Assembly (NCBI RefSeq): GCF_949628265.1
Contig: NC_088789.1
Span: 32,543,883 to 32,607,882 of the forward strand
Length of the DNA: 64,000 nt
Source of the DNA: Cloeon dipterum
Lineage: Eukaryota; Arthropoda; Insecta; Ephemeroptera; Baetidae
Reading direction: 5' to 3'
Shown here: piece after piece, positions 1-64,000 of the stretch
Layout of the letters: each line of letters opens with the position of its first letter
How positions within the stretch are numbered: position 1 is the first letter of the stretch
The notes under the pieces: generated by a model
Database searches by the model: none
The model's input: only the letters and a program-made list of their open reading frames with translations
Told to the model about the DNA's origin: nothing
Position numbers and translations under genes: made by a program

Positions 1-23
1 GGTATTTTCATTTAAAAAATTGG

Positions 24-447
24 CCAGTTGCATAAACCCTTAGTTATTAAAGCCACTAACAGATGGCGCAACCACAGACTTTCTTAAAAAATTTGTTTTA
101 AGCGGTTTTAAGGCATTTCCGCTGCGATTTCAGACTCAATTTAGCTATTTTGCTTTTTTTTAATTAATTTGCTATTTTTTGACGTGCTGAAAACAAAAAT
201 CGGTTCAGCCATTCGCCGTAGAAACGTTGGAAAAGATTTTTTCATTTCAAAAAATAGTTTTTCACGATTCTACGGCGATTGGCTGAACCGATTTTGGTTT
301 TCAGCACGTTAAAAAATAGCAAATTAATTGAAGAATGCACGGTAGCTAGATTGAGTCTGAAATCGCAACGGAAGTGCCTTAAAATCGAAAGTCTACGGTG
401 GCGCCATCTGTTGGCGACTTTGAACACTTAGGGTTTATGCAACTGGT
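24..447. repeat. Foldback MITE-like element A, copy 1
   Basis: A long inverted repeat. The left end reads CCAGTTGCATAAACCCTTAG and the right end is its near-exact complement. Each arm is about 200 bp and carries AACAGATGGCGC and GCTGCGATTTCAGACTCAAT, around a short central loop near 235-260. There is no coding capacity. It lies in the intron just before the first visible hemocytin exon. A second copy at 7670-8097 lies in another intron of the same gene, so this is a dispersed non-autonomous element. I cannot see which transposase family mobilised it. Confidence 0.85.
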
Positions 448-486
448 GAATTAAAACCTGTTTTTAAATATTAAATAATATCATAG

Positions 487-821
487 GGTTACATCGAGAA
501 AATTGAATGCGTGACGGTTGCCTCCGAGACGGACTACAGACAAACGGGCAACGTGAATGTCCGCTGCGATTTGCACTCTGGTCTCGCCTGCTACGACGAC
601 GAACAGGGTTTGTTCGGCACTTGTGACGACTACAAAGTCCGCTACTTCTGCTCCTGCCGTGAGTTTCATAATTTATTGAAATTAATTAGATTTATAAATT
701 CCTTTTATGCAGAACAAACTGAAACGACGGTTATTGTCACGACAGAGGCAACCAAGACGACTCCCTCGGTGATCGTGACCCTGAGCACCCTGACTCCGCC
801 GCACAAATGCAATGCCAACAA
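487..821 (+). other. Hemocytin exons: C-terminal half of a WxxW domain and Thr-rich linker
   Basis: Exon 487-658 starts in phase 0 after a TAG acceptor and encodes IECVTVASETDY...VRCDLHSGLACYDDEQG...YKVRYFCSC. The pattern C-x(n)-GLxC-x-D-x-QG...C.DY.VR..C.C is the second half of the mucin-2 WxxW repeat; the WxxW motif itself must lie in an upstream exon. Exon 713-821 follows in phase and encodes a Thr/Val-rich stretch typical of an O-glycosylated linker. It ends at the donor gtacgt, in the codon that opens the first discoidin domain. Confidence 0.85.
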
Positions 822-3800
822 GTACGTTATAAACTCTAAAATGTCATTATTTTAATTAAAATCATATTTTCAGGTACAAGAATCTGATCCAAGGAGGAAC
901 TCCTTTGAAGGACTCGGCGTTTTCCGCCAGCTCGATCTTGAACCGGCAGTACAGAGCCGATAAGGCGAGAATTTCTCCAGAAGGCAAGGATGCTTGGATC
1001 GCGGACGAGGACAACAGCGAGCAGTACCTTCAGGTGGACCTCGGCCGCCCTGAGCCCGTGTACGGCGTGATTCTGCAGGGCAACGAGCCAACCCAGCAGT
1101 TCGTCACCAGTTACAGAGTCACTTACAGCCTTGACGGAGCCAATTTCTCCCCTGCCACCGACGAGTACGGAGTGCCAAAGGTATCAATTTTCCAAATTTT
1201 CATTTTCAATCTTGACAAAAATTGAATTTCAGGTTTTCCGTGGTCCAGCGGACGCCACGTCGGAGGAGAAGCAGATTCTGCCGATACCGTTCGAGGCTCG
1301 CTACGTGCGCATCAACCCTGTCACCTGGCAAAACGGAGTTGCCCTCAAACTGGAACTCATCGGCTGTGCGGAAATGGTCACCGAACCCAGCGACACCACC
1401 GCCTTTCGTGAGCACATCCAAATGTTATTCAGGATATCCAAAGGATGCACTTTTTAACAATGTCGCAAAAAAATGCAGATTTCCTTTTTTTATATCAGCG
1501 GGGGCCAGATGCGCGATAAAATTGGTCCTACTGCGCAGATCCAAGATGGCGTGTGAATGTGGGAATAAAAGCTCTCTTTGGATTGCCGTACGAGTGTCAA
1601 GAGTTTGTTTTTACGATCCAAAAGACACAATTAGTACAAGAAATGCAAATTGACGAAAACTTGCTTATTTTCGCTCATTTTCACGTGACCGTTTTTTCGC
1701 GCCATACTCCATTGGACGCCATATTTGCGCGTCGCACGAATCTGGCCCGCCGGGCTGTTGGTTAGGCAACGCTCGTGGTACGCATGTCGAGCAAAATGCC
1801 TAACTTGAAAATCTGCAGGCGGTTTTTTCCGTTTTTTCAGGCTCCAAGCTTATTTTAAAAACAATTTTCAGTTGAATGTGACGAGCCGATGGGCGTGGCT
1901 GACGGTCGGCTGTCGAACGGGCGAGTGTCGGCGTCTTCCGTCCTCAAAGGTGACTCGAGCAAGTACGGCGCGCACCTGGCCAGACTCGGCGGACCTGCGG
2001 CCTGGAGGGCAAACCGCAACCTCCACGACGAGTGGATCATAGTGAGAATATACATTTTTTTTAATACAGATAATATTTAATTTATTTTTAGTTTGATTTG
2101 GGAGAGCCACGCGAGCTGACGGGAATCGCTACCGAAGGCGACGCCAAATCTCGCACGTGGGTAACCACATTCGTTGTGCAGTACAGCCAGAATTCGCACA
2201 ACTGGAACCAAATTCTCAACGAACAGGACGAGGAGAAGGTAAATGATATTTTGTTACTTAATATTTAATTTTTCTTGTGTTTTCTAGGTGTTTTTGGCCA
2301 ATGTGGACGCGACAAACAGCATCAAGAACTACTTCGGTCGCAAAATTTACGCTCGTTTTGTCAAAGTCATTCCGATCAAATGGAACGGCGGCATTAGCAT
2401 GCGGATCGAACTCTTCGGCTGCTTCCAACCCTACAGTAAGTAATTTTTTAACCATGCCAAACACAAAATATATATGCGGTTCAGCCTTAAAAAATTATTT
2501 TCAACTAAACAAAGCTAGCAGGATTTTTATTGCAACGTATTTTAATCAGTTTTCTTAAAAATCTAGCTAAATTTGATTTTTTTTTTAAATATTTTCCCCC
2601 ATGTAAAAAATGGCAAAGTTGCGAATTTTGGCGCCAAACCCGAGGAATTGATGCGTTTCATCGCGGAAAGCCGTGATTTTTAGTCAGAAAGTGAATCTGG
2701 CCCATAGGTAAATTAAATAAAATAACTAAAAAAATACAAAAGATTTTTGAGGCGTCGGTGGAGGTGTGCGGGGGCGGCAAAAGGTCATAAAATACGGAGA
2801 ATCTTACAAAGAGTATGAAAAACTTTAGTTTTTGACAGTAAAACCCATACCAGCAGAGTTATTAATTTTTGAAGTACAAACGACGTGATTTGTGACATTT
2901 AAAATTTTAGTTTTCGGGGCCTAGGTGGGCCCCTATGGGCCGGACGGTTCCCATTCCTTCACCAATCGATTCCTCTCGGTGGGGGACGTCTGCCCGTGTT
3001 TGGTTTTTCAAAATCGGATCATTTTTCGAATTTAAACGAATTTTCTTCGGCCGATTTTTCAAAAAAGTTGAAATTTACAAAAATTATTTTTTAAATATAG
3101 CCGTTTATCCATTTGTTGACCATGACCCCTCATCGGACAGGTGTTTGATTGGACTTTTACTTGGGATACCCTACCGACCTTTTTCAGGGTAACCCGACCT
3201 GAGATCCGCTCTTAAACTGTTTTTAATGCTATTTTCGTACACATTTTGCGATACTTAGTGACGATTTTTCTTCCTTGCCTAAAAAATCAATTAAATAAAT
3301 ATAATACAAAGGAATATGCGTATTAATATAGAGTAAATTTCGAATTTCGGAGCTTTGAAAGAGGTTCAAAATAAATTTTTGAAGTTAATTATTGTTTTTA
3401 CATTAATTTCATGACTTTAAAATTTAATTTGTTAGTTTTTTCGTACGAAATTGTTGTTTTACACATTTATTTATTAAGAAAAATCCACAAACAAATCCAA
3501 ATTACTCTGAATTTGTAGTGACGGAGGCGTACGAGCCGACAACGACGGCTCCGGAGGTGACGTCGCGTTTCGCCGAGTGCAATCCGTGTCCGAACCTGCC
3601 GCAGGAGCGGCTGTCGGGCTGCTCGGCGTGCGAAGGAGGCCTCTTGTGGGGCGGCGAGTCGTGCGTGGAGGCGGTCGACTGCTCATGCTTCGTGGGCCAC
3701 ATCGAGTACCCGGTGGGGTCGCGTTTCGAGATGGAAGGCTGCCTCGAGTGCCGGTGCGCGCTGGGCGGCGCCACGCAGTGCCAGCCGATGGTGTGCGCCA

Positions 3801-6800
3801 AGTGCGCCGACGGCCTCCGCAGCATCCTCACGCCCAACTGCGTCTGCGTCTGCCAGCCGTGCCCCCAGGGCGAGCTCCTCTGCCCCTCGAGCGGCGCCTG
3901 CGTGCCCAGAGAGCAGTGGTGCGACGGCGTCGACCACTGCACCGATGACGAGAAGAACTGCACGCAAACCACTGTTGCCACCACGATCGCTACCACACTG
4001 CGTGAGTCAATAATTTAATTTTTAATATGGAAAATATTGATTTTAGATTTAAACCAGTGAATTTAATCATTTCCATTGAAAAATAATTTTTAATTTCGAA
4101 AAAACGCGATTTGTGACACTTGATAATTGTGGTTTTCGGGGCCCAGGCGGGGCCCTATGGGCCGGACGGCGCTGATTTTAGTACCAATCGATGCCCCTAG
4201 GCAGAGCGCATCCGTCTGTGTGTAGTTATTCAAAATCAAACCATTTTTCGAATTTTTATGAATTTTTTCCGGAATATTTAAAAAATAATAATCAAGAATT
4301 TTTTTCACCGTGACGCAGATTAATCCCAGTCATCTGAGCTAGGTATTACAAGGAGAAAATTTGGTGAAAGTTTGATCAAAATTGATCTTTTAGTTTAGTT
4401 TTTACAGAAGTGGAAATTTTTGGTTTTATTTTGTCACCTTCCGGCTTCCGGCGGCCTAATCTCAGATCAAGGTCAAAAATTTTAAAAATAGTTCCAGAGA
4501 GCAACGCGCAGTGTATCTGGGATCATTTTAAGACCAAAAACAAGCCGATCTGATCGAAATTTCAGGAGAAAATAGATTTTAAACTCTTAAAAATTGGATT
4601 TTTTAACTTACTCCCTTAGAATAACGTGGGAAATCGAAAATTCACCATTTTTATCAAAACCAGGGCCCATAATGTGTTCCTATCGGTTTCATCACACGCG
4701 CAGAACTATCGCCAGTCTGGAAACGGATTTCCAAATATTTCGCGCCCATAGGAAAATTAAAATGATTTTTTCCGGTTTTTTCGACTAATGCGACAAGCTC
4801 ATGGCCGAAAATGGTTTTATTTTTCTTAAAATTCGGCTGTTCATCCGATCGTCGACCACGACCCCTCATCTGACAGGTCTTGGACGGGGCTTTAACCTGA
4901 AGTACCCTAACGACCTTTTTCAGGGTACCCGCGACCTGAGATCCGCTTCCAGGGCAGATTTTTATAATTTTTCAGTAATTTCAAGCACATTTTGCCATAC
5001 TCAGCGATGAATTTTTACCCTTTCCTGTCATCGACCTTCCTCAGGTTGCGCCTTGTACTGAAGGTTCCAAAGTAGAATTTTGCCTAAAAGAAAAATAAAA
5101 TCAGTCATCAATTGAAAACACACAGGATAAAATATAAATGAGTATTTTTTTTCCTGCAGCGCCGACGTGTCCACCTGCACCCGAGTGCGAGGGCGAGTTG
5201 GTTAAAAAGACGACCGAGGCGACCGGGGTGAAGGGAACGAAGCGCATCCTTCGCTGCCCGATTTACGAGTGCCTGCCGCCGCCTAACGACTACGCCTGCT
5301 CGCTCGAGGGCAAGATCATCGTCACGTTCGACAACAGCACCCTGCAGGCCGAGGTCTGCGACCACATCCTTGCCACCGAGAAGGGCGAGTGGAGAGTCAC
5401 TGGTAAAATATAATAATTCTGAAATTTCTCGTTTTATTTAAGTTAAAAAATTTATAGTGACCAAAAACTGCAGCAATCCGTCAAAATGCAGCAACTTTTT
5501 CACCGTAAAACAAGCGAACTATCTGATCACTCTAAATCCCGACTTCAGCGTCGAGTTCAACGGACATAAATTCAACATTGAGCAGGTAAATTACAATCCA
5601 ATGAAAAGATAATTATTGAATATCAATTTTCAGGCCCAAACCATCGCCGCCCGTTACCGAGAGTTCGAAATCTCACGTCTCGGAGATAAATTGTACTTTG
5701 AGTCGAACCACTTTGGATTCCTCGTCGTGATGGACGACCAGGGCTCCGCCCAAATCACAGTAAAACCCTAAAAAATTATCCTTAGTTTAATTTAATAAAT
5801 TAAAAACTCTCCAAAGGTTCCGCACAAACTTAAGGGGCGAGTGGACGGGCTGTGCGGCCACCTCAGTGGAAATGCGTTTGACGACAAAACCAAGCCAGAC
5901 GGAAAACTGGCCAAGAGCACCCTGGAATTCGTCGAGAGCTGGAGCGTGGAGGGGTCGCAGGTGGAATGCGTCGAGCACACGTGCCCCAGAAACCGACAGG
6001 AGAAGGCCATCAAGACCTGCATGAAGATCAAGTGAGTTAATTATACATTTAATTATTATTTAAACTATTAAAGACCCACTAAAACCACATTTTGTATCTT
6101 CCAATCGATTCCTGAGGGTCGAAATAGGTTGGAAATATTACTTTTCGGGTTTAAAAATGTTTTTTGACGTGCGAGTTGTAAAACGCACGTTGCTTTGGCG
6201 CGCAATGTTTGAATATTTTGGTCGCTAATGCGCAAGCGTCGCCCCTCTAACGTCACAGCCATGCTTCGTGCTTGGCATTGGCAGCTGAGAGATGAGCTGT
6301 GACGTCAGAGGGGGACGCATGCGCAGTAGCGAACAACAAAATTCAAGCGTTTTGCGCGCCAGAGCAAAGGAATCGATTGTAAAGTACAAAAAATATAGTT
6401 TTATTTTATCTTTAAATGAATGAATTCAATAGAATGAAATAAAATCAATAGCAAGAGCTTTATTATTTACATTTTGAACCTTGACCGGGCGCAGGGAGAA
6501 GGCTGCGTCGCTGGCGGATTGCGGCGCGGTGGTCGATTGGAGCCGCTTCTTGACCGTGTGCACCGAGAAGACGTGCGAGTGCCTCGAGGACGGCCAAAGC
6601 AGCGAGCAGGCCTGTCTGTGCAAGGCCGCCGAGCATTACGTCGGCCAGTGTCGCGCGCTGAAGCCGCACGACCTCGACATTTCTAACTGGAGAATACAAC
6701 TCGGCTGTGGTAAGTTAATCATTTCTATTTTAAATTAAACTGCAAACTGATCGAAACAAATCCACAATTTTGTTTATTTATGAAAATATGTATTTCTCCA

Positions 6801-9800
6801 GCACCGAAATTATTTAAAAAAAAACACTGATTGAAAAGTTCTCAAAATTAATCGTTCATTTTCTTTTTTTGCCTCTAAAAATAGGAAATATATTAAATTT
6901 AAAAATGCTTGTAATTTTATAGCTCAATCAATGAGATTTCCTAGTTTTTTTTTCTTATTTATTTGCATCGATTATGTCGGTGAGGGTTGTGTTTGTTCAA
7001 GTTAAAGCATTTTTATTGTTTCGATCGGGTGAGCGCTTTTTTCTTTTCGCTTCGTCGGCGGAAAGCAAGGCTAATAATGATAATCGCATTATTTGTGTGG
7101 TGTCAGCGGCCGAGTGTCCGCCGGGGCTGATCTACCACGAGTGCTACGAGCGCAGGTGCGAGCCCAGCTGCGCCAACATGCAGTGTCCGCAGGTGCAGAA
7201 CCACAACGCCGGTTGCAACTCGGGCTGCTTCTGTCCCGACGGGCTCGTCCGCAAGGCCGACGCCTGCGTCAAGCCCAGCCAGTGCAAGGACTGTGAGTAC
7301 AAACAACTCTCATTTATATATTTCATTTAAAGTGAAATGATAGGGATTTTTTTTTATTTAAAAAAAAAATGATATTGATCCCGAAACGACCAATTTTTTT
7401 CATTTATTCTATCGCGGTTGCGCTCTCTTTTTTGGCCAAAAAGCAAATTAATTGCTTCCGGGATGATAATCATTATGCATATTTAATAGTGAGAGGTTAA
7501 AAAATGACTCTTTTGAGTCTTGAAAGTTATTTTTTATTTTTTTTTCAAAAATTGCAGATTTTCGAAAGGAGTCTGTGTTTTTTGCCTAGCTAAAATTCAC
7601 CAGTTGATACTAGCGTCAAAAACTGCAGATATTTAGAAAGCTGATTAAATTTCCATTTTTTTCCATTGACCAGTTGCATAAACCCTTAGTTATTAAAGCC
7701 GCCAACAGATGGCGCAACCACAGACTTTCTTAAAAATTTTGTTTTAAGCGGTTTTAAGGCATTTCCGCTGCGATTTCAGACTCAATCTAGCTATTTGGCT
7801 TTTTTTAATTAATTTCTTTATTTTTTGACGTGCTGAAAACCAAAATCGGTTCAGCCATTCGCCGTAGAAACGTTGGAAAAGATTTTTTTATTTCAAAAAA
7901 AAGTTTTTCACGATTCTACGGCGATTGGCTGAACCGATTTTGGTTTTCAGCACGTCGAAAAAAAGCAAATTAATTGAAGAATGCACAGTAGCTAGATTGA
8001 GTCTGAAATCGCAGCGGAAGTGCCTTAAAATCTAAAGTCTACGGTGGCGCCATCGGTTGGCGGCTTCGAACACTTAGTTAAGGGTTTATGAAACTGGTGA
8101 ATTAAGTGAAATTCTTTCGCCTTGTATTGTGTAACGAAGCGAGAGCAGGACATTGCGTGCCACGCCCCCTATGTTGACCAATCAGATAGTTTTTGCCAGT
8201 TTCCTCCGCAATTTCCAGCGCTTGGTCAATGGCCATGTTTTCTCACATGATTTTGAATCCTCTGATCGAGATCTAACTGATAGTGAGAGTTTTTCTTTGA
8301 GGAAATGCGGAAATTAAGTGAAAATCGTGATTGCTAAATTCCTTTGAGAAAATTCTCCGTTTAAAATAATGCGCTTACTTAAGAACCCGATTTTCTCGAA
8401 AATTTACAGCGCTACCTATGAAGAATTTCAACTGTATATGATCCTTAGGACCTAATCAGTTTGTTAAATTATTTTACGGAGAAATTATCTATCATTCGAA
8501 TTCAAAGAAATTAATTGTGCTTTTGGGAATGTTCGTTTTCGGCTATAGAATTTACAATTCTCGGCGGCTTAATTGCAATGCAATTTCAGATAAATTATGG
8601 ATTTTGAAGCATTTGTTTATGTAAATATTTACGAGAAGATGGGATATCGTCACCTTTTGAGGCTTGAGGCAAAAAAAATCAAATAAATGTGAATTCATTG
8701 AGTTTATTGCTAAAATGACATGTCAATTTACAAGAAATGTATGCTCGTTTCCTACTCAATGATTCCTGTACATTGCGATTTATAACGTCCAAGTTTTTAG
8801 AAACTCCAGTAAAAGACTGGAATTTCACACATCGTCATCATCATCATCCATAAAATATTTACATCAAGCAAAGTCGTTAAACCTAAATTGTACAGAAAAG
8901 ACGTGTTTCCCACGTCAGAGTGTTCATTGCGCTTCCAAATCTAAAATTTCATTCATCATCATCGTCCAGGCAAATATTCACATTAATTCCAGGACGATCA
9001 AATGATGTAACGTGGCTGTAGATGGCCCAAGTCCCCGAATAAGATTCAACTCTTGCTGGAGAAGTGTCGGAACTCGTAATTCTTCCATGCGGTTCTTCCA
9101 ATAAGTGGTCACTTACACTCTCCTCGCTAGGAAAATACTCACAGCAAGGGATGCAATACCAATATTTGTTTTTGAATTCGATTCCGCTAAATTGAATATC
9201 GTGCTCTTCGTCCATGTGTTTTTCGAAGTCGTCAACATTTTTGAAAGGATCCATGTGGTTGCATTGGAGACAACGCACTGGATCGCAAACGTCATTCAGG
9301 TGCAGCTTATAAAATCCATAGCATGGAAAAGAGTCGTGGCAGCGCTTGCAATATTTCCGTGTACGGTGAGCAAGCATTTCTCCTGAATAGACGTCCAATG
9401 GGCATCTTCTGCACCTTTTTATCGTGTGGTGAGGTCCATTTCGATACTTCTTCCAACAAGCATCACATTCCGAGTTGTTCCATCCGAAAATGCGATCGAA
9501 CTCGTGTTTTTTCATACGGTTCCGATTAATTCTCTTTCCACAACAGGGACATTCATACTTGTCGTGTTGGAATGCCAAGTGTCGCTTCAAGGCAGCTTGA
9601 GAAATGAAGTACGTGTGGCATTCCTTGTATTTGCAAAAAGATACGAAGTCAGGATCGGGACGATAATCATCAGGTGTCTCGTGAACCTCCTTCATGTGTC
9701 GTTCTATCTTTTCTTCTCTGTCAGAACCGTAAAATTTCATCGTACACCTGAGACATTTTATGCATCCTTTGTGCATCGTGCGCATGTGCCAAAGGAAATT

Positions 9801-12800
9801 GTCGTTGCTAATCTCTGCTTTGCAGACTGAGCATGACCTCGTCATTTTTCCGCAACGGCTCCACCTGAGGCGAATGAGCCTCGTCCATTTCTTGCTGCTC
9901 ATCTTCTTCACTGCAGATCCCCTCCAGCCTTGAAATAAGATTTCGTTTCAAACAATGAATTATTTGCTTACCAAATAAGATTCATCAATATCCTATATAG
10001 CTATAGCAATCATAAATTGCCTAATATTCCTTCGCGCTGCTTATGCTGATCGTTTAAAAATATTTTGATCAAATTCATCTTTAGATTATTCACCTGCTTA
10101 CCTTAATTAAACCTTTTGGACGCTCAGTGTCTTTAATTCGTTTCTTTTCTCCTGATCAGAACGAATTAATTAATAGAGGCTCTCAATAGAGACAATCGCC
10201 AAGGCAGCAGCGCGACTCTTCCAAATTTCCAACTTATCTCGTGACAAACGCTGCGAAGAATGACGAGTGAAAGAAGGGGACCAGTTCGAAACTTAGAGCT
10301 ATTCGGAAATCTTTGGAATACTCAAAATTTTGTAGGGCAGAAGACAGAAATAGTTCTAGGAATTATAAATATTCAAGTAATTTTCTTGGTTTCTCTCGTG
10401 TATTTATGACAAACGAAAAGGCCAGAGAATAAAATATACAATTTTTAATAAATGGGTGGAAAATTCCATAACCCTGCTCTTCAATTTTTTTGCTGGATAT
10501 TTTTTCTTATGATGATGCAAAATTAATACGTGGAAAATTTTGGAAACTTTCTGTATAATCATTTTTTTGAATCATAAATTAGATTTATTTATCATTCATA
10601 TTTTTGGATACTTCTCACTTTGACGAACGTGATAAAATGAATTAAAACACAGTGTATTTATTCTTACAACTTTTACGACAAAAATAACAAGTCAACTTCT
10701 GCAGTGCTCAAAACATTTTCTTGCCAAGCTTTGAATGGGAAAATATAACTTAGACAAGGGGAGAAACAATCAGGATTTTTCTTTTGGGTGAAAAATATTT
10801 TTTCCATCCTCGCAATAATAAAATAAAAATGAGAAAAAAATTAATCTTAGTGTAATTTTGGGAAAAATCAGGGCGTACCCTGAGCGACCTGATGACTTCC
10901 AAAGGGTCAAATTGCACTTATTCTAAAAGCTCTTTACGTGGTCTTTTGAACAGTGTGTAGATCTTGCAAATCGAATCAATACAGAGCCCGCCAGGCGTCG
11001 TTAAAATGGACAAAAATGGAGATTTTAATTATATTCTTCGAGGGCTTCTTCCCTGAAAATGTATGGTTAAATTCCTTTAAAAGCTTTGTATATCCTGATA
11101 AATTTGCACAAATATTTCAATTTTTTTAAACAATATTTTAATGATGATATTTATTAATTACTTAGTTTTTATAACTAAAAATATGTTATATAACTATTAA
11201 TTGTTTTAAAAAATTATATTATTTAAAAAAAGTTTTTTCTGAAATTAGACAATTATTTGTTCCCAATGGAGAAATAAACAAAAATTGAATTACATTTGAT
11301 AATTAGATGTAAATTTGGGGGTTTAGTTTCTTTTCAATGCTTTTGAGCCTTTTCAAAGAGCAAAGAAAATTCTGATGAATACAATTTGATCATTTTAGCA
11401 TTTTTTTATTAAATCTAAAAACACGATTGATTTCAAAGATATAGTGCTCGATGAATTTGGATCAGTTGTTCAATCCTTTTTAAAATGACAGCGGCGTCTG
11501 AAAATGCGAGAGAGTATCTCGGCCTTTACAGCATCATGTTTTCCCTCAACTTTTTCTACGATTTCCTTTTTTCTGCAAGCTCTGCGGTGTCTTCGACACA
11601 AACCTCCGCAATAATAATTGTGTCTGCGCCTTCCGAAAATTCTTTCCGAGTCACTTCTCCACATTTTGCAACATTTACGATGCATCCGATTTATCTTCTT
11701 ACGGTTGTCACTTCTCTTTGGGAGTTTTTCGTGACCGTCCTGGAAGTTTTTCGAGAAAGAGGACCTCCGGCCGCATGTAATAAGGGGCTCGTGACCAGTT
11801 GGAAGGGAAATCTTGACGAACACCTGGATGGCTGACTAGAAAATTTTAATATAGAAACAAAATTATAATAACACATAAATTAATTTAGAATGAAATTGTT
11901 AAATAATCACCATTTTCTAGGAGTATGTAGTCTTTCTGGAGGCGATGGAATTCAGGAGATATATTTCTGGTGCACTTTCTTTCTTCAAATGAAAGGGAAA
12001 TAAAATTATGAGGCATGAAATAATATTTTTCCTGAAAGCGATCGGTTTAAAAATTCTGTAATGGCCATCTAATTTGTTTTTTATTTATTGTTATGAATTT
12101 ACCATGATTATCCTGATATATTTTTCTTTAATAATGTTTTTATCACAACCTAACTATTATTTTTTAATGTCTTTTAATGATTTTTCAACCAAGTCGTCAC
12201 TGAAAAAATTCTCGTAAATTAGATCTAGTAGTTTTTCTGATGATTTAATTATTTTTTCTATTAAATGGTGCACATATTCGATAAAATTTCATAATTTTGG
12301 CTTTTATTGCTGTTATATAGAGTAATTTTCAGATTTGAAATGATTTTTTTGGCATTTTATAAATACATGGAAAGAAAATTGTGCTAAAACAGATCGTAAA
12401 ATCGAATATTTTCACTGTTATTCTTTGAAATAGCCACCCAGAAAAAAGGCGCCATCCTTTTTTTATTTTTAATAATAATTCTTGTCATTTCTGCGTCGAT
12501 TTGTGTTTTCTTCACATCAAAATAAACAATTTCAAGCGCAGAGCATTTTCCCCTTTCCACAATCAAGTCAATTTTTTGCAGAAGAAAATCTTTTTCCTTC
12601 GATTATCGATTTTACGTAGCTTCGGAATAAAAATCTTCTGATAATCTTTAAAATGATATGAAACAAATAAAAATAAAAAACTTTTGTCCTTAGGTGTGTG
12701 CAACGGCTTCGGCGACCCGCAGTATTTGACGTTCGACCGCGTGAATTACACATTCAACGGCAACTGCTCGTACGTGGCGTCGCGCGACGTGAGCAGCAGC

Positions 12801-15800
12801 GGCGAGCACCAGTTTCAGGTGTTGGTCACCAACGTCGAGTGCGTCGACGAGCCCGGCACCACGTGCACCGAAGGCGTCACCATCCTCTACCAGGGACACG
12901 TCGTCAGCGTTCGACGCTTGGAAGGACACAAAAAGGTTTCTTATTTTAATAAATTTAAATTTAATCATTATTTTTATTTAATTCGTTAGATTTTGACGAC
13001 GTTGGACGGTGAGCCGGTGGTAAAGTTCCCGCTGCTCGCGAGTTGGGTGACCATCGAAGCCATTCCTAAGAAGCAGGTGACGGTGCATTTGACCAATCTC
13101 GAGGTCGAGGTCATTTACCTGTACTTCAACCACGCGTACGTCATCCGCCTGCCCTCCCACACCTTCGGCAACAAGACCGAAGGCCTCTGTGGTACCAAAT
13201 TTTAAAATTTAATTTTAAAAAATGTTGCAACTCAACCTTTGTGCATAGGAAATTGCAACAAGGACCCTGCGGACGACCTGAAACGCAGGGACGGCGTCAT
13301 TTCTGGAGACACGGATGAATTCGGGTTTAGTTGGCTGGTGAAGGACTTGCCTAAAGGTGAGTTTTCTGCTCTAATAGGAATTTATTAATTAAATTCTGCA
13401 TTTACAGGAATTTTGTTTGAAGACAACTGCGAGGTAAAGAAGGTGCCGGAGTGCAAGCCCTTGCCACCTGACGAGGACCCTTGCCTTGCGATCATGGACG
13501 AGGAGAAGTTCGGAAAGGTGTTTTTAATTTTTTTATATTTAATTTCTTCAATTTACAAATTATTTGTTAATTAGTGTCACCAATTGGTGGACCCGCGGTC
13601 GTACGTGCAGGCGTGCCAGTACGACGTGTGTCACAGCAAGCAGAGGCAGCGGTCGGCGTGTCGCGACGTGGAGGCGTACGCGCGCGAGTGCCAGCAGCAA
13701 GGCGTTTGTCTCGACTGGCGCTCGCAGACGCTCTGCCCCTACGGCTGCACCGAGACCTTCGAGTACCGGCCGTGCGGCCCCGGCTGCCAGCCCACGTGCG
13801 ACACGATCAACAACAATAACAGCCGCGTCTGCCCCGTCGAGCCCACCGAGGGCTGCTTCTGCCCCAAGGGACAGGTAGGATTTGGAATTTTAGCTGAAAG
13901 ACTGTCTTTGACGAAGATTCTGAGCTCACCAATCGATTCCTGAGGGTCGAATTAGGTAAAATGGATATTTTTCCCGATGAAAAAGTGCAGCGCAACGTGC
14001 GAACCATTTTTCCCGCCAAAACGATATGAAAGGTAATTGCGAGAAGTGCGCATGCGTGAGAGCTGTTTTGAGCACTTGCAGAGAGACCGCCTGGACGAAT
14101 GACTTCTTTGTCACATCCAGCCAGCTCTCACGCATGCGCAGTCCTCACAAATACGTTTAAAATGTTTTGGCGGGAAAAACGTTCTTACGTCGCGCTGCAC
14201 TGTTTTAACGGAAAAAACATCATTTTTAACTAATTCGACCCTCAGGAATCGATTGGTGAACTCAGAATCTTCGTCAAATACGGTCTTTTAAAGGCACAAA
14301 CGAATTTATTCTCACTCTTCATTTTTGGTCAGGTTTTGCAAGGTGGAAGGTGCGTCCCTGAGGCTCACTGCCGCACGTGCGACTCTGAAGGCCACTACGT
14401 CGGGCAGACCTGGCACCAGGACAACTGCACCGTTTGCACCTGCGATGGTTTGCATTCATATCATGTCTCGCAATCATATTAAAATTTTAATTCCGTAATT
14501 TTCAGCGCCGGAAAATTCAGCTCCGAAGGTGAAGTGCGTGGAGAAGACGTGCGCCGCGCCCACCGTCTGCAGCGTGGGCCACAACCTGGAGATCGTGGCA
14601 GGCACGGAGAACGACTGCTGCCCCCAACAACGCTGCGTCAAAGTCGCGTGTCCCAATCAGACAGAGCCGATCTGCGGGCTCAACCAAGTGCTGAAGACCC
14701 TGCTCCAAGAGACAAACTGTCCCATCTACGTTTGCGGTCAGTATTTCCTCTCAAAATATACCAAATAAATTAATTAAAATATTATTCCAGAGTGCATTCC
14801 GAGAGAAGAGTGTCCGCCACTGGACGACAACAGCCAGCAGTTCATGTTTGTGGAAGAGCCTGTAGCACAGGTGATTCCGATCGGCATGGTGCGCCGGGTG
14901 AACGAGTCCGGCTGCTGTCCACACTACGACTACGTCTGCCAGCAGGAATCGTGTCCGCGCCAAACTTGCCCGGAATACTACAAAACCCAGGTGCAAGCCG
15001 CGCCGGAGGGAACGTGCTGTCCAGCGCACACTTGCGGTAAATATATACATATTAATGATATTAATTTATTTATTTTGTCGTTAATTGATGCATGAATTGC
15101 AGTTCCACCAAAGGACGCCTGCATCTTTGAACCGAACTTCATCGCCGCTGATCAAGGAGGCGAACGGAATAGGACGGTCGACGAAAGGACTAAGGAGCTA
15201 CACGCGGTAATAAAAACCTTCTTTGGTTGACGGTTAATCACAATAACGCTCAAAAAACATTTTTTCAACCTCAAATATTAAAAATAACTTTATCCAGGTG
15301 AGCACGACCTGGCAAGAGTCACCTTGCCGACGCTGCTCCTGCGTTGCTGTGAGCGGAGGCGGCGTTCCGATCGTCGAGTGCCACTTGGCCACGTGTCCGT
15401 CCATCAACCGCAATTCGATTTACGAGGAGGCGCTGGTGCTGATTCGCGGACAATGCTGCCCTGAGATCAAGAGAACCGCTTGCAAGGCCGCGGGAAATAT
15501 TTACAAGGTTCATTTTCTAGATGGTTTTTAATGAAAATATTTTATTCGTCTTACTTAGGAGGGTGAAAAGTGGAATATTCCTGGCGAGCCCTGCAAAGTA
15601 CACGAGTGCAGAGCAGAAAATGGCGTTCTGCTACACTCTACGACGACCCTGGCTTGCAACAGGACCTGCGATTTCGTGAGTCTCAATGGAAACGAAAATT
15701 TTTTACCCTAATTTACGAAAAACTTAGGGTTACGAGTATCTGGCACCTGGGGACGACGTATGTTGCGGAAAATGCGTGCAGGTGGCGTGCGTAGTGGACG

Positions 15801-16616
15801 GCACCGCCTACGAAAGCGGAGACACGTGGAAATCGGCAGACAAATGCACCACCTTCGAATGCCAGCGCTCAGGAGACTCGGTGAGCCATTCACCCTTCGC
15901 CAATTAGGGTTCTATATTACCTTCAATTTCGTGTTTAGTTGCAAGTTGCGGCGTCCAGCGTCACGTGTCAGTCCATCGAAGGCTGTCCGAGTGAGCAGGT
16001 GAAGACCAGTGCCGACGGCTGCTGCCAATTTTGCCAAGTGCCACCCCAAAACCAAACCCTTGTCAATAATGGTAAAAGTGTACTTTTTATATTTGCTATT
16101 AATTAAAATTCAATTTCGATTCCTTTTAGCTTGCGCGTCGGAGGAACTGACTGAAGAAGAGACCATCGCGTTGGTCACCGAGTTCAACGGCTCGCACGGA
16201 AAGTGCCTCAACACCGAGCCGATCAGGGGATTCAAGGTTTGCGCCGGATCGTGCCCCTCCAGGACGAGATACAATGCATGTGAGTATTATTTTAAGGTCA
16301 CTCTGAGCTTGTGCAATTTATTAAAGAAACTGCCCTCAATTTTCAATGAAAATGTGATGTCTAAAATTTTTATTTCTCGACAGACGACGCGCTGACGCAG
16401 GTGTCAGAGTGCAAGTGTTGCCAGGGGCTGGAGTACGAAGTGGTGGAGGTGGGCCTCACGTGCGAGGACGACCACAAGTACAAGAAGAGCGTCCGCTTCC
16501 CGTCCGAGTGCGAGTGCAGCGCGTGCTCCGCCGGCGGCGGCGGCGGCGGCGGCGACGGCCACCAGACAAAGAAGACCAACCCCAACTTCTGGCCTCCGAA
16601 GCTTACAGCACAGTAA
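487..16616 (+). CDS. Hml: Hemocytin/hemolectin-like secreted multidomain protein, 3' portion (29 exons)
   Basis: Coding exons: 487-658, 713-821, 874-1180, 1233-1407, 1872-2041, 2092-2238, 2288-2435, 3519-4001, 5160-5402, 5458-5585, 5634-5759, 5817-6031, 6495-6709, 7107-7292, 12694-12935, 12990-13191, 13249-13356, 13408-13517, 13575-13874, 14333-14447, 14506-14736, 14791-15036, 15103-15206, 15298-15507, 15559-15675, 15728-15880, 15939-16071, 16130-16279, 16384-16616 (TAA). All borders are GT-AG and every phase joins without a stop, giving 1,825 codons. The 5' end lies before the window. Domain order: second half of a WxxW (mucin-2 type) domain, Thr-rich linker, two discoidin (F5/8C) domains, TIL/VWC-like Cys-rich region, LDLa, VWD-C8-TIL, VWD-C8-TIL-VWC, further VWC-like modules, C-terminal cystine knot. 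This is the hemocytin/hemolectin layout. Insect members are hemocyte-secreted clotting and aggregation proteins. Function here is inferred from family. Confidence 0.93.
874..2435 (+). other. Hemocytin exons: two tandem discoidin (F5/8 type C) domains
   Basis: Exons 874-1180 and 1233-1407 encode the first domain: LKDSAFSASS at the start, AWIADEDNSEQYLQVDLG and YGVILQG in the middle, and ARYVRINPVTWQNG...LELIGC at the end. Exons 1872-2041, 2092-2238 and 2288-2435 encode the second: ECDEPMGVADGRLSNG, AWRA...WIIFDLGEP, FVVQYSQNSHNW, ARFVKVIPIKWNGGISMR and IELFGC. The first and last Cys of each domain are in the usual places. Known F5/8C domains bind carbohydrate or lipid surfaces; binding here is inferred. 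A 0.46 kb intron between the two domains holds a MITE. Confidence 0.92.
1496..1757. repeat. MITE-like element D, copy 1 (intronic)
   Basis: The terminal inverted repeat is roughly CAGCGGGGGCCAGA...TCTGGCCC. The element contains GCGATAAAATTGG near the left end, CAAGATGGCG, TCACGTGACCG and TCGCACGAATCTGGCCC at the right. A second copy sits at 33983-34256 in opposite orientation, with the same internal order. It is about 260 bp and non-coding, so probably a non-autonomous DNA element. It fills most of the hemocytin intron between the two discoidin domains. Confidence 0.8.
2620..3200. repeat. Interspersed repeat C, copy 1 (hemocytin intron 2436-3518)
   Basis: It shares GTTTTCGGGGCC, CCCTATGGGCCGGACGG, CACCAATCGAT, CATTTTTCGAATTT, ACCATGACCCCTCATC, GACAGGT and CGACCTTTTTCAGGGTA with the next intron (copy 2). 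The order of the blocks is the same in both introns. No long ORF or reverse transcriptase motif is present. It could be the remains of a non-autonomous element or a local intron-to-intron duplication. Confidence 0.7.
3519..4001 (+). other. Hemocytin exon: Cys-rich TIL/VWC-like region and LDL-receptor class A module
   Basis: A single 483-bp exon, with acceptor TAG at 3517-3518 and donor gtgagt at 4002. The first part has the TIL/VWC cysteine rhythm: NPCPNLPQERLSGCSACEGG, CSCFVGHIEYPVG, GCLECRCALGG. The second part, CPQGELLC...ACVPREQWCDGVDHC and DDEKNC, is a canonical LDLa module with the acidic calcium ligands (D-G-V-D...D-D-E). The exon is strikingly GC-rich against introns that are mostly A and T. 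It ends in a Thr-rich linker. Confidence 0.88.
4108..5060. repeat. Interspersed repeat C, copy 2 (hemocytin intron 4002-5159)
   Basis: The left block (4108-4290) has GTTTTCGGGGCCCAGG, CCCTATGGGCCGGACGG and ACCAATCGATGCCCC. The right block (about 4840-4990) has CGACCACGACCCCTCATC, GACAGGT, CGACCTTTTTCAGGGTA and CTGAGATCCGCT. Both blocks match copy 1 in order. Between them (about 4310-4830) is extra DNA absent from copy 1, so one copy has an insertion or the other a deletion. No coding potential was seen. Confidence 0.7.
5160..7292 (+). other. Hemocytin exons: VWD - C8 - TIL set
   Basis: Exons 5160-5402, 5458-5585, 5634-5759 and 5817-6031 encode a von Willebrand type D domain: YACSLEGKIIVTFDNSTLQ at its start, CDHILA, VEFNGHKFNI, GDKLYFESNHFGFLVVMDD, then VDGLCGHLSGNAFDD. 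Exon 6495-6709 encodes a C8 domain (SLADCGAVVDWSRFLTVC, CECLEDGQ, CLCKAAEHYVGQC). Exon 7107-7292 encodes a TIL domain (ECPPGLIYHECYERRCEPSC...GCFCPDGLVRKADACVKPSQC). This is the repeating unit of VWF-type proteins, which drives disulphide multimerisation in known members. Confidence 0.92.
6085..6385. repeat. MITE-like element B, divergent copy in hemocytin intron 6032-6494
   Basis: It starts TCCAATCGATTCCTGAGGGT and ends GGAATCGATTG, an inverted pair. The middle is palindromic: GCGCAAGCGTCGCCCC and AGCTGTGACGTCAGAGG around ACGCATGCGCAG. The same end sequence (CACCAATCGATTCCTGAGGG) marks the better preserved copy at 13897-14291. It is non-coding. It contains CRE-like (TGACGTCA) and GCATGCGC motifs, which may be incidental. 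Confidence 0.7.
7670..8097. repeat. Foldback MITE-like element A, copy 2
   Basis: Starts CCAGTTGCATAAACCCTTAG and ends TTAAGGGTTTATGAAACTGG. The internal arms match copy 1 (24-447) nearly base for base, including GGTTTTAAGGCATTTCCGC and AGAATGCACAGTAGCTAGAT. It inserted in a different intron of the same gene. The high identity of the two copies suggests recent activity or gene conversion. Confidence 0.85.
8949..9902 (-). CDS. C2H2 zinc-finger protein, ZAD-less family member 1 (nested in hemocytin intron)
   Basis: A single coding exon of 317 aa. The ATG at 9902 was chosen because it lines up with the start in the paralogues (gaagATG context). An N-terminal basic tract precedes CSVCKAEISNDNFLWHMRTMH, CTMKFYGSDREEK...HMKEVH, C..TYFISQAALKRHLAFQH and CPCCGKRINRNRMKKHE. 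These are followed by the family's irregular C2-type segments (CRRCPLDVYSGEMLAH, CKRCHDSFPCYGFYKLHL, CLQCNHMDPFKNVDDFEKH) and the signature IQFSGIEFKNK before the last C..C...H. An acidic tail follows (LDDDDE). Probably a nuclear DNA- or RNA-binding protein; target unknown. It is the most divergent full-length copy and the only one inside another gene. Confidence 0.8.
   Translation of the reverse strand: MSSKKWTRLIRLRWSRCGKMTRSCSVCKAEISNDNFLWHMRTMHKGCIKCLRCTMKFYGSDREEKIERHMKEVHETPDDYRPDPDFVSFCKYKECHTYFISQAALKRHLAFQHDKYECPCCGKRINRNRMKKHEFDRIFGWNNSECDACWKKYRNGPHHTIKRCRRCPLDVYSGEMLAHRTRKYCKRCHDSFPCYGFYKLHLNDVCDPVRCLQCNHMDPFKNVDDFEKHMDEEHDIQFSGIEFKNKYWYCIPCCEYFPSEESVSDHLLEEPHGRITSSDTSPARVESYSGTWAIYSHVTSFDRPGINVNICLDDDDE
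10090..10345 (-). promoter_or_regulatory. Conserved 5' flank/leader of ZAD-less C2H2 genes (copy 1)
   Basis: The block contains GACAATCGCCAAGGCAGCAG, CGCGACTCTTCCAA, AACGCTGCGAAGAATGACGA and a GGACCAGTT stretch. It recurs at the same distance upstream of all seven ZAD-less C2H2 copies in the window. On the - strand it is followed by donor-like aattaagGTAAGC, so it is likely the promoter and non-coding first exon. It is not coding: in-frame stops differ between copies. No TATA box was seen. Confidence 0.55.
10346..12660. other. AT-rich intron sequence with no gene seen
   Basis: Read on both strands. It contains long A/T runs. A 117-codon open frame (11470-11823, - strand) is rich in Arg, Lys and Cys but has no regular C2H2 spacing and no paralogue here, so I do not call it a gene. 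Nothing else was recognised. Confidence 0.6.
12694..14447 (+). other. Hemocytin exons: VWD - C8 - TIL - VWC set
   Basis: Exons 12694-12935, 12990-13191 and 13249-13356 encode a VWD domain: CNGFGDPQYLTFDRVNYTF, NCSYVASRDVS, VYL-type core VIYLYFNHAYVIRLPS, and TEGLCGNCNKDPADDL, the conserved GLCGxCN motif. Exons 13408-13517 and 13575-13874 encode C8 (CLAIMDEEKFGKCHQLVDP, CHSKQRQRSACRDVEAYA) and TIL (CPYGCTETFEYRPCGPGCQ...GCFCPKGQ). Exon 14333-14447 adds CVPEAHCRTC and a VWC start (YVGQTWHQDNCTVCTC). Confidence 0.92.
13897..14291. repeat. MITE-like element B, best preserved copy (hemocytin intron 13875-14332)
   Basis: About 395 bp with long terminal inverted repeats. The left end is TTTGACGAAGATTCTGAG then CACCAATCGATTCCTGAGGG TCGAATTAGG, and the right end is the complement. 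Inner inverted motifs are GTGCGCATGCGTGAGAGCTG and CAGCTCTCACGCATGCGCAG around TTGAGCACTTGCAGAGAGAC. It is non-coding. Partial or diverged relatives lie at 6085, 41366, 42517, 56031 and 57165. Confidence 0.85.
14506..16616 (+). other. Hemocytin exons: VWC-like modules, C-terminal cystine knot and poly-Gly tail
   Basis: Exons 14506 to 16071 hold repeated CC..C and C.C VWC-type patterns: ENDCCPQQRC, ESGCCPHYDYVC, GTCCPAHTC, TWQESPCRRCSC, GQCCPEIKRTAC, DDVCCGKCVQVAC, DGCCQFCQV. Exons 16130-16279 and 16384-16616 encode the CTCK domain: SHGKCLNTEPIRGFKVCAGS CPSR, then SECKCCQGLEY and CEDD...PSECECSAC, ending in seven Gly (GGC repeat, 16529-16550), a short basic-polar tail and TAA at 16614. CTCK domains mediate C-terminal dimerisation in VWF and mucins. 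Confidence 0.92.
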
Positions 16617-16750
16617 ACCGCTTTCGCTTTACTAACTTCCAGCTGGTGCGTGGAAGCGGCAATAATTTTGTTTGTTTCGATAGTCGCTTCCACCGCCGTA
16701 TCACCGCTTTTTAACTTATTGGATTACGAGTTGGAGAATTAAATAATGAT

Positions 16751-16756
16751 AATAAA
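16751..16756 (+). promoter_or_regulatory. Poly(A) signal of the hemocytin gene
   Basis: AATAAA about 135 bp after the TAA stop at 16614-16616, inside a run of A. It is the first perfect hexamer downstream, so it is the likely 3' end of the transcript. Confidence 0.6.
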
Positions 16757-17609
16757 AAAATTGGAGCTTTCAAACCTCAGGAGTTTTATTCTTCCTACTC
16801 AGAAGCAGGTCTCTCTATAAACCTCTTAAATTTAGCTTTTTTTATCTAGTGCCTGCATTTTGATTGGGACTGTTAGTTGGTTTTCAGAGCTGTCAACAGG
16901 TGCAATTATATAATGACAATTTCACCTACAATTTTCGACTCCTTGCAATGATATTTATTCAGATTAAATCTTAATTTTTGCTAAATAAATGGAATTATTT
17001 TTTGTCACCGCCCTAATTTTTATAGTTAAAATTGTGGATTTTGAAGAATGTTATAACAAAGCATTTGTGATTAACGAGAAGAAAAGTGCTGGCATAATGA
17101 AATGAAATAAATATTTTATCTATCGTTGAGTTTATTGCTAAAATTATAGAAGTCAAATTGATTTTCGCTTTTTACAAGAAATGTTCGGTCATTTAATTCC
17201 TATTTGATTCAAGAACTTCTAAAACTATTCCTATACACTAAGATTATGTCCTCTAAGCTGTTAAAACTATTTTTTGCACTCGTAAAACACTGGAAATGTA
17301 CACTTCGTAAGGAATATAAAATGGATTTTTTCCATTTGCATCAAGCAACCTTAAATCTAATAATTCTAACTTAACAAAAATACGTGTATTCCCACGTTAG
17401 TGTTCATGGTTTCTACATAGAGCCAAAAATTTCCATCATCAATCAGGCAACAACGGAAATTCTTCGGAAATAATTCAAACTTCACAAATTTCACAAAAAA
17501 GACGTGTTTTCCCACGTCAGAGTGTTCAAAGGATTCTAGAGCAAAAATTTAAATCATCATTCAGGCAGCAACGGAAATTCTCAGCGCGATCAAGTTGTGT
17601 GTAACGTTG

Positions 17610-18401
17610 CTATTCGGCGGTCCAATTTCCCGCGTTCGATGTTGTTGCAGTTCTTTGAGAACGGTCAGAAATCTTTCTTTTGTGAATTTTGTACATGTGG
17701 CCATTTAATTCTTCCAAACTAGGAAGATACATGTAGCAAGAGACGCAAAAGTAATGTTTGTTTTTGAATTCAATTCCACTGAATTGAATTTTGTGCTTTC
17801 CTTGCATGTGCATTTGCAACAAGTATACATTTGGGAAAGGATGGATGTTTTTACATGTGAGACAACTGACTGGTTTACCGTAACAATCGAGGTGCTGCTG
17901 ATACAAACCCAAGCAATCAAAATAGTCCTTGCACCCACTGCATTCTTTTTGCTGATCATGATTATGCCAATCTCCATATTTGACTTTTTTGTTGCATTTA
18001 GAGCAATGTTTTGTTGTGTGGCGTTTTTGTGTATGATTCTTCAACTTGGGCTCTGTATCGAATTCCTTCTCACAAAAATCACATTGCAAGTTCTTCTTCT
18101 CTTTCAAATGCTGGTACACAAAGTGTTGTTTTATTGTTTTCTTTCGCGTGAATATCTTACCACAAAAGTGGCATTTAAACTCATGGACCTGCTTCACGTG
18201 TTGATCTCTCTTTTCTTCTTTGTTTTCTCCAACAAAATACATGGTACACCTTTTGGGGCATTTTATGGCTTCTTTGTGCATCGTGCGCATATGCCAATAG
18301 ATACTGTCTCTCTGCATCTCTTTTTTGCAGAATAAGCATTTCCACTTCTTTTTTCCCCATTTACCGCTTCTGGGCTTATCCTTTTTCTTGTTGTCGGCCA
18401 T
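17610..18401 (-). CDS. C2H2 zinc-finger protein, ZAD-less family member 2 (full length)
   Basis: 263 aa from the ATG at 18401 (family context gaagATGGCCGAC). Lys-rich N-terminus (KKKDKPRSGKWGKKKWK). Segments in order: CLFCKKEMQRDSIYWHMRTM H; CPKRCTMYFVGENKEEKRDQ H; FKCHFCGKIFTRKKTIKQH; LQCDFCEKEFDTEPKLKNH; then the paired irregular segments CSKCNKKVKYGDWHNH and CSGCKDYFDCLGLYQQHLDC; CLTCKNIHPFPNVYLLQMHM; IQFSGIEFKNKHYFCVSCYM YLPSLEELNGHM. Two or three segments fit the classical C-x2-C-x12-H-x3-5-H form; the others are variants. A 5'-UTR intron is likely (donor GTAAGC near 18468, - strand). Likely nuclear; target unknown. Confidence 0.85.
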   Translation of the reverse strand: MADNKKKDKPRSGKWGKKKWKCLFCKKEMQRDSIYWHMRTMHKEAIKCPKRCTMYFVGENKEEKRDQHVKQVHEFKCHFCGKIFTRKKTIKQHFVYQHLKEKKNLQCDFCEKEFDTEPKLKNHTQKRHTTKHCSKCNKKVKYGDWHNHDQQKECSGCKDYFDCLGLYQQHLDCYGKPVSCLTCKNIHPFPNVYLLQMHMQGKHKIQFSGIEFKNKHYFCVSCYMYLPSLEELNGHMYKIHKRKISDRSQRTATTSNAGNWTAE

Positions 18402-18559
18402 CTTCACCCCAGCCTGGGAAATTTCTTTAAAATCAAACCTTCATTTATAATATCTAATAATTCGCTTACCTAATTAAACTAATCAAAATCCTAGCATAGC
18501 ATTCTAATCGCTGAAAATTCCTTCACGCTGCTTGCTGATCGTTTAAAGATATTTTGATT

Positions 18560-19115
18560 ACATTTGAAATTTAGAGATTAATCACCTGCTTACATAATTA
18601 CATTACTTCTTGGACGTTCAGCGCTTTTCAATCGATCTTTCTCTCCTGATTAGGACGATTCTTTTGGCTCTCAATATAGACAATCGCCAAGGCAGCAGCG
18701 CGACTCTTCCAACTCTCCGTCTTATCTCGTGATAAACGCTGCGAAGAATGACGAGCGAAAGGAGGGACCAGTTGGAAACTCAATACTTTTCTCCACGCTA
18801 TTTGGAATACTCTGAATTTTTAGGCACGAAGACAAAAAAAAATTCTAGGAATTAGAAATATTCGGGGTAAAAATATTCAAGTAATTTTCTTGATTTCTCT
18901 TGTGGGTCGTTATCCTGCTCTTCAATTTTTTCCTGAATATTTAGAAGCATTCTCAAGGCTAACGCTAAATTAATTCGTGGAAGGCGTTACTTGAAAGGGA
19001 GTGGTGAGCGCGTTTTGTTTAATAATTAGGTAAAAGGCACTATGTAACGCGCTCCACTCTCAATGCAAGGCAAAATGCATATTTTAAAGTTCTGCGGGCG
19101 TTTTTAGGCGCCGCT
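18560..19115 (-). promoter_or_regulatory. Conserved 5' flank/leader of ZAD-less C2H2 genes (copy 2)
   Basis: Contains GACAATCGCCAAGGCAGCAG, CGCTGCGAAGAATGACGAGC and GGACCAGTTGGAAACTC, then further upstream GAGTGGTGAGCGCGTTTTGT, GCGCTCCACTCTC and AGTTCTGCGGGCGTTTTTAG. The same series occurs upstream of the paralogues at 26861, 32748, 51595 and 59842. GAGCGCGTTTTGTTT...AACGCGCTCC forms an imperfect hairpin. A core promoter is inferred from position only. Confidence 0.5.
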
Positions 19116-19389
19116 GTTGGACTACTGTTTTCTGACGTTTTTATTTGCATTGTCGCAGCGCTCTGACATATTTTAGATTAATAGAAAGTTCCTGAAATAT
19201 ATTTGCTTAATATAACGGAATTTCCCATCAAGAGGTTAAAACATTAACCAGCTCTCCCTTTCAATAAATGCAACTTGATTGAGATGAGAAATGTCGGCGC
19301 GGCTAATAGAGCGAGAGCTGGAGATTAAAAACTTTGCTTTCTCTTCTTTTATCCCGCGCGCGCGAGTTTCGAACCAAACGAAACTATTT

Positions 19390-19735
19390 CGACTGGCTTG
19401 TTTTCCGTTTCAGGGGTTGAAAGGGAGGAAAAGGCAGTGCCTCTGGCTGCCGCTTTGATGCACGAGCCGTTGGGGCCGGTATATCGCTTGCGCGGCATCT
19501 CCTCTCGCACTAATAGTGCAAATTTCCTGGAAAGCCAAGATTAGGATTGCACCGCGCGTGTCCCCCTGTAGCACCATCCGATTTCCAGCTAAACAGCGTC
19601 GCGGCGGCGAGATTTCCCATGCCGTTGCTCTCGGACCAGTAAATGCATAATGGCTGCGCTGTGTGTATAAAAAGAAGCAGAGCAACTCTCGATGCTGAAA
19701 AGACCGGATCTCTAAAGATAGGGTTGCCAACTGAT
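19390..19735 (+). promoter_or_regulatory. GC-rich conserved intergenic block with TATA-like core, copy 1
   Basis: A GC-rich island in AT-rich DNA. It holds GGAGGAAAAGGCAGTGCCTC, CCTGGAAAGCCAAGATTAGG, GCGGCGGCGAGATTTCCCAT and TGCTCTCGGACCAGTAAAT, then TGTGTATAAAAAGAAGCAGA, a good TATA box about 30 bp before CTCGATGCTGAAAAG. The second copy is at 28650-28990, where the TATA box reads tgtttaaaaagaag. The open frames in this block are not conserved in frame between copies, so it is more likely a promoter or element remnant than coding. Confidence 0.4.
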
Positions 19736-20385
19736 CGAATTAGAAAATTGTTGATAAATTCAATTTTGAGAGAGCAATTCTCAACTCGTTGTAGTCCAAT
19801 TTAATAAAATTAATTTATGATTTGATTCTTCTCCTCAAGTCCTGTTGAATAACCATAAATTTAAGGTCAAATGTAATCACCGGTCATTTTAAAGTATTTT
19901 GGATGTATTTCGAAATTCTTTTAATGAATAAAAGTCTGGAAATTCCTTGAAAAGTAATCCAAAGGCACGTGTAAACTTTTGAGACATTCAAAAGTGCGTA
20001 AATTGAATCATATACGTTAAATATTGATAAAATTGTCCCTGCCTTATATGAAAACTAAGAATGCGTACCTAATATTTTTAATTGTTTTTTTTGCCCTTCT
20101 GTATTTTTGTCGAAATTTGCGCTTTTTGTGAATTGTTTTTAATAAGTAAAAAAGGTGAAATAAAAAGGTCAACTAGATCACCATTTGTTTATCTTTATAA
20201 AGTTTAAATTAACAGAGTTTTATTGTTAAAAATAACCACACATATAATGGAAACTCGTGAAGCATTTTTTTCGCAAACTTTATATATTAAAGGATGAGAA
20301 TAAAATGGAAAAATCATACTTTTAAATTCTAATATGAATGAGATTATTGTTTATTGTTGAAAGCGGGACAAATGAAAGAAATATT

Positions 20386-22041
20386 TTATTCGATACCATG
20401 AATTTGCAGCAAGTGCCATCTAATGTTATGCTTGAGCATTGATTTTCCACACAATTTACAATTATCTTCTGTTTTGATTTTGAAATGCGTCTGCAAAAGA
20501 TGACTGCGAAGAACCCACTTGGAAAGAAACCTTTTTTTGCAAATATCACATTCAAATTCAAGCTCCAACAAACTGTGTTTCGCCGCGAGATGGTTTTTCA
20601 AATTAAAAGTGGAAGAGAAACTCTTTGGGCAGTGGGCACAGTATTTCAAGTTGGCTTGGTTGTGCATCCTGCTAGAATGCCATTTCAAGTGTGTCCCACT
20701 TTTGTAAAATCTTTTGCAAGCTTCGCACTTGAATCCGAGAGATTTGTGCTCCAAGCCATGCCACTCGCGATTTCCATGTTTTCTTTTCATGTGGTAGACA
20801 AGCAAAGCAGGAATTTGAAAGCTCTTTGGACACTTGGCACATTTGAACAAAGTTTCTCTGCACTTTTTCAGGTGCGATTGGAACAAACCTGAACACTGAA
20901 ATTGTTTTTTACAGCGAGCACAGTTTAAAATTCTAATGTGTCTAGTGAAATGACCAACAGAAACATCTAATGTACAAATTTTGCAGCGTTTGAATACATG
21001 CTTGAAACTAATATGATTTGCCAAACTACTCTTGGTTGAGAACATTTCACTGCATTTGTTACACTTGAATGGCTTTTCTGTTCTGTGTTTTCTGGCAACA
21101 TGTTTTTGTAAATCGGATTTCTTTTTTGTTTTGTATTCGCAATATTCACAATCAATCATTTTTGTATCATCGTGAAGAGAGTCAAAGTGGGCCCTCATTT
21201 CGACACCAGTTTTGAAAAACGAGACGCAGCCATAAAAAGCGCACTTGACTGGATATTCACGATGAACCTTACGGACATGATGACAATAACAATCGCTTCC
21301 TTTGAATTCCCTGCTACAAAAATCGCATTTGATTAATTTCTGTTCTCTCGGTTTTTCATGCACCTCCTCGTTGTGGTTCTTCCTTTCCTCGATTGTGTGA
21401 AAATATGTGGCACAATTATGGTTTTCACATCTGATAGCTTCTTTGTGTGTTTTCTTTACATGCTGCGACAAATGGCGCGAGTATGAATATAGTTTACCAC
21501 AGTAGAAACATTTTTTCTTTTCTGAAAACAAGTTGGACTGCATTTCCTCGTCTGAGTCCTCTTGGAATTCTTCCTCTTCACTTTCAGACAGTTCTACCTT
21601 TTCTAATGACACCCAACACTGCTCAACTCTTCCTTCTAAAATAATTTATGGCAAATTCAATATTATATTTCCCAGATAGATTAATATATAAAAAATTCTA
21701 ACTTACCAAAGTAATGTTTCCGCAGCTCCTTCGCTGCATCGTCAAAATCCAAATTCCACCAAACCAAATCATCGTCCTCCATCTTGTCGACTTTCCATTG
21801 AAACCTTTAGAAAAATTCCTTAAATTCAAGAAATTCCTGAATTCCTTTTAAAAACTCACTCGGCATGCCAGGCACAAAAGTAGCAAATCAGGTCGTCGTC
21901 GTAGATTTCTTGGTCCATTTCGTACTCGCAGACGTTGAGAAACCAAGTGTGCAGTTTTTCTTGGTCCACTTGGACAGCGGGGACAGCGCCGTCCGCCGTC
22001 GGACACTCGCAAATCAAGCACAGTTTCTTTTGCAACGACAT
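20386..22041 (-). CDS. ZAD-C2H2 zinc-finger protein (13 fingers), copy 1
   Basis: Three exons on the - strand: 22041-21860, 21804-21707 and 21635-20386 (stop). Borders are GT-AG and the phases join; 509 aa. Exon 1 gives an N-terminal ZAD (CLICECP ... ICYFCAWHAE, i.e. C-x2-C ... C-x2-C), a dimerisation domain of arthropod zinc-finger transcription factors. Exon 2 gives a short acidic and aromatic linker (MEDDDLVWWNLDFDDAAKEL). Exon 3 gives an acidic tract (ESEEEEFQEDSDEE) and about 13 fingers, mostly C-x2-C-x12-H-x3-4-H, including KKCFYCGKLYSYSRHLSQH, IDCEYCEYKTKKKSDLQKH, FKCEACKRFYKSGTHLKWH and DNCKLCGKSMLKHNIRWH. The middle KRCKICTLDVSVGHFTRH / CARCKKQFQCSGLFQSHLKKC pair resembles the irregular pair in the ZAD-less family. 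Nuclear DNA-binding regulator by family. Confidence 0.9.
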
Positions 22042-22471
22042 ATCAAGTCAGACCACTTGAACCTGAATGAAAGATGGAAGGTTGCAGGTGCTGAGAAGTG
22101 ATCGAAGCGCCACTCTCAGGGCGGAAAAATAATTAAGAACAAATTTTTGAACAGAAGAACCGCGAACATAAATTATTCTAAAAAATATCCTAGAAATTTC
22201 AATTTATAAAATTTGAAAGCTCGGTTTGGAAATAATTAAGTTTCTGCGCGCTTGTATGAATTCCAAACCATGCGATTTGTAAATATAAAAGTGAAAACAC
22301 CCCTCAGATTGGTTTGGGGCGAATTGCTATTTGGGCAACAGCCGCTTACTGCGATTTGGCCAAGCTGCTCATCGTCGTGTTGAATCCGCACTTGGCGCAT
22401 TGTTCATTCGCGGTGGCGCTGATTTTTTTCAAGGTTATTGTTAAAAAACAAGTTAATCATCCGATTTTTTG

Positions 22472-22714
22472 CTATTTACAAGAATAACGCTCAATAATTC
22501 CAATTATAGAATCAAAACTACAAGATGTAAAAGAGATTCGCTCCTCGCGGTCGAGAACGCAGTCAGCGAACTTCATTGTTAGTCTTTCCAGCTCGGCCAA
22601 GTCTTCCTCAGCAGTCCAGAGTCCAGGGCCGCCAACAATCGGCGAAGGACGCACCATTTTCAGTTCCGCCACCGGCTTCTCGGCGCTTTCCGCAACACTG
22701 ATTTCCTTCCGCAT
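22472..22714 (-). CDS. Small hypothetical ORF upstream of ZAD-C2H2 gene, copy 1
   Basis: 80 codons starting at the ATG at 22714. It includes ELKMVRPSPIVGGPGLWTAE and EDLAELERLTMKFADC. A related frame stays open at 31486-31707, but the two differ at several residues and at the C-terminus, and no known domain is recognised. It could be a short peptide, a 5' exon of an unidentified gene, or open by chance in a duplicated promoter region. Low confidence. Confidence 0.25.
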   Translation of the reverse strand: MRKEISVAESAEKPVAELKMVRPSPIVGGPGLWTAEEDLAELERLTMKFADCVLDREERISFTSCSFDSIIGIIERYSCK

Positions 22715-23479
22715 CGAATATCATTTCAGGCGGCTCTTTTAAAAATTAAAATTTTCAAGGTACTTTCAACAAATTTTTAATTTATCCCAGGAGAGATTCA
22801 TGGTTGTATATATTTAATCTTTCAAAATGGAGTAACTAAACAGTTCTCCATACATCTTTTGTTTTTAGCTTATTTTCCTGGCCTTTTTTACCTATAGTGC
22901 CTGCAATTTGATTGGGACTCTGTTAGTTGGTTTTTAGAGCTTCAATTTACAATTTCACCTAACATTTACGACTATACTTGCAATGAAATTTCAGTTCAAA
23001 TCTCTTGCTAATAAAAAGAAATGGAATTTTTTGTCACCGTCCCCAATATTTAGTTAAAATTGTGGATTTTGAAGAATGTTATTGCTAAGCATTTGTGATT
23101 AACGAGAAGAAAAGTGGTGGCATAATGAAATGAAATAAATATTTTATCTATCGTTGAGTTTATTGCTAAAATTATAGAAGTCAAATTGATTTTCGCTTTT
23201 TACAAGAAATGTTCGGTCATTTAATTCCTATTTGATTCAAGAAAATCTAAAACTATTCCTATACACTAAGATTATGTCCTCTAAGCTGTTAAAACTATTT
23301 TTTGCTCTCGTAAAACACTGGAAATTGATATCTCATCAGGAATAAAATGGATCTATTCCATTTGCAACAAAAGCAACATTAAATCTAATATAAATCTAAC
23401 TTCACTAACTTCAAAAAAAGATTTGTTTTCCCACGTCAGAGTGTTCATGGTTTATAGAGCCAAAAATTTCCATCATCAA

Positions 23480-23763
23480 TCAGGCAACAACGGAAATTCT
23501 CAGAGCTATCAAGTTTTGTTAACTGTTGCAATTCAACGGTCCGATTCCCCGAGTTGGGTGACGAAGCAACTCTTTGAGAAATGACGGAATTCTTTCTTTT
23601 ACGAAAATCATAAATATATCTTCCACACTAGGAAGATATTTGTAGCAAGGGGGGCAAAAGTGATTTTTGTTTCTACATTGTGCTGTTCGTTCAAGTGTTC
23701 TTGCACTAAAGTATATACAATTTCTAAAGGATATATGCGGTCACGTTATTTGAGACACCTCAC
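23480..23763 (-). pseudogene. Decayed C-terminal coding remnant of truncated C2H2 gene 3
   Basis: Read on the - strand, this continues the homology to the full-length paralogues after the stop at 23764. It covers TACTTTAGTGCAAGAACACT T, GAACAGCACAATGTAG, TGCTACAAATATCTTCCTAG and GGAAGATATATTTATG. These match the C-terminal finger region of member 2 but carry indels and stops. The same lesion pattern follows the other truncated copies (32461-32747, 52123-52400, 59560-59841). Confidence 0.6.
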
Positions 23764-24297
23764 TTATGGTTGACCGCAAGAATCGAGATGCTTCTGATAC
23801 AAACCCACGCAGTCAAAATGGTGTCTGCAGACTCTGCAATATTTCGGTTTCACATGACGATACCAATCTCCTGATATGAGTTCTTTCTTGCATTCATCGC
23901 AGCTTTTTGTTGTGTGGCGTTTTTTTGTATGATTCTTCAACTTGGGCTCTGTATCGAATTCCTTCTCACAAAAATCACATTGCAAGTTTTTCTTCTCTTT
24001 CAAATGCTTGTACACAAAGTGTTGTTTTATAACTTTCTTTCGCGTGAATATCTTACCACAAAAGTGGCATTTCAACTCATGGGCCTGCTTCACGTGTTGA
24101 TCTCTCTTTTCTTCTTTGTTTTCTCCAACAAAATACATGGTACACCTTTTGGGGCATTTTATGGCTTCTTTGTGCATCGTGCGCATATGCCAATAGATAC
24201 TGCCTCTCTGCATCTCTTCTTTGCAGACTGAGCATTTCTTCTTCTTTTCTCCCCGTTTACCGCTTCTCGGCTTATCCTTTTTCTTGCCGTCGTCCAT
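23764..24297 (-). CDS. C2H2 zinc-finger protein, ZAD-less family member 3 (C-terminally truncated)
   Basis: 177 aa from the ATG at 24297. The N-terminal two-thirds match member 2 closely (KKKDKPRSGKRGEKKKK; CSVCKEEMQRGSIYWHMRTM H; CHFCGKIFTRKKVIKQH; CDFCEKEFDTEPKLKNH; CDECKKELISGDWYRH; CRVCRHHFDCVGLYQKHLDS C) and then stop after GQP. Full-length relatives continue for about 85 more residues with the IQFSGIEFKNK segment. Four copies share this stop position, so the short form was fixed before it was copied. Whether it still makes protein is open. Confidence 0.7.
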   Translation of the reverse strand: MDDGKKKDKPRSGKRGEKKKKCSVCKEEMQRGSIYWHMRTMHKEAIKCPKRCTMYFVGENKEEKRDQHVKQAHELKCHFCGKIFTRKKVIKQHFVYKHLKEKKNLQCDFCEKEFDTEPKLKNHTKKRHTTKSCDECKKELISGDWYRHVKPKYCRVCRHHFDCVGLYQKHLDSCGQP

Positions 24298-24984
24298 CTT
24301 CACCAACGCCTGGGATTTTTTTTTTAAAAATCATTCTTTCATTTATAATATCTAATAATTCGCTTACCTAATTAAACTAATTAAAATCCAAGCAAAGCAA
24401 TCCAATCGCCCGAAATTCCTTCACGCTGCTTGCTGATCGTTTAAAGATATTTTGATTACATTTTAAAATTTGAGATTAATCATCAGCTTACCTAATTGCA
24501 GTACTTCCTGGACGTTCAGCGCTTTTCAATCGATCTTTCTCTCCTGATCAGGACGATTTTTTTTCTCTCAATATTGACAATCGCCAAGGCAGCAGCGCGA
24601 CTCTTCCAACTCTCCGTCTTTTCTCGAAATAAACGCTGCGAAGAATGACGAGCGAAATAAGGGGACCAGTTGGAAACTCGATACTGTTCTCCACGCTATT
24701 TGGAAATCCTGGAATACTCAGAATTTTTTAGGGCAGGAAGACAAAAAATTATAGGAATGAGGATTAGTCGGGGTAAAAATATTCAAGTAATTTTCTAGAT
24801 TTCTTTCGAGTCTATTTGAGAAACGTAAAAAGACCTGATATATAAATGTCGTTATAAATAAATATAGAAAATGCTCTTCAATTTTATTGCTGGAATACGA
24901 AAAAGCATATTTTAAGGCTGATGCCAAATAACTTCTGGAAATATCACTCTTTAAATGACTGTTTCTTTTGAAGAAATACGGTCC

Positions 24985-26100
24985 GATTGGCATGGTAAAA
25001 ATTTCATTGAAATGGAAACTAGGAACTTTGAGTTATTATTAAGAGATAATTGTGAACAAAAATATTTTTCCCACTTAAGATTTTTAATATATTTAAACTG
25101 CGCGGCTCTGCTTTTACGAATACTGTTAATCCAGCACATAACATATTATTGGACTGCTTTTTAAATTATTTGGATCACGAGTTGGAGAGTTAAATAAAAA
25201 AATGTGATTTTAAACGTCGCAGGAGTTTCATTACTATTGCTCAAATGCTCACACACGTCGTTGGTATCTGGTTATATTTTTTCGCTCTTTTTATACGTAT
25301 CCTCGGAGAGGGAAGGGCGCGCAATGCACTGGCACGAATGCTGAAACCCTGGTGCCAATAACACCGCGAACGGATAACATGGGCGCACCAGGCTGCACAT
25401 TTCAGGGACCCAGCCTACTGAAGTGCCAAATGCCTCCGCACCGAGGACTGCACTGAAACGCTAGACGTATTCGATAGAAATGCCATGGACCTTGAATTTT
25501 GAGAAGCTGATTCCGTGATTATTTTTTCTCAAATGCAAATTTTAATCCTGCGGTTCCTTCGAAAAACTTCTTTAATCTTGCCAATATCGAAAACAAATTT
25601 ATATATAAATGATTTTTTTCTGTATTATCGATATTTTTTAATCACTTTCACTGCAAAGTGTTAAAATGAATTAAAAAGAGTTAATTTTTCAAAATGAATT
25701 TTTATTCTTTCAGTTTTTACGACAGAAATACCAAGAATTTAATTTTCTTAAGTGAGTGCATTGACATAACAAAAGTACAAATAACACATGACCATTTTGG
25801 AAGTTGCCTCTATAAACGAATCGAAATTATCAATTGCAATCACGTTGAGCTTGATTAATTCGTGTTCGAATTTGGTTCAATCCTGCATTAAGAATTGAGG
25901 AATAAAGGAAAACACGTCAGTTGAACACATCCTAATTAAACTCGCCTCGTGAATTGCTCTTTTCTCGAAAATAATTTTCTATTTTTCACTGTGAACTATT
26001 TATTTTGTGATTATAAGTAGTATAACTTCAGTTTCGATTTAATTTGTATCACTGCTGCGTAAAAAGGGCGGAAGGCCAAGTTTAAAGTCAAGCCACACTT
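24985..26100. other. Spacer between the two tandem units; no gene seen
   Basis: AT-rich DNA with a less AT-rich patch at 25250-25490 (GGAGAGGGAAGGGCGCGCAA; CACCGCGAACGGATAACATG), in which I recognise nothing. From about 25650 to 26100 it matches 61320-61790 in the same orientation (TTTTTACGACAGAAATACCA; GGTTGCCTCTATA-type segment; ACACGTCAGTTGAAC; CTCGAAAATAATTTTCTATT). That links this spacer to the flank of C2H2 copy 7. Confidence 0.6.
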
Positions 26101-26860
26101 GCATCATCTGAGACCTAAGTTGGTTTTTAGAGCTGTCAACAGGTGGTGCAATATTATTGACGATTTCCCCTACAATTTACGACTCTTTGCAAAGATATTT
26201 ATTCAGATTAAATCTTAATTGCTAAACAAATGGAATTATTTTTTGTCACCGCCCCTAATTTTTATAGTTAAAATTGTAGATTTGGAAGAATATGTTATAA
26301 CAAAGCATTTAGGATTAACGAGAGGGAAAGTGTTGGCATTATAAAATGAAATAAATATTGTATCGTTGAGTTTATTGTTAAAATTACATGTTGTGTCAAA
26401 TTAATTTTCGCTTTTTACAAGAAATGTTCGGTCATTTATTTCCTATTTGATTCAAGGAAATCTAAAACTATTCCTATACACTAAGATATGTCCTCTAACT
26501 AAGCTGTTAAAACTATTTTTTGCACTCGTAAAACACTGGAAATGTACACTTCGTAAGGAATATAAAATGGATTTTTTCCATTTGCATCAAGCAACCTTAA
26601 ATCTAATTTAATTCTAACTTCACAAAAAATACGTGTATTCCCACGTTAGTGTTCACGGTTTCTAGAGCCAAAAATTTCCATCATCAATCAGGCAACAACG
26701 GAAATTCTTCGGAAATAATTCTAACTTCACAAATTTCACAAAAAAGACGTTTTTTCCCACGTCAGAGTGTTCAAGGCTTCTAGAGCAAAAATTTATATCA
26801 TATCATTCAGGCAGCAACGGAAATTCTCAGCGCGAAATTCTCAAGTTGTGTGTAACGTTG

Positions 26861-27646
26861 CTATTCGGCGGTCCTATTCCCCGCGTTCGATGTTGATGCA
26901 GTTCTTTGAGAACGGTCGGAAATCTTTCGTTTATGAATTTTGTACATGTGGCCATTAAATTCTTCCAAACTAGGAAGATATGTGTAGCAAGAGACGCAAA
27001 AGTAATGTTTGTTTTTGAATTCAATTCCACTGAATTGAATTTTGTGCTTTCCTTCCATGTGCTCTTGCAACAAGTATACATTTGGGAAAGGATGCATGTT
27101 TTTACATGTGAGACAACTGACTGGTTTACCGCAAAAATCGAGATGCTGCTGATACAAACCAAAGCAATCAAAATGGTCCTTGCACCTACGGCATTTTTTT
27201 GGTTTATCATGATACCAATGTCCTGATTTGACTTTTTTGTTGCATTTAGAGCAACAATGCGATGTGTGGTGTCCCCATTTATGTATCTGCAACTTGAGCT
27301 CTGTATCGAATTCCCTCTTACAAACATCACATTGCAAGTTATGTTTCAAATGCTGGTACATAATGTGTTGTTTCATAACTTCCTTTCGCGTGAATATCTT
27401 ACCACAAAAATGGCATTTAAACTCATGGACCTCCTTCATGTGTTGATCTCTCTTTTCTTCTTTGTTCGGTTCATCAAAATACGCGCAACACCTTTTGGGG
27501 CATTTTATGGCTTCTTTGTGCTGCGTGTCCATATGCCAATAGATATTGCTTCTGCTCATCTCTTTTTTGCAGACTGAGCATTTTATCTTCTTATTGATTG
27601 CCCCTTTGCTGCATCCGGGCTTATCCTTTTTCTTGCCGTCGGCCAT
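26861..27646 (-). CDS. C2H2 zinc-finger protein, ZAD-less family member 4 (full length)
   Basis: 261 aa from the ATG at 27646; tandem-duplicate partner of member 2. N-terminus KKKDKPGCSKGAINKK. Segments: CSVCKKEMSRSNIYWHMDTQ H, CPKRCCAYFDEPNKEEK...H, FKCHFCGKIFTRKEVMKQH, LQCDVCKREFDTELKLQIH, CSKCNKKVKSGHWYH, CRRCKDHFDCFGLYQQHLDF C, CLTCKNMHPFPNVYLLQEHM, IQFSGIEFKNKHYFCVSCYT YLPSLEEFNGHM, and a basic tail. A non-coding first exon with donor GTAAGC near 27720 is likely. Nuclear nucleic-acid-binding role inferred from the fingers. Confidence 0.85.
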   Translation of the reverse strand: MADGKKKDKPGCSKGAINKKIKCSVCKKEMSRSNIYWHMDTQHKEAIKCPKRCCAYFDEPNKEEKRDQHMKEVHEFKCHFCGKIFTRKEVMKQHIMYQHLKHNLQCDVCKREFDTELKLQIHKWGHHTSHCCSKCNKKVKSGHWYHDKPKKCRRCKDHFDCFGLYQQHLDFCGKPVSCLTCKNMHPFPNVYLLQEHMEGKHKIQFSGIEFKNKHYFCVSCYTYLPSLEEFNGHMYKIHKRKISDRSQRTASTSNAGNRTAE

Positions 27647-28639
27647 CTTCACCGCCAAGCAAGCCTTGGAAATTTTTTTAAAATCATTCCTTCATTTATA
27701 TAATATCTAACAATTTGCTTACCTAATTAAACTAATCAAGATCCTAGCATACCATTCCAATCGCCCAAAATTCCTTCTCGCTGCGTGCTGATCGTTTAAA
27801 GATATTTTGATTACATTTTAAAACGTGAGATTAATCACCAGCTTACCTAATTACAGAACTTCCTGGACGTTCAGCGCTTTTCAATCGATCCTTCTCTCCT
27901 GGTCAGGACGATTCTTTTGGCTCTCAATATAGACAATCGCCAAGGCAGCAGCGCGACTCTTCCAATTCTCCGTCTTATCTCGTGATAAACGCTGCGAAGA
28001 ATGACGAGCGAAAGGAGAGACCAGTTGGAAACTCGATACTTTTCTCCACGCTATTTGGAAATCATGGAATCCTCAGAATTTTTTAGGGCAGGAAGACAGA
28101 AATAATTCTAGGAATTAGAAATATTCGGGGTAAAAATATTCAAGTAATTTTCTAGATTTCTCTTGTGGGTCGTTATCCTGCTCTTCAATTTTCCCTGAAT
28201 ATTTAGAAGCATTCTCAGGCTAACGCAAAATTAATTCGTGGTAGGCGTTACTTGAAAGGGAGTGGTGAGCGCGTTTTGTTTTATAATTAGGTAAAAGGGG
28301 TAAAAGGAACTACACGCGCTCCACTCTCATGCAAGGCAAAATGCATAATATTTTAAAGTTCTGCGGGCGTTTTTAGGCGCCGCTGTTGGACTACTGTTTT
28401 CTGACGTTTTTATTTGCTTTGTCGCAGAACTCTGACACATAAGAAAATTCCCGAAATATTTTCTTAATACCACGCAATTTCCCATCAAGAGGTTTAAACC
28501 ATAATCATGCAGCTGCTTTCCCTTTCAATAAATGCGACTTGATTTTGAGATGAGAAAAGTCGGCGCGGCTAATAGAGCGAGAGGAGATTAAAAACTTTGT
28601 TTTCTCTTCTTTCATCCCACGCGCGCGTTTCCAACCGCA

Positions 28640-28995
28640 AACGAAACTATTTTTCCGTTTCAGGGGTTCAAAGGGAGGAAAAGGCAGTGCCTCTGGCCGC
28701 CGCTTTGATGCACGAGCCGGCGGGCGGGCGGGGGTGGGTATATTGCGTGCGCGGAATCTCCTCCGCTCTCGCACTAATAGTTCAAATTTCCTGGAAAGCC
28801 AAGATTAGGATTGCGCGCGCGTGTCCCCCTGTACTCTGTAACACCATATCCGATTTCCAGCTAAATAGCATCGCGGCGGCGAGATTTCCCATGCCGTTGC
28901 TCTCGGACCAGTAAATACACAATGGCTGCGCTGTGTTTAAAAAGAAGAAGAGCAAATCTCGATGCTGAAAAGACCGGATCTCTATAGTTAGGGTT
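28640..28995 (+). promoter_or_regulatory. GC-rich conserved intergenic block, copy 2 (TATA degraded)
   Basis: The counterpart of 19390-19735. It shares GGAGGAAAAGGCAGTGCCTC, CCTGGAAAGCCAAGATTAGG, CATCGCGGCGGCGAGATTTC and GACCGGATCTCTA. The sequence at the TATA position is CTGTGTTTAAAAAGAAGAAG. Conservation beyond the surrounding AT-rich DNA may simply reflect recent duplication. Confidence 0.35.
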
Positions 28996-29381
28996 GCCAA
29001 CGCCAACTGATCGAATTGGAGGATTTTCGGTAAATTTAATTTGGAGAGAGCAATTACCATTAATCATTTAATTATTTTTTTGCCCTTCTCTATTTTCATC
29101 GAAATTCGCGCTTTTTGTGAAATGTTTTTAATAAGTAAAAAACAGTGAATAAAAAAGGTCAACTAGCTCACCATTTTTTTATCTTTAAAGTTTAAATTAA
29201 CAGAGTTTTAGTGTTAAAAAGTGAAAAATAACCACACATATAATGGAAACTCCTAAAGCATTATTTTCGCAATCTTAATCTATTAAAGGATGAAAATAAA
29301 ATGGAAAAATCATACTTTTAAATTCTAATATGAATGAGAATATTGTTTATTGTTGAAAGTGGGACAAATGAAAGAAATATT

Positions 29382-31034
29382 TTATTCGATACCATGAATT
29401 TGCAGCAAGTGCCATCTAATGTTATGCTTGAGCATTGATTTTCCACACAATTTACAATTATCTTCTGTTTTGATTTTGAAATGCGTCTGCAAAAGATGAC
29501 TGCGAAGAACCCACTTGGAAAGAAACCTTTTTTTGCAAATATCACATTCAAATTCAAGCTCCAACAAACTGTGTTTCGCCGCGAGATGGTTTTTCAAATT
29601 AAAAGTGGAAGAGAAACTCTTTGGGCAGTGGGCACAGTATTTCAAGTTGGCTTGGTTGTGCATCCTGCTAGAATGCCATTTCAAGTGTGTCGCACTTTTG
29701 TAGTACCTTTTGCAAGCTTCACACTTGAATCCGAGAGATTTGTGCTCCAAGCCACGCCACTTATTCTTTCCATGTTTCCTTTTCATGTGGTAAACAAGCA
29801 AAGAAGACTTTTGAAAGCTCTCTGGACACTTGGCGCATTTGAACAAAGTTTCTCTGCACTTTTTCAGGTGCGATTTGTACAAACTTGAACACAGAAACTT
29901 GTTTTTACAGCGAACACAGTTAATCTTTCTAATATGTTTTGTAAAATTACCGACAGAAATATCCAACGTACAAAATTTGCAGCGCTTCAATGTGTGCACA
30001 TTTCTTTCGTGCTTGGATAAATCATAATTGGTTGAGAACATTTCGTCGCATTTGTCACATTTTAGTGTTTTTGTCATGTGTTTTCTAGCAATATGATATT
30101 CTAGGTGAATTTTCTTTCTTGTTTTGTAATCACAATATTCACAATCAATCATTTTTGTATCATCGTGAAGAGAGTCAAAGTGAGCCCTCATTTCAACATC
30201 AGTTTTGAAAAACGAGACGCAGCCATAAAAAGCGCACTTGACTGGATATTCACGATGAACCTTACGAACATGATGACAATAACAATCGTTTCCTTTGAAT
30301 TTCTTGCTGCAAAAATCGCATTTGATTATTTTCTGTTCTCTCGGTTTTTCATGCACCTCCTCATTGTGTTTTTCCCTTTCCTCGTTTGTGTGAAAATATG
30401 TGGCACAATTATGGTTTTCACATCTGATAGCTTCTTTGTGTGTTTTCTTTACATGCTGCGACAAATGGCGCGAGCATGAATATAGTTTACCACAGTAGAG
30501 ACATTTTTTCTTTTCTGAACACAAGTTGGACTGCATTTCCTCGTCTGAGTCCTCTTGGAATTCTCCCTCTTCACTTTCAGACAGTTCTACCTTTTCTAAT
30601 GACACCCAACACTGCTCAACTCTTCCTCCTAAAATAATTAATGGCAAATTCAATATATTTCCCAGAGTTAATATATTAAAAATTCTAACTTACCAAAGTA
30701 ATGTTTCCGCAGCTCCTTCGCTGCATCGTCCAAATCCAAATCCAAATTCCACCAAACCAAGTCGACGTCCTCCATTTTGTCGACTTTCCATTGAAACCTT
30801 TAGAAAAATTCCTTAAATTCAAGAAATTCCTGAATTCCTTTTAAAAACTCACTCGGCATGCCAGGCACAAAAGTAGCAAATCAGGTCGTCGTCCTCGATT
30901 TCCTCGACCAACTCGAATTCGCAGACGTTCAGGAACCAATTCTGCAGTTTTTCCGTGTCCAAATGGACAGCTTGGACAGCGCCGTCCGCCGTCGGACACT
31001 CGCAAATCAAGCACAGTTCCTTTTGCAGCGACAT
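29382..31034 (-). CDS. ZAD-C2H2 zinc-finger protein (13 fingers), copy 2
   Basis: Three exons: 31034-30853, 30797-30694 and 30628-29382 (stop); 510 aa. The ZAD (CLICECP...ICYFCAWHAE) and acidic linker are as in copy 1. The last roughly 140 residues are almost identical to copy 1. The middle fingers (about residues 280-370) are clearly more diverged, for example LKCDKCDEMFSTNYDLSKHE versus FKCNKCSEMFSTKSSLANHI and CVRCKNKFLCSSLYKSHLKK C versus CARCKKQFQCSGLFQSHLKK C. Changes fall at helix positions that set DNA specificity, as is common in duplicated ZAD-C2H2 genes. Both copies appear intact. Confidence 0.9.
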
Positions 31035-31485
31035 TATTTCAGACAGACCACCTGAACCTGAATGAAAGATGGAAGGTTGCAGGTGCTGAGAAGTGATCGA
31101 AGCGCCACTCTCAGGGCGGAAAAATAATTAAAAACAAATTTTGAACAGAAGAACCGCGAACATGAATTATTCTAAAAAATATCCTAGAAATTTCAATTTA
31201 TAAAATTTTAAAGCTCGGTTTGGAAATAATTAAGTTTCTGCGCGATTGTATGAATTCCAAACCACGCGATTTGTAAAAATATCAAAGTGAAAACACCTCT
31301 CAGCTGGGTTTGGCGCGAATTGCTATTTGGGCAACAGCCGCTTTCTGCGATTTGGCCAAGCTGCTCATCGTCGTGTTGAATCCGCACTTGGCGCATTGTT
31401 AATTCGCGGTGGCGCTGATTTTTTTCAAGGTTATTGTTAAAAAACAAGTTAATCATCTGATTTTTGCTATTTACAAAAATAACGC

Positions 31486-31707
31486 TCAATAATTCCAATT
31501 AGAATCAAAACTACAAAATGTAAAAGCGATTCGCTCCTCGCGGTTGAGAATGCAGTCAGAGAACTTCATGGTTAGTCTTTCCAGCTCGGCCAAGTCTTCG
31601 TCAGCAGTCCAGAGTCCAGGGGCGCCAACAATCGGCGGAGGACGCCCCATTTTCAGTTCCGCCACCGGCATCTCGGCGCTTTCCGCAACACTAATTTCCT
31701 TCCGCAT
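31486..31707 (-). CDS. Small hypothetical ORF upstream of ZAD-C2H2 gene, copy 2
   Basis: 73 codons from the ATG at 31707. The middle, ELKMGRPPPIVGAPGLWTAD, matches copy 1 (22472-22714) with several substitutions, and the C-terminus differs because of an indel. No domain was recognised. It may be a short peptide or simply duplicated leader DNA. Confidence 0.22.
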   Translation of the reverse strand: MRKEISVAESAEMPVAELKMGRPPPIVGAPGLWTADEDLAELERLTMKFSDCILNREERIAFTFCSFDSNWNY

Positions 31708-32460
31708 CGAATATCATTTCAGGCGGCTCTTTTAAAAATTAAAATTTTAAAGGTACTTTCGACAAATTATTTTTGATTAGCCCAGGAGAGATTCATGGAT
31801 GTATATTTAATCTTTCAAAATGGAGTAACTAAACAGTTCTCCATACATCTTTTGTTTTTAGCTTATTTTCCTGGCCTTTTTTACCTATAGTGCCTGCAAT
31901 TTGATTGGGACTCTGTTAGTTGGATTTCAGAGCTGCAATTTTCAATTTCACCTAAAATTTACGACTAAACTTGCAAAGAAATTTCAGTTTAAATCTTTTG
32001 CTAATGAAAAGAATTGGAATTATTTGTAACCACCCCTAATATTTAGTTAAAATTGTGGATTTTGAAGAATGTTATTGCTAAGCATTTGTGATAAACGAGA
32101 AGAAAAAAAGGTGGCAAATTAAATGAAATAAATATTTTAGCTTTCTATCGTTGAGTTTAATGCTAAAATTACATATGTCGAATTGATTTTCGCTATTTAC
32201 AAGAAATGTTCGCTCGTTTCCCATTTGATTGAGGAAAATAAAAAAAGCTATTCCTATACACTAAGACAATGACCTCTAATAAGCTGTTAAAACTATTTTT
32301 GCACTCGTAAAATACTGGAAATTGATACCTCATCAGGAATAAAATGGATCTATTCCATTTGCAACAAAAGCAACATTAAATCTAATATAAATCTAACTTC
32401 ACAAAAAACGTGTATTCCCACGTTAGTGTTCATGGTTTCTAGAGCCAAAAATTTCCATCA

Positions 32461-32747
32461 TCAATCAGGCAACAACGGAAATTCTCTCAGAGCTATCAAG
32501 TTTTGTTTACTGTTGCAATTCAACGGTCCGATTCCCCGAGTTGGATAACGAAGCAACTCTTTGAGAAAGGACGGAATTCTTTCTTTTACGAAAATTATAA
32601 ATATCTTCCACACTAGGAAGATATTTGTAGCAAGGGGGGCAAAAGTTATTTCGGTTTCTACATTGTGCTGTTCGTTCAAGTGTTCTTGCAAACAAGTATA
32701 CGCATTTTCTAAAGGATAAATGCAGTCACATTATTTGAGATAACGCA
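32461..32747 (-). pseudogene. Decayed C-terminal coding remnant of truncated C2H2 gene 5
   Basis: On the - strand, after the stop at 32748, homology to the C-terminal part of full-length members continues with frameshifts (GCAAGAACACTTGAACGAAC AG; TGCTACAAATATCTTCCTAG). A 76-codon frame within it is open but out of register with the gene. Confidence 0.55.
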
Positions 32748-33284
32748 CTATGGTTGACCGCAAGAATCGAGATGCTTCTGATACAAACCCAAGCAGTCAA
32801 AATAGTGCTCGCAGACTCTGCAATATTTCGGTTTCACATGACGATACCAATCTCCTGATATGAGTTCTTCGACGCAATTATCGCAACTTTTTGTTGTGTG
32901 GCGTAAACGTTTATGATCCTGCAACTTGAGCTCTGTATCGAATTCCTTCTTACAAGCATCACATTGCAAGTTCCTCTCCAGTTTCAAATGCTGGTACAAA
33001 ATGTGTTTTCTTATAACGTCCTTTTGCGTGAACATCTTACCACAAGAATGGCATTGAAACTCATGGACCTGCTTTATGTGTTGATCTCTCTTTTTTTCTC
33101 TGTCCGGTTCATCAAAATACACGAGACAATTGTGATTGGGACATTTTATGGCATCTTTGTGCTTCGAGCGCACATGCCTAGAGATACTGTCACTCCGCAT
33201 CTCTTTCTTGCAGACTGAGCATTTCCTCGCCTTTTTTGCCGATTCATTGCGCTTGAGCCTCGTTTTCTCCTTGGCCTCCATCAT
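32748..33284 (-). CDS. C2H2 zinc-finger protein, ZAD-less family member 5 (C-terminally truncated)
   Basis: 178 aa from the ATG at 33284; a second ATG follows directly. The basic N-terminus differs from the others (EAKEKTRLKRNESAKKARK). Segments: CSVCKKEMRSDSISRHVRSK H, CPNHNCLVYFDEPDREKK...H, FQCHSCGKMFTQKDVIRKH, LQCDACKKEFDTELKLQDH, CDNCVEELISGDWYRH, CRVCEHYFDCLGLYQKHLDS C, then stop after GQP. The second finger, CPNHNC..YF, resembles the ZAD-C2H2 genes (CENHNCATYF) more than the CPKRC form of its siblings. Tandem-duplicate partner of member 3. Confidence 0.7.
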   Translation of the reverse strand: MMEAKEKTRLKRNESAKKARKCSVCKKEMRSDSISRHVRSKHKDAIKCPNHNCLVYFDEPDREKKRDQHIKQVHEFQCHSCGKMFTQKDVIRKHILYQHLKLERNLQCDACKKEFDTELKLQDHKRLRHTTKSCDNCVEELISGDWYRHVKPKYCRVCEHYFDCLGLYQKHLDSCGQP

Positions 33285-33982
33285 CTTCACCTCATCCTTG
33301 AAACATTTTGATAAACACTCAATTTTTTTTTTTAAAAAAAATAGGAATTTTTTTACCTCCTGATTAAATTCAACAAAATCCTAGCAAGCAATCCAAATGC
33401 CGAAAATTCCTTCGCGCTGCTCGCTGATCGTTTAGAAATATTTTGTTAATTTTTAAGAATTTAAAGATTAATCTACTGCTTACCTAATTACGCATTGTGG
33501 ACGTTCCGCGCCTTTAACTCGATCTTTTCTCCTGATCAGGACGATTAATTCAGGCTCTCAATATAGAAAATCGCCAAGGTAGCAGCGCGACTCTTCCAAT
33601 TCTCCGTCTCGTCTCGAGATAAACGCTGTGAAGAATGACGAGCGAAAGGAGAGACCAGTTGGAAACTCAATACTTTTCTCCACGCTATTTGGAATACTCT
33701 GAATTTTTAGGCAGGGAGACAAAAATAATTCTAGGAATTAGAAATATTCGGGGTAAAAATATTCAAGTAATTTTCTAGATTTCTCTTGTGAGTCGTTATC
33801 CTGCTCTTCATTTTTTTCCTGAATATTTAGAAGCATTCTCAGGCAAATGCAAAATTAATTCGTATAGTAGGCGTTACTTAAAAGCGAGTGGTGAGCGCGT
33901 TTTGTTTTATATTTAGGTAAAGGCACTATACGCGCTCCACTCTCATGCAAGGCAAAATGCATATATATTCACACACACAACA

Positions 33983-34256
33983 CAGTAGGGGCCAGATTCG
34001 TGCGACGCGCAGAAATGGCGTCCGGTGGAGCATGGCGCGATAAAACGGTCACGTGAAAATGAGCGAAGAGAACCAAGTTTCGGTCAATATTGTGACATAA
34101 TTTGCATTACTCTTAACTAATTGTGTCTTTTGGATCGTAAAAACAGACTCTTGACACTCGTACTGGAATCCAAAGAGAGTAATTTGTTTCACTCATTTAG
34201 ACGCCATCTTGGATCTGCGCAGTGGCAACCAATTTTATCGCACGTCTGGCCCCTGC
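33983..34256. repeat. MITE-like element D, copy 2
   Basis: CAGTAGGGGCCAGATTCGTG at the left and CGTCTGGCCCCTGCTG at the right form the inverted termini. The interior GCATGGCGCGATAAAACGGT C, CGTGAAAATGAGCGAA and CGCCATCTTGGATCTGCGCA match 1496-1757 in reverse orientation. It lies between the C2H2 tandem array and the ankyrin region. Confidence 0.8.
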
Positions 34257-34570
34257 TGTATATAGAATTATAGGAATAGAAATTGGAAGCTTCAAATAAA
34301 TAAAATCTATGTTTTTAAATTTGAAATTTAGAAATTATGCTTAAAAGTTTTCCTATGAAAAATGCGAACTTACAATTAGAAGAAAATTGCATAGTGATGG
34401 AAATTGTATTTTTAAGAAGGTTAAAAATCTTAAAAAAAGAAAAATTAATTTTCTTTTTCGTAATTTTTGCAATTTCAAATCTCGGGTTATTCTAACCGTA
34501 AGAATTTCAAAAAAAAACTACTACCATTGATCTCCCCTGACCAGCTGAAAAGTTAAAGGATGCCTACACT

Positions 34571-35158
34571 CTACCCCTCGTAAAAAGACAAAGATTTATA
34601 GTTTCTCCTCATAGAAAAGCATAGCAAACTCCATCTATTTTCAGGTTCTCGACTATTTTGTGATAGGTGGAACAATTTGATTGCAAGCTCGAAATTTCCC
34701 ACTTGGAGCGCATAATCGATAGGCCTAGCATTATGAGAATCTCTATTTTCGAAGTCGCATCCTTTCTGAAGGAAGAAGTCGATCAGAGCATCTGCGTGGG
34801 TTTCGTTCATGGCAGCGTAGTGCAGAGGAGTGGCGCCAGATATGCTGCATTTTTCATTTATATGGGCGCCCTCCTGTTCCACGAGATGACGGCAAACCTC
34901 AACATCCGACACCTTGGCCGCGAAGTGCAGGGCGAGAAGGTCATCTTTGTTCGCTTCGACGTTGTCCAGTTTTGTCCGTAGAATATCTTTTTGTCGTTGA
35001 GCCAATTTTATTTTCATGTTTTGAGGATTTTCCGGCTCTTTCTCGATCGCTCCTGAAAAATTATTTTCTTAAAACGAACTTCAATTTGCTCAGGTTTAAA
35101 TCTCACCGTTGGTATTTCCGGTATTTCTTACAGTTTTCTTCTCCTTTTTGCTGCTCAT
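34571..35158 (-). CDS. Ankyrin-repeat protein, truncated paralogue (copy A)
   Basis: Exon 1 35158-35107 (MSSKKEKKTVRN...), intron with donor gtgaga and acceptor TTTTTCAG, exon 2 35052-34571; 177 aa. It carries the first ankyrin repeats of the family (LLALHFAAKVSDVEVCRHLV, GATPLHYAAMNETHADALID F, PIDYALQVGNFELAIKLF) and then breaks near 34615, where the paralogues continue for about 340 residues. It ends in an unrelated short tail (SLSFYEG). The upstream TTTGCAGCCCCGACTTAGCA G acceptor before the start matches copies C and D, so the leader exon was duplicated too. Either a short scaffold protein or a pseudogene. Confidence 0.6.
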
Positions 35159-35937
35159 CGCTGCTAAGTCGGGGCTGCAAATATAAATAAGCGATGAATG
35201 AATTATTTTTACTTGATTTTCAATTTTTCTTTGAACGCTGGTACCAAATTTAGTTCTGCTTTCGTTTTTTACCAAACAAAACTATTTACAGAACTCGCAC
35301 ATATAGTCAGGTTTTATGATATATACTCTTTGCCATGGCCATTCCGTGGCTGTTTTTTTACTCAGTTCATTCCGAGCTTGAAACGCTGGCATTCCAAGCA
35401 TCAGAGCCATTTGGGAGAGAAAGAAAAACCAAAAATAAACGAGTGAAGCGAATGACCACAGCTTTCCCTTTTCAATAAATTTAGCAAAAATTTAAGACGC
35501 AGTTTTCCTTTTCGTGACTGAATTACGCAGCAAATGTATTCAAAAAAGGTGATGGGTCTATATTCTGCGTCTAGCAAGGAGGATTATTTACAGGTTCCAG
35601 GAAAATTATTTTGATTCCAAGATCAAATAAAATAAAACTCATTAAACGATTTAGCGAGAGCCTTACAGGAAATTTTTGGTGCTTTGGCAGGTGACTAATT
35701 TTGGTGAAAGAAGACTAAAAACGGGCGCTGCGTGCTCACTGCTCGAACGTTTTTGGGATGCTGTAAATTTCAGGGGTGTTTCAGGAGAGTAAGGGAATAC
35801 AATTTCACATTCCTTAGAAAGCAGAAAGATTTTTCGAATTCATTAGTTGATACCCCAACGACTTTTGTGTCGTTATAAGTGTTCGAAGCCGCTAACAGAT
35901 GGCGTACCATCGATTTTTTTCTTTAAAAATCTTATCA

Positions 35938-36105
35938 AGGAAAAACCACACTTCACATTGCTGCCGAACACTACTTTAATAAAGCAATGTGCGCATGACT
36001 GGTGAGTGAGGGAGCCGCGATCCCCAAGAAACTAAATTTGGTTCTAGGATCCATTTCCAGTGAGAAGGCCAAGAAGTTTCTCCAATCTTTGATCACTACA
36101 TACAA
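35938..36105 (+). pseudogene. Ankyrin gene C-terminal relic
   Basis: + strand. AAAAACCACACTTCACATTG CTGCCGAACA, GTGCGCATGACTGGTGAGTG AGGGAGCCG and GAGAAGGCCAAGAAGTTTCT match the last 50 codons of ankyrin gene C (44520-44680). They carry substitutions, an in-frame stop (TGA in the GCGCATGACTGG region) and indels. It is a dead fragment lying opposite in orientation to truncated copy A, whose missing part it represents. Confidence 0.7.
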
Positions 36106-36164
36106 ACCAAGAAATAGCTAAGAAGACTACATATTTTCAAATCATGCCGCCTTTACACGGAAAA

Positions 36165-36335
36165 ACAATTAAAGAAAATTCTCCACCTGGCTGCGCGAGA
36201 AGGAGACTTCGATACGTCGCAGATTGATCCAGGGCCAAGACGTCAACGCTCGAGGCATATACACTTACTTTAGACAATATTTTCCATTTTGCTATCGAGA
36301 ACAAGTTTTCGAGAGAAATATGACCTATTAAAATT
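36165..36335 (+). pseudogene. Second ankyrin-repeat relic
   Basis: + strand. CTCCACCTGGCTGCGCGAGA AGGAGACTTC reads LHLAAREGDF, and after a one-base shift ATTGATCCAGGGCCAAGACG TCAACGCTCG reads LIQGQDVNAR. Together they match the ankyrin consensus. It then runs into NIFHFAIENKFSREI and a stop. The family of origin is unclear; it is closer to the general ankyrin consensus than to the neighbouring genes. Confidence 0.45.
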
Positions 36336-36774
36336 TATAAATGAATTAAATGGAATTATGTACCAAATAAATAATGACTACCAAACTCATCTTCAATGGG
36401 CGCAGTTAAAAGAAAACTACGAAATTCTTTCACGATTTTTAGCACGTTGAAAGAATGATCTAAAATGCTGAAAATATAAACAAAGCAGAACGATTGAGTC
36501 AGAATTCGATAAGAAAATTCATAAAAATGGCGGCATCTGCGTGCATAAAATCATTTCGAATCCGTATCCCTCAATTGTTCTCTTTTTTATTCTTCTTATG
36601 CCAGCTCCCAGATTTATGAATGGACTTGAAATAAATAAAAATATAGAGATGCGAATATGGATCCTTGAAAACATTTGCAATGTTTTTATTTGAAAATTTG
36701 TCTGTAAAAAAAAGCTAATTTTAACGATGCTGCAAAATTGCCCGAGTCTAGAGTAAAAAAATTTTGTTGAGCCT

Positions 36775-38148
36775 TCATATCGAAGTCGGGGGTCTGGTGG
36801 TGATTTCACGCAGCCACTGGAGCATGGGGTTGTTTTTGAACTCGCTGGCGATGTGCAAAGCGATGTTTCCTTCAGGTCCCAGTCCATTGACCATGCTTTT
36901 CTTTTTTGCGTACACAAACATGGCGCTGGACAGCTCGTTTCTTCCCACGCAATATAGCAGCAGATTGCATCCTTTAAAATCGACGTCTAAATCGGCGCCA
37001 TATTTGATCAGTTCCTCGGCCAAGTCCAGTCTTGCTTTGCTGAGGGAAACGTGAAGTGCCGTTCGGCCTTCAAAATCCTTTCGATTCATGTCTTTCACGG
37101 GCATTTTCGGGGCAAAGAACCGAATGTTCGCCAGAGCGTGCGATTTATTCAAAACAGAACAGTGGAGAACAGTGCAAAACGAACCTTTCTGGACAGCAGT
37201 CACGTCAAAACCTTGACGGACCATCCATTCGCACACATCAGGCCTCGAATGCTCAGAAGCAAAGTGGAGAGGATAGATGAGGAGTTCATCCACCTTCTTC
37301 CCGACCAGGTTGAGGAATTCTCCAATGCTCTCGACCTTGACGTTTTCATCGCTGATGAGTTCTTCAAGAAACGATGATTGTCTATCCGATTTACAAGCGC
37401 CATGCTTCTTCATCAGATAATCTGCCATTGGAATGTTTCCTTTCAAAAATGCGGATTTCAGAAGACACTCCAAATCCGTCGGCAAAAGTTTCAGACTGCA
37501 CTCTTCCATTAAAAACCTAACGATTTGCTCGCTGTGCTTCATGTTGTCGCCGCATACCTTTAGAGCCACAAGGAGAAATCCTTTTCTCACATGACGAGTG
37601 CTATTTTCCAAGCTGCTTCTGCAGATCTCGATGACCCACTTCATGGTGTCCAAGTCTCTGACCCGTGCCGCTACGGGAATCAGATAGTACAAGTCCATTT
37701 TGTTGTCCACTTTTCCCACGGACGCGTTTTTCTCGTACAAAGACTTCAATAAGTCCAGTTTAACCTGATAGGCAATGCAGTGTGCCAAGAAGCTCATATC
37801 ATCTGATCTTTTGTTGAACAGTGCGATGGCGAAGTCGAAGATTCCCTCTTTGACGGCTACGATTTCCGCTCCCTCCTTGGCGGCATTTTTTCTTTTGACG
37901 TCTGCTCCGATGCTCGCAAAGTATTCGAGCAGTTGCAAGCCGTGCGCGGCGTTCCTGGCGGCGTAGTGGAAGACGTTGGAGCCTATTTTGTCCACGGTGC
38001 CGACGACGTTGGCCCCTTTTTCCACGAAATAGCGGCAAATTTCCACATCGCCCACTTTGGAGGCGAAAAGCAGCCTCGGAGTTTCACCTCTGTTATCCAT
38101 GACGAAATTTATTTTTTCTTCCAAAGATTTCATCGCGGAGAATTCCAT
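36775..38148 (-). CDS. Ankyrin-repeat protein (copy B), intact
   Basis: A single coding exon of 457 aa starting at the ATG at 38148. Ankyrin repeats appear at about residues 24-85 (RLLFASKVGDVEICRYFV; NVFHYAARNAAHGLQLLEYF A), about 295-390 (YPLHFASEHSRPDVCEWMV; TVLHCSVLNKSHALANIRF; TALHVSLSKARLDLAEELIK YGADLD) and the C-terminus (NIALHIASEFKNNPMLQWL). A central helical region (100-290) has no clear repeats. The overall plan matches copies C and D but sequence identity is low, so it is an older paralogue. No signal peptide or membrane segment. Likely a cytosolic or nuclear protein-binding scaffold. A TATA box lies upstream at 38295. Confidence 0.85.
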   Translation of the reverse strand: MEFSAMKSLEEKINFVMDNRGETPRLLFASKVGDVEICRYFVEKGANVVGTVDKIGSNVFHYAARNAAHGLQLLEYFASIGADVKRKNAAKEGAEIVAVKEGIFDFAIALFNKRSDDMSFLAHCIAYQVKLDLLKSLYEKNASVGKVDNKMDLYYLIPVAARVRDLDTMKWVIEICRSSLENSTRHVRKGFLLVALKVCGDNMKHSEQIVRFLMEECSLKLLPTDLECLLKSAFLKGNIPMADYLMKKHGACKSDRQSSFLEELISDENVKVESIGEFLNLVGKKVDELLIYPLHFASEHSRPDVCEWMVRQGFDVTAVQKGSFCTVLHCSVLNKSHALANIRFFAPKMPVKDMNRKDFEGRTALHVSLSKARLDLAEELIKYGADLDVDFKGCNLLLYCVGRNELSSAMFVYAKKKSMVNGLGPEGNIALHIASEFKNNPMLQWLREITTRPPTSI

Positions 38149-38294
38149 TTGGAGAATAATATTTTTATTTCAAGGGGTCGTTTTTCTACAATGCAAGGAA
38201 TTGGAATGTTAGAAAAAATGCGTCAATGAAAGGAATTTAAAAAAAAACTCACTGCTCTCCTTTTGGTTTGGTGAGTTCGTCAATTGATCTTTTT

Positions 38295-38306
38295 CCTTAT
38301 ATAAGG
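38295..38306 (-). promoter_or_regulatory. Palindromic TATA box of ankyrin gene B
   Basis: CCTTATATAAGG, a perfect palindrome, lies about 150 bp before the ATG at 38148 on the - strand. A donor-like GTGAGT near 38255 and an acceptor before the ATG suggest a short 5'-UTR intron. Confidence 0.5.
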
Positions 38307-38349
38307 GTAGCGTTGAGAGAATTCAAAATATTCTGGAACAGTAAAGATG

Positions 38350-40000
38350 ATAAATTGTTAAACTCTATAGGACGAGGGTTGACAGTAATTTGACAGTGAA
38401 GGATTTTTCAAATTCCAGAAAGTTATGAAAATAACAGCGGCGCCATCAGATGGCAGTTTCGAACAGTTACAAGTTCCCAACTCATCGTGAATTTTTAGCA
38501 AATACAAAATTTAGAATATTTTCACCCTTAAACACAGTAAAATGGCTAAATAAAAATAAGAATTAAACCTTCCAAGCTAAAATCAGTGAAAATAAAAATC
38601 TCAAGGGTTTGAAATTGCCCATTTTCAGCACTTAGCAGACCTATAATCTCAGGCTCTAATTCGCCTTGAGGGATGAATTCACTAATTAAATTCACCCTAG
38701 CTCGAGATTAAATTATGATACAGAAGAATGGCGGCGTTTTCAAGATCTAAGGTTGGCAATCTGTTGAGATTATCACAAAATTTAAAGTTCCGATGATCAA
38801 TTAGTGCTACACCCATCTGTTTTGTGTTTACCTGCCGCACGCGGTTGCTCAGGGCTCGCTCAGGTGACTGCTAAATCAACTCACCCTGCTGACTCGCCTG
38901 CCTTCTTATATCAGGTGGCTCTCAGTTGATTTTGAGGGCGAGCAATATCATTGGCGGAAGCAAAAGGGCGGGAATGATTCACGTGACTGCTCCAACCTTC
39001 AACTGCGTGCTTTGCTGCGCATATAGAGAGCTTAATAAGAGAGGAGCGGACAAGGGAGAGCGTGCGCAGAGCTGCTGTACTTCCCAGCGTACTTTTCAGT
39101 CCCGTATCAACGCCATTTTAATTGGTCAGCGCACAAAGTTGGAATCGGTCGAAAAAGCTCACGTGATTGTCCGCAACCGGTACCAATCGAAAGCTTAAGA
39201 GTTTGTGTCTATAATATAAGAATTATCGTCCAAATGAATTGTCTCGCGTGCACTGCAATAATCAGCCGGAAATTTATAAATAATTCGCTCCTGTCCTGGC
39301 AAATAAATATCCTCCAATCACGGCCCTGATTGCTGGCTCGAAAACGTCCACTTCATGCACAGTTTGACAGAAAAACTGCATTAAAATATCGGAATTTATC
39401 TAAACTCTGAATTTTTGACATAATTTTCGCGTGAATAAAACAAAAAACGAACTTTAATTGATGTGGGTGTGTTTCCAAGAAGAAATCATTTTTTTTGTCA
39501 TTGATTCTCCCTGCTTCTCGCAGATGTAAAATGAGAAAATGTTTCGAATTCCGCCGTAAAATCTTCGTCAATTTTCGTCCCTGCTTTTGGAATGGCATCC
39601 GAATTATCCCTCGACAAAAATGCCACTTACCCCGAAAAACATTTGGAATGAATCCGAACGCTTCCAAAAATCCAACTGCTGCTCAACTCGCGGCACCACC
39701 AACACAGAGGAATTATAAAAATAATATTTTCTCATTTTACATGAACGCCAATGCTCATTACTGTGAATCCCTTATTGTACTTGGAATGTGTTTTCTTTCA
39801 AGCGATAACGTACATTAGTTTTACTTATTTAGAATACAAAAAAAGAAATTAAGTGAAATTATGCATATCATTTTAATTCACGAAAAGTAATATTTATTTG
39901 ATACAAAATATCAAATTGTAAATATCAATAAGGGTGAATTTATTTAAAAATCTACAAAAATTACGAGCGGGAAAAGCGTTTTTCAGATTAAGTGTAAAGA
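38350..40000. other. Intergenic stretch; no gene recognised
   Basis: AT-rich at both ends, with a moderately GC-rich part at 38820-39180 (CTGCCGCACGCGGTTGCTCA; CTTCTTATATCAGGTGGCTC, TATA-like; AAGGGAGAGCGTGCGCAGAG C). It could hold a promoter for a transcript I cannot identify. Short open frames (for example 38926-39198) show no family features. GGCGCCATCAGATGGCAG at 38441 resembles a fragment of element A. Confidence 0.5.
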
Positions 40001-40209
40001 AAGTTGCTTTGTGGAAGCCTTTTGGTGACGGCAAAATCTCTTTTACTCTCAATTTTTCTCTCCGCTTTTATAAGCGGCTTCGTTCCCAATCCCAAACCAC
40101 CCCTCACACCCGCTGCTTGGAATGTTGTTTGTTATCTTCGCCTTTGCAACTGCCAGGTCATTCACCTTTTCAACCGCAGTGAAAAGGTCGCCTTTGTGTG
40201 CGCGCGTGT

Positions 40210-40514
40210 GTGGCCGCTGCTCATCAAGGTAGAGACCAAGGCTGGACATGGTGTCGGCAAACCCACCGCCAAAGAGGTGAGATCCAAACCTTTTTTGTTT
40301 GAAACTAAGCCGAATGGCCAATTGGAGAAGTCATAAGTTTAGTGTTTGAAGATGAAAACAGGTGGCGCCATGGTTCATTTACTATTTTAACTGCGATTTC
40401 AGATTAATTGATTCAAAATATATTCAATTTTGTTGCTGAAAGTCAAAAATCCTGTTTCAGATTAAAGAGCGAACGGACATCGGGCGTTCTCTGAACATCG
40501 AGTGCGTCTTCTGA
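40210..40514 (+). pseudogene. Prolyl-endopeptidase-like last exons, remnant in arm X
   Basis: Exon part about 40213-40276 encodes PLLIKVETKAGHGVGKPTAK E, the strongly conserved C-terminal prolyl oligopeptidase motif whose His is the catalytic His of the triad. Donor gtgaga at 40277; acceptor TTTCAG at 40455-40460. The last exon 40461-40514 encodes IKERTDIGRSLNIECVF and TGA. The exons join in phase 0. The rest of the enzyme is not upstream (promoter-like DNA precedes it), so this is a fragment. Relative to the X' copy the last exon lacks 12 bp. Identification is from memory of the family motif. Confidence 0.65.
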
Positions 40515-41074
40515 GTTACAAAAAGCTTAAAAACTACCTTCTGTTGTTAATTATGTAACATAAAACGTGCAAGGAAGGAAATAAAAAGGAATTGAGTTCA
40601 ATTAAAACTGCTTTGCTAATTTAGCGATAAATTCCCTACCGAAAACAATAACATTATCATTTGGATTCGGTTTTTATTCATTTTTATTGCTTGTAAGCAC
40701 CGGTTGCGCTCCGAGTGACCCGTCCTCTGACCCCACGGCTGCTGCTCCTTGACCCGACCCGTTCTCTTGCACTCCTTAATTATCTCTTTAGGCGAACACC
40801 GCCTTTTTGTGGCGTGCTCTCTCTCCCTCTTGCAACACGTACACACTGGTGAATTTTGAATTTATTTTTTTATCATTTTATTTGCATCACGTACTAAAAT
40901 TACGATCGAGAAAAAGCGTTTTCAGGTCGACGCCGTGATAAAGTGTACAGAGAGAAAATCATAAATTAATACAGCTCACACACAAGCTTTTGCTTAATTT
41001 TTATACTCTCTCCACATTTGGCCTGCCAAACAACCCTGCGCACACCGCCCGCTGTTTGGAATGCAGCTGCCAGG

Positions 41075-41244
41075 TATATAAACTCGCCTTTCAAAGCGCA
41101 GTGAAAAGGTCGCCTGTGGGATCTCTGCTCGCTCGTTGCAGCTGTAGCTCTCGATCATTGTCCGTCAGAGCATCGAGCAGAGCACACGCCGGTCTTGCTC
41201 TTACCTCGCAACTTTTTCTCGCCTCTTGCAGCATCAGTTATCCG
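41075..41244 (+). promoter_or_regulatory. Core promoter and non-coding leader exon, probably of ankyrin gene C
   Basis: GGTATATAAACTCGCC gives a TATA box at 41075-41082, followed about 25 bp on by GCGCAGTGAAAAGG, a TCAGT-type initiator. The leader runs to a donor (CCGTAAGTC, GT at 41244). The next good acceptor in line is TTGTTTGCAG ending at 43065, 16 bp before the ankyrin gene C ATG; the same acceptor context precedes copies A and D. So the leader is likely spliced to gene C. In X' the TATA box reads TATACAAC. A diverged copy of this promoter lies at 40090-40200. Confidence 0.55.
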
Positions 41245-41365
41245 TAAGTCCCTGACTAAATCACATTGTAAATATTTTTATCGAATGATTGCTCTGAATA
41301 TCCAATCAATAAGTAAGTTTGATCTCAACTCTCCTTCCGTGCCACTAAATCCTGAATTCCTAAAA

Positions 41366-41612
41366 GAAGTGCGCATGCGTCAGACCTGACTGGATGTGAC
41401 AAGGAAGTCATTCGAACAGGTGGATTCTCTGCAAGTGCTCAAACCAGCTCTCACGCATGCGCACTTCTCGCATTCATATTGTTTTGGCGGGAAAAAAGTT
41501 CGCACGTGGCTCTTGACTTTTTCGTTTGAAAAAATATTCACTTTTCCTAATTCGACCCTCAAGAATCGATTGGTGAGCTCAGAAACTACACCAAAGAGAG
41601 CATTTAAACTAT
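41366..41612. repeat. Element B fragment in arm X
   Basis: Lacks the left arm. It retains GTGCGCATGCGTCAGACC, CAGCTCTCACGCATGCGCAC and the right end CCTAATTCGACCCTCAAGAA TCGATTGGTGAGCTCAGAAA. The X' copy at 57165-57420 retains the opposite arm, so the two copies lost different halves. Confidence 0.7.
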
Positions 41613-42516
41613 CTGTTTACCGCAGCAGACCAAACATATATTAATAATGGTTTTTTTCGGTCCTACTCAGAATTGTGTTCTTTTGTCGATTGCTTTTATT
41701 AATATACATGGAAATGTCACGTTTTTGTTCCTCTCACTTTTCACAGCTCGGTCTTCCAATTATGATTTTTCCCCCACATGATACGCAGTTTTTATGATTG
41801 CTATAAAATGTTAGATCAGGGTGCAGGCGAAGTTTTTGACCGATGGCAAGGAGTCGATAGCGCAGACGCGTTTTTCTCCTCTCGAGCGTCGCTTCTTACG
41901 ATAATTCTATCTACAACTATTGCTCCCTCGTCGCTAGAATCAGTTGGTTCTCCTCTGAGCATCAAATAGACTCCATCGGAACTTTTATTTCTTGTGTCAC
42001 AGCATCCTGTGAGATACCATTGCTACAACATTTTTAAGATTTGTTATTTCAATTATTTAATCTGCAAATCACTAGAATTAGTTAAATCATAACCACAACC
42101 CATATAGTTTTTCCATAAAAATTCTTTGCGTTGCCTTTGACGCGATAAACGGCCCATGAAAATTTCAAACTCGCGCTAAAATGCTGAAAAATGTTAGTAA
42201 GTGTTAAAAGGGTTAAAATGACGAATCAATTTCTTAAAATAAAGCGGGCTTTTTAATTAATCATATTGCAGGCAATTTATTCTAAAAATTTGAAATATTT
42301 CATTTATTCGTGGAATTTAGACCCACCGCATAAGTTATTGAACCTTTCCCTGATGAATGTGGTTCATTTTTGCTCCTCAACGCATATCTGCTGCTTCTAA
42401 TGGAAGCGAGTCAGGCGCGGACTGGACCGAAAAGTTGTAAAAAGGAACGGACTGGATAATTATGCTTGTAAGCTAGGAAGACTATATCATTTCCAATTAT
42501 GCTAACTTTAAAACCT

Positions 42517-42740
42517 GTCTTTGACGTGGTTTCTGAGCACACCAATCGATTCTTGAGTGTCGAATTAAGTAAAGTGGATTTATTTTCCGACCAAAAGTGC
42601 AGTGTGCCGTGCGAACTTTTTTTCCCGCCAGAAAAATACGAACTTAAATGCTAGAACTGCGCATGTGTCAGAGCTAGTTTGAGCACTTGCAGAGAGACCA
42701 CCTGCACCTGAACGAATGAATTCTTTGTTAGATCCGTAAT
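42517..42740. repeat. Element B fragment, second in arm X
   Basis: Left half only: TTTGACGTGGTTTCTGAG, CACCAATCGATTCTTGAG, AAAAGTGCAG and GAGCACTTGCAGAGAGACCA C, then truncated. The counterpart in X' is at 56031-56255. Confidence 0.65.
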
Positions 42741-43081
42741 TCTGTGGCAAATTCCCTTTCACTCGTTTATTTTTGGTATTTCTTTCTCCCCAAATGGCTC
42801 ACTGCTTTGAATGCGAGCGTCTCAATGCACGGAATGAACTTAAAAAAACCAAGAACTGGCCACTATTCCAGCCATCCCGTAAAATCATATATTTTGCGAG
42901 TTTTTCAACTTGTTTGCTACTAACAAATTAAAAGCTAAACTGAATTCAGTTTCCATGCAGCATTCAAATGGTGGGCAAAAGTAGGAAAAATTGAAATCAT
43001 ACACATGCTACACTCTAACGATAAGTCAAAAATAAATTTTTTCAACACCCCTTTATTGTTTGCAGCCCCGACTAGCCAGCG

Positions 43082-44683
43082 ATGAGCAGCATAAAGGAGA
43101 AGAAAACTGTAAAAAATACAGTTACAAGTACGAACGGTGAGTTACAAACATAAACATAGAAATCGTTATTACAAATTCCTTTATCAGGAGTACACGAGAA
43201 AGAGCCGGAAAATCCTCAGGATGTGACATTGGAAGAACAGCAAAAAGATACGCTTAAGACCAAACTGGATAACGTCAAAGCGAAAAGAGGCGACCTTCCC
43301 GCTCTGCATTTTGCGGCCATGGAGTCGGATGTTGAGGTTTGCCGTCATCTCGTGGAAAAGGAGGGCGCCAATGTAAATGAAATATGCAGAAGATCTGGCG
43401 CCACTCCTCTGCACTACGCTGCCAAGAACGAAACCCACGCAGATGCTCTGATCGACTTTTTCATTGAGAAAGGATGCGACTTCGAAAATAGTGATTCTCA
43501 TCATTGTTGGCCTATCGATTTTGCGATCCGAGTGGGAAATTTCGAGCTTGCAATCAAATTGTTCCACCTATCACATAATCGTCAAGAACCTGCAAAACGA
43601 TGGAGCTTGCTACGCTTTTCTATATGGAAAAACAACATCAAATTTGCTAAATTCGTCTATAAAGACGATATGAAGTTTTGCAATGATCCGGAATATGATC
43701 TTGAAATTCTTCTGACAGCATGCATGTATGGAGATTTGAAAGTCTGCAAGTGGGTGTTTGAAGAGGTCAACATACACTTCAGTTCGATTTGGGGAGACGC
43801 ATTGAAAAACAAAATTCTATGCCATGCAGCTACGAATAGTTACCAAGCAAGACAAAACCTTCAATATCTGTTCTCAAGGTTCAAACTCTCCTCTGATGAA
43901 CAAAGAAATGCTTTTGGGAACGCTCTTGTGTCAGCAATTCAAGGACTACCTTTCAATGCTGTAAAAGCAGAAGAGTTTATTCAGTTGTTAGGCAGTAATG
44001 TTAGGCTCAAAATATCAGGATTTACTTTGATGCATCACGCCGCGACAAACAGTGTAGCCGCATTGGAGTTTGTGCACAATAAGGACGCAAGCCTGATCAA
44101 CGAGGTCAGTGACGATGGTGCCACAGTTCTCCATCTCGCTGCAATGAAGGGAAGCGAGGACATATGCACGTGGCTGATCAATCACGGACAAAACATCTTC
44201 GCCGTGAACAAAAACAATGATGGAACTTTTCTCCATTACGCTGCTCAGAACGTGACAAACGGACACTTGATCATTCATAGATTTGGAACTGAACTCCGCG
44301 ACATTGTGAACCGAATCGACAAATACTTGTACACTCCTCTTCATTGGGCCTTGGTCAACGAAGATAATGCAAATGAAATCGCTAGAGCTTTGCTATGCTA
44401 TGGTGCCGATTTGAGCGTGATAAGAAATGGAAACAACTTCCTTCACTTCTGCATCGTTAAGGGCAAGTTAAAGAGTGCCAAATTCGTTCACGCCATTGAC
44501 AAAAATCTGATCAAGGAAAAGGGAGAGGAAGGAAAAACCACCCTGCACATTGCTGCCGACCATTTCAATGAAGAAATCTGCGCATGGCTGGTGAGTGAGG
44601 GAGCCGATCCTCAAGAAATTACCGCCGGAGGAAAAACTGTGCTAGAATCCACTTGCAGTGAGGAGGCCAGGAAGTTTCTCTGA
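43082..44683 (+). CDS. Ankyrin-repeat protein (copy C), intact
   Basis: Exon 1 43082-43136 (MSSIKEKKTVKNTVTSTN), donor gtgagt, acceptor TTTATCAG, exon 2 43188-44683; 516 aa. Ankyrin repeats: ALHFAAMESDVEVCRHLV (about 57), TPLHYAAKNETHADALIDFF (about 91), PIDFAIRVGNFELAIKLF, then a helical middle (TACMYGDLKVCKWVFE), and a C-terminal set: TLMHHAATNSVAALEFV, TVLHLAAMKGSEDICTWLIN HG, FLHYAAQNVTNGHLIIH, TPLHWALVNEDNANEIARAL L, FLHFCIVKGKLKSAKFV, TTLHIAADHFNEEICAWLV. No signal peptide. Probably an intracellular interaction scaffold; partner unknown. Pairs with copy D in the inverted arm X'. Confidence 0.9.
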
Positions 44684-44788
44684 TCGTTGATCACAATTAA
44701 GAAATAGAAATTTCTTCAAGAATCGATTCATTGAATGTAATGCGGCATTTTCAATATGCGAATTAACGATCCCCTCTGTTTAGCTATG

Positions 44789-44794
44789 AATAAA
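44789..44794 (+). promoter_or_regulatory. Poly(A) signal of ankyrin gene C
   Basis: AATAAA in GCTATGAATAAATACAAG, about 105 bp past the stop. The mirrored copy for gene D is TTTATT at 53971-53976. Confidence 0.55.
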
Positions 44795-45838
44795 TACAAG
44801 AAAAAAATGTATACAGCTTTTATTTAACTAACACAAAAAAACATAGCAAATCACACTACTTGTTCCACACATATTAAAAAGCGCGGTGTCTGAACAGGTT
44901 CAAAACTAAATAATTTCTTTCGTCGAAGTGTTTCATACACACGGAACGTTAAGAACCATATTTTGGAAATGGACATCGCCACATCACCCGAAACGTGAAC
45001 AAGTCAAGTGACAGTCGGAATATATGGGATGGGTCACATGACAAGTTTCACGCGATATCATTGGCTTATCGGCTATCAAGTACGCTCTCACCCATCTCCA
45101 TTCTCTATGATAAGCTCTTTATTTTTCAAAGAAATTTCAAAGCGCAGTGAAACTGGCAAAGGTTGCCCATGTTTCACCCTGAGTACTTTTCGTCAGGTGT
45201 GGCGTCGGTTCTGGGACCACTATCTGCGATGCGGAATTTATCTGGAATCATTTTGAGACCAAATTCAAATATCGATCAAAGCAATATCCTAAAGACTCGG
45301 AATGCAATTTTGCATGTTCCGTATAAGGATCGTTGATACGGAAACTGATAATTAGGGATATAATTAGTAATCAAATTACTCAGCCACGATTACTACTGGC
45401 GCACAATGACGGGAAATCAAGTTTGAGATTTTTTGCCACACCTGATTTTATATTTAGTTCTTTGTTAGTATACATCTGTTAAGAAAAGATAATTTTGGAA
45501 AAATAAAAATGAAAAATCGCTCTAAAAGGGTTTGTTAAACCAGAGCTCCTACTGCGAATGATAGAATCACGTGCACTTGAGATGAAAACAAGGTCACGAA
45601 GGTCTCAGATGCGAGTCTGGATTGATTTTGAACTTGGACCTTTCGCCCTCCACGCAACAGCAACACATAATCTAAATCGTAAACAACGGAATGACGCAAT
45701 AAGTTTTAGAGGTCATTCGCCAACTGGGGGCAACTGGCCAAAAGTATCATCGACTCGATAATTTAATCTGACTAGAAGTGCTGTGCGTGACGGTCGCAGC
45801 AGCAGCCCTGGTCCATCGCGTGCGGAGAAGAAATCACG

Positions 45839-48800
45839 ATGAGGCTCGGACTTTTCGTCCTCCTCAGCCTCGCGGGTTGCGCCGCGCAAACGTCTCGGAG
45901 CGACGTCTACATTCCACCTCCGTGTAAGTTATTCTTATTTTTTTCTTTTTGCGGAGCTTACAATTAGGTTAGTTATAATGGAACATTTTCAAACGATTTT
46001 GGCCCAAAGTAATTTGAAGGATCACAGTAAAACAAACCGAATCAAGGAAGTATTTTTAAAAAAAAAGAAACCGATCATTTAAATTTAACAACCACTCGAT
46101 TTTAATAGAGTTAAAAGTATAGTATAGTTTCCCCTCGCAGATTTTGATGAAGGAGAAAACCTGAGTAGCCAGAACTGTGGAAACGAAACCGCTTTACGTC
46201 AGAACCAATGGATCGTTGATGTTACAAACATGCGTACTCGAGCTAAGTGCTTTAATTTTATAGTGCTTTCTCAAAGGACCATTCTTACTCGAGGTAACAT
46301 GATAATATCTTGCTTAAGAATATCAACATCAGAAATACTTTATTGTCTAGGAGATTATTGTGATTTCAATAAAAATGATACAACTGATCTTCGGGTCTTT
46401 CCGGAATACTGTACATGGCGCCAAAAAGAAGAAGAATGCTTGAGAGTTTCCGTCAAAGTAATTTTCAGCCAAACCGTTGCAATTCACACAATTTATTTAA
46501 CGACTTTTTCAATTATTTAAGGTACTGGATGTAATGCAAATTGTCACGAATCCTTCTGATCCTTTTGAAATCACGATTATGATAACTGAGAAAATGCCGA
46601 CTGTGGAAAATCCCCTTTGTTTGTTTAACCGTGACAACGTAATGGATTTGCAACTTCAAAGAGATTCACCCTACTTCCTATGGAACCCAGCTGTTCGTAT
46701 TCTCGAGCTAATTTCTGCAGGTAGACTTAGACTAATTTTGAATCTATTTTTATAGACGATTCCACCAATCGAAGGTAAGTTTGTTAAATATGTAAATATA
46801 AGAAAAACCGTATTTTAATCTTAAACTATCGGCGCTAGAATTAAACAAATGTATCGTATGTATAGCTTCATAGTAAAAGAAAATGTAATTTTTAATCTGC
46901 ATGGTTTTTAAATTAAAATTTATTTTGACGTTTTCAACTATCCATACAAATATAAATCCACTATTAACGAAGGTATTTTATAATAAAGTTGCATTGCATT
47001 TACGTAAATGAGCAGGAAATATATTGCTGGCTGATCGTGAGCTAAATTGAAATTTAAATAAATTTGTTCTTGTTGAATTATTTTTTCTTATATCAAAATC
47101 AGTCTTGTATTACTCGGACAAAATAATAATTTAAAATGAATAGAAAGACAAAAATTAAAGAGATTTTGTCAATTACTTCAGAGAAAAACAATAATTTAGA
47201 ACCATTCCCAGCGAGCGTGCAATTAAACCTATTCAAATTCCGGGAATAATAAATTTAATTTTAATAAATTTTAAAGTGAGGACGGTTAAAGGCTGTTTTT
47301 GGACTATAATCATAGTCACATATTAAATATTTTCATCTGTGACATATTTGTTAATGCCATTGGCACGATTTCGCTTCGTTTTTGACAAATTTTACAGTGA
47401 ATGTGACGGGCCAAAGCAACTGCAGCGCGGTTCTAAGCAGTGATGACTTGGATTTTTCGGAATATTACAAAATTCGCAACATTCCCATCCAGAATATCCT
47501 GTGTGTCGAGGAAACCATTTTTGGTAAGAATTATATAGAAAAATTCATCTCGTTCAATTTCAATGATTGTCATTTATTGCCACAAAGAGTATAGCTATCT
47601 GATCAACTTCTACAAAGGCCGGTATTTCTTGAGAGGTATTAAACACGGTCCCATTCACCGTTTTTACATTGATTTATTGCCATACATTGACGAGATCGCA
47701 ATGCACGCAAAAGACATTTCTGCTCTACGCCCAATCCCAGAGACAAAACAACCTAGAGGTATAATTTTACACAAATTAGCTCACGCAGCGTGCAGTTTTA
47801 TATCTCTTTAAAAAAAAGGATTCACCACGCCAGACAACCTCAGTTTTCCAAACTGCGGAAGCAAACCGACGTCAACCAGAAGGAAACGAGAAAATGACGA
47901 TTCTTCCACAGAATTACCATCGATCGCTGGTCAAATTTTAGGTGGAAACATTTCTCAGACTGGCGATCATCCTTGGCATGCTTACATTGAGAATTCTCAA
48001 ACTGGAAGAAAATGCGACGGGACATTGATTTCGCCGACAGTAGTTTTGACCGGTATTGAAGCGAAGAAATTATATATTTCTTGACTTATTCGATTTAAAA
48101 TGTTATTTTTAGCTGCGAATTGCCTTCAGGGATCAAAAGCAGAGGACTTCATAGTTTCTGTTGGGATGAATGATAAAAGACAAAGAACAGCCCCTGGTGT
48201 TCAGAGAAAAAAGGTTTCACCTTCCAAGTAAATTCTTTACATCCGCATAATCATTTTGAAAACATTTTAGCCTAGCATTCTAATCACGCACCCGAAATAT
48301 GACTCTGCGGAATTCATTAGTGACGACATCGGCCTCATCATTTTGAGCGAAAAAGTCGAGATATCTGACAATATCCGACCGATTTGCTTGTGGAACGACG
48401 ACTCTGACCCTAACTTGAAACGCGTGGCTGGAACTGAAGCTATGGTATATATAGGGATGCATGAAATTTGGAAAAAAAATCTAAATTTTGTGTTTCTTTT
48501 TACTGAAGGTGGTTGGGTTCGGGCTTGCTGACAACGACACATTGCCAGATAAACTGCAAGAGGTTCGACTGCCGATTAGAACTCACAAAGAGTGCTATAC
48601 TTGTCGAAAAGGAGGTTTTTCGGGAAACTTTTGAGGCCGGGAAACAACTTTTGCGCCGGCTACACGAATGGTTAGAATCTCCTAATTTATTAATTATCGT
48701 TTTCTCAATTTTATTTATTAATTCAGAAACGACCGCCTGCAACGGGGACAGCGGAGGCAGCCTCTCAGTGGAAAAAGACGGCCGCTGGTTCATCAGGGGC

Positions 48801-48950
48801 ATCGTCAGCTTTGGCACGTCGAAAAAAGTGATGTTCGAGGGCGAAGAAACACCGTTGTGTCACCCAAATCTATATTCCTTGTTCGCTGACGTCGCAGGTT
48901 ACGTGGACTGGATCGTGGAAAACACGCCGGACATTGCATTCCGGAATTAA
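45839..48950 (+). pseudogene. Two-domain serine protease homologue gene with a 2-bp frameshift in the last domain
   Basis: Exons: 45839-45923, 46141-46457, 46522-46720, 47398-47523, 47588-47758, 47819-48052, 48113-48213, 48271-48444, 48509-48670, 48727-48950. The ATG opens a signal peptide (MRLGLFVLLSLAGCAA). Domain 1 (exons 2-5) is a degenerate trypsin fold: QWIVDVTN, CFNFIVLSQRTILTRGNMI in place of the His loop, EITIMITEKMPTVENPLCL, GRYFLRGI; no triad residue remains. Domain 2 has ILGGN, HPWHAYI, CDGTLISPTVVLTAANCL, DDIGLIILSEK, NGDSGGSL. Asp102 and Ser195 are kept but His57 is Asn, and the position-189 residue is Thr. Phases agree except in exon 48509-48670, where a TA duplication at about 48597 (GTGCTATACTTGTCG) shifts frame and gives a stop. 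The copy at 63.9 kb lacks it. Secreted; any role would be as a non-catalytic SPH. Confidence 0.8.
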
Positions 48951-48959
48951 ATGTGTTTT

Positions 48960-50880
48960 TAAAACAAGAAGTTTAGTAAAAAAGGATTAATGGGTTTTCA
49001 GTAGAAAAATGTAGACATGGTCAGCTTAATCTCTTATCAAATAAAGTTATGGGATTTTTATAATAAATGGTTATATAAAATTTTAATTGCTCGGCTTTTA
49101 ATATTAAAGCCGCAAACACGAAATTATTTTAGCCGCCTCTCTGCTTCGTGCTTATCACACATTTGGGAGAAGAGAAAGAGGTCAAATCCGTGACCTTTCG
49201 TCCGTGGCCTGGTTTCCGTCTGGTGAGAATCCACTCTTCTGTTTTTGCAACCACACTTCGAGGTAATGAAGCTGATATAATTCAAATTATTATACTTGAA
49301 GGAAATATTTAATATTTATACTGCGCATGTCTCACATTTGCTATGGTCAGAAGATCTTTTAATTTCCGTTCCTGATTATTTTTCTGCACTTAATTCCAAG
49401 TTGATTGTTTCTAAATTTGTTTTTTTAACAATTATTCAATATTATACACAATTCGACATTTATTTTATGACATTATGATCTCCCTTTTTTTCTTTGTAAA
49501 TCGATTATTGCCTCTTTTATTAGCTTAAAAAATTATCCAAAATATTTTCATTCTAGTAGATTTTAAATAAGATGCAGCTGCCTCACTGCTTCCGTTTTTG
49601 TTCAAACCTTTTTTGCTTACATCTGAATGTTTTGATCATAAATTTGACGCAACGAAAGAACCAGCTCATGCTTCATTTAATTGCGGTGCTATATTATGTA
49701 ACACACTGTCAAAATGAACAAATTAGAAGCGAAATAAAGTAATTGGGCGTGATCAGCGACACGAGCACCAAAAGAGCTTTTGCGCGAATGAAAAGAGGTC
49801 AATAGATCATCAGTGTGGCGCCGACAAACGACCAAAATGCAACCAACATCGCCTCAACTTGCCAATTTAAATATCAATTTTTGCCGACGCAAATCCTGAA
49901 TATGGTGGCTTCAGTGTCGAAATATATGTTAATTTCCTCTTAATCTTTGAATAAAATAATTTTTGATATTCTAATGAAATTAGTGTCTTGAAATTAGAAT
50001 ATTTTATCATAAAAATATACATTCCTGCGAGCTACCTGAATCGGCGTTCCTTATATTGATAATAAAAAATAGAGCATTTTAAAACGTTCGTCGATATTTT
50101 TAATTGATGCAATAAAAAGTGCGAAATTGAGACTGTTTCATTTCATTACTGTTTTAGTGATTGACTTAATGACTTAAAATTAGCATTTTTTGTTTCCTAA
50201 AAAGTAACAAAAAATATTAATATAGCTTAACTCTTTTATTTTTAAGTTTTTCACTCATAAATCGAACTTTCTCAATTAATATTAAGCCGCACTCTGCTCC
50301 AGCGTCACGGAGGCATAATTTTTTTCCGAAAAATGTCTCCAGTTCTATTATTTGGCATCTGGTCGATCAGCAGGCGGCGTTTTTTAATAGCGAGAATCGG
50401 CGGAAAGCGAAGCAGAGCAGAGCAGCCGCGTCATCCGGCCGCTTTTAATTTACGCGGCGGCAAGCGGACTTGTTTTTCTCCCGCAGCGATAAAAGAGCCT
50501 CGGACCATTTTTCACAGTGCGACTATAAATACTAGAAGAAAATTCTTCGAGACACAAATAAATAACATTTTTGAGTCGACCGAACAGTTTATTTTATTCT
50601 TTTGTGGATCTGTGAGAGAAAATTTCAGAAATATATAACAATGCAAGAATCATTCGAAAACAATTAAGAGGTCACGAGAAGGTCTCAGATGATGCGAGTG
50701 TGGCTTGACTTTGAACTTTTGGCCTTTTCGACCTTTACGCAGCAGCAACAGATTAAATCGAAACTGAAGCTATTAGTTTGATAAAAATAGTTCACAGTGA
50801 AAAATAGAAAATTATTTTCGAGAAAAGAGCAATTCACGAGGTGAGTTTAATTGGGATGTGTTCAACTGACGTGTTTTCCT
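48960..50880. other. Spacer in arm A; no gene recognised
   Basis: AT-rich DNA matched in A' at about 61620-63540. Less AT-rich parts: 49140-49265 (CGTGACCTTTCGTCCGTGGC C; GTGAGAATCCACTCTTCTGT) and 50280-50530 (GCCGCACTCTGCTCCAGCGT; TCTGGTCGATCAGCAGGCGG CG; CCGCGTCATCCGGCCGC), the latter ending in TATAAATACTAG at 50523, a TATA-like site on the + strand. The 101-codon frame at 50333 is not kept in A', so I read the block as regulatory or an element remnant. Confidence 0.5.
50660..50790. repeat. Short dispersed repeat (GAAGGTCTCAGAT...)
   Basis: GGTCACGAGAAGGTCTCAGA T, GCGAGTGTGGCTTGACTTTG AACTT and ACGCAGCAGCAACAGATTAA AT recur upstream of the protease gene at 45585-45690 and, inverted, at 26030-26120 and 61700-61800. 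Four copies; no coding sense. It may be part of a duplicated promoter or a small element. Confidence 0.55.
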
Positions 50881-51194
50881 TTATTCCTCAAAAACGCCCG
50901 CAGAACTTTAAAATATGCATTTTGCCTTGCATGAGTGTGGAGCGTGTATAGTGCCTTTTACCTAATTATAAAACAAAACGCGCTCATCACTCCCTTTCAA
51001 GTAACGCCTACCACGAATTAATTTAGCGTTAGCCTTGAGAATGCTTCTAAATATACAGGAAAAAATTGAAGAGCAGGATAACGACTCACAAGAGAAATCT
51101 AGAAAATTACTTGAATATTTTTGCCCCGAATATATTTCTAATTCCTAGAATTTTTTTTGTCTTCCTGCCTAAAAACTCAGAGTATTCCAAATAG

Positions 51195-51582
51195 CGTGGA
51201 GAAAAGTATTGAGTTTCCAACTGGTCCCTTCTTTTGCTCGTCATTCTTCGCAGCGTTTATCACGAGACAAGACGGAGAATTGGAAGAGTCGCGCTGCTGC
51301 CTTGGCGATCGTCTATATTGAGAGCCAAAAGAATCGTCCTGATCAGGAGAAAAAGATCGATTTAAAAGCGCTGAGAACGGCCAAGAAGTACTGTAATTAG
51401 GTAAGCAGGTGATTAATCTCAAATTTTAAAATGTAATCAAAATATCTTTAACCGATCAGCAAGCAGCGCGAAGGAATTTTGGGCGATTTGATTGCTTTAC
51501 TAGGATTTTGATTAGTTAAATTAGGTAAGCAAATTGTTAGATATTATAAATGAAGGAATGATTTTAAAAAAAAAATTTCAAG
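51195..51582 (+). promoter_or_regulatory. Conserved 5' leader with two introns, C2H2 member 6
   Basis: Leader block GGTCCCTTCTTTTGCTCGTC ATTCTTCGCAGCGTTTATCA C to CTGTAATTAG, donor GTAAGC at 51401; a second AATTAG|GTAAGC donor at 51535; acceptor TTTCAAG at 51577-51582, 12 bp before the ATG. The 63-codon frame in the leader is interrupted in sibling copies (TGA after the RKID position in member 2), so it is untranslated leader. Confidence 0.55.
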
Positions 51583-51594
51583 GCTGAGGCGAAG

Positions 51595-52122
51595 ATGGAC
51601 GGCGGCAAGAAAAAGGATAAGCCCGGATGCAGCAAAGGGGCAATCAAGAAGATAAAATGCTCAGTCTGCAAAAAAGAGATGTGGAGAGAAAATATCTATT
51701 CGCATGTGGACACGCAGCACAAAGAAGCCATAAAATGCCCCAAAAATTGTCCCGTGTATTTTGATGGACTGGACAAAAATGAAAAGAGAAAACAACACAT
51801 AAAGCAGGTCCATGTGTTCAAATGCCACTTTTGCGGTAAGATATTCACGCGAAAGAAAGTTATAAAACAACACATTATGTACCAGCATTTGAAACTGAAC
51901 TTGGAATGTGTTCCGTGTAAGAAGAAATTCGATACAGAGCTCAAGTTGCAGAATCATAAACGTGGACGCCACACAACAAAAAACTGCGACGAATGCAGCG
52001 AAAAAGTCAAATCAGGAGATTGGTATCGTCATGTGAAACCGAAACATTGCAGAGTCTGCAGACACCAATTTGACTGCTTCGGTTTGTATGAGCAGCATCT
52101 CAATTCTTGCTTTCGACCATAG
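51595..52122 (+). CDS. C2H2 zinc-finger protein, ZAD-less family member 6 (truncated form, arm A)
   Basis: 175 aa, the only member on the + strand. Segments: CSVCKKEMWRENIYSHVDTQ H, CPKNCPVYFDGLDKNEK...H, FKCHFCGKIFTRKKVIKQH, LECVPCKKKFDTELKLQNH, CDECSEKVKSGDWYRH, CRVCRHQFDCFGLYEQHLNS C, stop after FRP. It differs from member 7 (59842-60369) at only two residues (N/K and R/I in the second segment), so arms A and A' are young. Decayed C-terminal homology follows to about 52400. Confidence 0.75.
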   Translation: MDGGKKKDKPGCSKGAIKKIKCSVCKKEMWRENIYSHVDTQHKEAIKCPKNCPVYFDGLDKNEKRKQHIKQVHVFKCHFCGKIFTRKKVIKQHIMYQHLKLNLECVPCKKKFDTELKLQNHKRGRHTTKNCDECSEKVKSGDWYRHVKPKHCRVCRHQFDCFGLYEQHLNSCFRP

Positions 52123-53130
52123 TGCGTTGTCTCAAATAATGTGACCGCATATTTCCTTTTTAGAAAATGTATACTTAGTGCAAGAACACTTGAAAAAAAG
52201 CACAATGTAGGAACAAAAATCACTTTTTCCCCCCTTCCTACAAATATATCTTCCTAGTGTGGAAGATATTTATAATTTTTGTAAAAGAAAGAATTCCGTC
52301 CTTTCTCAAAGAGTTGCTTCGTCATCCAACTCGGGCAATCAGACCGTTGAATTGCAACAGTAAACAAAACTTGTAAGCTCTGAGAGAATTTCCGTTGTTG
52401 CCTGATTGATGATGGAAATTTTTGGCTCTAGAAACCATGAACGTGGGAATACACGTATTTTTTGTGAAGTTAGTGAAGTAAGAATTATATTAGATTTAAT
52501 ATTGCTTTTGTTGCAAATGGAATAGATCCATTTTATTCCTGATGAGGTATCAATTTCCAGTGTTTTACGAGTGCAAAAATAGTTTTAATCGTGTAGAGAT
52601 CATAATCTTAGTGTATAGGAATAATTTTTTATTTCCTTGAATCAAATAGGAAACGAGCAAACTTTTCTTGTAAATAGCGAAAATCAATTCGACATGTAAT
52701 TTTAGCATTAAACTCAACGATAGAAAGCTAAAATATTTATTTCATTTAAAGTGGAATGATACTGGGCAACAATTGAAAATGATTTAAATTGTTGGATGCC
52801 TTAAACAATTGACCGATAAACAATTTGTTCAACAATTAGGAATTATAAAAAAATGACCTTCCTACAGTTAAATTTCAAATTTTTCAAATTTTATCCAAAA
52901 TTTACAGTGCTTGAACATATTTTCTTGGCATAATTCCGATTCCTCTCGTCGAGATCTGTTCAACGGTGTATGCCACTTATTGGGGAAACTCTTGATTTTG
53001 AAATAAAATCGGATTTCAAGTAAGGAGATAGCCACTACCATTTAAAAAGCACGCTAACTTTCCAGCTAATTTTCTCAAAAAAAATACAGCACTCCTTAGG
53101 ACAATTTAGGCTTTAACTGAATCCTAAGGG

Positions 53131-53442
53131 ATGAGTTTATGCATTGGCAACAAGCATTTTCCAGGCTTTTCCAGTATCATTCCTCTTTATAATTTTGCCA
53201 CCATTTTTCCTCTCGTTACTCACAAATGCTTAGTAATGGCATCACAAGTCCATAGGGCGCATAGATTCCAGACCGTGAAGACTTGCCGAAGCTGCAAGTG
53301 CAAGTTCGAGTCCCAGGGACTTCTTGAAAAGCATATTAAGAGCAATCAGAATGATAATTTCTATTGCTACAAGTGCCCAAACAATCATAAGCGAAAGCTA
53401 ACAATTAGTTTGTATGTTCATATTGTTAAGGAAGCACATTGA
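53131..53442 (+). pseudogene. C2H2-like relic in the A-X' junction segment
   Basis: A 103-codon frame at the only stretch between arm A and arm X' (about 53150-53620). The C-terminal part, KTCRSCKCKFESQGLLEKHI KS and FYCYKCPNNHKRKLTISLYV H, resembles the CRVCRHQFDCFGLYEQHLNS C segment and the segment after it in the ZAD-less family. The N-terminal half has no finger features and starts inside the arm. Probably a small relic of another family copy, though a short exon of an unseen gene is possible. Confidence 0.4.
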
Positions 53443-54081
53443 AAATTAATTTTGCCAAAAATAAAATGGACATACCTCAATTTTAAAAATTCCTGCATAT
53501 AAAATTACTAAATTCTTCCAAACCATTGTGACATTTAATTAATATATAATATTCCAGAATAAATATTGAAAAATAGCATGCGATCAAAGGTGAGGACGCG
53601 CACAGGCGTCCTTTTCACTGCGCTTTGAAAATTCTTTGAAAAATTAAGAGCTTATCATAGAGAATGGAGATGGGTGAGAGCGTACTTGATAGCCGATAAG
53701 CCAATGATATCGCGTGAAACTTGTCATGTGACCCATCCCATATATTCCGACTGTCACTTGACTTGTTCACGTTTCGGGTGATGTGGCGATGTCCATTTCC
53801 AAAATATGGTTCTTAACGTTCCGTGTGTATGAAACACTTCGACGAAAGAAATTATTTAGTTTTGAACCTGTTCAGACACCGCGCTTTTTAATATGTGTGG
53901 AACAAGTAGTGTGATTTGCTATGTTTTTTTGTGTTAGTTAAATAAAAGCTGTATACATTTTTTTCTTGTATTTATTCATAGCTAAACAGAGGGGATCGTT
54001 AATTCGCATATTGAAAATGCCGCATTACATTCAATGAATCGATTCTTGAAGAAATTTCTATTTCTTAATTGTGATCAACGA

Positions 54082-55690
54082 TCAGAGAAACTTCCTGGCC
54101 TCCTCACTGCAAGTGGATTCTAGCACAGTTTTTCCTCCGGCGGTAATTTCTTGAGGATCGGCTCCCTCACTCACCAGCCATGCGCAGATTTCTTCATTGA
54201 AATGGTCGGCAGCAATGTGCAGGGTGGTTTTTCCTTCCTCTCCCTTTTCCTTGATCAGATTTTTGTCAATGGCGTGAACGAATTTGGCACTCTTTAACTT
54301 GCCCTTAACGATGCAGAAGTGAAGGAAGTTGTTTCCATTTCTTTTCACGCTCAAATCGGCGCCATAGTATAGCAAAGCTCTAGCGATTTCATTTGCATCA
54401 TCTTCGTTGACCAAGGCCCAATGAAGAGGAGTGTACAAGTATTTGTCGATTCGGTTCACAATGTCGCGGAGTATGGGTCCAAATATATGAATGATCCTGA
54501 ATCCGTTTGTCACGTTCTGAGCAGCGTAATGGAGGAAATTCCCATGATTGCTTTCGTTCACGGCGAAGATGTTTTGTCCGTGATCAAACAGCCACGTGCA
54601 TATGTACCCGTTTCCCTTCATTGCAGCGAGATGGAGAACTGTGGCACCATCGTCACTTACCTCGTTGATCAGGCTTGCGTCCTTATTGTGCACAAACTCC
54701 AATGCGGCTACACTGTTTGTCGCGGCGTGATGCATCAAAGTAAATCCTGATATTTTGAGCCTAACATTACTGCCTAACAACTGAATAAACACTTCTGCTT
54801 TTAAAGCATTGAAAGGTAGTCCTCGAATTCCTTGAATTGCTGACACAAGAGCATTCCCATAAGCATTTCTTTGTTCATCAGAGGAGAGTTGGAACACTGA
54901 GAACAGATATTGAAGGATTTTTCTTGCTTGGTATCTGTTCGCAGCTGCATGGCAAAGAATTTTGTTTTTCAATCCGTCTCCCCAAATCCAACTGACGTGT
55001 ATTTGGACATCTTCAAACAACCACTTGCAGATTTTTAAATCTCCATACATGCATGCTGTCAGAAGAATTTCAAGATCATATTCCGGATCCTTGCCAAACT
55101 TCATATCGTCTTTAGAGACGAATTTAGCAAATTTGAAGTGGTTTTTCCATATAGAAAAGCGTAGCAAGCTCCATCGTTTTGCAGGTTCTTGACGATTATG
55201 TGATAGGTGGAATAATTTGATTGCAAGCTCGAAATTTCCCACTTGGAGCGCAAAATCGATAGGCCTAGAATAATGAGAATCTCTATTTTCGAAGTCGCAT
55301 CCTTTCTCAATGAAGAAGTCGATCAGAGCATCTCCGTGGGTTTCGTTCTTGGCAGCGTAGTGCAGAGGAGTGGCGCCAGAACTACTGCACATTTCATTTA
55401 CAACGGCGCCCTCCTGTTCCACGAGATGACGGCAGACCTCAACATCCAACTCCTTGGCCGCAAAATGCAGAGCGGGGAGGTTTCTCCTGTTCGTTTTGAC
55501 GTAGTTCAGTTTGGCCTTTAGCGTATCTTTTTGCTGTTCTTCCAATTTCATATCCTGAGGATTTATCGGCCCTTGCTCGTGTATTCCTGATAAAGGAATT
55601 TGTAATAACGATCTATGTTAATGTTTGTAACTCACCGTTCGTACTTGTAACTGTATTTTTTACAGTTTTCTTCTCCTTTTTGCTGCTCAT
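54082..55690 (-). CDS. Ankyrin-repeat protein (copy D), intact
   Basis: Exon 1 55690-55636, exon 2 55586-54082; 519 aa. Same plan as copy C, with three extra residues (IRG insertion near ISAIQGIRGLP). The N-terminal two-thirds differ from copy C at many positions (CSSSGATPLHYAA, SRPIDFALQVGNFELAIKLF, VQIHVSWIWGD), while the C-terminal roughly 65 residues (from DKNLIKEKGEEGKTTLHIAA on) and the 3' flank are identical. The leader acceptor TTTGCAGCCCCGACTAGCCA G is kept, but the counterpart of gene C's TATA box is TATACAAC. Probably an intracellular scaffold. Confidence 0.9.
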
Positions 55691-56030
55691 CGCTGGCTAG
55701 TCGGGGCTGCAAACAAAAATAAGGGTTGAAAGAATTAATTTTTAACTTATCGTTAGAGTGTAGCATGTGTATGATTTCAATTTTTCCTACTTTTGCCCAC
55801 CATTTGAATGCTGCATGGAAACTGAATTCAGTTTAGCTTTTAATTTGTTAGTAGCAAATAAGTTAAAAAACTCGCAAAATATATGATTTTACGGGATGGC
55901 TGGAAAAGTGGCCAGTGCTTTGTTTTTTTAAGTTCATTCCGTGCATTGAGACGCTCGCATTCAAAGCAATGAGCCATTTGGGGAGGAAGAAATACAAAAA
56001 ATAAACGAGTGAAAGGAATTAACCACAGAA

Positions 56031-56255
56031 TTGACAAAGAATTCATTCGTTCAGGTGGTCTCTCTGCAGGTGTTCAAACTAGCTCTGACGCATGCGCAGT
56101 TCTAGCATTTAAGTTCATATTATTCTAGCGGGAAAAAAAGGTTGGCACGTCACGCTGCACTTTTTGGTCGGAAAATAAATCCACTTTACCTAATTCGACC
56201 CTCAAGAATCGATTGATTTGCTCAGAAACTACGTCAAAGACTGGTTTTAAAGTTA
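56031..56255. repeat. Element B fragment in arm X'
   Basis: Contains CAAAGAATTCATTCGTTCAG, GAGGTC-type GGTCTCTCTGCAGGTGTTCA A, CTCTGACGCATGCGCAGTTC and the end CCTAATTCGACCCTCAAGAA TCGATTG. Counterpart of 42517-42740. Confidence 0.65.
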
Positions 56256-57164
56256 GCATAATTGGAAATGATATAGTCTTCCTAGCTTACAAGCGTAATT
56301 TTCCAGTCCGTTCCTTTTTACAACTTTTCGGATCAGTCCGTACCTGAGTCGCTTCCATTAGAAGCAGCAGATATGCGTTGAGGAGCAAAAATGAACCACA
56401 TGCATCAGGGAAAGGTTCAATGACTTATGCGGTGGGTCTAAATTCCACGAATAAATGAAATATTTCAAATTTTTTAGAATAAATTGCCTGCAATATGATT
56501 ATTTAAAAAGCCCGCTTTTTTAAGAAATGGAATCGTCATTTTTACGCTTTTAACACTTACTAACATTTTTCAGCATTTTAGCGCGAGTTTGAAATTTTCA
56601 TGGGCAGTTTTTCGCGTCAAAGGCAACGCAAAGAATTTTTATGGAAAAACTATATGGGTTGTGGTTATGATTTAACTAATTCTAGTGACTTGCAGATTAA
56701 ATAATTGAAATAACAAATCTTAAAAATGATGTAGCAATGCGGTAACACTCACAGGATGCTGCGCCACAAGAAATAAAAGTTTTAGAAGTTCCGATGGAGT
56801 CTATTTGATGCTCAGAGGCGAACCAACTGATTATAGCGACGAGGGAGCAATAGTTGTAGATAAAGTTATAGTAAGAAGCGACGCACGAGAGGAGAAAAAC
56901 GCGCCTACGCTATCGAATCCTTGCCATCGGTCAAAAACTTCGCCAGCACCCTGATCTAAAATTTTATAGCAATCATAAAAACTGCGTATCATGTGGGGGA
57001 AAAATCATAATTGGAAGACCGAGCTTTGAAAAGTGAGAGGAACAAAAACGTGACATTTCCATGTATATTAATAAAAGCAATCGACAAAAGAACACAATTT
57101 TGAGTAGGACCGAGGAAACCATCATTGTTATGTTTGGTCTCCTGCGGTAAACAGATAGTTTAAA

Positions 57165-57420
57165 TACTCTCTTTGGTGTAGTTTCTGAGAGCTCACCAAT
57201 CTATTCTTGAGGGTCGAATTAGGAAAAGTGGATATTTTTTCAGACGAAAAAGTGCAGCGCGCGACGTGCGAACCTTTTTCCCGCCAAAACAATTTGAACG
57301 TATTTGCGAGAAGTGCGCATGCGTCAAAGCTGGTTTTTGAGCACTTGCAGAGAGACCGCCTGTTCGAATTACTTTCTTGTCTTATGCAGTCAGCTCTGAC
57401 GCATGCGCATTTCTTTTAGG
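57165..57420. repeat. Element B fragment, second in arm X'
   Basis: Left arm CTTTGGTGTAGTTTCTGAGA G, TTCTTGAGGGTCGAATTAGG and AAAAGTGCAGCGCGCGACGT G, then GAAGTGCGCATGCGTCAAAG C and GCTCTGACGCATGCGCATTT. It keeps the arm lost from 41366-41612, so the original element was complete before the duplication. Confidence 0.7.
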
Positions 57421-57939
57421 AATTCAGGATTTAGTGGTACGGAGAAGGAGAGTTGAGATCAAACTTACTTACTTATTGATTGGATATCAGAGCAATCATT
57501 CGAGAAAAATGTTTAAAATGTGATTTAGACAGGGACTTACTGATTACTGGTGCTGCCACAGGCGAGAAAATATTATGAGAGAAGAGCAAGGCGATGTGCT
57601 CGGCGCTCTGACTGACAATTAGAGCTGCAGCTGCGACGAGCGAGCAGAGATCCCACAGGCGACCTTTTCACTGCGCTTTGAAAGGTGAGTTGTATACCTG
57701 GCAGCTGCATTCCAAACAGCGGGCGGTGTGCGCAGGGTTGTTTGGCAGGCCAAAAGGGGAGAGAGTATAAAAATTGAGCAAAAGCTTGTGTGTGAGCTGT
57801 ATTAATTTATGATTTTTTTTCTCTGTACACTTTATCACGGCGTCGACCTGAAAACGCTTTTTCTCGATCGTAATTTTAGTACGTGATGCAAATAAAATGA
57901 TAAAAAAATAAATTCAAAATTCACCATTGTTTGTTGCAA

Positions 57940-57974
57940 GAGGGAGAGGGAGAGAGAGAGAGAGAGAGAGAGAG
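57940..57974. repeat. (AG)n microsatellite
   Basis: GAGGGAGAGGG followed by about 13 AG units. The corresponding place in arm X (about 40818-40838, inverted) has only a short CTCTCTCTCCCTC run, so the tract expanded in X' or contracted in X after duplication. Confidence 0.85.
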
Positions 57975-58276
57975 CACGCCACAAAAAGGCGGTGTTCGCC
58001 TAAAGAGATAATTCAGGAGTGCAAGAGAACGTGTCGTGTCAAGGAGCAGCAGCCGTGGGGTCAGAGGACGGGTCAATCGGAGCGCAACCGGTGCTTACAA
58101 GCAATAAAAATGAATTAAAACCGAATCCAAATGATTATATTATTGTTTTCGGTAGGGAATTTATCACTAAATTAGCAAAGCAGTTTTAATTGAACTCAAT
58201 TCCTTTTTATTTCCTTCCTTGCACGTTTTATGTTACCTAATTAACAATAAAAGGTAATTTTTAAGCTTTTTGTAAC

Positions 58277-58600
58277 TCAGAAGACGCACTCGATGTTCAG
58301 CGAACGCCCGATGAACGAGAGAATGTCCGTTCGCTCTTCAATCTGAAACAGGATTTTTGACTTTCAGCACCTAAATTGAATATATTTTGATTCAATTAAT
58401 CTGAAATCGCAGTTAAAATAGTAAATGAACCATAGCGCCATCTGTATTTATCTTCAAACACTGAACCATGACTTCTCCAATTGGCCAATCGGCTTAGTTT
58501 CAAACAATAAAGGTTTGGATGTCACCTCTTTGGCCGTGGGTTTGCCGACACCATGTCCAGCCTCTTGGTCTCTACCTTGCTGAGCAGCGGCCACACGCGC
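58277..58600 (-). pseudogene. Prolyl-endopeptidase-like last exons, remnant in arm X'
   Basis: - strand. The last exon 58342-58277 encodes IEERTDILSFIGRSLNIECV F and stop, acceptor TTTCAG. The penultimate exon ends at 58526 (donor gtgaca) and encodes the KVETK..GHGVGKPTAKE region, but with a 2-bp AG insertion near 58566 (ACCAAGAGGCTGG) that breaks the frame before the catalytic-His motif. The last exon is better kept than in arm X; the penultimate one is worse. No upstream enzyme exons follow. Confidence 0.65.
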
Positions 58601-59559
58601 GCGCACACAAAGGCGACCTTTCTCTGCGGTTGAAAAGGTGAATGACCTGGCAGCTGCAAAGGCGAAGATAACAAACAACATTCCAAGCAGCGGGTGTCAG
58701 GGGTGGTTTGGGATTGGGAACGAAGCCACTTATAAAAGCGGAGAGAAAAATTGAGAGTAACAGAGATTTTGCCGTCACAAAAAACAATACAACTTTCAAA
58801 ACAAATTTCAACCAATGCATAAACTCGTCTCTTAGGATTCAGTTAAAGCCTAAATTGACCTAAGGAGCGCTGTAAATTTTTTGAGAAATTTGGCTGGAAT
58901 AAAGTTAGCGTGCTTTTTAAATGGTAGTGGCTATCTCCTTAATTGAAATCCGATTTAATTTCAAAACCAAGAGTTTCCGCAATAAGTGGCATACACCGTT
59001 GAACAGATCTCGACGAGAGGAATCGGAATATGTGAAGAAAATACATATGTTCAAGCACTGTAAATTTTGGAGAAAATTGGCAAAATTTGAAATTTTACTG
59101 TAGGAAGGTCATTTTTTTATAATTCCTAATTGTTGAACAAATTGTTTATCGGTCAATTTTTTAAGGCATCCAACAATTTAAATCATTTTCAATTGTTGCC
59201 CAGTATCATTCCACTTTAAATGAAATAAATATTTTAGCTTTCTATCGTTGAGTTTAATGCTAAAATTACATGTCGAATTGATTTTCGCTATTTACAAGAA
59301 AAGTTTGCTCGTTTCCTATTTGATTCAAGGAAATAAAAAATTATTCCTATACACTAAGATTATGATCTCTACACGATTAAAACTATTTTTGCACTCGTAA
59401 AACACTGGAAATTGATACCTCATCAGGAATAAAATGGATCTATTCCATTTGCAACAAAAGCAATATTAAATCTAATATAATTCTTACTTCACTAACTTCA
59501 CAAAAAATACGTGTATTCCCACGTTCATGGTTTCTAGAGCCAAAAATTTCCATCATCAA

Positions 59560-59841
59560 TCAGGCAACAACGGAAATTCTCTCAGAGCTTACAAGTTTTG
59601 TTTACTGTTGCAATTCAACGGTCTGATTGCCCGAGTTGGATGACGAAGCAACTCTTTGAGAAAGGACGGAATTCTTTCTTTTACAAAAATTATAAATATC
59701 TTCCACACTAGGAAGATATATTTGTAGGAAGGGGGGAAAAGTGATTTTTGTTCCTACATTGTGCTTTTTTTCAAGTGTTCTTGCACTAAGTATACATTTT
59801 CTAAAAAGGAAATATGCGGTCACATTATTTGAGACAACGCA
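59560..59841 (-). pseudogene. Decayed C-terminal remnant of truncated C2H2 gene 7
   Basis: - strand homology to full-length members continues beyond the stop (GCAAGAACACTTGAAAAAAA GC; TTCCTACAAATATATCTTCC T), out of frame. Counterpart of 52123-52400. Confidence 0.55.
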
Positions 59842-60369
59842 CTATGGTCGAAAGCAAGAATTGAGATGCTGCTCATACAAACCAAAGCAGTCAAATTGGT
59901 GTCTGCAGACTCTGCAATGTTTCGGTTTCACATGACGATACCAATCTCCTGATTTGACTTTTTCGCTGCATTCGTCGCAGTTTTTTGTTGTGTGGCGTCC
60001 ACGTTTATGATTCTGCAACTTGAGCTCTGTATCGAATTTCTTCTTACACGGAACACATTCCAAGTTCAGTTTCAAATGCTGGTACATAATGTGTTGTTTT
60101 ATAACTTTCTTTCGCGTGAATATCTTACCGCAAAAGTGGCATTTGAACACATGGACCTGCTTTATGTGTTGTTTTATCTTTTCTTTTTTGTCCAGTCCAT
60201 CAAAATACACGGGACAATTTTTGGGGCATTTTATGGCTTCTTTGTGCTGCGTGTCCACATGCGAATAGATATTTTCTCTCCACATCTCTTTTTTGCAGAC
60301 TGAGCATTTTATCTTCTTGATTGCCCCTTTGCTGCATCCGGGCTTATCCTTTTTCTTGCCGCCGTCCAT
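59842..60369 (-). CDS. C2H2 zinc-finger protein, ZAD-less family member 7 (truncated form, arm A')
   Basis: 175 aa from the ATG at 60369, differing from member 6 at two residues only (GLDKKEKIKQH versus GLDKNEKRKQH). Segment order is as in member 6, ending CRVCRHQFDCFGLYEQHLNS C then FRP and stop. The 5' leader block (about 60560-60800) and the further-upstream GAGCGCGTTTTGTTTTATAA T segment (about 60990) are present. Intact frame in both arms; function unknown. Confidence 0.75.
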   Translation of the reverse strand: MDGGKKKDKPGCSKGAIKKIKCSVCKKEMWRENIYSHVDTQHKEAIKCPKNCPVYFDGLDKKEKIKQHIKQVHVFKCHFCGKIFTRKKVIKQHIMYQHLKLNLECVPCKKKFDTELKLQNHKRGRHTTKNCDECSEKVKSGDWYRHVKPKHCRVCRHQFDCFGLYEQHLNSCFRP

Positions 60370-61924
60370 CTTCGCCTCAGCCTTGGAAATTTTTTTAAAA
60401 TCATTCTTTCATTTATAATATCTAACAATTTGCTTACCTAATTTAACTAATCAAAATCCTAGTAAAGCAATCAAATCGCCCGAAATTCCTTCACACGCTG
60501 CTTGCTGATCGTTTAAAGATATTTTGATTACATTTTAAAATTTGAGATTAATCACCAGCTTACCTAATTGCAGTACTTCCTGGACGTTCAGCGCTTTTCA
60601 ATCGATCTTTTTCTCCCTGGTCAGGACGATTCTTTTGGCTCTCAATATAGACAATCGCCAAGGCAGCAGCGCGACTCTTCCAATTCTCCGTCTTATCTCG
60701 TAATATAAACGCTGCGAAGAATGACGAGCGAAAGGAGAGACCAGTTGGAAACTCAATACTTTTCTCCACGCTATTTGGAAATCATGGAATCCTCAGAATT
60801 TTTTAGGGCAGAAGACAAAAATAATTCTAGGAATTGGAAATATTCGGGGTAAAAATATTCAAGTAATTTTCTTGATTTCTCTTGTGAGTCGTTATCCTGC
60901 TCTTCATTTTTTTCTTGAATATTTAGAAGCATTCTCAGGCTAACGCAAAATTAATTCGTGGTAGGCGTTACTTGAAAGGAAGTGGTGCGAGCGCGTTTTG
61001 TTTTATAATTAGGTAAAAGGCACTATACGCGCTCCACTCTCATGCAAAAGGCAAAATACATAATATTTTAAAGTTCTGCGGGCGTTTTTAGGCGCTTTTG
61101 TTGGACTAATGTTATCTGACGTTTTTATTTGCTTTGTCGCAGAGCTCTGACATATAAGAAAATTCCTGAAATATATTTTCTTAATACCACGGAATTTTCC
61201 ATCAAGAGGTTAAAACCATAATCAGCTGCTCTCCCCTTCAATAAATACGACTTTTAGATGAGAAAAGTGGGCGCGGCTAATAGAGCGAGAGGAGATTAAA
61301 AACTTTGCTTTCTCTTCTTTCACAGCAAAGTGTTAAAATGAATTAAAAAGAGTCAGTTTTTCAAAACTAATTGTTATATTCTTACAGTTTTTACGAAAAA
61401 AATACCAAGAATTTAGTTTTCTTAAGTAAGAGCCTTGACATAACAAAAATACAAATAACATGTGATCATTTTGGAGGTTGCCTCTATATAAACGAATCGA
61501 AATTATCAATTGCAATCACGTTGAGCTTGATTAATTCATGTTCGAATTTGGTACAATCCTGCATTAGAATTGAGGAATAAAGGAAAACACACACGTCAGT
61601 TGAACGCATCCTGATTAAATACTCACCTCGTGAATTGCTCTTTTCTCGAAAATAATTTTCTATTTTTCACTGTGAACTATTTATTTTGTGGTTGTAAGTA
61701 TAACTTCAGTTTCGATTTAATCTGTATCGCTGCTGCGTAAAAAGGGCGGAAGGCCAAGTTCAAAGCCATCGCATCATCTGAGACCTTCTCGTGACCTCTT
61801 AATTGTTTTCGAATGATTTTTGCATTGTTATTTTTGAAATTTTCTCTCACAGATCCACAAAAGAATAAAATAAACTGTTCGGTCGACTCAAAAATGTTAT
61901 TTATTTGTGTCTCGAAGAATTTTC

Positions 61925-62190
61925 TTCTAGTATTTATAGTCGCACTGTGAAAAATGGTCCGAGGCTCTTTTATCGCTGCGGGAGAAACAAGTCCGCTTGC
62001 CGCCGCATAAATTAAATGCGGCCGGATGACGCGGCTGCTCTGCTCTGCTTCGCTTTCCGCCGATTCTCGCTATTAAAAAACGCCGCCTGCTGATCGACCA
62101 GATGCCAAATAATAGAACTGGAGACAATTTTCGGAAAAAAAAAACATGCCACCGTGACGCTGGAGCAGAGTGCGGCTTAATATTAATTGA
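61925..62190. promoter_or_regulatory. GC-rich block in arm A' (mirror of 50280-50540)
   Basis: Inverted copy: CCGCCTGCTGATCGACCAGA, GCCGGATGACGCGGCTGCTC, CCGTGACGCTGGAGCAGAGT GCGG, with ATTTATAGTCGCACTGTG at 61931, i.e. a TATA-like TATAAAT on the - strand. The open frame differs in length between arms, so it is not treated as coding. Confidence 0.4.
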
Positions 62191-63542
62191 GAAAGTTCGA
62201 TTTATGAGTAAAACGTATAAAAATAAAATAGTTAAGCTATATTTATATTTTTTTACTTTTTAGGAAACAAAAAATGCTAATTTTAAGTCATTAAGTCAAT
62301 CACTAAAACAGTAATGAAATGAAACAGTCTCAATTTCGCACTTTTTATTGCATCAATTAAAAAATATCGACGAACGTTTTAAAATGCACTATTTTTTATT
62401 ATCAATATAAGAAACGCCGATTCAGGTAGCTCGCAGGAATGTATATTTTTATGATAAAATATTCTAATTTCAAGACACTAATTTCATTAGAATATCAAAA
62501 ATTATTTTATTCAAAGATTAAGAGGAAATTAACATATATTTCGACACTGAAGCCACCATATTCAGGATTTGCGTCGGCAAAAATTGATATTTAAATTGGC
62601 AAGTTGAGGCAATGTTGGTTGCACTTTGGTCGTTTGTCTCGGCGTGAAGAGACAGGGTCCGCCACGGCGCCACACTGATGATCTATTGACCTCTTTTCAT
62701 TCGCGCAAAAGCTCTTTTGGTGCTCGTGTCGCTGATCACGCCCAATTACTTTATTTCGCTTCTAATTTGTTCATTTCGACAGTGTGTTACATAATATAGC
62801 ACCGCAATTAAATGAAGCATGAGCTGGTTCTTTCGTTGCGTCAAATTTATGATCAAAACATTCAGATGTAAGCAAAAAAGGTTTGAACAAAAACGGAAGC
62901 AGTGAGGCAGCTGCATCTTATTTAAAATCTACTAGAATGAAAATATTTTGGATAATTTTTTAAGCTAATAAAAGAGGCAATAATCGATTTACAAAGAAAA
63001 AAAGGGAGATCATAATGTAATAAAATAAATGTCGAATTAAGTATAATATTGAATAATTGTTAGAAAAACAAATTCAGAAACAATCAACTTGGTAATTAGT
63101 GCAGAAAAATAATCAGGAACAGAAATTAAAAGAGTCTTCTGATCATAGCAAATGTGAGTGAGACACGCAGTATAAATATTAAATATTTCCTTCCAGTACA
63201 ATAATTTAAATTATATCAGCTTCATTACCTCGAAGTGTGGTTGCACAAACAGAAGAGTGGATTCTCACCAGACGGAAACCAGGCCACGGACGAAAGGTCA
63301 CGGATGTGACCTCTTTCTCTTCTCCCAAATGTGTGATAAGCACGAAGCAGAGGCGGCTAAAATAATTTCGTGTTTGCGGGTTTAATATTAAAAGCCGAGC
63401 AATTAAAATTTTATATGACCATTTATTATAAAAATCCCATAGCAAAATTATTTTGATAAGAGATTAAGCTGACCCCATGTCTACGTTTTTCTACTGAAAA
63501 ACCATTAATCCTTTTACTAAACTTCTTGTTTTAAAAACACAT

Positions 63543-63982
63543 TTAACTTCGGAATGCAATGTCCGGCGTGTTTTCCACGATCCAATCCATGTAACCTGCG
63601 ACGTCCGTGAACAAGGAATATTGATTTGGGTGACACAACGGTGTTTCTTCGCCCTCGAACATCACTTTTTTCGCCATTCCAGAGCTGACGATGCCCCTGA
63701 TGAACCAGCGGCCGTCTTTTTCCACGGAAAGGCTGCCTCCGCTGTCCCCGTTGCAGGCGGTCGTTCCTGAATTAATTAATAAAATTGAGAAAACGATAAT
63801 TAATAAATTAGGAGATTCTAACCATTCGTGTAGCCGGCGCAAAAGTTGTTTCCCGGCCTCAAAAGTTTCCCGAAAAACCTCCTTTTCGACAAGTAGCACT
63901 CTTTGTGAGTTCTAATCGGCAGTCGAACCTCTTGCAGTTTATCTGGCAATGTGTCGTTGTCAGCAAGCCTGAACCCAACCAC
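63543..63982 (-). CDS. Serine protease homologue, 3' exons of the second copy (in frame; gene continues past window)
   Basis: Two exons on the - strand: 63982-63823 and 63766-63543 (TAA), joined in phase 1. They encode VVGFGLADNDTLPDKLQEV..., HKECYLSKRRFFGKLLRPG, NNFCAGYTNGTTACNGDSGG SL and IRGIVSSGMAKKV to DWIVENTPDIAFRS. The catalytic Ser loop GDSGG is intact and the exon is 2 bp shorter than its arm-A counterpart, which restores the frame seen in typical trypsin-fold proteins (CYLSK...NNFCAGY). Whether this copy has His or Asn at the His57 position lies outside the window. Confidence 0.85.
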
Positions 63983-64000
63983 CTTTAGTAAAAAGAAACA

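Follow-up and report, generated by a model that had tools for sequence, protein, structure and literature searches.

Gene arrays that evolve by birth, death and gene conversion constitute a general class, and in rearrangements of the DUP-TRP/INV-DUP class an inverted copy sits between two copies of like orientation. For the human PLP1 rearrangements, template switching at short homologies has been proposed (PMC4352052), and the arms of P6-type palindromes are more than 99.9% identical (PMC3723533). Here we compare with these systems a mirror-image locus in a 64,000-bp stretch of DNA (the window), which was examined by self-BLAST and arm alignment together with a further 200 kb (264 kb in all, N absent throughout); coordinates are given on the scale of the window, and values above 64,000 lie on the same contig past its end. 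The structure is one inverted duplication with a third copy of an ankyrin-repeat gene (ank1), X', in a 5.7-kb spacer. To the fuller reading, in which a single inverted segmental duplication within a multi-megabase ankyrin and zinc-finger array harbors X' in its spacer and probably has a history of tandem origin and conversion, we assign a probability of about 0.86.

A preliminary description of the window had reported two inverted duplications interleaved in the order X-A-X'-A', an arrangement of which, like the ankyrin locus itself, we found no account among the titles and abstract beginnings listed in literature searches. The individual matches hold up: X (40,020-45,152) pairs with inverted X' (53,613-58,783) at 92.75% over 5,215 columns, A (50,890-53,147) pairs with inverted A' (58,812-61,089) at 95.8%, and 48,491-50,891 pairs with 61,570-64,000, also inverted, at 93.6%; the length and identity of the X/X' and A/A' matches exclude chance. 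Likewise, X' does nearly abut A', with a gap of 28 bases when its end is set by the match to X (58,783/58,812) and of 8 bases when it is set by the match to a copy at 80.6 kb (58,803). By contrast, the limits given for the A arms, 48.5 and 64.0 kb, reflect the window edge, since the match runs on past 64,000, and the sequence beyond that point replaces two interleaved duplications with one duplication plus an extra ank1 copy.

Specifically, with 160 kb of additional sequence from the contig taken into account, the block at 36,293-53,147 (ank2-X-M-A) matches one inverted block at 58,812-76,195 (A'-M'-X''-ank2'), such that the full order along the contig is ank2-X-M-A-[X']-A'-M'-X''-ank2'. These two long collinear inverted arms, which lie on one contig and flank a spacer at 53,148-58,811, measure approximately 17 kb and are 95.0% identical over 15,576 aligned columns, with M/M' identity mostly at 95-99%. 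Immediately beyond the window edge, at 67,352-71,631, comes X'', the second inverted copy of X; in the 264-kb neighborhood, 40,875-50,891 matches 61,570-71,631 inverted at 93.9%, and further collinear inverted pieces follow (38,967-39,725/71,647-72,388, 38,500-38,981/73,379-73,845 and 36,293-38,416/74,077-76,195). The only interruptions of the match are indels of 1,001, 456+679, 482 and 145 bp, each private to one arm; the arm-specific segments include 39,725-40,875 in the left arm and 61,089-61,570 in A'. Parts of the 482-bp segment (61,089-61,570) match other units at 28.4-28.6 kb and 25.6-25.9 kb, so that its loss from A is likely. The coordinates of all features are collected in Table 1. 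No RNA family reached its gathering score in the window, and no TTAGG array was found at three contig ends (1.5 kb each), where complex satellite-like repeats are present.

Table 1. Features of the mirror-image locus, on the scale of the window.
Feature	Coordinates	Strand	Evidence and remarks
Left arm (ank2, X, M, A)	36293..53147	+	self-BLAST, arm alignment; inverted partner 58,812-76,195, outside window from 64,001 on
ank2, ankyrin-repeat frame, 464 aa	36775..38169	-	Pfam Ank_2 7.5e-26
ank2', mirror copy of ank2	74,324-75,715		tblastn 83%
X: ank1 unit and upstream region between ank1 and ank2	40020..45152	+	sequence match
ank1 frame of X, stop-to-stop, 507 aa	43160..44683	+	Pfam Ank_2 1.4e-47; 13 ankyrin-repeat anchors, hand-picked
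18-bp motif in ank1 5' flank	41089..41106	-	direct repeat at 45,135-45,152
Trypsin-type protease exon in M	48507..48950	+	Pfam Trypsin 2.9e-4, 21.2 bits (cut-off 20.6)
A: zinc-finger gene block	50890..53147	+	inverted match to A'
C2H2 zinc-finger frame of A, 184 aa	51568..52122	+	Pfam zf-C2H2_jaz (7.9e-5, 23.2 bits, cut-off 22.6) and zf-C2H2_4 (1.8e-5, 25.5 bits, under cut-off 27)
Spacer, 5,664 bp, contains X'	53148..58811	.	self-BLAST
Left joint of X'	53566..53630	+	alignments; 18-bp microhomology 53,613-53,630
X': third ank1 unit, inverted to X, direct to X''	53613..58783	-	sequence match
ank1 frame of X' (511 aa)	54082..55617	-	open; Pfam
Right joint of X' with A'	58803..58812	.	alignments
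Right arm, in-window part (A' and part of M')	58812..64000	-	extends to 76,195
Zinc-finger frame of A', 188 aa	59842..60408	-	97.8% to A frame
482-bp segment in A', missing from A	61089..61570	.	alignment

Identity between the copies is unevenly distributed. Near the center of the locus, 52,225-52,805 is identical to 59,160-59,740 over 581 gapless bp, and the longest identical run between the arms spans 724 aligned columns (581 gapless), compared to a permutation maximum of 283 in 2,000, or of 429 when restricted to M and A. Over the first ~525 bases of the 581-bp tract, the next paralogs are only 90.5% and 87.8% identical, which argues that this tract is not simply constrained. X and X' have 698 identical bases in common (permutation maximum 233 in 2,000), and X, X' and X'' together form a mosaic, with 173 runs over 387 informative sites versus 249.8 expected and none of 5,000 permutations as low; comparing only X with X'' gives a maximal identical run of 164 (95% point 125), a value reached by 0.45% of shuffles. 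These permutation tests presuppose even mutation along the arms, and uneven constraint could account for part of the excess. A coding tree groups X with X' (support 100/99), whereas by position the partner of X is X''. From these patterns we infer that the copies exchanged tracts by non-allelic gene conversion, which in turn suggests that the inverted repeats pair.

The two joints of X' differ. At the left joint, an 18-bp microhomology (53,613-53,630) links a remnant of the 5' flank of another ank1 unit to the 3' flank of X', and 53,566-53,621 matches 80,299-80,354 at 87.5%. Within the spacer, 53,240-53,560 matches nothing else in the 264 kb. A genome-wide count gives 13 exact copies of the 18-bp motif, which all lie on contig C4 at 31.70-32.90 Mb, six of them at the present locus; the reversed motif, used as a control, has none. 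On the right, A' is joined without evident homology to the upstream region at its ank2-facing end, which contains a TATA-like box read by eye at 58,731-58,738; A itself extends to 53,237, as in other zinc-finger units. The left joint resembles the scar that a tandem duplication would leave. X', which has the orientation of the right arm, probably belonged to a tandem duplication of ank1 sealed at the 18-bp repeat found beside ank1 units; end joining or replicative template switching would then have attached the inverted copy to X', and tract exchange among the copies by non-allelic gene conversion would have followed. As by-products, the spacer or the M-A segment is predicted to invert, and about 13.7 kb is predicted to be lost or gained between X' and X'', which are direct copies. 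This order of events is deduced from a comparison of three copies that apparently underwent mutual conversion.

Within the window alone the order does read X-A-X'-A', and the two pairs differ in identity (92.8% for X-X' versus 93.6-95.8% for A-A'), as two independent inverted duplications interleaved by coincidence might produce. However, the A match continues through M into X'' and ank2', so that X and A form one arm with one partner block and only X' needs an event of its own; the interleaved order appeared because the mirror image extends past the end of the window. As a complete description, the double duplication is refuted by the sequence past 64,000, and we give it next to no chance. 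Adjoining inverted copies are a known failure mode of assembly, in which two haplotypes or a chimeric read are joined in opposite orientation. Against this stand the uninterrupted sequence, free of N, the 5% divergence of the arms and their specific indels of 1,001, 456+679 and 482 bp, the distinct 5.7-kb spacer with its own joints, and the presence nearby of diverged copies in either orientation (of the BLAST pieces that reach 1 kb and 85% identity within the 264 kb, 24 are direct and 18 inverted). Divergence, large indels and spacer together make collapsed haplotypes, hairpin reads and misassembly unlikely, and we consider an artefact quite improbable.

If a single inverted duplication with X' in its spacer is accepted, the pairing of X with X' in the coding tree means that X' could instead be the youngest copy, derived from X, rather than a product of tandem duplication. 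As X' is flanked by inverted repeats whose perfectly identical tracts of 581 bp lie 6.35 kb apart, it is also plausible that it could flip by recombination, as the preliminary description proposed. A stronger version, in which A/A' (or X/X') often flip X' (or M-A), both orientations segregate and the ank1 upstream region changes its neighbor, would draw on the perfect inverted identities of 581 and 698 bp, on the conversion-like tracts that suggest pairing of copies, and on a layout model with four single-step inversions, each of which turns other pairs from inverted to direct or vice versa. One study cites, for the IR3 inverted repeats on the human Y, an inversion rate above that of P6, but the events observed in P6 itself were mostly conversions (56 versus 3 inversions, with ascertainment in the outer arm portions; PMC3723533). 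Moreover, nothing at the present locus ties orientation to expression and only one orientation is present in the one assembly examined, and we therefore regard such a switch as unlikely.

The locus belongs to an extended ankyrin family, with at least 38 near-full-length ank1 relatives (at least 39% identity, 34 open) lying in both orientations over 2.6 Mb (C4:30.34-32.96 Mb). Among eight local ank1 copies tested, dN/dS is approximately 1 and seven keep open frames, and the family looks like a fast-evolving one. Repeat positions 2, 3, 5, 13, 14 and 33 of ank1, which we take to be the ligand face of the ankyrin repeat after designed ankyrin proteins, vary at 0.319 versus 0.231 elsewhere, and 116 of 5,000 random six-position sets vary as much, hinting weakly at ligand-face enrichment. 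It is conceivable, though in our view improbable, that the inverted ank1 copies act as a diversification device in which conversion among inverted and direct copies shuffles fast-evolving ankyrin surfaces, flips through A/A' or X/X' alternately create deletion-prone direct pairs and ank1 repertoires differ between individuals; if true, this would be what conflict with parasites leads one to expect of a gene family. The role of a host ankyrin array with at least 38 near-full-length frames is worth finding.

Three copies with defined orientations and mapped identical tracts yield clear predictions of the inversions and deletions to be expected, making the locus a usable test bed for inverted-repeat recombination, and its history illustrates that a fixed viewing window can make a plain inverted duplication look interleaved. 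Overall, the locus is a known kind of structure. It resembles the human Y palindrome P6 in its long inverted arms, spacer, arm-to-arm conversion and possible inversion, but differs in that its arms are 95.0% rather than more than 99.9% identical, conversion is patchy, the spacer contains an extra copy of an arm gene, and the surrounding array comprises many related copies (PMC3723533). A strict Y-type gene-converting palindrome, with arm identity above 99%, does not describe it, as only local blocks attain 99-100%. Nor does the DUP-TRP/INV-DUP class, with its inverted copy in the middle, since X is forward and both X' and X'' are reverse. The human PLP1 DUP-TRP/INV-DUP rearrangements are nonetheless similar in having three copies, some inverted, near inverted repeats (PMC4352052). 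Of the BLAST pieces that reach 3 kb and 85% identity within the 264 kb, 11 are direct and 2 inverted, both of the latter at the present locus, so this array does not ordinarily give rise to long inverted copies. From arrays that evolve by birth, death and conversion, with which it shares many related open frames, both orientations, conversion and short-homology joints, the locus shows no fundamental difference, its 17-kb mirror block being the longest inverted copy within the 264 kb examined.

Self-comparison of the window, positions 32,543,883-32,607,882 of contig C4, matched X (40,020-45,152), a unit carrying the ankyrin-repeat frame ank1, to its inverted copy X' (53,613-58,783, 92.75% identity), and A (50,890-53,147), a zinc-finger gene block, to its inverted copy A' (58,812-61,089, 95.8%), along with an inverted match of 48,491-50,891 to 61,570-64,000 (93.6%); these confirm the matches of the preliminary description. 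That description had taken the order X-A-X'-A' for two interleaved inverted duplications. When the window was compared together with its flanks, 40 kb on the upstream side and 160 kb on the downstream side (264 kb in total, without any N), the A match ran on beyond 64,000: self-comparison paired 40,875-50,891 with 61,570-71,631 (93.9%, 10,138 columns), 38,967-39,725 with 71,647-72,388 (91.5%), 38,500-38,981 with 73,379-73,845 (87.6%) and 36,293-38,416 with 74,077-76,195 (89.3%). The left and right blocks are therefore one collinear inverted pair, interrupted in the arm alignment by arm-specific indels of 145, 1,001, 456+679 and 482 bp, and the full order is ank2-X-M-A-[X']-A'-M'-X''-ank2', where M is the segment between X and A, ank2 the second type of ankyrin-repeat frame, and X'' a copy of X in direct orientation to X' (67,352-71,631 against 53,613-57,898, 91.7%, in the 264-kb comparison). 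The same comparison placed an additional ank1-ank2 unit downstream at 77,346-84,154, oriented like the right arm. The structure is real, and the peculiar order reported for it is explained by the end of the window.

Features of the locus (positions above 64,000 continue the window scale downstream)
Feature	Position	Strand or orientation	Length	Remarks
Left block	36,293-53,147		16.9 kb	self-comparison
Right block	58,812-76,195	inverted to left block	17.4 kb	self-comparison
Spacer			5,664 bp	contains X', third copy of X
ank2	36,775-38,169	minus		ankyrin-repeat frame
ank1 of X	43,160-44,683	plus		ankyrin-repeat frame
TTTCACTGCGCTTTGAAA	41,089-41,106 and 45,135-45,152	direct repeats	18 bp	5' flank and 3' flank of X, respectively

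The ank1 and ank2 frames are divergent, each pointing away from the other, while M carries a trypsin-type exon and A a C2H2 frame. The domains found point to an animal, perhaps an arthropod. Within the 264 kb, an ank1 query hit 20 places without overlap, a number that takes in fragments and ank2-type frames, and a zinc-finger query hit 10. Across the genome searched (190 Mb, 10 contigs), the matches listed included at least 38 near-full-length ank1 relatives (at least 39% identity across at least 454 of 507 residues, counted from the match table; 85 of 685 candidates scored); among these listed matches, all 38 lie in C4:30.34-32.96 Mb, on the contig of the locus, and 34 have no internal stop. 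C2H2 zinc-finger frames gave at least 207 matches to a single query (150 of 1,609 candidates scored), zinc-finger relatives occur on C4, C2 and C5, and further M-like DNA was found in other parts of C4 and on C2, C5 and C1. Very large C2H2 frame arrays stand at C2:1.7-4.9 Mb and C4:28.7-32.5 Mb. Of the BLAST pieces in the 264 kb with at least 85% identity, 24 were direct and 18 inverted at a minimum length of 1 kb, 18 and 7 at 2 kb, and 11 and 2 at 3 kb, both of these last inverted pieces being the present locus; short inverted copies are common in this neighbourhood, long ones are not.

Direct duplications nearby include a tandem one of ~8 kb with zinc-finger genes (16,875-24,804 against 26,118-33,784, 87-89% identity) and, downstream on C4, those at 143,848-165,158 and 180,182-184,622 (up to 96.7%), with distant ankyrin frames. 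Just outside the left arm, 34,571-36,096 holds a broken ank1 relative, consisting of a 165-aa ankyrin-domain open frame and a separate 3' piece. The frames in 1-7,400 carry a TIL domain and a weak, sub-threshold match to F5/8 type C, and by eye they show an LDL-receptor-like cysteine pattern; we take them to be perhaps a hemolectin- or SCO-spondin-like gene.

At the right joint of the spacer, X' matches the 80.6-kb copy as far as 58,803 and A' begins at 58,812, and comparison with related units gave no evident homology there. A' is truncated at this joint, since A itself runs further: up to 53,189 it resembles the copy at -16.1 kb, and from there to 53,237 four other zinc-finger units. A TATA-like box directed towards A' (58,731-58,738), which X and the 80-kb copy conserve, is a putative ank2-side promoter. 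At the left joint, 53,566-53,621 is 87.5% identical to the 5' flank of the ank1 unit at 77-80 kb, and TTTCACTGCGCTTTGAAA (53,613-53,630) leads from it into X' 3'-flanking sequence. A junction of this kind, where the 5' flank of one unit meets the 3' flank of its neighbour, would be expected from tandem duplication at the 18-bp repeat. All 13 exact copies of the motif in the genome lie in C4 31.70-32.90 Mb, six of them at the present locus; five further copies carry one mismatch, two of these on C2 and C5, and the reversed motif, as a control, had no copy genome-wide. Copies lie at 41,089, 45,135, 53,613 and 57,666, with others elsewhere on C4. By coordinate subtraction, 7 of the 13 exact copies precede an ank1-type frame by 1.6-2.1 kb, and the motif is a possible candidate for a promoter element common to such frames. 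Short elements at 18-454, 7,665-8,105 and 13,897-14,288 each match themselves in inverted orientation (~76-80%) and resemble foldback or MITE types; relatives of the last lie inside X and X' (41,392-41,608, 42,507-42,735, 56,032-56,251 and 57,156-57,409).

Identity between the arms is 95.0% over 15,576 aligned columns and, in 300-column blocks, ranges from ~88-95% around ank2 through 87-99% in X and 93-99% in M to 92-100% in A. Identical sequence extends over at most 724 aligned columns, 581 of them gapless (52,225-52,805 / 59,160-59,740), against a maximum of 283 in 2,000 trials with shuffled mismatches and of 429 when shuffling was confined to M and A at their own rate. Constraint alone does not explain the 581-bp tract, because the next paralogs match its first ~525 bases at only 90.5% and 87.8%. 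X and X' are identical over 698 bases at 44,422-45,119 (permutation maximum 233 in 2,000), across which X'' is 96.7% identical to X; the longest run within X is 164 for both X-X'' and X'-X'', a length reached by 0.45% and 0.15% of shuffles. The 387 informative sites among the three copies unite X with X' at 174, X with X'' at 122 and X' with X'' at 91, and fall into 173 runs where 249.8 are expected (none of 5,000 shuffles was as low). With the 77-kb unit as outgroup, shared derived states number 55, 21 and 18 for the same pairs, and a coding tree of eight ank1 copies pairs X with X' (100/99), contrary to the copies' positions. Such a pattern is the hallmark of non-allelic gene conversion; uneven mutation or constraint could contribute to it.

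Pairwise dN/dS (Nei-Gojobori, own script) was calculated for eight local ank1 copies, namely the near-full-length ones among the 20 places with identity of ~70% or higher, a set that omits one 46% copy, fragments and ank2 types. Values were 1.11 for X-X', 1.27 for X-X'' and 1.19 for X'-X''; the 28 pairs together ranged from 0.78 to 1.27, and no pair departed from dN = dS with |z| >1.4. Seven of the eight frames lack stops; random substitution simulated for six pairs introduced 3.3-7.8 stops on average and left the frame free of stops in 0.05-3.6% of trials. In ank1 there is hardly any variation at ankyrin core positions 8, 9 and 11. Maintenance of the frames at dN/dS ~1 suggests a mix of constraint and diversification, with values blurred by conversion. 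Corresponding ranges were 0.59-0.74 for ank2 (10 pairs) and 0.71-1.85 for the zinc-finger copies (15 pairs).

The locus most likely arose as a by-product of rearrangement in a gene array, in which tandem duplication at short repeats would have been followed by a single inverted duplication of the block and then by conversion among the copies. In a paper model of the layout, a flip via A/A' would turn X' so that X and X' become direct, and one via X/X' would turn M-A so that A/A' and M/M' become direct; X' and X'' have direct orientation as they stand, and loss or gain of A'-M' would therefore be expected. The inversion potential proposed earlier appears reasonable; conversion without inversion would be the cautious expectation.

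The DUP-TRP/INV-DUP layout has an inverted copy between two copies of like orientation. Because the X copies run forward, inverted, inverted, we ruled out this class (PMC4352052) for the locus. The locus works in like manner to gene-converting inverted repeats, although its arms, at the identity measured here, fall below the >99% of the named palindromes.
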